A DNA stretch of 33,309 bases, from positions 1 through 33,309 of the forward strand of contig JAIQCW010000173.1 in NCBI GenBank assembly GCA_020283715.1. Reading direction: 5' to 3'. This document shows, in pieces, positions 1-33,309 of this stretch (the stretch's first letter is position 1; each line of letters starts with the position of its first letter). Under the pieces are notes generated by a model, which did not search any database, was not told the origin of the DNA, and was given only the letters and a program-made list of their open reading frames with translations. Both the position numbers and the translations under genes were made by a program. Origin of the DNA: Cytauxzoon felis (Eukaryota; Apicomplexa; Aconoidasida; Piroplasmida; Theileriidae).

Positions 1-44
<44 letters not shown>
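1..44. repeat. (TA)n microsatellite at window edge
   Basis: Almost pure TA dinucleotide run. It lies inside, or just beyond, the intron of the cyclophilin gene that reads leftwards off the window. Shorter TA runs occur at about 2577-2596 and 4386-4402. Confidence 0.95.
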
Positions 45-55
45 TGTATATCATC

Positions 56-156
56 CTCCACTTGAGGTCGTCTTGCAGACAGCTTCTCTATTTACTTCCC
101 CCTCCGCTTCCCTGAGATCAGCTACGGGCATTCCACTTCCACTTGAGGTTACATCT
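56..156 (-). repeat. Interspersed repeat cluster R1 (arm-B-arm)
   Basis: Module B read on the minus strand, bounded by two copies of the 12-nt arm. It follows the donor of the antigen-like exon 178-728. It is inverted relative to cluster R2 on the other side of that exon. Confidence 0.85.
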
Positions 157-177
157 ACTAGGATAACCTGTATCAGG

Positions 178-728
178 ATCACCAAGTGCTCCTTTAATTC
201 CATTGAGTTTGGTTACAAAATTAGCGTTAATAGGGCTCTCACCTGGATTTATTTCATCATAATTTTCAGTTCCACTAGCTACATTTGTCCATGTATTAGG
301 AGGAGTCTTCAGACGTTTATACCATTTATCACTAGGACTTTTACTACCATTTGGAGATAAACATATCAAGAGAGGTTTGTGTAATTCAGGTTTACTCTCG
401 TTATTCAGTGGAAAATATACGTATACACCTCCATTGGTATTAAATGTAATACTTTCAATATCATTTTGACGAATACCTTCCGTTATGTGACCATGTACTG
501 TTATTTGATTTATCTTGAAAGTAGAGCCAGTAGAAGCACGATGTTTATAACCTTTATATTGAGCAGGATTACCAGCTTCTTGAGCTTGTTCTACTGCTGT
601 AACAGTAATTGTACCACCCGAAGGATTTGCTGGGTATGGACTACCATTAGTGTCAGTTTTTTCAAGTTTAATTTCATATTTAACTTTGAGAGTATCAAGT
701 TCATTTTTAAGTGTAGTAAGATCAGTAC
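178..728 (-). pseudogene. Antigen-like domain exon nested in cyclophilin intron (cassette 1)
   Basis: A 551-nt open exon with acceptor CCGTAG at 729-734 and donor CAG|GTTATC at 177. The translation is Thr/Gly/Pro-rich and beta-strand-like. It contains a YKGYKHR...GSTFKI motif also present in the antigen-like ORF at 14719-15411 (TGYKHSRS...NTFKIEKV), so the two are paralogous. A motif KLKYEIKLEK-like stretch opens the exon and a Trp-Tyr-Lys segment lies near its end. There is no signal peptide and no start codon, so this is an internal exon. Its entry and exit phases are both 1, whereas the host cyclophilin intron is phase 0, so splicing it into the host would shift the frame. It resembles piroplasm secreted antigen families (FAINT/DUF529 or T. 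equi tandem families); the family assignment is an inference. I call it a pseudogene because no complete gene surrounds it. Confidence 0.55.
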
Positions 729-733
729 CTACG

Positions 734-822
734 GTGGACTACCCGCAGCTGATCTCAGGGAAGCGGAGGGGGAAGTAAATAGGAGAGGCACCACGCCTAG
801 TGGAATGACCTCAAGTGGAACA
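734..822 (+). repeat. Interspersed repeat cluster R2 (B-E-arm)
   Basis: Modules B and E on the plus strand, ending with the ACCTCAAGTGGA arm. Read in the host (minus) sense, the pyrimidine-rich complement of B lies directly upstream of the acceptor of the antigen-like exon 178-728. Confidence 0.85.
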
Positions 823-836
823 GTTGTCGGTATAAC

Positions 837-1317
837 TTGGATGTTAGCGTACCTTTGATCATAGATGGTGCAGGATTTATTGCCATGGAAGAGATCTCCT
901 CCGATGATGGCTTTATTTTTGATAATGTTTGAGATTCTTGTGTTGTAGTATCCGATTGTTTTATCTTCGATCTTATATCCATTACACATTTGTAGAAAGT
1001 TTTCTGTTGTTAGGGGTAAAAGACGTCCATATAGACCTATTAATATTCTACCTAGGTATTTACCATCGACTGAAAAATCCATATATACATAATCTGTGAT
1101 TGCATTTCTATGTATACCTTCCAGCCTTAAGGCTGGGTTACGATTATAAAAAGGATAAACTACTAGACCACCTGTAATTAGCGTCTAAAATTACAGAATA
1201 AAATTACATATCATTAATACTTACACATATCATTTTATTACGACGAGATGTACTGTTGAATTTTTTAATCATAAATTTCAAGACATGGTACGGTAGAAGT
1301 ATCCTATTGACTGACAT
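837..1317 (-). CDS. Cyclophilin-type peptidyl-prolyl isomerase, 5' part only
   Basis: Two exons are visible. Exon 1 is 1317-1225 (31 residues, basic, with a possible N-terminal targeting or membrane segment). Exon 2 is 1184-837 (116 residues). The splice joins at a GTAAGT donor and a TTTTAG acceptor, both phase 0. The cyclophilin signature is clear: VYMDFSVDGKYLGRILIGLY, then PLTTENFLQMCNGY, then the GGDLFHGN loop. The C-terminal half of the fold (the region around the catalytic FxxxQFF/W loop) is absent and must lie left of position 1, because exon 2 ends at a CAA|GTTATA donor. The sequence is divergent, with the usual YHR motif changed to an NTRISNII-like segment, so catalytic activity is uncertain. 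The intron downstream carries repeats R2 and R1 and an antigen-like exon. Alternative: an already truncated cyclophilin fused to the antigen exon. Confidence 0.8.
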
Positions 1318-1622
1318 TTTGACAAAGTGTATGGAATCATAAGGATCAAAGTATTAGAGTGATGATTTATGAGAGGACGAAAGTTGAAAATTACATTTTA
1401 CATTTCCAATTCCACTGAGCATACCTGGAAGGACCCACATACGGAAGGCCGGACGAGAATTGTATAGAGGTTGGATGAAATTAAAAATATAAATTAAGAT
1501 TAGAGGTGATTTTATGAATGCTTAACATTCCTCCATCTTCACTAGACGATTATAACAACGACACTTACGCCTTACTAAACTCGGACATCCTCCTTAATAT
1601 AATAGATAATTTACAAGTCACT
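1318..1622. other. Intergenic region between ISCU 3' end and cyclophilin start
   Basis: This holds the cyclophilin 5' flank. On the plus strand a 48-codon ORF starts at 1518 and runs to 1664, overlapping the ISCU 3' end. Its composition is plausible but I see no family similarity. On the minus strand an ATG at about 1600 is followed within 20 nt by a GTAAGT donor, but I could not connect it to a downstream exon. No RNA gene is recognised. Confidence 0.4.
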
Positions 1623-2084
1623 TCACTCCGATATTCGTTCACATCCTTCACTGCGTTTAGATAATCCTTCTTGCTTACTGAGGTAGTCTTTGATAGCGTG
1701 TTTTACGGCATCTTCCGCAAGTAGACTACAATGTACTTTAACGGGTGGTAGGTTGAGTTTTTGTGAGATGTCTGTGTTTTTAATATTTATTGCATCGCTG
1801 CAGCTCATTCCTTTAACAAGTTCAGTGATGTATGAACTGCTAGCAATGGCAGATCCACATCCAAATGTTTTGAAACGCGCGTCTTGTATAATACCATCTT
1901 GGATTTTTATTTGGAATTTGATAACATCACCACATGCTGCTTTACCAACGATAGCTGTACCAACATTTGGATCATTTTTATCAAAGCTACCGACATTCCT
2001 AGGGTTATTAAAATGATCCTTAACCTCAGGGCTATAATGCCTAACATTGATGTATAGATATTTCCTATAAAATCTCATGGACAT
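1623..2084 (-). CDS. ISCU: Iron-sulfur cluster assembly scaffold ISCU (mitochondrial)
   Basis: Single-exon, 153 residues, near full family length. ISCU is the scaffold on which the cysteine desulfurase NFS1 (with ISD11 and frataxin) assembles [2Fe-2S] clusters in mitochondria. The three conserved ligand cysteines are visible in AACGD, FGCGSAIASSS and VHCSLLAEDA. The LPPVKVHC segment is the HSC20/HSP70 chaperone recognition site. The YSPEVKDHFNNPRNVGS opening of the IscU fold is intact. The first ~18 residues (M/R/Y/K-rich, no acidic residues) fit a mitochondrial presequence. The ATG at 2084 was chosen; a second in-frame ATG two codons later is possible. The upstream gene POP5 ends only 9 nt before this start on the same strand, leaving almost no room for a separate promoter. 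Confidence 0.95.
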   Translation of the reverse strand: MSMRFYRKYLYINVRHYSPEVKDHFNNPRNVGSFDKNDPNVGTAIVGKAACGDVIKFQIKIQDGIIQDARFKTFGCGSAIASSSYITELVKGMSCSDAINIKNTDISQKLNLPPVKVHCSLLAEDAVKHAIKDYLSKQEGLSKRSEGCERISE

Positions 2085-2093
2085 TTTGTAAGA

Positions 2094-2540
2094 TTAAATC
2101 AATTGTAAAAATGTATTATTAATTGTATTCAATTTATGTATATCTTTATTAATTTCATTATTATTTGTATTTAATAATGATAATTGTGCTAATCTATCTA
2201 ATAATAATTTAAATATAAATTTTCGGCAATGCTGTAATGTTCCACTTTTATGTACAATGTAGAACCTCACATTTATATTATTTATTTTATATATACTATA
2301 TATTATACAAGTTACCTCATTCATATATTGCCTTTTACATTGCACTAGTATTACCCCGTCTGTTATATTAATAAATGGTATATTTATACCATCAATTATA
2401 TATCTACCCCTTATTATACCAAATAATAATTCAGATTGACGTTGAAATTCTTGTAATAATACCTCAGATGTTAATCTCTTACGTAATTCTAATTCTATAT
2501 CTAATAATAGTACTAACCAACGATTCTTCACACGTCCCAT
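2094..2540 (-). CDS. POP5: RNase P / RNase MRP subunit POP5
   Basis: Single exon, 148 residues, matching POP5 size. POP5 is a core protein of nuclear RNase P (tRNA 5' maturation) and RNase MRP (rRNA processing). The POP5/RPP14 pattern is recognisable: an N-terminal MGRVKNRWLVLLLDIE strand, a central GVILVQCKRQYMNEV segment (family: GIVLLRCRKEFYQL-like) and a C-terminal SGTLQHCRKFIFKLL helix matching the family GTIRTCQKFLI motif. The start at 2540 gives the conserved VKNR[WY]LL beginning. The tail is Asn-rich low complexity. It lies immediately upstream of ISCU (9 nt). The upstream side abuts the 6PGDH 3' end, so three same-strand genes are packed head to tail. Confidence 0.88.
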   Translation of the reverse strand: MGRVKNRWLVLLLDIELELRKRLTSEVLLQEFQRQSELLFGIIRGRYIIDGINIPFINITDGVILVQCKRQYMNEVTCIIYSIYKINNINVRFYIVHKSGTLQHCRKFIFKLLLDRLAQLSLLNTNNNEINKDIHKLNTINNTFLQLI

Positions 2541-2613
2541 AGAAGGGATCTTAATTTATTACAATGAAATTAATTATATATATATATATATATATTTATT
2601 CAAATTATTAAAA

Positions 2614-5284
2614 TTAATTATCATCCCACCAATTATAATGATGTCGAATCTCACCACCATCGTCATACATCCTATACCCATGCATACCAAAACAATCACG
2701 CTGAGCTTGAATCAAATTATGCCTAATCTATAACAATGTTATATATAAAATAATGATATAATAATACACATTCTAAAATATACCAACGAAGGCAGTCCAT
2801 CCGAGGTCCAATCCAACTTTCTTAGTCATGCAATCAGCTCCCCACCTGAGGTTACAACCACTGTTCCACTCGGCGTGGAGCCTCTCCACCTGAGGTCCGT
2901 CCTGCCGTCAGCTCTTCTAATTACCTATCTCTAAAGAGTAAAGCCACTCCCGGAGATCGTGGCGGAGGTATAGTGATTGGACCTCAAGTGGAAGTGTAAT
3001 ACCTGGAAGCGATCTACGGGAGCTGGAAGGGGAAGTAAATAAAGAAGCTGTCTGCAAGACGACCTCAGGTGGAGAGCTGTCTGCAAGACGAAGAAGAGGT
3101 GGTATAAGATGAGGTGGATTGGACTTCGAGTGGATAGTTTGTATATAATGGGTATATATGTACTAACATTACCGTGTAATGAGAGTAGGTATTGTATTGA
3201 GTTATTGATGACGGGTATGGGTATGTTATGATTAAGGGCGGTATGAATGATATTTTTCCATATGTTTAGTGATGAATTGATATCATTATTGAATCTGAAT
3301 GTATATAAAGAATGATTAAAATATATAAAATACTTCATATAATTTATAATTAATTTATCATTATCTTCATATAAATCTACAATTTCTTCAAGTAATTTAC
3401 AACTTATTATACTATTTCCTATAATTAATTCTATTAAATATATCAATCATCTATCAACATACTCGACCAAATTGTACATAAATTCTTTATATCAAGCCCC
3501 CATTTATACTTATTCGATACCTCCTTAATCAAATGTATACCCTGAGTAAATATAACAATCATACATGATCTATATACACACTTCAAATCATCTAAATATA
3601 TAATAAATTAATACTCTTATACATCATCAACTCTCCACCCAATGTCCAATCCAACTATCGTTCCACTCGCCGTGGAGGCCTTCTCTATTTACTTCCCCCT
3701 CCGCTTCCCTGAGATCAGCTACGGGACCACTTGAGGTCTCCACCTGAGGTCCAATCCATACATTCTCACTGCCACGATCTCTGGGAGTGGCTCTACTCTT
3801 TAGAGATAGGTAATTGGAAGAGCTGTCTGCAAGACCAACGGTGGTTGTAACCTCAGGTGGAGCTGCAGGACCAAGAGAGGTTGGACCGTTGGTAGAGGTA
3901 ACCTCAGATGAACCGTCGAGTAGAGGTGAGTAGTAGAGAGTTAAAGATATGTTAACATACTTGTATTACATTTATCATTAGTATTATTATTATTGATAAT
4001 GATTGGTGGTAATGATAGATTACTAATGGATCTAAGATCGACAGCGATTGAGATGGATGGTATAGGTATATTAAGATTATAAGATTCTTTAACTGTCCAA
4101 ATACCAGTTCCATTATTACCACTAGATCCTATAATTCTATCAATTATATAACCTTTATCATCTTTTTCTTTAATATTTTACATGTAATCTCAATTAAATA
4201 TGATAAAAATTCTATATTCCATTCATTAAATATTAATGAAATATCATTATTATCTAATTTATTTATAGATGATAATATATTATAACACTCTGATAATAAC
4301 TGCATTATCGAATACTCTATACCATTGTGTACCATCTTCACATAATGACCACTCGAACCAATACCAATATAAAATGACTATTATATTATATATATATATA
4401 TATCACCCACCTGAGGTATAATCCGGCTTCTCTTCGTCTTGCAGACAGCTCTTCTATTTACTTCCCCTTCCAGCTCCCGTGGATCGCTTCCAGGTATTCC
4501 ACTTCCACTTGAGGTCCAATCATCATCAACCTCTCACCGCCACGATCTCCGGGAGTGGCTTTACTCTTTAGAGATAGATAATTAGAAGAGCTGACGGCAG
4601 GATGTACCTCAGGTGGAGTAGTAATATATATATATTATGTATATACGTACATGTTCTTGTTTGAGTATTGGTTCGATTGATTTATATATATCTTTATTAC
4701 CGCTGAACATGAGACATGGTATATTTCTGGCACCTTTTTGTCCACCACTGATGCCCATACCACAAAAACTATAATAATGTATTGATATTGTATATATAGA
4801 CGTACTTTATATTGAATTTCTCACAACGTTTAATTCGTCTATTTGTATTTTCATACCATTCATTACCACAATCAATAAGTATATCATTAGGATCTAATAA
4901 TACAATGAATTGATCAAGCATTGAATCAACAGCTTTACCAGCCTATAATATAATTTATATATTTATAAAAAAGAAATTCCATTTAAAAATAATAACATAC
5001 TGTTATTAACATTAATATCTTCCTTGGTATTTTTATACTTTTAACCTATAAAAAATATATAATTGAATATAAATTATTATACATACAAATTGACATAAAT
5101 CTGTAAAATATTTTATATTATTTAATTTATTATCATTAAATTCATTATAAAGATTAATCTTAAATGATTCTATCTCATTCTCATTTATAGACCATACAGA
5201 TACATTAAAATCTCGCGATAATAAATTCATAGTATATGCTCCACCCATTACACCCAAACCTACTATACCTATATCAGACTCCAT
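2614..5284 (-). CDS. PGD: 6-phosphogluconate dehydrogenase, decarboxylating (8 exons, one frameshift)
   Basis: Converts 6-phosphogluconate to ribulose 5-phosphate with NADP+ in the pentose phosphate pathway (cytosol). Exons: 5284-5087, 5045-5001, 4942-4806, 4768-4651, 4377-3961, 3591-3463, 3418-3168, 2727-2614. Landmarks are the Rossmann GLGVMG at the N-terminus, LLDPNDILIDCGNEWY, the substrate-site motif CGMGISGGQKGAR, VKMVHNGIEYS with the catalytic His-Asn-Gly-Ile-Glu-Tyr, and the C-terminal LIQAQRDCFGMHGY tail. If one lost base is allowed, the exons sum to about 469 residues, the usual length. Exon 5 has a -1 frameshift in a run of five T's (plus strand 4163-4167), just after ITCKILKK; all exon phases agree only if this is one missing base. 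Introns 4, 5 and 7 carry repeats R5, R4 and R3; the other introns are about 37-60 nt. Confidence 0.93.
2797..3133. repeat. Interspersed repeat cluster R3, in 6PGDH intron 7
   Basis: Modules D and C on the plus strand plus several arms. The outer ends form an imperfect inverted repeat: CCATCCGAGGTCCAATCC at the left and the complement of CCACTCGAAGTCCAATCC at the right. Confidence 0.85.
3635..3912. repeat. Interspersed repeat cluster R4, in 6PGDH intron 5
   Basis: Contains E, B (minus), D (minus) and several arms. Module orientation is host-sense here, opposite to R3 in the same gene. Confidence 0.85.
4407..4618. repeat. Interspersed repeat cluster R5, in 6PGDH intron 4
   Basis: The most compact cluster: arm, C (minus), D (minus), arm. 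The outer arms are a perfect 11-nt inverted repeat (CCACCTGAGGT and ACCTCAGGTGG). The intron opens with the donor GTACGT 32 nt before the cluster in host sense. Confidence 0.88.
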
Positions 5285-5460
5285 AATACAATATACATTA
5301 ATATATTAATACTACATTTAAACAAATTTTATATATTATAATAATTATAAAACATCGGGCCATACAATAGAGTGTAAATAATACCAACACCAATACCATA
5401 ACACGAAATTCCAACAATAATATAATCATACCATATACTCCATTATTACTTACTTCGTCT

Positions 5461-5910
5461 TCCACTCGAGGTTACAATCACTACCTCCTATAGTACCACC
5501 TTCATTCGTCTTGCAGACAGCTATCCACTCGAGGTCCAATCCAACTCTTCTTCCACTCGACGTTCCACCTGAGGTCTTCCACTAGGCGTGGTGCCTCTTC
5601 TAATTAGCTCCCCTTCCAGCTCCCATAGATCGCTTCCAGGTAGTCCACTTGAGGTTACAACTTTGTCTTCGTCTTGCAGACAGCTTCTCTATTTACCTCC
5701 CCCTCCGCTTCCCTGAGATCAGCTACGGGTAGTCCACTTGAGGTTACATCCAACACATCCTTAGTACCATCTTCCATCATTCCCATGATGGATGATTCAT
5801 TACAACCTTCAACATCGCCACGATCTCCGGGAGTGGCAATACTCTTTAGAGATAGGTAAATAGAGAAGCTGTCTGCAAGACCAAGAGAGTTGGATTGTAC
5901 TTCGAGTGGA
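5461..5910. repeat. Interspersed repeat cluster R6, intergenic (ARP4 3' flank)
   Basis: Contains E, C, B, a G-like block and D, with many arms. It ends only a few bases beyond the ARP4 stop codon, between ARP4 and the 6PGDH start. It is one of only two clusters clearly outside introns, so it may overlap the ARP4 3' UTR or polyadenylation region. Confidence 0.85.
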
Positions 5911-5915
5911 GTTAA

Positions 5916-7718
5916 TTATCTAGTTTTTCGATTGGTGATATTGATACCATGTTCATTGTATTCATTTCTGGAGATCCAGCAGTTATGGAATGAGCTGAGG
6001 CTGGATATGATTGATGCTCCTATCCAGCTGGCATGTTTTCTTTCGAAATTTGAATTGAATTGTGCGAATTTGAATTTGGTATTGAAGAGTAATTTATCTT
6101 TATTTTTATGATAATAATTATTGAGTTCATGATATAATCGATCTTGAAATCCTGTAGTAGTTGTACAACCACCTATTAATACAATTTGATTTAATAAATC
6201 TTTACGTTGATAGATTGGATTATCTATAAAGAGATCATTAATAATATTAATAATACCTTTAAATTTATTAAGATTAATATAATTTGGTATATATGATGTA
6301 TTAATATTAAATAAGAATTCATTAGATAAACCTATTAAATGATAAGGTGTTAATTTATTAAAATTTAATTTTGTACCATCTGGTAAATTATAACGTTCAT
6401 CTATTAATATTGGTGTATTAGATATTCTTAATATACTTTCTTTTAATATTTTTATATTATCATGTAATTTATATAAATTATAGGGTATTTTATCCCTATA
6501 AATACGTTGTGTTATTAATGTTGTATCAATATTATTATAATTTTGTAAATATTTATAACCTAAACTATATTCAGGATGATGTATAATATATGATTTATAA
6601 TCATTATTAATATTAATTAATATATCTAATAATATTGCATCAATTATATCACCACCAATATTAAAATATTTATAATTATATAATTCATCATCTATTATTG
6701 TACATATAGATAATTTACTACCACCTATATCTATTATTATACCACTCATTATATTATTAAAATATAATGCTGTATTATTACCATTACCAAAATATATACC
6801 TGGCATATTCATATCTTCAAATAATATTTCTGTTTGATACATTTTATTCTCACGACTCATACCATAGGAATCTACTATAAATAATGGCCTCATACTTGTT
6901 AATTCACATAAGCCTGATGATAAACTATTTATATGAGGGGATGTTGTAGGAATTTTTATAGAGGGAAGTATATCCGAACGTAGTGAGGAGGGACGAAGAT
7001 CCGAATGTAATGAGGAGTGATGAAAATTCTCCGAGGAAGGAAAATTCTTCGAGGAATGAAAATTCTTCGAGGAATGAAAATTCTCCGAGGAAAGAAATTT
7101 CTTCGATAAAGGATAAGGGGAATGAACAGTCTTCATATTATCATCAATCTTCGGTGATGGATGGATATTTTCATCTATTAATAAAGATAAATGATCATTA
7201 GTTTCGTGATCATTAGTTTCATAATCATTAGTATCAGGTATAGAATTCATAGAGGTAGAATATTTAATTTTTTCAGCCATTGAATTGGATATAGAATAAC
7301 GTTTCTTTTTATTATGCCTAGACATAGAGCATTTATTAAAATCATCCCAGCAATTCAATTCATTATGATTATAAGAATTATTATAATGACCATTACCATT
7401 GATCAAATTATTTTTATCATTATTATCAAGAAAACCTTCAGGTATATTAGAACCATAAATACCCCTAATTATACCCTCATATACATGACCATTAATACTT
7501 ATATTACCATTCTCATTAATATACTTTACATTATATACATCCTGAACTAATGAACTAGATGTAGATAATAATGGAAATACATTATTATCATTCTCATCTA
7601 TACCAATACATGATGGCCATAATTGACATGGATATGTCTGACCAGAATATCCACCCCTAACCACACTATTACCTATATCTACAACCAATCCACCAACATA
7701 ATCACCCGTCCAATACAT
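5916..7718 (-). CDS. ARP4: Actin-related protein, ARP4/BAF53-like
   Basis: Single exon, 600 residues. ARP4 binds actin in nuclear chromatin complexes (INO80, SWR1, NuA4 type). The N-terminal GDYVGGLVVDIGNSVVRGGY matches the ARP4 opening, where the nucleotide-binding phosphate loop lies. IIIDIGGSKLSICTIIDDE is the second phosphate loop, and the QIVLIGGCTTTTGFQDRL segment the adenosine-binding loop. The tail with ASWIGASIISSL and HNCWISRNEYNEHG matches the ARP4 family tail (SWIGGSILASL...WISKQEYEE) better than conventional actin. An Asn/Ser-rich insert of about 160 residues (roughly 120-280) explains the extra length. It includes a tandem SSENFH/SSKNFH repeat encoded around 7020-7100. ARP6 or another ARP is less likely. 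Confidence 0.88.
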   Translation of the reverse strand: MYWTGDYVGGLVVDIGNSVVRGGYSGQTYPCQLWPSCIGIDENDNNVFPLLSTSSSLVQDVYNVKYINENGNISINGHVYEGIIRGIYGSNIPEGFLDNNDKNNLINGNGHYNNSYNHNELNCWDDFNKCSMSRHNKKKRYSISNSMAEKIKYSTSMNSIPDTNDYETNDHETNDHLSLLIDENIHPSPKIDDNMKTVHSPYPLSKKFLSSENFHSSKNFHSSKNFPSSENFHHSSLHSDLRPSSLRSDILPSIKIPTTSPHINSLSSGLCELTSMRPLFIVDSYGMSRENKMYQTEILFEDMNMPGIYFGNGNNTALYFNNIMSGIIIDIGGSKLSICTIIDDELYNYKYFNIGGDIIDAILLDILININNDYKSYIIHHPEYSLGYKYLQNYNNIDTTLITQRIYRDKIPYNLYKLHDNIKILKESILRISNTPILIDERYNLPDGTKLNFNKLTPYHLIGLSNEFLFNINTSYIPNYINLNKFKGIINIINDLFIDNPIYQRKDLLNQIVLIGGCTTTTGFQDRLYHELNNYYHKNKDKLLFNTKFKFAQFNSNFERKHASWIGASIISSLSSFHNCWISRNEYNEHGINITNRKTR

Positions 7719-8218
7719 TTTATAAAAGAAGGATGCTATGCATCTATTTAATGATTTGAAGGTGAGTGATGAGGGATGCGATGCCTCAATTCATACGTCC
7801 TGAAGATGGTCGCCCTGAAGATAGAGGTCGTAATTTCGTACTTATATCCAATAATGTATAAAGTCAAATGTACATCAATTCAAAGGTAACGCGCTATATA
7901 CTTGTTGCAATTCATCCACCTCTTCAACTTTAATAAAATTTCTTAATGAATAGACTTCCTCTAAATAAACCGTGGGTGAATAATTTTCTTTAATAGGAAA
8001 ATTCATTGGTTATTATATAGAAGGAATATTCCTAGACACTATAAACTCTACAAGTATAGACAATACACACTATAACACCATCCAACTAAACCAAGAACTA
8101 TACTAATATGTAATGAAAATTTTAAAATCAAATTTATTTTTAGAGAGCTCATTATATTTTACTGAATTCATACTTACTTTAATCCATTCAATAAAAATTT
8201 TTCAACCATACTCCAACA
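7719..8218. other. Intergenic; possible small minus-strand gene
   Basis: On the minus strand an ATG at 8006 opens a 35-codon stretch to 7902, followed by a GTATAT donor. A downstream acceptor near 7850 is plausible, but two reading frames beyond it are open, so I cannot define the protein. A degenerate 22-nt tandem (CCTGAAGATGG / CCTGAAGATAGAGG) lies at about 7800-7830. No family is recognised. The rest is ARP4 5' flank. Confidence 0.3.
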
Positions 8219-10516
8219 TCACTTCTTCTTAGGCTTAATAGTCTTTGATGTATCCTTCTTTCTAAAGCGATCTGGACCTTCTTCAGCCCTTATTCTCTTT
8301 TGATACTGCTCCTCTCTATACTTTAATAATTTAGCACGTAATCTTTCCAATCGCTCCTCATGTAATTTCAATGCAGCTTGATACTCCTCAGGATATAAAA
8401 TAGGTATCCAATCCTCACCATATGCACATGAAAAATCCTCCATCTTATCAACATCTATACCACGTTTCCTCATCAATTCACGGTTACGCTCATCACGACG
8501 TTTCCTATAAAAATGTTAATCAAATCCATTCGCCATTCCACCTGAGGTTACAACATTGTCCTCCACTAGGCGTCTCACTCGAGGTCCAATACAACTCTCA
8601 TCCACTCGCCGTGGTGGCTTCTTCCAATTACCTATCTCTAAAGAGTAGAGCCACTCCCGGAGATCGTGGCGATGATGGAGTAGTGGATTGGACCTCGAGT
8701 GGAGAACCTGGAAGCGATCCACGGGAGCTGGAAGGGGAAGTAAATAAGGAAGCTGTCTGCAAGACAAAAGAACGAGGAGTGGAGTAGAGAGTAGGATTGG
8801 ACTTCGAGTGGAGATCAAATCGGTAGATAAGGCTTATCACGTTATAGTTTATAGAATGAGTATTTTATCATACCTGTATGCGGCAAGTTGTTTTTCATAC
8901 ATATCACGCATTGTGAGTCCGGCATCTCGTACAATGAATGGTTCATTATATTTAATGAGTACTCTACGTTTTTTCATTGTACCCCAATATAATAAACGTA
9001 ATAGACGCATTGATTCTATATTATATTTACGACTCTTATGCATGTTAGCCATTAAATCCATAAAACGACGTAATAAATCTATGTCATTCTTTATATCAAT
9101 ACGCCTAAATGAAATAAATATACTCAAAAGTATCATATAAAAGTGTTAACCATAGAAGGTCGTCCACCCGAGGTCCAATCCAACTCTCTTCGTCTTGCAG
9201 ACAGCTCTTCCAATTACCCATCTCTAAAGAGTAGAGCCACTCCCGGAGATCGTGGCGGAAGTGGAAGATGAGGTGTATGGTACATGACCTCAAGTGGAAC
9301 CCGTAGCTGATCTCAGGGAAGCGGAGGGGGAAATAAATGGAAGAGCTGTCTGCAAGACGATGAAAGAACCAATAGGGGACAGATGGAATGTTCATCGGTA
9401 AATGTATTCTAACTTCAGCAAACCTGGCATATTTCCTTAATAATCTGCATGCGGTTGCGAGATCTTCTTTATCAACGGCATCTCTGAAATTTTGTGTTGC
9501 TATTTTGACGTGTTCTTCTGTGCATCTACGTGGTCTTGATAGGAATGGACATATACGATCAATATCGAGTTTCTATATTGGAATTTTGAAGTTTATTAAT
9601 GATGAAATTATTAAAGCGTTGAGATGTACATGTTTAAACTTACATTTCGTATCTTCCTTCTATATGCCAACTTTTTAAATGGTTTCAGCCTCTGGTAATT
9701 CCATAGACATGTGATTAATTTCTTATGCTTAGCCCTTAATAAACGATGATATAACTCTCTAGCAAGTTTTAATCTTGACTTTTTATCAATATTTTTAAAA
9801 TGTGTAATAAGTTTTCTATAATTTGACATGTCATGTACATGTATAGGCTCTTCTACTGTAGCTTTAGGCTCAATATAATCATTAGAATAATCTGGTACAT
9901 CTGGTGGTATTTCACCTGGTTTTAACCATACATATAAAGTACGTGATTCTAAGTCCTGCTGATTTACGTGTTGTATTATGTATCTAGACACTAAGAATTT
10001 AATCGTAGAATCTAAATTCTCTGGTTGTGGATACTCATACTTTAATCTAGAATTCATCAAATGATGAAAATCATTTAGAAATAATTGACAATCACGCTGA
10101 TTCAATAAGCCCTTGTTATCCATCAATAGACGTCGTATAGAATGAAAATCATCCATCTCCAAAAAATATCTTAACTGCTTGATTAATACACGACGATCAT
10201 AAATTTTACCGTATATATTATCAAGATTATAAATATTCACGCCATTAAAATCAGTTAGACGTGTATTATAATTTATAACCGATGGGTCATGACTACGTAA
10301 CAGATTCTCATAATCCAACGCCAATCTCTTCTTTACTACACTATCTGGTAATATCTCTATACTCATTTTAGGCCTTGATAATATATACCACGACTTCCTA
10401 GTACCATCTGCGATTGTTGTTGGTGATAACCAACATTCAATATATACCACGCTTACATTTTCACTAATCACTACGACCAAGATACCATAAAATACACTAA
10501 GTAATGAACTAGGCAT
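8219..10516 (-). CDS. Unrecognised 4-exon gene, basic helical protein
   Basis: Exons: 10516-9644, 9572-9424, 9104-8874, 8504-8219. All phases agree (0, 2, 2), giving about 512 residues. I do not recognise a family. The first ~30 residues are hydrophobic (LLSVFYGILVVVI), possibly a signal anchor or mitochondrial lead. An upstream in-frame segment from an ATG at 10624, joined through a GTGTAG intron, could provide a different N-terminus. The remainder is rich in Arg/Lys/Leu helices. The C-terminus is charged (KYREEQYQKRIRAEEGPDR, then a Lys-rich end). It looks like a conserved piroplasm structural or RNA-associated protein; a mitoribosomal role is only a guess. Exon 2 could instead extend past the GTTTGC donor, which would break phase with exon 3. 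Introns 2 and 3 carry repeats R8 and R7. Confidence 0.7.
8537..8812. repeat. Interspersed repeat cluster R7, in intron 3 of the gene at 8219-10516
   Basis: E, D and C on the plus strand (antisense to the host), with arms at both ends. The host-5' end reads CCACTCGAAGTCC. Confidence 0.85.
9163..9362. repeat. Interspersed repeat cluster R8, in intron 2 of the gene at 8219-10516
   Basis: Arm, D, arm, B on the plus strand, antisense to the host. It begins CCACCCGAGGTCCAATCC and ends at the CTGTCTGCAAGACGA tail of B without a clear closing arm. Confidence 0.82.
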
Positions 10517-11176
10517 TTAACACTCGTCTACATTTTTAATTTTATATCTACACCTCCCCATCGTAGAGCGATGAATAGAAGGATGTAAATCAACAGTAGT
10601 TCCTAAACCAAATCCATTCTCCATAAATTGAACAAAAATAATTATATTTAAGTATTTATATAATAATTTCTAGATGTTCATGTGCTAACGTTCGAGATAG
10701 CAAGAGGTGATGTCATCTATACAGGTGACCGATGGATACTTGATAAAAACACTTAATTACAATACACATTAGCTAGATTCTGTTAATAGACTTATATGTT
10801 TTTAATTTGGTTTTAATTTAATGTGAAAATGTGTATAATTTGATACCAGAATCATGTCATTAACCACCGACAGACTTCCATCAGTAGAGGCTTAAATATA
10901 CTATAACATCACTTTAAATCTCACAATTTATGTAATTTCGCTATAAACTCGTTGAAATTGAACTAAACCAAATGTATGATATGCTATCAATAAATGGAAA
11001 ATTTTTGCGCACATTAGAAAATGCATACAGTTTCGTGTATCTATAGAGGTACAAGTGTAATTTTAAGTTGTTGTATATGCGTATATATTTATATATAGAT
11101 AGATAAACGCCTATTTTTAATATTTGGTTGCTAGTTTGTACATAAAATCATATTGACATGGGAATTTATAGCCAAT
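10517..11176. promoter_or_regulatory. Divergent intergenic region, 660 nt
   Basis: It separates the minus-strand gene ending upstream from the plus-strand secreted-protein gene. Apart from the possible extra exon at 10624-10539 for the minus gene, I see no ORF, repeat cluster or RNA gene. It should hold promoters for both directions; no specific motif is identified. Confidence 0.45.
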
Positions 11177-13250
11177 ATGATCCATTGTAAATGTATAGCA
11201 TTTCTATTTTTATCGTTGTTGCTATATCTCAATGACACTGGATTAGCTGAATGCACAAGTATAACTTTACTTCCCGGTAATTTGATTTCAACTTAAGCCT
11301 TAAATTACTTGCATATAGACAAAGCTAATGATTTGTTTGCATCACAAGATGGCATAACAAGTGTAAGTAGTTTTCACAATTTTTTTACATTATAAATAGG
11401 TAGGGGATAGCATCAGCATTGGTGGTAGCACGAGAAACTTGAAGAGGAAGAAGAAGTATACCGTAAATAAAGTTAAAAAGAGCAAGAAAAAGCCCAGGCA
11501 AAAGGGTAAGAAATTAAGATCACACAAACTAGTCGCGGCTAAAGAGAAGTATACAGTAAAGGATACTAGTGACGATTTCCTCCCAATTGCTGAAGAGAGG
11601 AAAGTAGAGGATGAAAACGACGGCTCTAGTGATGTTAACGACATTACGTACAATGATGAAGCCAATGAAGGATCTGTGAGCACAGGCAAATTTGATGATT
11701 CAAAGGGTGAAGTAAATGATGCATCTATGAACGAAGGTGATGAAAGCAGCGGATCATCAAGCACCGAAGGTGAAAAATCGAGTTCTGGAGATACCTCAGA
11801 TAGTGTAACGGATAACATATCAAGCACTGAAGATAATGCATCTGACATTGACCTCTCTCAATCGAAAACATCAAGTACGATCAGTACGTCAGAAACTGTT
11901 GATGAGAAGGATGAGTTGATAGAAACATTTGGTGAGAGTGTGAAGATGTTTAAAGCAAATAATAAGTACTGGGATCCAGAACTATTGGAACCAGAGGTTG
12001 TTATCAACGACTGGTTTGCTATACTGGATGGCAAGAAATTTCGCACCCTAGAAAATAGTAGGCATAAAATACCATACGTATCTGACGAAGAATTCAAATA
12101 TAATGTTGAATATGTAAAGAATAAAGCATTGACATCCCCCGATTTATATAATTATTACACATCTGGGGCCCGATATAATGGCATTGATGATGAGGATGAT
12201 AATAAAAAGTATAATATACCACTTTATCTCGAGGTTGGTGAATCAAATTACGTCAATTCAATCAGGGCCAGTATCAGTAGCATCAGGAGTACTAATGGGT
12301 ATAGTGGGGTAAAATCCCCTAATAATTCTTTATTGAGTGAAGAGAATACATTAGATGAATCTAATTTACATTTAGAGGATAAGGAAAATATAACTGTTGA
12401 GAGTAGTACAAGTTTGGATGAACAAGATGATAGAGTCAGCCAACACTCAGACGATATTGGAAAAGGTGAGCGAATCGGTGACCGACGCGATGGAATGGAT
12501 GAGGGACACGATGAACGATATTCTTCCAAATCCACTGGAGGGTCTAGTAGGAGTGACACAGCAAGCGACGGAAACAGTAGTGGATACCTCCAAGGGAGTC
12601 GTGGACAGGCTGTGGGTCAAACTTTGAGCGACGATACCAATTCTAACGATAAAGGGACCCAAACAGACTTTGATTCCGATAATGAGGGAATAAAATCTAA
12701 AACTACATCGCATGATACATCATCGAGTGAGGGGGGTTTTAATGAAGCGAGTGGGTCTGATGAGGGGATGAGCTCTGGCGCTTCCAGTGAAGAAACTTTG
12801 TCGAATGAATCTTCAACGTCATTTAATTCTTCCTCATCTTCTTCATTGGTGCAAAAGACTGTAGCAGATGAGGAGGGCATTGGTTCATCACTAGATGATG
12901 ACAATTTGAAATCCTCTAGTACATCATCAGACGCTACAGTTGAGACTAATGAAGCAGACTCTTCTTCCATTGATTCCACCAAATCTTCGAATGATGTCAG
13001 CACATCATCAAGTGACACTGGTGCTGAATTGGAGGATGATGTTCCACCTCCACTACCATCTACTCCTCCACCGTCATTGACGCAAGATGAGAGACGTAGG
13101 AGGTTCCTTCAGTCCATGCTTGATGAAGATGATACAGTTTTAAAGAAGTATGTTCAAAAGGATGTGAATGATTTAGATGAAGTCGAGTGTAAAAAAGAAC
13201 TAAAACTACTCAGAAGAAAATTAAAGGCATTACAAGAAGTGAAGGAGTAG
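11177..13250 (+). CDS. Secreted acidic Ser/Asp/Glu-rich protein, unknown function
   Basis: Exons: 11177-11276, 11319-11362, 11400-13250 (donors GTAATT and GTAAGT; acceptors ATATAG and AAATAG; phases 1 and 0), giving 664 residues. The first exon encodes a clear signal peptide (CIAFLFLSLLLYLNDTGLAE). A strongly basic Lys-rich block follows, then a long acidic, Ser-rich low-complexity region. A folded-looking island sits at about residues 220-320 (WDPELLEPEVVINDWFAIL, then YVSDEEFKYNVEYVKN). More Ser/Asp/Glu repeats follow. Near the end there is a Pro-rich PPPLPSTPPP and a charged helical tail (DERRRRFLQSMLDEDD). I do not recognise the family. Such architecture is common among apicomplexan secreted or exported proteins, so a parasite-specific secreted protein is likely. 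Base composition is less AT-biased than the neighbours, and no repeat cluster touches it. Only 35 nt separate its stop from the ALG14 stop (convergent). Confidence 0.85.
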
Positions 13251-13285
13251 GGGATGTTGTGTGGCATTGTGAATATCGACCAACT

Positions 13286-14092
13286 TCAATACCACAATTT
13301 CCCCTCTGTTAATGTTCCGAGATATTTGGATTTTTTATATTTCATACAGAGCTGAGGCCAAGTTACAATGAATAAATCTGTTATAGTGTATGATATCAAG
13401 CCACTTGTAGAGAGATTGTCTGTACGACATAGGCTTTCAATATACAGTAATTTCGTAAATCTTGCGAAGATAAGCTATTAAATTTATTATATTTTAATAC
13501 ATTTACATGGAAATTTACATTTAATATACGTGTAGCCGTGCATATACCGATGCAAATTCCAGGGCCATTCATTACTATCTGGGAGAAAGTTATTGATATT
13601 CCAGAGTTCAACATACTAGATTTGGATTTAACTTATATATAATCATTAATGATGAAACAGTTGACTTAATTAATAGGTTTATACAGTTGAGTATATTATT
13701 ATTATGTAAAAATGGTACAGGTATACTATAGAATTGAACGTCGTCATGGTAACCTGAGTAGAGCTGATGAAGGAAATGTAGTCATTAATATGGACAAACC
13801 TAGAGATTTTAACTCCCTACTAATTTTACATTTACACATTTCATTGTCAAGACCATGAATAAATGTTAAATCATGTCTATTTAATTCTAATAATTTCAAC
13901 ACCTCTATCATCTCCCGAGTATGACCACCTATAATTATATACATGTAGCAGTATTAATATGGATATATACTTAATAGACATACCCCCTCCTAGTACAATC
14001 AAAGTTTTTAAATTACCACTAATAGAAGCTCTACTACATTTAATTTTGTAAAAATAAATTATTATAAATATTATTATTATTATTTTATACAT
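13286..14092 (-). CDS. ALG14: UDP-GlcNAc transferase membrane subunit ALG14
   Basis: ALG14 anchors the catalytic ALG13 subunit to the ER and together they add the second GlcNAc to dolichol-PP-GlcNAc. Exons: 14092-13984, 13928-13800, 13753-13617, 13578-13519, 13474-13286. Introns are 38-55 nt and phases agree; the product is 207 residues. An N-terminal hydrophobic segment (KIIIIIFIIIYFY) is the membrane anchor. The LGGGGHTREM glycine motif spans the first splice. KLNPNLIVMNGPGICIGIC matches the family PDLVLCNGPGTCVPIC motif. The tail YIESLCRTDNLSTSGLI...FIVTWPQL matches VYVESICRVETLSMSGK...FIVQWP. The start ATG lies inside the last codons of the upstream EngB-like gene in another frame (13-nt overlap). 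No later ATG would retain the membrane anchor. Confidence 0.92.
14080..14092 (-). other. 13-nt overlap of EngB-like 3' end and ALG14 5' end
   Basis: The EngB-like reading frame stops at TAA 14082-14080 and the ALG14 ATG is at 14092-14090, same strand, different frame. The EngB-like tail and the ALG14 membrane anchor are therefore encoded by the same bases. Confidence 0.75.
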
Positions 14093-17000
14093 CTATTTTT
14101 ATAATTGTATGATATGTACGATAATGATAACCTCAACTCTTCTATACCCAGATTATACAGAGATGATGTGGAATGTACGTATTTATCAACATTATTATAA
14201 CCAATCAATATATCTATAACCTTTAAATATAATAAATGTAATTCCTGTGGCTAAAGTAAAAAAAATTAATTGTAAACATCGGGGATTCCATACAACTTAC
14301 CCTTAATGATTCACACTTTGTAAATATCACCTTGAATGGTATACCCATCTCATCCAACATGCTCCAACACTTGAAATCTTCCTTCACTGGCCCATTCATG
14401 CAATCTATCAGCGATAACACCAAGTATAAACTAGAGATGAATCATCAAATACACACACATACCTCGACGATTTAACAAAATATTTATTAATCAACGTCGA
14501 CCACTCATTTCTAAGACTCTAAATCAATGAAATGATGAAGAAGATATATACATCGAAATTTAGATCGTAGCGTTAGTATATACCTGAGATCCTTTCCTTG
14601 TCTTGCAGACGGCCTCTTGTATTTACTTCCCCTTCCAGCTCCCGTAGATCGCTTCCAGGTATTATAGTCGATGCATGTTCCTCCGGGTTGAACTTCCTGT
14701 TCTTAGGGGTTGACTTATTTACGTTCTTCCGGGTAGAATTACATCCATTTCAGTTCCATTATGCCTAACCTTTTCTATCTTAAATGTATTACTTGCACCA
14801 CTTCTAGAATGTTTGTATCCAGTGTAACCAGTAACTGGAACAGTAGCAGTTCCTACATTAATTCCCTTACCAGTCACAGAAGTTAAACCATAATTTTGAT
14901 TATTCTTCTTCTCCAATTGAATTTCCACTCTATTGCTAGGTTCATCCTCAATTACAGTCTTAACATCCTCTACAGCATCATTAACAGATTCAGAGCTTTG
15001 CTTAGTCCAGGAATTGCCAGTCGTATAATAATAAATATAATATTTATTAGCCTTCTTTAACTTTAATACCTCCTCATTAGCATTTTTCTTATAATGATAT
15101 AATTCATCAACACCAGTTTTCTCACTGCTAATAGCTGTATTTAAACCTTTAGTGGGATCAGCTTCATGATCAGCAGAATCACCACCTTCAGCAGCTTTTT
15201 TGCCTTCAACTGTTATATCAAATGTTCCACTTTTAGGCGTATATGTAGTTTTACTCCAATCTGAAGTGGGATTATTCCTATCTGTATTCATAGTAGTTGT
15301 ACCTCCATTAATAGTTAGTGTACCATCAGCCTGATTAACATTTATTGTAACTGTTGGAGGAGTACCAGAAGATTCATTCGCGCTTCCTCCACTGGGATTC
15401 ATTTGATTCACTTGATCCCATGTCCATAATCTGAAAAATAATAGAGTTCGTCGTTTAGTAGAGACTTAATAAAAGTATATCAACTTTAATATCAACCTGA
15501 TCTTTAATTTGATTAACAAGATTTAGAAGATCTTGATCAGTAGCTGTCACGGGTTCTTTTGCTTGATCTTTCCATGTACCACCACCAGTACCACTTGTAT
15601 TAGTGTTATAAAATATCTTCGCGTCACTTGAAGTCTTAACCTTCAAAGCGCCTTTAGGACTCTTTACATAATAATACACTTCATAGACATTCTCAATATT
15701 ATTCGCTTCAGGTAATGTAGCAGTATTACTACTATCATACTTTATATCCTTTCTCAAAGTAAATTGTCCTCCAGCTGCTAATGAGTGGATATAGAGTTGG
15801 AAACCTACAACATCATTCATTTTGGTAACTTTCATCGTACTACTCCCAGTTCCATAAGTTTTAGTTCCACCTACAGTAGTAGGTGTATTACTAATATCCA
15901 ATTGAATTGTTGTTTGCGTTGTATCAGGTTACTACATTAATAATAATAGTCATAACAGTGTCCACTTGATCACCAGTGAAACCACCATAAGTATGTCTAT
16001 CATTAGAAGAATTTACTAGTTGATAATCATTTCTAATAGCAGCAGGAAGTGGTTGACCATCTTCTAATTCGTTGTGATTTGGTCCACCCGGATTATAGTT
16101 TGTTACAGTAGCTTCATCACCTTGGCCACCCTTCCTTTGTATCCTTAAAGTACAATCTGTTAGTTTTGTAACGGTATATTTAGAATTATGTATGGTATGG
16201 TTGGTATAATCAGGTTGATTATAACCAGGAGCTAATGAATTTCTAACACCGTAATTTGTTGACAATACAATTCATAACCTGGGAGCGATCTCAGGGAAGC
16301 GGAGGGGAAAGTAAATAGAGTGGCCTCCACGGCTAGTGGAAAGGAATAACCTCAAGTGATACAGTTTTCAGTATAGGTCTTTGGTGAAAATAGCCACTTT
16401 CATGTAGCTTTGATAAATATAAAATATACTTACATTTGGTACTTTGGAGCATCCATATCCTGGTAGATCGACTAGTGATAGTTGTTTTCCTAGATCGAAT
16501 GTGAATAAATGTCTTGTTCGTCCCTTTAATAAAATTTCTATGAACTATTAGTACCACATACAGCTGTTTTAGATACTGGTGCGAACTTTGGATCCTTTAG
16601 AAGTTTGGCATTGGATCTCTAAAGAGGTTATATTGATAGCGTAACGGGTGAAATTTACGTAATCGCGTGCGAAATGTGGAATAGTTTTCCCATAAATTAA
16701 AGTATTAATGAGACTTGATTTGCCTACATTGGAATATCCGATAAATGCGATCTGAAGTTGTTAATTGGAATTGGATGGAATAATACCTGTGGTATATTTT
16801 TAATTGGTGCCTTATCAATGGTATCAGCAACATAAATTGGGTTAGAGGAGACACTGTTCTTGAACAATTCTCTGGAATACTTGACCTAAGTAATGTAAAT
16901 CAAACACGAAAGCCGACTTACGACATTATCCTTCAGCCATGGTGTAGAAGTATCATTGAAATTGAAACGATTAATAAATGGCCTAGCTAAATATGGTTCT

Positions 17001-17094
17001 ATTACAATGAGATTGACACATTTACTATTATTATAGTACCTGATTTCATCTCAAGAGTACCTCTGGTATATAACAACAGACATGATGTCTTCAT
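14080..17094 (-). CDS. EngB/YihA-type GTPase (GTPBP8-like), 9 exons
   Basis: TRAFAC-class GTPase related to bacterial EngB (ribosome large-subunit assembly); the eukaryotic forms act in mitochondria or plastids. Exons: 17094-17040, 16998-16922, 16885-16787, 16751-16659, 16618-16562, 16523-16434, 14518-14463, 14430-14301, 14250-14080; all phases agree, 275 residues. G1 is GYSNVGKSSLIN; the switch I/G2 region is VSKTAGRTRHLFTF, created by an exact splice; G3 is VDLPGYGCSKVP; G4 is FTKCES in place of TKxD. The Cys-Glu change at the G4 Asp is notable and may alter guanine specificity. The N-terminus could be a targeting sequence (apicoplast or mitochondrion; undecided). Intron 6 (16433-14519) is 1.9 kb and holds repeats R10 and R9 around antigen-like ORFs; other introns are about 30-60 nt. 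Confidence 0.9.
14583..14740. repeat. Interspersed repeat cluster R9, EngB-like intron 6 (3' side)
   Basis: C (minus, host-sense) followed leftwards on the plus strand by module F units. In host sense the F module starts directly at the GTAATT donor-like end of the antigen-like ORF 14719-15411. Confidence 0.83.
14719..15424 (-). pseudogene. Antigen-like ORF block c, nested in EngB-like intron
   Basis: Open from a TTTTCAG acceptor at about 15425 down to a donor-like GTAATT near 14741. Thr/Gly/Ser-rich, beta-like. It contains LKKANKYYIYYY and a C-terminal VTGYTGYKHSRSGASNTFKI motif shared with the cassette at 178-728. It lies on the same strand as the host. The incoming phase (2) does not match the only plausible donors of the preceding ORF block. 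There is no start codon context or signal peptide. It is probably an internal piece of a secreted antigen gene captured between repeats. Confidence 0.5.
15455..15925 (-). pseudogene. Antigen-like ORF block b, nested in EngB-like intron
   Basis: Open block with ENVYEVYYYVKSPKGALKVK, a pattern similar to NKYYIYYY in block c. It is therefore probably one of two tandem domains of the same protein. It adjoins block a (15924-16265) without any AG/GT splice signal between them. The change of frame at 15925-15935 looks like a one-base indel. Confidence 0.5.
15924..16265 (-). pseudogene. Antigen-like ORF block a, nested in EngB-like intron
   Basis: A 113-codon block without an ATG start in a good context. 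An in-frame stop lies directly upstream, and repeat R10 replaces whatever preceded it. It contains a CTLRIQRKGG-like strand and ends DTVMTIIINVVT at the frame change into block b. The lost 5' end and the frameshift support calling the whole cassette decayed. Confidence 0.48.
16277..16361. repeat. Interspersed repeat cluster R10, EngB-like intron 6 (5' side)
   Basis: Short cluster: B-like module with a C-type beginning (CCTGGGAGCGATCTCAGGGA, a B/C hybrid), then E and an arm ending in TCAAGTGA. It is antisense to the host, as is R2, its counterpart in the cyclophilin intron. Confidence 0.83.
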
Positions 17095-17137
17095 AACACT
17101 TAAGGAATTATATCAAACAAACACATATAAATACATA

Positions 17138-17515
17138 TCAATCGTCAATTTCATTTACATCCTCTCTAATTTTTATATCATTTAGAAATCTCTGGGATTG
17201 TTTGTGTAAATGTTCCTCGCGTCTAATAATCATACGATCTATACTAGATAATTCATATTTTACATTCTTTTTAACATCAACTTCCTCTTTATTCTCCTTA
17301 TTATTATCTTTAGAAGTTTTCAATGGTATATTCTTCTTTTTATTCTTAACCTTCTTGACTTTTTTATCATGCGATTGCTCGGCCGTGACGACCTCTGAAG
17401 GTACACATTAATCATGAAATTTCACAACAAACATACTATCTTTATATTTAAATTCATCAATTAACTCTGCTTTTTTAATATTACATTGCTTCTCCAATAA
17501 TTCCAATGGATTCAT
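17138..17515 (-). CDS. Small Lys/Glu-rich protein, unknown function
   Basis: Two exons, 17515-17437 and 17394-17138, joined by a 42-nt intron (GTATGT donor, CCTTCAG acceptor, phase 1), giving 111 residues. Without the splice there is an in-frame stop at the junction. The N-terminus is MNPLELLEKQCNIKKAELID. The middle is very Lys-rich (KKVKKVKNKKKN) and the C-terminal third is predicted helical (RREEHLHKQSQRFLNDIKI). No family is recognised. A nuclear or nucleolar coiled-coil protein would fit the composition; that is an inference. It lies 43 nt upstream of the EngB-like start on the same strand. Confidence 0.7.
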
Positions 17516-17633
17516 TATGATCGATAACCTTACACATTATACTGTCTACCACTACGTATCATACTCTACCATCTCCCGTTACGTTATACATTATACTTAA
17601 GTCCACCATATTCTTCAAATAGCCATTTATTTC

Positions 17634-18104
17634 CTTGTCCTGCAGACAGCTCTCCACCTGAGGTTACAACCAGTGTTCCACTCGCCGTGGTGGCCTCTTC
17701 TAATTACCTATCTCTAAAGAGTATAGCCACTCCCAGAGATCGTGGCATTGTTAACCCGGAAGAACGTAAATGTGTCAACCCCTAAGAACAGGAATTCTAC
17801 CCGGAAGAACAGAAATCTATTCCACCCGAGTTCAATTTAACTCTGTTCCTCTTGCAGACAGCTCTCCACCTGAGATCCTTCCACTAGGCGTGGTGCCTTC
17901 TCTATTTACCTCCCCTCGGATTCCCGTAGATCATCCTCGGTATTCCACTTGAGGTTACATCACTACACTTTCGCCACGATCTCTGGGAGTGGCTATGCTC
18001 TTTAGAGATGAATAAATAGATGAAGCCACCACGGCGAGTGGAAGATAGTGATTGGACATCGAGTGGGATGTCTAGTGGAATACAAGGATCTAACCTCGGT
18101 GGAG
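17634..18104. repeat. Interspersed repeat cluster R11, intergenic (eL13 3' flank)
   Basis: Contains E, D (plus), F units, E, a C-like module, D (minus) and E, with arms. The two D copies are inverted to each other. It lies between the eL13 3' end and the small Lys-rich gene and is one of two clearly intergenic clusters. Confidence 0.85.
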
Positions 18105-18202
18105 GAGAGCTGATGATAGGTAGACCTCATTGTAAAGTACAATGAAATATGATGGGGGAGATACTCATATAATAAGTGGTTGAAGATATTAAGTTTATTG
18201 TA

Positions 18203-18817
18203 TTATGTGGTTGTAGATGTTTTTTTGGCTTTGGCTGCTCTTCTAGCTGAGCGTAGTTTATGATAGACTTTGGTATCGAGATCTTTTTGGGTGATTGATC
18301 TGGGTGGTTCATGTATGAAATCTTGTACAACAGGCATAACTTTTTTAATATCTTGTTTAACTAATGCTAATGATGAGAGTTTATCTCTAGGTGTATCATC
18401 AGGTATACCAGAGAAACCTTTTTTAGCATCTTTTTTCCTGGGTATAAGTACAAGTTTAGATAACCAAGTCTTAAGGCGATTAACATTAAGATTTAGACTT
18501 TCAGAACATTTATTACATCTTCTATGATCTACGGCTATACCAATTGAACTTGCAACTTTCTTACCGATTCCAGCAGCTTTTAATTCTTGTATAGTAAAAC
18601 CACGACCCAATCTCATTTTATAATTATAACGCCTACTAGGCATATGTACTAATGGTCTTAAATATCCATCAGGTACTATACCAGATGCCTTTGCTTTACG
18701 CTGACGTTTCAATCTGCGCGTCTTCTTACGTGACGCTTGATTCAATACAGCCTTTATATACTTCCCACTACACTTGACGCGATGGACATTCGGCAAAATG
18801 TTATTATGCTTAACCAT
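18203..18817 (-). CDS. RPL13: 60S ribosomal protein eL13 (RPL13)
   Basis: Single exon, 204 residues, matching eukaryotic eL13. It is a structural protein of the cytosolic large ribosomal subunit. Conserved features are [20 protein letters not shown] near the N-terminus, [34 protein letters not shown], and [20 protein letters not shown] (family: [20 protein letters not shown]). The C-terminal extension is basic. The start at 18817 is the only ATG that preserves the N-terminal basic segment. It is divergently arranged with uS9/RPS16, and the 885-nt region between them should contain both promoters. Confidence 0.96.
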
Positions 18818-19337
18818 TGTTCCAATAAATTAAACAAATAATAAATTCCTATACAATGAATATTATTATTATAGACAGGAATGAAAAGATCTTGGATTCG
18901 ATGTCAGAACGGGTAAAGTAGGAGATATGATGAATTTTTTGGAATATTTAAATAATAAATGATAAATTTTAAAATTAAATTTATATTTAATCTATTTTAT
19001 TCCCTTCTAAATTAAATTACGTACTATTCTAGGTATTTAATAGAAATTACCCATAGTAGTATATAATTGTAGTGGGATCCGTATTTTCACAAGCATAACT
19101 CACCTATATGAAAAAATAATATACAATGATTATATAAAATAATAATGTATACCAGAATTTTCTATATTTAAAAAAATCAATACTTCTAATAATCACAGAC
19201 CTTCCATACCTCTATAGTTGAATCGGTGGGGTAGTACAAATATTATGTCATTTAGATATACGACCTCAGATTAAATTAATATTGTTTCATCTTTATGATT
19301 ATTTAATTATTCATTTAAATTAAAGGACCTATAGAAG
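18818..19337. promoter_or_regulatory. Bidirectional promoter region, eL13 / uS9
   Basis: About 520 nt of AT-rich DNA with no ORF or repeat cluster between two divergent ribosomal protein genes. It is expected to carry both promoters; no specific element is identified with confidence. Confidence 0.5.
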
Positions 19338-19702
19338 GTATGTTTATTCTAATATTTCGATATAATATTATAAACCTTTCTTCCACTACCGCCATCATTG
19401 ATCCTATTGTTCTTTGCAATTTTCTCAATTGATATCTAGATAATTGATGGATTTTTATTATGTTATTGAGGGATGATTTTAAATTATATATGTAATTGCT
19501 GTGAATATATGGATTGGAATAGGGGTTTTATATTCCCATGTTCTATATGGATTCACCCAGCACTAATCTCCTTCTAATCCTCATAAACCTGTTTCATAAT
19601 TTTACTCTACATTCATTTATCTTTTATCATCTTGGAGAGATGGCCTTTTATATTAGTGGAATCTGAATTTCTTATCATTCACTTTATATATTATTCCTTT
19701 AG
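19338..19702 (+). other. Probable 5' UTR intron of uS9 gene
   Basis: A GTATGT donor follows AGAAG at 19337, and a pyrimidine-rich TTCCTTTAG acceptor ends exactly at 19702, directly before the ATG. The interval has no coding potential. It would be a 365-nt leader intron. Unlike the coding-gene introns of this size here, it contains no interspersed repeat. Confidence 0.55.
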
Positions 19703-20146
19703 ATGTCTACGGAAGTTGTTAAACATCAAAAGGTTCAGACTTTTGGTCGTAAGAAGCGCGCTGTATGTGTCGCATTATGTACAAGAGGTACTGGTATTAT
19801 ACGTGTAAATGGTAGACCACTAGATTCTATAGAGCCTGTTACATTACGTACAAAGGCATTAGAATCTCTATATATTATAGGAATGAAGCGTATATCTAAA
19901 CTTGATATTAGATTACGTGTACGTGGTGGTGGTTTCACATCACAAATATATGCTATTCGTCAAGCAATATCTAAAGCTGTTGTAGCATTTTATCAAAAAT
20001 TTGTTGATGAAACATCTAAAAAGAAGATTGTAGATGAGCTTGTTAGCTATGATAGATCATTACTCATTGCTGATCCACGTAGATGTGAGCCAAAGAAATT
20101 CGGTGGTAAAGGTGCTAGATCAAGATATCAGAAATCATACCGTTAA
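19703..20146 (+). CDS. RPS16: 40S ribosomal protein uS9 (RPS16)
   Basis: Single coding exon, 147 residues, full length. It is a small-subunit protein whose C-terminal tail reaches the P-site tRNA. Diagnostic features are [21 protein letters not shown] (family: [21 protein letters not shown]), the [27 protein letters not shown] block, the [19 protein letters not shown] motif and the invariant C-terminal YQKSYR. The start follows immediately after a probable leader-intron acceptor. It is divergent from eL13. Confidence 0.97.
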
Positions 20147-20290
20147 AATATAATCTCTTGTATTATTATATATATATATACTCACTAGAAATTATTATTG
20201 AAATTTATCAAGTTTATATTGTGGGAATTTTATAGTGTTGAATAATGTTATTTAATGGGGGATATGGGGGATTAATACCCAATATTTATA

Positions 20291-21303
20291 TTAATCTACT
20301 GTAATTGGATGATAATTTTTGAATATCTCTGGTGTACTTTCATCATCAGCAATATCAACATCATGTATACCAGTAGAATCGATAATTTTAGCCTTGAAAT
20401 TCGATTGTGATAATAAAAAACGATTTTTAATCTCATGTCTACATTTTTTAAGTAATGTTATAGCATCCTCTATAGTTAAATTATCTTTATATTCCCGATC
20501 CAATAAACCCCTAACCAAATTACCACCATAACCATGAGCACCCCTATCCAAACTAGTAGATGACGCCAAATAATCTATCCAATACAATCCCGGACCATCC
20601 TATAGAAATTAATATATAAAAAATATATTAACCGAATGTCAACCATCTGAAGTCCAATCCAACTCTCTTCCACTTCCACCTTTCGTCATCCTGCTGTCAG
20701 CACTCCACCTGGGGTCGGTCTTGCAGACAGCTTCTCTATTTAGTTGTCCCTCCGCTTCCCTGAGATCAGCTACGGGTTCCACTTGAGGTCCAATCACTAA
20801 CCTCTCTACTGCCACGATCTCTGGGAGTGGCTCTACTCTTTAGAGATAGGTAATTGGAAGAGAGCTCCACGCCTAGTGGAACAGTGGTTGTAACCTCGAG
20901 TGGATAGCTGTCTGCAAGACGACTTACGGTGGAGGTAACCTCAGGTGGATTGGACTTCGGGTATATATAAACGTACATTATCATATCCTGCGACTAGTAG
21001 ATCTACTTGATATGGGCTTTGTCTTAGATAGGTGGCGAGTTCATGTCTGATGAAATGTACCATTGATTTAGTAGACATTGGAAATGAGTTTTTATAACGA
21101 TGGAAATGTATTGATTTTCTAATGTATTCACCGAATTGTAGACGATCACCGATAGGTCCGGCTAATATGATTAATTTTGTATCATCGATTTTTAATATTT
21201 TACCATCATCATCATTTTTTAATGTTATGATTGAGTATTTTTCATACATATCTGCTGCAATTGCTACAAAATCTTTACCTTTAATACCGATTAGTGTATC
21301 CAT
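20291..21303 (-). CDS. PSMB2: Proteasome subunit beta type-2 (beta4)
   Basis: Exons 21303-20977 and 20599-20291 (phase 0), 211 residues. Beta4 is a non-catalytic inner-ring subunit of the 20S proteasome. Family features are MDTLIGIKGKDFVAIAAD at the N-terminus (family: MEYLIGIQGPDYVLVASD), GDRLQFGEYIRKSIHF, SPYQVDLLVAGYD, then after the splice YWIDYLA, AHGYGG and the IIDSTGIHDVD tail. There is no Thr-1 cleavage site, as expected for beta4. The intron (donor GTACGT) contains repeat R12. It is divergent from SRP72, with a 250-nt shared upstream region. Confidence 0.95.
20643..20962. repeat. Interspersed repeat cluster R12, in PSMB2 intron
   Basis: Contains B (minus), D (minus), E and several arms, host-sense. 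The outer ends are an inverted repeat (CTGAAGTCCAATCCA at the left and the complement of CCGAAGTCCAATCCA at the right). Both outer arms carry GAAGT instead of the internal GAGGT. Confidence 0.87.
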
Positions 21304-21553
21304 TTTTGCGTCTATTAAATTGATGGAGGTGGTGTATAGAAATATGGAAATTAGATTTGAATTAGAGGTTGAGCATTGAATATTATAAAATATAATGAAA
21401 ATAAATATATAAATTATTATAGAATATTAATTTTCTGATAGTAAATCAATGGTTAGAAAGGAAGGATATAGGTAGGTTACATTTCATGTGGTATAACATC
21501 ACAGTGGAGGTAGATTGTAATAATTAATGGAATAAAATGTTATGGTATAAAAA
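21304..21553. promoter_or_regulatory. Divergent promoter region, PSMB2 / SRP72
   Basis: A 250-nt AT-rich spacer between two divergent start codons, without repeat cluster or convincing ORF. Confidence 0.5.
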
Positions 21554-24500
21554 ATGTCAATGAATAATAATAAGAATGATTCTATATCATTACAAAATGG
21601 TTTAAATCAATTACAGTTATTATTAGATGAGTCTAGATATAATGAAGCTAGTAAATTATGTCAGAAATGTAAGTATATAATTGATTGTAAATTTAATATA
21701 TATATTTATTTATTAATTTTAGATATAAAAATATGGCCAGAAGAAAATATTTTATATAATGTTAAAATATATTCAGAAATGCAGTCATCACAATGGCGTT
21801 GTTGCCTACAAACTATAGGATGGTTACATGGATATAATAATCATCCTATAGTATGTGATCAAAAGAAGAAGAGAAAGAAAAGGAAGAGATTGAAAGAAGA
21901 AAGAGATGATGAAGGAAGTTATTCATTAGATGAAGATGATGTATTAAAAAATAAATTATTAAAAGCTACAAAATTACATTTAGATAATAATTCTTGTTTA
22001 TGGTTTCATTTTGAACAAAGTTATTGTTATTATAAATTAGGGAAATATAATTTAGGCCTACAAGCACTGTCTTTATGTAATAAAGGATTACCACCTATAG
22101 ATTTAATAAAAAATCCATTAAAAATTAATGAAAATGATATCTCATATAATAATACACTTGATATAGAAATTAAATCCAATAATATTAAATCATTACTTTT
22201 ATATGCACAATTATGCCTTAAATTAGGATATTATAATAAAGCTAAACATATATATACATCTATCAAAGTTAAAGATAATATCGAAATCTTAGCATATATT
22301 AATAAAATTAGTATCGATATCGCACTCGCATCCGAATCATATGATAAACATATACTCAATAACCTCAATCATGATATCGATACACATTTCAATAATAAAA
22401 ATCATCATGAACCTTATGAACTCTATTTCAATTTCGCATGCGCTGCATTACTCACCAACAATCTCGAATATACACAATACTATCTAGATATCGCAGCAGG
22501 TTTGATATACACTAACACATTATATGGATTCTCATCCACCCCACCTGAAGTCTTTCCACTCGCCGTGGTGGCCTTCTCTATTTACCTCCCCTCGGATTCC
22601 CATAGATCATCCTCGGTATTTTGTCTTCCCGGAAGAACGTAGATGTTCAACCCCTAAGAACAGAGAATTCTACCCGGAGGAACAAGAATGTCAACCCGGA
22701 AGAACAAACCTCGGATATAGTAGATGTAACCTCGAGTGGAAAACCCGTAGCTGATCTCAGGGAAGCGGAGGGGGAAGTAAATAGAAGAGCTGTCTGCAAG
22801 ACGAAGACATAGTTGTGGATTGGACCTCAGGTGGAGATCTTAACTTAGAGACTGGTCCTTCGGTGGATAACACCTTAGTGTCTATAGTTTTTCTCATTTC
22901 ATGTGTATATATGATTATATAGAGTTATTGGAGAAGGAGTTGAGGACTGAAGTTGGTACGGATGATTATAATGATCAGTTGGAGTATTCGAATATATTAG
23001 CATTTCGTTCATATTTGCATGGTGAAAGGGGTAATATTGAATTGGCAAGGAAGATAAATAATGAATTACTCGATAGTTTTATTAATTCTGATGCTGATCA
23101 AGCTACTATACTTGTAGCACTTAATAATCAATTAGTATTAAAGTATGTTTTATTAATAATGATTAAATTAGCCCCATATTAATCATCTGGGGATTATTAA
23201 ATTAATTATATAAATTATTAATAGTGAATTTAATAAAGATCAAGTATTGAATATAGTACAAAAAATAGAACAATTAATGAAGAAAGAACAAGTATTAAGG
23301 AAATTTACAAATACTGATGTATATTTTTGTAATCATTTCTATAACATCCACATTTCAGATCAAACTCGTACACCAAAATTGTATCCTATCACTACTCAAT
23401 ACTAATAATATCAAAGATACACAAAAATATCTCGAACACTTTAAAAGACAATTACATAATGACGATCATTTATATCTCAAAGCCGCATTACATGTACGTT
23501 TCACAAACAAACCTCTATTGAATTATTTACAATCCACCCGAGGTTACAACCTTGTCTTCCACTCGCCGTGGTGGCCTTCTATTTACCTATCTCTAAAGAG
23601 TATAGCCACTCCCAGAGATCGTGACAGAGGTGTGGTTGTGGGGATTTGGGGTCAAAAAAAGTTATGTGGCCTATTTAGTATTATGTGGTAAGTGGGGAAT
23701 TTTATCCCTATAACCCGATAATATCATATATTAATTTTGCCACGATCTCCGGGAGTGGCTCTACCGTTTACGGGGAGGTAAATAAGGAAGCTGTCTGCAA
23801 GACGAAGAGAGGTGGGAGTGGACCTCAGGTGGAACGCCTAGTGGAAGAGGTGAAGGTAGTGATTGGACCTCAAGTGGACTATAAAGTGAAACTGATTATA
23901 TATATACATCAACATTACAGTCAACTGAGGGGAAGTTCATGAAGAGTATATCATTATTGCGTCAATGTATGAATCCTCGTGTTGTAAATACATTAGTGAG
24001 GTTATTGATGTATCAAGGGAAGTATAAGGATGCATTATCTTTACTTGAGGATAGTTTTAATATGTTTAATGAGAATGGTGATGATTATATTAAACTTTAT
24101 TATACACATCAAACTAAAATTTATATACAATTAAATATGCCAAATGAAGTAAACAATACATTATTAAAGTTATTACAATCAAATATCAAGGTATATTTTA
24201 CATAATTATTTAATTAATATTTCCCCATATCTTATTAATTATCCCAATATTATGGGGAAAATTTTTTCATTTTATGGGGTGTTTATTCTTATAAAATTAT
24301 AAATATATACAGTTGTCTGGTGGTGATGATGCTATAAGATTAGGATGTGGATATATGGAATCGAATGGTATGTATAATGAATGTCTAGAGATTTACAAAA
24401 CATTATACGAACGTGACCCCAATGATAATCTATCATTATGCGGTATCTCATACAATAGCTCATTCCTCAAAGAATGTGATCAATTTACACTCACAAGAGA

Positions 24501-25389
24501 ATTCACAGACCCATTAACCAGAGAAATTCGCTTCATCGGTACGTTTCAAACAATCGAACCTAACTTCACCTGAAGTCCAATCCACCTCGTCATCCCACTT
24601 GCCGTTCCACCTGAGGTTACAACCACCGTTGATCTTGCAGACAGCTCATTTAATTACCTATCTCTAAAGAGTATAGCCACTCCCGGAGATCGTGGTGAAG
24701 GTAGTGATGGATTATCAATCATGGGAATGATGGAAGATGGTGCTAAGGATGTGTGGATGTAACCTCAAGTGGAACCCGTAGCTGATCTCAGGGAAGCGAA
24801 GGGACAACTAAATAAGAAGGCCACCACGGCGAGTGGAATGGCCTCAAGTGGAACGGCAAGTGGGATGACGAGGTGGATTGTACTTCAGGTGTAGTTTATA
24901 ACATCTGTTCATTGTATTCTTTATGGTGTTAAATTCTTTACAAATGATGATATTATAGATCCGGAGGAATTGGAGGCGGCGTCTAGGGTGAAATTTCAAT
25001 TGGAGCAGCAGAATGTGTAGGTTTATTTGATGTGATTATATTGATGTTGTTAGTGATGTGAAGATTAAAAAAAGGCATAGGAAGAGGAGGAATAAGAGAC
25101 CGAAGATGCCTATTACATCACCACCTGATCCTGAGAGATGGTTACATAAATATGAGAGGTATGTATTAATGTTGATGATATATTCATATATTATTAGGGT
25201 TGCTTATAAAAAAATCGCAAAGAAGAGAAGAGATGTTAATAAAGGTTTAACTCAAGGATCTAGTTCTACTACATCTACAAGTTCACCATCTACTGGTACT
25301 ATTAGTGCTAACTCATCTAATATCAAGAGGTATGTTGGACATCAGAATGACATCATGACATAATCAGGGGTAAAAGGAAGAAGCGTTGA
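21554..25389 (+). CDS. SRP72: Signal recognition particle subunit SRP72 (10 exons)
   Basis: SRP72 binds SRP68 and 7SL RNA in the particle that targets ribosomes to the ER. Exons: 21554-22499, 22923-23142, 23225-23318, 23359-23493, 23921-24190, 24313-24538, 24959-25016, 25054-25158, 25198-25329, 25368-25389; all phases agree, 735 residues. Exons 1-6 encode helical TPR-like pairs (for example YNLGLQALSLC, YNKAKHIYTSI, YKDALSLLEDSF). The C-terminus has the Lys-rich stretch then PPDPERWLHKYER, matching the SRP72 RNA-binding signature PDPERWLP, followed by GLTQGSS and a Ser/Thr-rich tail. The final 22-nt exon gives a basic KRGKRKKR end; without that splice the ORF runs on ten codons to a stop at 25363. 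Introns 1, 4 and 6 carry R13, R14 and R15; the other introns are 37-122 nt. Confidence 0.92.
22541..22870. repeat. Interspersed repeat cluster R13, in SRP72 intron 1
   Basis: Contains E, a C-like antisense block, F units, B and arms. The 5' outer arm reads CCACCTGAAGT. Beyond the last arm a further CTTAGAGACTGGTCC-type sequence leads to the acceptor. Confidence 0.85.
23533..23879. repeat. Interspersed repeat cluster R14, in SRP72 intron 4
   Basis: E, D (plus), about 110 nt of non-repeat sequence, D (minus), a C-type tail, E and arms. The two D modules are inverted and could form a stem enclosing the unique loop. Confidence 0.85.
24567..24891. repeat. Interspersed repeat cluster R15, in SRP72 intron 6, with 50-bp inverted ends
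   Basis: The first 50 nt (24567-24616) and the reverse complement of the last 50 nt (24842-24891) agree at 48 of 50 positions. The inner part holds D, a G-like block, B and E. This is the clearest terminal-inverted-repeat structure of the family. Confidence 0.9.
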
Positions 25390-25573
25390 AAATTTTGAAT
25401 AAAAAAAATCTTTTAAATTATTATTTTATTAAACTTCTAGCCTTGTATATATATGTTTTCATAGTACTTTTGTGGCGTTTAAGTAGAGTGTGTGGTGATT
25501 AATATCTTGTTGTCTTGTAGACAGCTTGACATGTATGGTAATTAAACAATGTAATAAGATAAATTTGTGGCAT
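25390..25573. other. Short intergenic spacer SRP72 to MSH6
   Basis: AT-rich spacer with a single isolated fragment of the repeat family (TTGTCTTGTAGACAGCTTG at about 25508-25527), the tail of modules B and C without any arm. It probably carries the MSH6 promoter. Confidence 0.5.
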
Positions 25574-28500
25574 ATGGATAGTTCAGAATCGCAACCTATT
25601 AAAACTGTATGTTAAACATATTTAACATTTTAAATCTTCTATATGATTAGGTACCAATAACTAACTTCTTCAAACCCAAGTCCAAAATCAAGTCTGAAGT
25701 TTCTTTAGCAGTTGATACAGATGGCAAGGGTAATATTAATGATAAAGGAAATAGAGATTTAGAATTGTGTAAATTGGATACTGTACATATAGATCCAGAG
25801 AATCATCATAATGTATGTTGTTCATTACATCTACACATTACTTTATATACAATTTAGGATAACAGTACACCGAAATTAGATGATGTATTATCATATACAC
25901 TAGAGAGTACCCCTAATGAATTTGTACATTGCAATGATGATGTAGATGTTGTTGGAAAAGAAACAACATCAAAATTAACAAACAATGATAATAATAATAC
26001 ATCAATTAATAATTCATTAGACTATAATAAATTACCAGAAACTAAATGTGATTTGAAAAAAGTACATACCAGAATCATCAATGATGATGAAGATGATGAT
26101 ATTATCATCAAAAAACGTATCATCAAATTAGATCAATACTTACCAACAACAACAACCAATCTATTCGATGAGGATAGTCCACTCGAGGTCCAATCTAACT
26201 CACCTGGTCCTGTAGACAGCTCTCCACCTGAGGTCCAATCCAACTCTCCTTCTCTTGCAGAGAGCTCTTCTAATTACCTATCCCTAAAGGGTGATGCCAC
26301 TCCCGGAGATCGTGGCGATGATAATGAAGAGGAACTGAAATTGTCTACCCGGAAGAACGTAGATGTTCAACCCCTAAGAACAGGAAATCTACCCGGAGGA
26401 ACAGAAAATGTCAACCCGGAAGAACAGGAAGGTAGTGATGGATCATCCATCATGGGAATGATGGAAGATGGTGCTAAGGATGTGTTGGATGTAACCTCAG
26501 GTGGAAGTGGAATACCTGGAAGCGATCTACGGGAGCTGGAAGGGGAAGTAAATAGAGAAGGCCACCACGGCGAGTGGAAGAAAGGTGGAGACGGTAGTAA
26601 TGTAGTATCAGATGATGAGATATTACCTAGGATAACATTATTGAGTGATGTGAATGAGAATATAAAAAGGGAACGTAATAAGTTATTGAGTGTTGATGAG
26701 GATGGTATAGATATTGTGAATAGATTATCTAGTATAGATGAGTATATATATGATAATGATAAGGTTATAGATTATAATAATGAATTAACGGTTGGTAAGA
26801 AATCAAAGATGGATATAAAAAAATTTGATGATGATGATGATGAATTAAAATATTATTTATCATTAAATGTTTGTAAGATATCACATGGATTTAAATCATA
26901 TATAAAAGTATATTATCGTTATAAAGATTTATTTAAATTTCCACCATGGATAGAACCAAAAAATATTAAAGATGATATGAATAGATTAATAAATGATAAT
27001 GATTATAATCCTAGTAAAATATGGATACCATCATTAGATCATAAATGGTCTATAATATATAAAAGTTGTCATTATACAGATTGTATGAAACAATGGTGGA
27101 ATTTTAAAAAAGATTATTTTGATTCATTATTATTTTTTAAAATGGGGAAATTTTATGAATTATTTTATCATGATGCATGTATAATACAAGAATTATGTCC
27201 ATTAAGATGGATGGGTAATGAAACAAAACCTCATGTAGGATTTCCAGAAAAAAGTATACATATATATGCAACTATATGTATAGATGCTGGTTATCGTATT
27301 ATAGTAATAGAACAAACAGAAACACCATATGAATTAGAATTACGTAATAAATTAAATAATATTAATGATAAAACTATTAAACGTGAAATATGTGAAATTA
27401 TTACACCTGGTACTATAACTAGACCTGAAATGTTAGGTAAACAATCAAGACCATTAATAATATTATCATTATTTAATAATATTTTATTTATTATTTCTAT
27501 TGATGTATCTATAAGTAAATTAAAATATGGTTATTTATTATTTAATAATAATTTTAATAATCTTAAAACTATACTCATCTATCTATGCCCTGCTGAAGTT
27601 GTATTAGATAATATACTCAATAATCATACAATCATTATCAATACCATCAAATCATTACCTTTCCCACCAGAAATCACTTTCCATCATACCAACTCAAAAT
27701 CTATTATTCTCTATAATAGATTCATAAAATTCTTTAAACATACATATAATGATAATAATAATAATAGTCATGCAACCTCGCGTTCTCCTGAGGTTGGTCC
27801 TGCAGACAGCTCTCCACCTGAGGTCCAATCCAACTCTCCTTCTCTTGCAGAGAGCTCTTCCAATTACCTATCTCTAAAGAGTAATACCACTCCCGGAGAT
27901 CGTGGTGAAGGTAGTGAGAATGTAACCTCAAGTGGAAAACCCGAGAACGATCTACGGGAGTTTGAGGGGGAAGTAAATAAGAAGGCCACCACGGCGAGTG
28001 GAATGAATAATAGTACTGGACCTCAAGTGGAACCCGTAGCTGATCTCAGGGAAGCGAAGGGTGATGTAAATAGAGAAAGCTGTCTGCAAGACGAAGGAGA
28101 GGGTGGAGGTGGAAATGTAACCTCAAGTGGAGAAAATGGGGCAACAGAAACTTATGGGGATAAAAAACCTCATAATAATGATAATAAACCCCATAAATCT
28201 ACTAGTGTTATTCAACCCGGAGGAACAGAGAATGTCTACCCGGAAGAACAGGAAGTTAGTAATTTAACCTCAAGTGGAAAACCCGTAGCTGATTTCAGGG
28301 AAGCGAAGGGACAAGTAAATAAGAAGGCCACCACGGCGAGTGGAAAGGAAGGTGGAGTTGAAGATAGTGATATAACTTCTAGTGATCATCAGATAACGAT
28401 AGAGCTGTATAGAGGTGTGATAGATTTATGTGAATCATATATGTGTAGTATATTATTGGATAGATTATTGGAGTATTGTAGTATAGAGTGTTTGAGTATG

Positions 28501-31500
28501 GAGAGTTATGATGTAATGAAATTGGATGGTTATAGTATAATGTATTTGGAATTATTTTATGATAAGAATGGTAATATAATGAATTCATTATTTAATTATA
28601 TAAATAGAACAATGACATCATTTGGTGAGAGATTATTAAAAGAATGGTTAATGAAACCATTAATTGATGTGGAGAAGATTAAAGAAAGGAATGATGTAAT
28701 AGAATATTTATTAAATAATTATAGTATAGTAGAAGGTATACAATATGAATTAAATGATTATCCAGATATAGAAAGAGGTTTAGGTAAAATAATAAATAAT
28801 ATTACAAATAATAATAAAAAGAAAGCTATATATTTTGATGATGATATATATAATAAATTATATGAATTATATAATTTAATAAAAAAATTTGAAAAATTAG
28901 AAGAGATTTTAATGAAATTCTTCAATGAATGTGATGGATGTAATATAAAATTATTAAATGAATTAAAATTAAATTATATAAAATGTAATAATGATTGTAA
29001 TTATATTAATAATATGTTAATATTAATAGATAATAAAAAATGTAAATCAAATAATAATATATGGAATAAATCTATAGATATTAATAATAATATAAATAAT
29101 ATTATAAATAAATTAAATATTATATTAAATAATATACGTAATATTTGTAAATCTGCTATTTATATTAATTGTAAATATCGTTATGAAATAGAATTAAATG
29201 AATTAGATTTTAAATTATATAAAAATTATTTTAATAATAATTATCAAATTACATCTACTAAAAATAATTTTATTAGAATTAGAAATAATGATATTATTAA
29301 TTTATTAGAACAATTAGAATATTATGAATTTAAACTTAAAGAAAGTGAAGAAGAATTTTATCAATTTATTATTAGAATATTATATGAAAAAAGTTTTAAA
29401 TTTTGTAAAGTTGTTTATACTACCTCCATTATCGATTGCTTATTATCTATTACTAATGTTATTAAAAATTCACCCAATATTATGACCAAACCCATACTAC
29501 ATTATAGAAGGGAGGATGGAAGTTCCGAACGGAGTGAGGATGATGATGATGATGGAGGTTCCGAACGGAGTGAGGAGGTGGATGATGATGATGATGATGA
29601 TAATCATCAGAAGGAGGAGGAGGAAGAGGAGGATAATCTGAAGCAGAAGGAGGATAATAATCACCATCCTCATCAACACCCTCAACATCCTCATCACCAC
29701 CCTCAACGCCACCACCACCAACATCCTCACCACCCTCAACAAAGTATACTTAAATTATTAAATTGTACATATCCACTATTCAGTCAACAGAAAAATTTTA
29801 TACCAAATGATATAATAATAAATAAAAATTCATCTACAATAATAATTACAGGACCAAATATGGGTGGTAAATCTACACTACTCAGACAAGTAGCAATTAA
29901 TGTTATACTAGCACAAATAGGATCTTACGTTAATGCATCTTACTGCGAACTCTGTCCTTTCGATGCAATCTATACCAGATTAGGCGCCACAGATAATATC
30001 GTAGCCGGAAAAAGCACCTTCCTCAATGAACTACTCGATATCTCCAATCTACTGATACACGTATGTTGAATGTATTCCACTTGAAGTTACAACCCCTGTT
30101 CCACTAGGCGTTCCACCTGAGGTCTTTCCACCTCCTCTTCCACTCGGCGTGGAGCCTCTTCCAATTACCTATCCCTAAAGGGTGATGCCACTCCCGGAGA
30201 TCGTGGCCGAAGGAGTGAAACGACTGAGATGTTGTCCATCCAACGGATTATACTTCTACATTATTGTACAACTCTTCTTTCCACTCGGCTCCACCGTTGG
30301 TCTTGCAGACAGCTCTTCCATTTACCCATCTCTAAAGAGTAGAGCCACTCCCGGAGATCGTGGCGGAGATGACGAGCGAAGTATGAGCGAGACGTTGTCC
30401 ATCCCACGGATTATACTACATCTCCACCGAGATTACCTCCACCTTCTCTTCATCCTGCCGTCAGCTCTTCTCCACCTGAGGTTAGTCCTGCCGTCAGCTC
30501 TTCCAATTACCTCCCCGTAAACGGTATAGCCACTCCCGGAGATCGTGGCGATGATGGAAGATGGTTCTAAGGATGTGTTGGATGTAACCTCAAGTGGAGA
30601 ACCCGTAGCTGATCTCAGGGAAGCGGAGGGGGAGGTAAATGGAGAAGCTGTCTGCAAGACGACATCAGGTGGAGAGGCCACCACGGCGAGTGGCAACGAG
30701 AGGTTGAAGTGGAATTAGGAATAGTACTAGACCTCAAGTGGAGAAGCTGTCTGCAAGACCAAGAGAGGTGGATTGGACCTCAGGTGGAGATCACTTTCGG
30801 GTATCGACTTTCTTTCCAATTCTAGTGTTTATATGAGATATTACTATAATGAGATTACCAAGTGGATAGTTAAGAGGAAGGGGACCGAAGAAAATTCTTA
30901 TGTATAATTGTCTACCCGGAAGAACAGACTCCCACTTGAGGTCACAGCCTTGTCTTCCACTCGCCTCCACCTGATGTCGTCTTGCAGACAGCTCTTCCAT
31001 TTACCCATCTCTAAAGAGTATAGCCACTCCCAGAGATCGTGGCGAAGAGAAGGTAGTGAAGAGGGTAGTGATGGATCATTGAAGTTAGTGATGGATCATC
31101 CATCATGGGAATGATGGAAGATGGTGCTAAGGATGTGTTGGATGTAACCTCAAGTGGACTACCCGCAGCTGATCTCAGGGAAGCGGAGGGGGAGGTAAAT
31201 AGAAGAGGCTCCACGCCGAGTGGAAGATGAGGCGGGAGATGAAGAGTTAGATTGTAACCTCAGGTGGAGAGTCGGATTATACTTCATATAATGATATATA
31301 GGGTACGGAGAATTCGTTGGCGATAATAGATGAGTTGGGTCGTGGAACATCGACATATGATGGTACGGCGATAGCGTTGGCTACGATAGAGAAGATATCT
31401 GAGATTGGTTGTTGTTGTATATTTACTACACATTTTCGTGATGTATGTAAGATAGCATCTAGATTACCGAATGTAGTAATGTATCATATGTTAGCAAGAT

Positions 31501-31739
31501 TAGATGAGGATAAACAGGTTGTAGAATTTTTATATAAGTTGGTAGAGGGTACATGTCCAGATTCATATGGATTATATGTAGCAAAATTAGCTGGTATACC
31601 AGAACGAGTAATAGAATGTGCTAAAATGGCAAGTTTAAGATTTATGAATAAAAATATGTTAAATGATATAATTAAAGCATATAAGCACAATAATATAAAT
31701 GCCTTACAAGATTTATATAATAATTCATTATATAAATGA
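25574..31739 (+). CDS. MSH6: DNA mismatch repair protein MSH6
   Basis: MSH6 pairs with MSH2 (MutS-alpha) to recognise mismatches. Exons: 25574-25606, 25651-25812, 25858-30060, 31302-31739. The N-terminus has a PCNA-binding-type motif ([11 protein letters not shown]). The mismatch domain shows [16 protein letters not shown] (the Phe-x-Glu wedge in KFYELF), [14 protein letters not shown] and ICEIITPGT. The ATPase has the Walker [14 protein letters not shown] (~residue 1397), then [19 protein letters not shown], and after the last splice the Walker [15 protein letters not shown] and FTTHF. As translated the product is 1,611 residues, above the usual 1,200-1,350. Repeats R16 (~173-306) and R17 (~708-895) stay in frame; they are either exonised or removed as introns without standard boundaries. 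Before Walker A there is a poly-Asp/Glu/His insert (~1283-1362). Intron 3 (1.24 kb) holds R18 and R19. Confidence 0.93.
26178..26579 (+). repeat. Interspersed repeat cluster R16, in frame inside MSH6 ORF
   Basis: Arms, D, F units, G, C and E, all host-sense, with no stop codon in the MSH6 frame over about 400 nt. Candidate internal splice signals exist (GAG|GTCC in arms, TCTTGCAG|A before D). None of the strong GTATGT or GTACGT donors seen in other introns flanks it. Confidence 0.88.
27785..28345 (+). repeat. Interspersed repeat cluster R17, in frame inside MSH6 ORF
   Basis: D, a C-like module, E, B, another arm, F units, B again and E, all host-sense and open in the MSH6 frame for about 560 nt. 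It separates the mismatch/connector region from the lever domain in the MSH6 translation. Confidence 0.88.
30076..30789 (+). repeat. Interspersed repeat cluster R18, in MSH6 intron 3 (5' part)
   Basis: The longest cluster: four D-type modules (about 30165, 30325, 30505 and variants), B, E and many arms. It starts 16 nt after the GTATGT donor, with outer arm CCACTTGAAGT. Confidence 0.87.
30826..30901 (+). pseudogene. Antigen-like exon fragment between R18 and R19
   Basis: A 76-nt open stretch after a TTCCAATTCTAG acceptor, ending at a GTATAA donor. The translation ([19 protein letters not shown]) resembles the YEVYYYVKSPKGALKV and YYIYYY...W segments of the antigen-like ORFs in the EngB-like intron. 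Module F (CTACCCGGAAGAAC) follows the donor, as it does at the end of ORF block c. It is too short for a firm family call. Confidence 0.35.
30911..31270 (+). repeat. Interspersed repeat cluster R19, in MSH6 intron 3 (3' part)
   Basis: F start, E-like, D, G, B, E and closing arm, ending about 30 nt before the MSH6 exon 4 acceptor. Confidence 0.87.
31736..31739 (+). other. ATGA stop-start overlap, MSH6 / tRNA endonuclease
   Basis: The MSH6 stop TGA (31737-31739) overlaps the ATG (31736-31738) of the next gene on the same strand. Confidence 0.7.
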
Positions 31740-32846
31740 CTATAATTATTAATTTAATAAATAATGATCCTTTATATTCTATAATTAATTATTTTAATAA
31801 TTTAAATTATATTATTAAATCCGGATTACAATACGGATCTGATCTTGTCATCTATCCACCTACCGGTCCCAATATCACACATTCAATATATACACTCTCT
31901 ATCATTAATAATAATACCAACTGGAGGTAAGATGAAAAAAAATCATTTAAATTTATTCAAATTTTAGAGATATCATTTCATTCTATCGTGTCGCCAATCA
32001 AACATCTAAAATACCAATCATCGCCATACCCACCAATGTAAGTTTATACTTCACACACCATTGCCATCCATTCAAATTAAATTAAATCCATATAATCTCT
32101 ACTCTTTACCATATATATAGTAATTCAACCTTCCATCCATCCGAAGACCGTTAGGTCTCCACCTGAAGTTACATCTACCAACAGTCCAACCTCTCTTCGT
32201 CCTGCCGTCAGCTCTCCACTTGAGGTTACAGCCAGTGTTCCACTCGCCGTGGTGGCTTTCTCATTTATTTATCTCTAAAGAGTAGAGCCACTCCCGGAGA
32301 TCGTGGCGGCTCTTCTATTTACTTCCCCCTTCGCTTCCCTGAGATCAGCTGCGGGTTCCACTTGAGGTCCAGTACTGCACTTCATTCCACTAACTTCATT
32401 TTTACCTCCATATTTTGAAGGAAAATCTGAATTTCTGAGGAAACTCATGAAGATTGAGGAATGACGATTGGATGAATTATACATCTCAATACTTCATTGA
32501 AGAGGTCTTTGATGATTGTATTGAGTTTAATAAACCTCACTTAATTCCAATTCATATTCATTGTGATATCCTTACTTAAGTGAATATCGTCACTTTAGTC
32601 GTATCTCGTCAAGATTAGGTTTATAACCTCAAGTGGAACCCGAAGCTGATCTCAGGGAAGCGGAGGGGGAAGTAATTAAAGGAGCTGTCTGCAAGACAAG
32701 GAAAGTTGGAGAAATAGTGATGTAACCTCAGTTATAATTATATATATTGATAGATGTAAATATTATAGGTTGGAATTCGTTTATATGTGATAGATCGTTA
32801 TATTGGAGATGTCGAACGAGGGTTTAAAGAATGTGGTACATCGTAG
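31736..32846 (+). CDS. tRNA-splicing endonuclease catalytic subunit (Sen2/Sen34 type)
   Basis: Three exons, 31736-31926, 31968-32037 and 32769-32846 (phases 2 and 0), give 112 residues, about the size of the catalytic domain alone. The fold signature is clear: SGLQYGSDLVIYP, then THSIYTLSII, then WRDIISFYRVANQTSKIPIIA. The catalytic triad candidates are Tyr (in QYG or VIYP), His (THS) and Lys (TSK), so this is a catalytic Sen2- or Sen34-like subunit, not Sen15 or Sen54. I cannot tell which of the two. It cuts introns from pre-tRNAs. The ATG overlaps the MSH6 stop as ATGA. The last exon is less certain; it reads GIRLYVIDRYIGD and ends 38 nt inside the UTP11 reading frame. Intron 2 carries R20 and R21. 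Confidence 0.78.
32137..32372. repeat. Interspersed repeat cluster R20, in tRNA endonuclease intron 2
   Basis: Arms (outer CCATCCGAAGACC and CCACCTGAAGT), E, D and B (minus). The B copy faces the B copy of R21. Confidence 0.85.
32373..32625. other. Non-repeat passenger between R20 and R21
   Basis: About 250 nt of unique sequence flanked by inverted B modules inside an intron. A plus-strand open stretch (FLPPYFEGKSEFLRKLMKIEE, then stop, near 32395-32465) looks coding-like but is not recognised. Confidence 0.4.
32626..32732 (+). repeat. Interspersed repeat cluster R21, in tRNA endonuclease intron 2
   Basis: Arm, B and a final TGTAACCTCA half arm. The B module is inverted relative to that in R20. 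Confidence 0.85.
32809..32846 (+). other. 38-nt overlap of tRNA endonuclease 3' end and UTP11 5' end
   Basis: The tRNA endonuclease frame runs to TAG 32844-32846, while UTP11 starts at ATG 32809 in another frame on the same strand. It depends on the third tRNA endonuclease exon being correct. Confidence 0.5.
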
Positions 32847-33309
32847 GGTACATTTGGAGCGTTCTCAGCCATTAGAGCGTAGAGAGAGGGTAGGTAAATA
32901 TATAGAGAAGAAGAAAGATTATAAAAAGAGATGTGATAGATATCATAAAAGAGAATTAATAATAAAAGAATTAGTAAATAAAACATATAATAAAAATGAT
33001 GATGAATTTAATTATAAAATGATAAATAATAAATTAAATGAAGATGGTAATATTATAATAAAATCAAATGAATTATTAAATTTTAATAAATTAAATAATA
33101 AAAATAAATTAAATTATATATTAAATAAATTAAATTATAATAAATTTATATTAAATCATCAATTTAATATTAATAATAATAATATTAATAAATTATTACA
33201 AGAATTAACAAATTTATTTAATAAAAACCCCATATTGATAATAAATTATTATTACAATTAAATAATATTATTAATGATAATGAAATTATTAAAAATTATA
33301 TCAATAAAA
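32809..33309 (+). CDS. UTP11: U3 snoRNP protein UTP11, 3' end off window, one frameshift
   Basis: UTP11 is a component of the small-subunit processome needed for 18S rRNA maturation in the nucleolus. HLERSQPLERRERVGKYIEK, then KKKDYKKRCDRYHKRE and DDEFNYKMINNKLNEDGNIIIK, match the family pattern (HRERSQP...LEKKKDYKLRADDY...PDEFYYKM...DGVHI). The ATG at 32809 is the only one upstream of the conserved block. Reading continues to a stop at 33261, but the next frame stays open to the window end (HIDNKLLLQLNN...). The switch falls at an A5 run (33223-33227), consistent with one lost A, as in 6PGDH. The Asn/Lys-rich middle is a low-complexity expansion. The start lies inside the last exon of the tRNA endonuclease gene. 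Confidence 0.85.

What the first reader, a model, noticed from the sequence alone, without database searches (positions are those of the whole stretch)
56..32732. A modular interspersed repeat family occupying about 19% of the window
Twenty-one clusters (85-714 nt, about 6.3 kb together) are mosaics of the same six or so modules in shuffled order and orientation, punctuated by a 12-nt arm (ACCTCAAGTGGA / TCCACTTGAGGT, with variants). The modules are far more GC-rich than their AT-rich surroundings and remarkably well conserved between clusters. No transposase or reverse transcriptase is visible, so the family is non-autonomous or spreads by another route. I do not know of a described element with these modules.
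Basis: seen in the sequence. Interest (0 to 1): 0.92.

Follow-up and report, generated by a model that had tools for sequence, protein, structure and literature searches.

The report
Foldback repeats inserted in piroplasm genes
A small parasite genome is peppered with thousands of copies of a GC-rich, hairpin-shaped mosaic repeat that looks mobile; some copies sit inside protein-coding exons, in the one orientation and reading frame that lets the protein be read through.

Summary
The repeat family is real and genome-wide: 3,278 exact copies of the 12-nt arm in 8.62 Mb (reversed-pattern control 0), 18.7% of the window, 12.6% of a 232-kb sample. Modules follow a strict plan of inverted halves around a variable core: 115 of 123 clusters have all leftward modules before all rightward ones (shuffles: mean 12.8, maximum 24). 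Clusters fold as hairpins (mean z -4.1; controls +0.1). Outer flanks are unrelated between copies (2 of 204 match another). Cores include a 252-bp element J and coding segments. At least 19 clusters lie inside long ORFs, two in one MSH6 exon, where six piroplasm orthologues lack them. All 19 share one orientation and head-module frame; 48 comparable clusters outside such ORFs show random phase (19/16/13). Translation is likely, but no RNA or protein was seen. I found no target-site duplication, no match to three transposase/recombinase families searched, and no reverse transcriptase except telomerase. Best reading: a non-autonomous foldback-type family, behaving in exons like Rickettsia palindromic elements. 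Not filed as a foldback transposon: the duplication test failed and no transposase is known. Species unidentified; Theileria equi/haneyi not supported.

The parts
57..819 (.). Half-clusters 57-149 (<A <D <n <C <A) and 745-819 (C> n> H> A>) bracketing a coding segment (ORF 118-738, minus); lies after a splice donor (GT at 852-851, minus strand, set by eye) of a cyclophilin-type isomerase gene; the gene's remainder is beyond the contig start, so the intron is inferred
   Evidence: tokens; degenerate inner arm at 727; PF00160, 1.2e-8, first 59 of 159 profile positions
2841..3134 (.). Cluster, B-half left, E-half right
3662..3861 (.). Cluster, C-half left, B-half right
4406..4617 (.). Cluster, E-half left, B-half right
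5461..5910 (.). Cluster with D, H, E and C units on the left, M spacer, B-half right
8537..8812 (.). Cluster, B-half left, E-half right
   Evidence: folds at -100 kcal/mol
9163..9358 (.). Cluster, B-half left, C-half right
14600..16360 (.). Half-clusters 14600-14733 (<D <n <E and K units) and 16281-16360 (C> n> G> A>) bracketing about 1.5 kb with three open frames (14719-15465, 15455-15928, 15924-16271, minus); lies in an intron 16433-14519 (minus, ends set by eye) of a GTPase gene
   Evidence: MMR_HSR1 1.1e-10 on exon pieces that I put together by eye
17637..18042 (.). Compound cluster: B-half + K units, then D, A, H, F and A units and a second B-half
20689..20949 (.). Cluster, C-half left, B-half right
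22555..22835 (.). Cluster with F head, K units and C-half, in the region of a gene that I read as SRP72-like
   Evidence: PF17004 7.9e-4, below its cut-off
23533..23878 (.). Rare cluster with two B heads facing each other around an AT-rich core
24606..24852 (.). Cluster, B-half left, M spacer, C-half right; the 30 nt beyond the arms on the two sides are inverted repeats of each other but for one base
26178..26578 (+). Cluster INSIDE an exon of MSH6, in frame (0 stops in the gene frame over 26160-26620; 9 and 17 in the other two plus frames)
27797..28344 (+). Second cluster inside the same MSH6 exon, in frame (0 stops over 27760-28390; 11 and 32 in the other two plus frames)
30076..31268 (.). 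Two adjacent clusters (about 30076-30788 and 30931-31268) in an intron of MSH6 (30061-31301)
32158..32697 (.). J-type cluster: left half (with a B head as well as a C head), J core (match 32385-32621, minus), right half
25574..31739 (+). Host gene MSH6 (DNA mismatch repair), introns 25607-25650, 25813-25857, 30061-31301 (set by eye)

Best explanation
The clusters are copies of a non-autonomous foldback-type mobile element family. SHOWN: the usual copy is built of two inverted halves; a half is an arm A, a small tail (D, d, G or H), a short n or b unit and a head (C or E with an inner arm; B or F without), around a variable core (short spacer, M, K repeats, 252-bp J, about 370-bp Q, or a coding segment). 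SHOWN: tails are exchanged freely between halves while order and orientation are kept. INFERRED: the inverted arms and hairpins are what a replicating or inserting machinery recognises; copies insert without a recognisable duplication; mosaic copies arise by recombination between dispersed copies. INFERRED from frame statistics: one frame of the canonical copy is free of stops, so an insertion into an exon survives when it lands in that orientation and frame and is then translated as an extra 70-215 residues; copies elsewhere are free of this limit. Some copies hold coding segments as core, two of them now in or beside introns of housekeeping genes in the window.
For: Plan: 115 of 123 clusters monotone, 1,000 shuffles mean 12.8 and maximum 24. 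Exchange: left and right tail types equal in 21 of 71 clusters, 20.0 expected. Hairpins: 30 clusters, mean z -4.1; 30 controls, +0.1. Dispersal: genome-wide arm, J and peptide matches; outer ends often read TCCAC(C/T)TGAGGT; 2 of 204 outer flanks match a flank of another cluster, so copies did not arrive with duplicated segments. Insertion: two MSH6 exon copies absent from all 6 piroplasm orthologues aligned. Frame: 19 of 19 exonic copies with the same orientation, head frame and B-to-X phase; 48 other clusters 19/16/13; orientation next to coding-like flanks outside such ORFs 10 same, 13 opposite. Coding cores beside exons of a cyclophilin-type gene and a GTPase gene; 6 of 7 fetched short-frame copies of the window's domain have facing modules on both sides.
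Against: No target-site duplication: 28 clusters with arms at both ends, mean match 1.93 against 1.97 for shuffled pairs, none of 5 or more. No empty allele or second strain could be examined. No transposase: PF00589, PF10551 and PF00665 0 matches; other transposase families, P-element included, not searched. Coding cores do not form one clade in a tree of 15 domains, so one capture followed by spread is not shown. No third-codon-position excess worth the name in exonic module copies, so no selection on the peptide itself is visible. 7 of 22 clusters with coding-like flanks on one strand on both sides are not open in frame.
Confidence: 0.58

Rival explanations
1. Selfish palindromic DNA spread without a transposase, by template switching at hairpins or repair synthesis, like GC clusters in AT-rich yeast mitochondrial DNA (analogy recalled, not from a call).
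For: No duplication and none of the three transposase/recombinase families searched. B-half and X-half share longer inverted identities within a cluster than between clusters (13.6 against 11.95; 1 of 2,000 permutations as high, n = 60). One cluster has nearly perfect 30-nt inverted flanks (24606-24852). J cores are 76.8% identical on average while modules of the same elements are 89.4%, as if arms were homogenised or constrained.
Against: Ends are often definite; J-type copies are largely full length with halves on both sides (most of the 40 scored), which suggests movement as units. The unsorted comparison of halves went the other way.
Confidence: 0.27
2. Introner-like or hairpin introns: the exonic copies are spliced out, so the protein never holds them.
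For: Strong hairpins; in Amoebophrya, introners with inverted repeats are spliced (PMC7789003, passages). Some copies do lie in introns (MSH6).
Against: Introns need no open frame, yet all 19 exonic copies keep frame and B-to-X phase while the 48 others do not. The MSH6 intron ends lie outside its clusters. The 19 were picked by openness, so the test is only partly independent.
Confidence: 0.07
3. The modules began as coding sequence of a host gene family and spread by exon duplication; copies outside exons are debris.
For: A consistent open frame exists; only 3 of 226 B, b, C and E copies outside the 19 exonic clusters have a stop in it.
Against: Phase between modules is random outside exons; the J and Q cores printed have no frame free of stops; no protein in the database scored against the MSH6 insert (429 candidates, none E <= 0.01); flanks are unrelated.
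Confidence: 0.05
4. Assembly or contamination artefact.
For: None found.
Against: Copies on many contigs with unrelated flanks.
Confidence: 0.01

Closest known systems
Foldback (FB-type) transposons: Tetris and Galileo of Drosophila; Tm1 of root-knot nematodes
   Same: Long, internally repetitive, modular inverted ends; variable middle; many rearranged copies; for Tetris no autonomous copy found (PMC4079207, PMC3573991, passages; Tm1 PMC3169594 seen in a search listing only).
   Different: Those passages report 7-10 bp target duplications (chimeric Galileo copies lack matching ones); none was detected here. In-frame exonic copies are not described in the passages I saw.
Rickettsia palindromic elements (RPE)
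   Same: Elements of about 150 bp, each with a frame for a conserved peptide, many inserted in frame in genes (PMC10969869, passages).
   Different: Bacterial. Here the host is an apicomplexan, copies are modular and mosaic, often larger, and also in introns; no sequence comparison to RPE was made.
Introner elements of Amoebophrya
   Same: Hairpin-forming repeats with inverted ends spreading in an alveolate genome (PMC7789003, passages).
   Different: Introners are introns; here exonic copies stay in frame, and the intron copies looked at sit inside larger introns.
LINE-like elements of T. equi and Babesia
   Same: Repeats of piroplasm genomes (PMC9141347, passages).
   Different: No reverse transcriptase but telomerase was found here; that study finds Apicomplexa devoid of Class II elements.

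Membership tests
Foldback (FB-type) transposon | Long modular, internally repetitive inverted ends | tested here: met
Foldback (FB-type) transposon | Middle domain variable in size and content | tested here: met
Foldback (FB-type) transposon | Target-site duplication of about 7-10 bp | tested here: not met
   28 clusters, none with a match of 5 or more; true ends are blurred in some copies
Foldback (FB-type) transposon | Related transposase in the genome (Mutator-type; P-type in Galileo) | tested here: not met
   PF10551 0 matches; P-type not tested; the six-frame search can miss genes split by introns
Foldback (FB-type) transposon | Mobility shown by presence/absence of single copies | tested here: inconclusive
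   MSH6 copies absent from 6 distant orthologues; no strain comparison
Rickettsia palindromic element | Inverted-repeat element inserted in frame in unrelated genes with a fixed frame | tested here: met
Rickettsia palindromic element | Rickettsia host | tested here: not met
   Host is a piroplasm
Rickettsia palindromic element | Sequence relation to known RPE | not tested
   No RPE sequence was compared; one 23-nt piece of module C had 0 exact matches in genome contigs
Introner element | Element ends coincide with splice sites | tested here: not met
   MSH6 intron 30061-31301 reaches beyond its clusters 30076-31268; the GTPase intron reaches beyond its cassette. Two introns only, ends set by eye
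LINE-like element | Reverse transcriptase | tested here: not met
SINE | tRNA-, 5S- or 7SL-derived head | tested here: not met
   no Rfam match in the window at gathering scores; ARAGORN not run

The most novel reading that the evidence does not exclude
A eukaryotic counterpart of Rickettsia palindromic elements that also shuffles domains: recombining foldback modules insert peptides into many proteins in frame and ferry coding segments of a lineage-specific protein family into introns of housekeeping genes, where they may act as new exons.
Probability: 0.15. Interest if true: 0.95.

Novelty: new variant of a known kind. Interest (0 to 1): 0.78.

Why it matters
Apicomplexa have been reported to lack Class II transposons (PMC9141347), yet this small genome gives, by extrapolation, roughly a tenth of its length to a foldback-like family. 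If the exonic copies are translated, a mobile-looking palindrome is adding peptides to many proteins of a eukaryote, MSH6 among them; that makes the old question whether mobile DNA can build protein sequence directly testable with RNA reads and mass spectra. The coding segments between facing arms suggest a route for moving protein domains.

Tried and rejected
Shuffled modules: rejected by the grammar. Rfam RNA families: none in the window. LINE: only telomerase. Tyrosine recombinase, Mutator and rve domains: 0 matches each. Viral or prokaryotic source: an exact 21-mer of B and 23-mer of C absent from viral contigs, the C piece also from genome contigs; exact matching only. Target duplication: none. 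Codon-position selection: none clear. Palindrome homogenisation: a first test mixed B and X halves and went the other way (within 13.7, between 15.8, n = 72); with halves matched by type a small excess appears. Segmental duplication: 2 of 204 outer flanks match another flank, one pair of 93 nt at 89% (38 core-side flanks left out; the uncorrected count was 53 of 242, mostly flanks shared by neighbouring clusters and J or Q cores). One capture of the coding core: the tree does not support it. J as a folded RNA: consensus energy only -6 kcal/mol, although below shuffled columns (z -7.1). A nested-insertion parse (small elements inserted into larger ones) fits several clusters by eye but was not tested. 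Naming the coding core: no database protein matched part of a 906-aa relative (8,000 candidates scored), and no Pfam family reached its cut-off; 'antigen' in my notes is a guess. Host proteins of 9 other exonic frames: one LCCL domain (6.9e-21), one sub-threshold Vps54_N, otherwise no Pfam family, so MSH6 is the only exonic case compared with orthologues. Species: Cytauxzoon felis has similar size and GC (9.1 Mb, 31.8%, PMC3748084, passages), but nothing was tested against it; mitochondrial cytochrome b gave no match and 18S no answer.
Full report
WHAT WAS CHECKED. The window is bases 1-33309 of contig C102 of an unnamed 8,623,106-base genome in 181 contigs. Besides the window I read 198,622 bases of five other contigs: C4 1-120000 (chosen from the arm listing) and stretches of C162, C158, C86 and C75 (chosen because one search listed strong matches to a window cluster there). 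The sample is therefore richer in the repeat than the genome: 104 exact arms in 231.9 kb, 0.45 per kb, against 0.38 in the genome. The sample's 12.6% coverage thus suggests about 10-11% of the genome; this is an extrapolation.

OBSERVATION. What is wrong is the word shuffled. The common forms are an X-half facing a B-half (40 with X left, 32 with B left, B standing for B or F). An X-half reads arm, tail, n, head C or E, inner arm; a B-half reads arm, tail, b, head B with no inner arm. Thirty-six further clusters are lone X-halves (18 left, 18 right), many of them pairing across a core; 15 are of other make-up. Leftward modules precede rightward ones in 115 of 123 clusters; 1,000 shuffles gave a mean of 12.8 and a maximum of 24 (K and M units not counted). 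Tail types on the two sides are independent (21 of 71 equal, 20.0 expected). So parts are exchanged but the plan is kept.

CORES. Between lone X-halves lies most often J, an AT-rich stretch of about 252 bp. I printed 16 such inter-half stretches; 12 of them are J, and the window holds a thirteenth. In the genome there were 402 first-look candidates, of which 40 were scored and all matched. J copies are 76.8% identical on average, the modules around them 89.4%. A second core Q of about 370 bp has a few copies (4 matches, one partial). Other cores are coding: window 150-726 and 14734-16280, and a 101-codon frame on C162. The window's 206-aa frame belongs to a domain family with 147 matches in the genome (150 of 230 candidates scored), also found in a 906-aa protein of C4. 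I fetched 8 of these loci: 7 with short open frames and one with a 429-aa frame. Of the 7, six have modules facing outward on both sides (four with a head on both sides; C103 lacks the left head, C30 the right); C62 has a half on the left and an ordinary cluster on the right; the eighth, C28, has a half on the right only. Cassette domains do not form one clade, so either several captures or much divergence must be assumed. Two cassettes of the window lie at introns of unrelated genes: a cyclophilin-type isomerase, of which only the first exon part is on the contig (PF00160, E 1.2e-8), and a GTPase (MMR_HSR1, E 1.1e-10, on pieces that I joined by eye).

EXONIC COPIES. The MSH6 gene spans 25574-31739. 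Its large exon is one open frame of 1,403 codons although two clusters lie in it. Six piroplasm orthologues (T. equi, two T. orientalis, B. divergens, B. duncani, B. caballi) align with gaps over most of the first cluster and nearly all of the second; the alignment is loose there because the linkers are variable. In the sample 33 of 84 clusters of 150 nt or more have a frame open throughout, 12 expected from first-order resampling, and 19 of these 84 lie in frames open for at least 240 nt on both sides. The 39 shorter clusters were not examined for this. In all 19 the coding strand reads B-half then X-half, heads B, C and E keep the same frame, and the B-to-X phase is the same; arms and tails occur in two frames. 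Among 48 other clusters with both heads the phase is 19/16/13, and their orientation next to coding-like flanks is 10 same, 13 opposite. Of 22 clusters with coding-like flanks on one strand on both sides, 15 are among the 19 and 7 are not open; the coding score was trained on long frames of the same sample with clusters masked. The 19 were selected for openness, so part of this follows from the selection: one frame of the canonical copy is free of stops. The random phases elsewhere show that insertion itself does not care for frame. This fits insertion at random followed by loss of damaging copies. Against a function of the peptide: changes in exonic modules are not concentrated at third positions (27/421, 16/414, 20/405 at positions 1, 2, 3, against 102/1701, 60/1668, 51/1632 elsewhere). 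In a genome-wide protein search with one exonic copy, 52 of the 150 open-frame lengths that I copied from the table are at least 300 aa, 42 at least 500 and 16 at least 1,000; the rows include the query's own locus and some frames twice; 150 of 3,873 first-look candidates were scored.

MOVEMENT. Signs of mobility are the dispersed copies, whose outer flanks are unrelated (2 of 204 match another flank), the MSH6 insertions and the coding cores at introns of housekeeping genes. Signs against a simple transposon are the missing duplication and missing transposases. Clusters fold as hairpins (mean z -4.1 for 30 clusters drawn at random from those of 150-420 nt; +0.1 for 30 controls). Complementarity between B-half and X-half is a little higher within than between clusters (13.6 against 11.95, 1 of 2,000 permutations, n = 60), so synthesis on a folded template may play a part; the same comparison without sorting halves by type went the other way. 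The machinery remains unknown.

COMPARISON. By structure it is nearest to foldback transposons (PMC4079207, PMC3573991; passages read); by its behaviour in exons it is nearest to Rickettsia palindromic elements (PMC10969869; passages). It fails the foldback test on target duplication and transposase, so I do not file it there. A survey of 64 apicomplexan genomes finds them devoid of Class II elements and reports LINE-like elements in T. equi (PMC9141347; passages). I found no description of this family in print in the listings of searches of an open-access library, which lacks most subscription journals. No database protein of suitable length matched the MSH6 insert (429 candidates).

SPECIES. 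A piroplasm, unidentified. MSH6 identity over aligned residues is 48% to T. equi, 45-46% to T. orientalis and 36-39% to three Babesia. The EMA search gave nothing but its controls were silent.

Noticed in passing
window 6961-7024 and 29515-29593: A second small repeat (TCCGAACGGAGTGAGGA) in coding sequence of two different genes, the actin-related gene and MSH6; 3 copies in the window and 1 in C86 of the sample, at up to 2 mismatches.
   Followed up: partly
L011:117-2834 (+) and 147 matches genome-wide: A large domain family in long frames with hydrophobic stretches (by eye) and no match in the protein database.
   Followed up: partly
window 23640-23730 and 28138-28195: AT-rich stretches with GGGGATAAAA-like sequence inside clusters that resemble the Q core by eye.
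   Followed up: no
window 32385-32621: The J core of this cluster lies just upstream of a UTP11-like gene starting near 32809 (product named by eye); whether J copies favour promoters was not tested.
   Followed up: no
L029 (C56:72193-75522): Telomerase reverse transcriptase (PF12009, 1.1e-25), the only reverse transcriptase locus found.
   Followed up: yes
P0004 and P0006 (MSH6 of B. divergens and B. caballi): Each has a short extra stretch that looks like a retained intron; the one in P0006 is at the position of the window's cluster-bearing MSH6 intron, which suggests that intron is old (by eye).
   Followed up: no
window 24606-24852: Nearly perfect 30-nt inverted repeats just outside the arms on both sides, as if the palindrome had been freshly copied.
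   Followed up: partly
C162 sample, right of cluster 34147 and left of cluster 46225: The only pair of outer flanks that match each other (93 nt, 89%, inverted); perhaps a further repeat.
   Followed up: no
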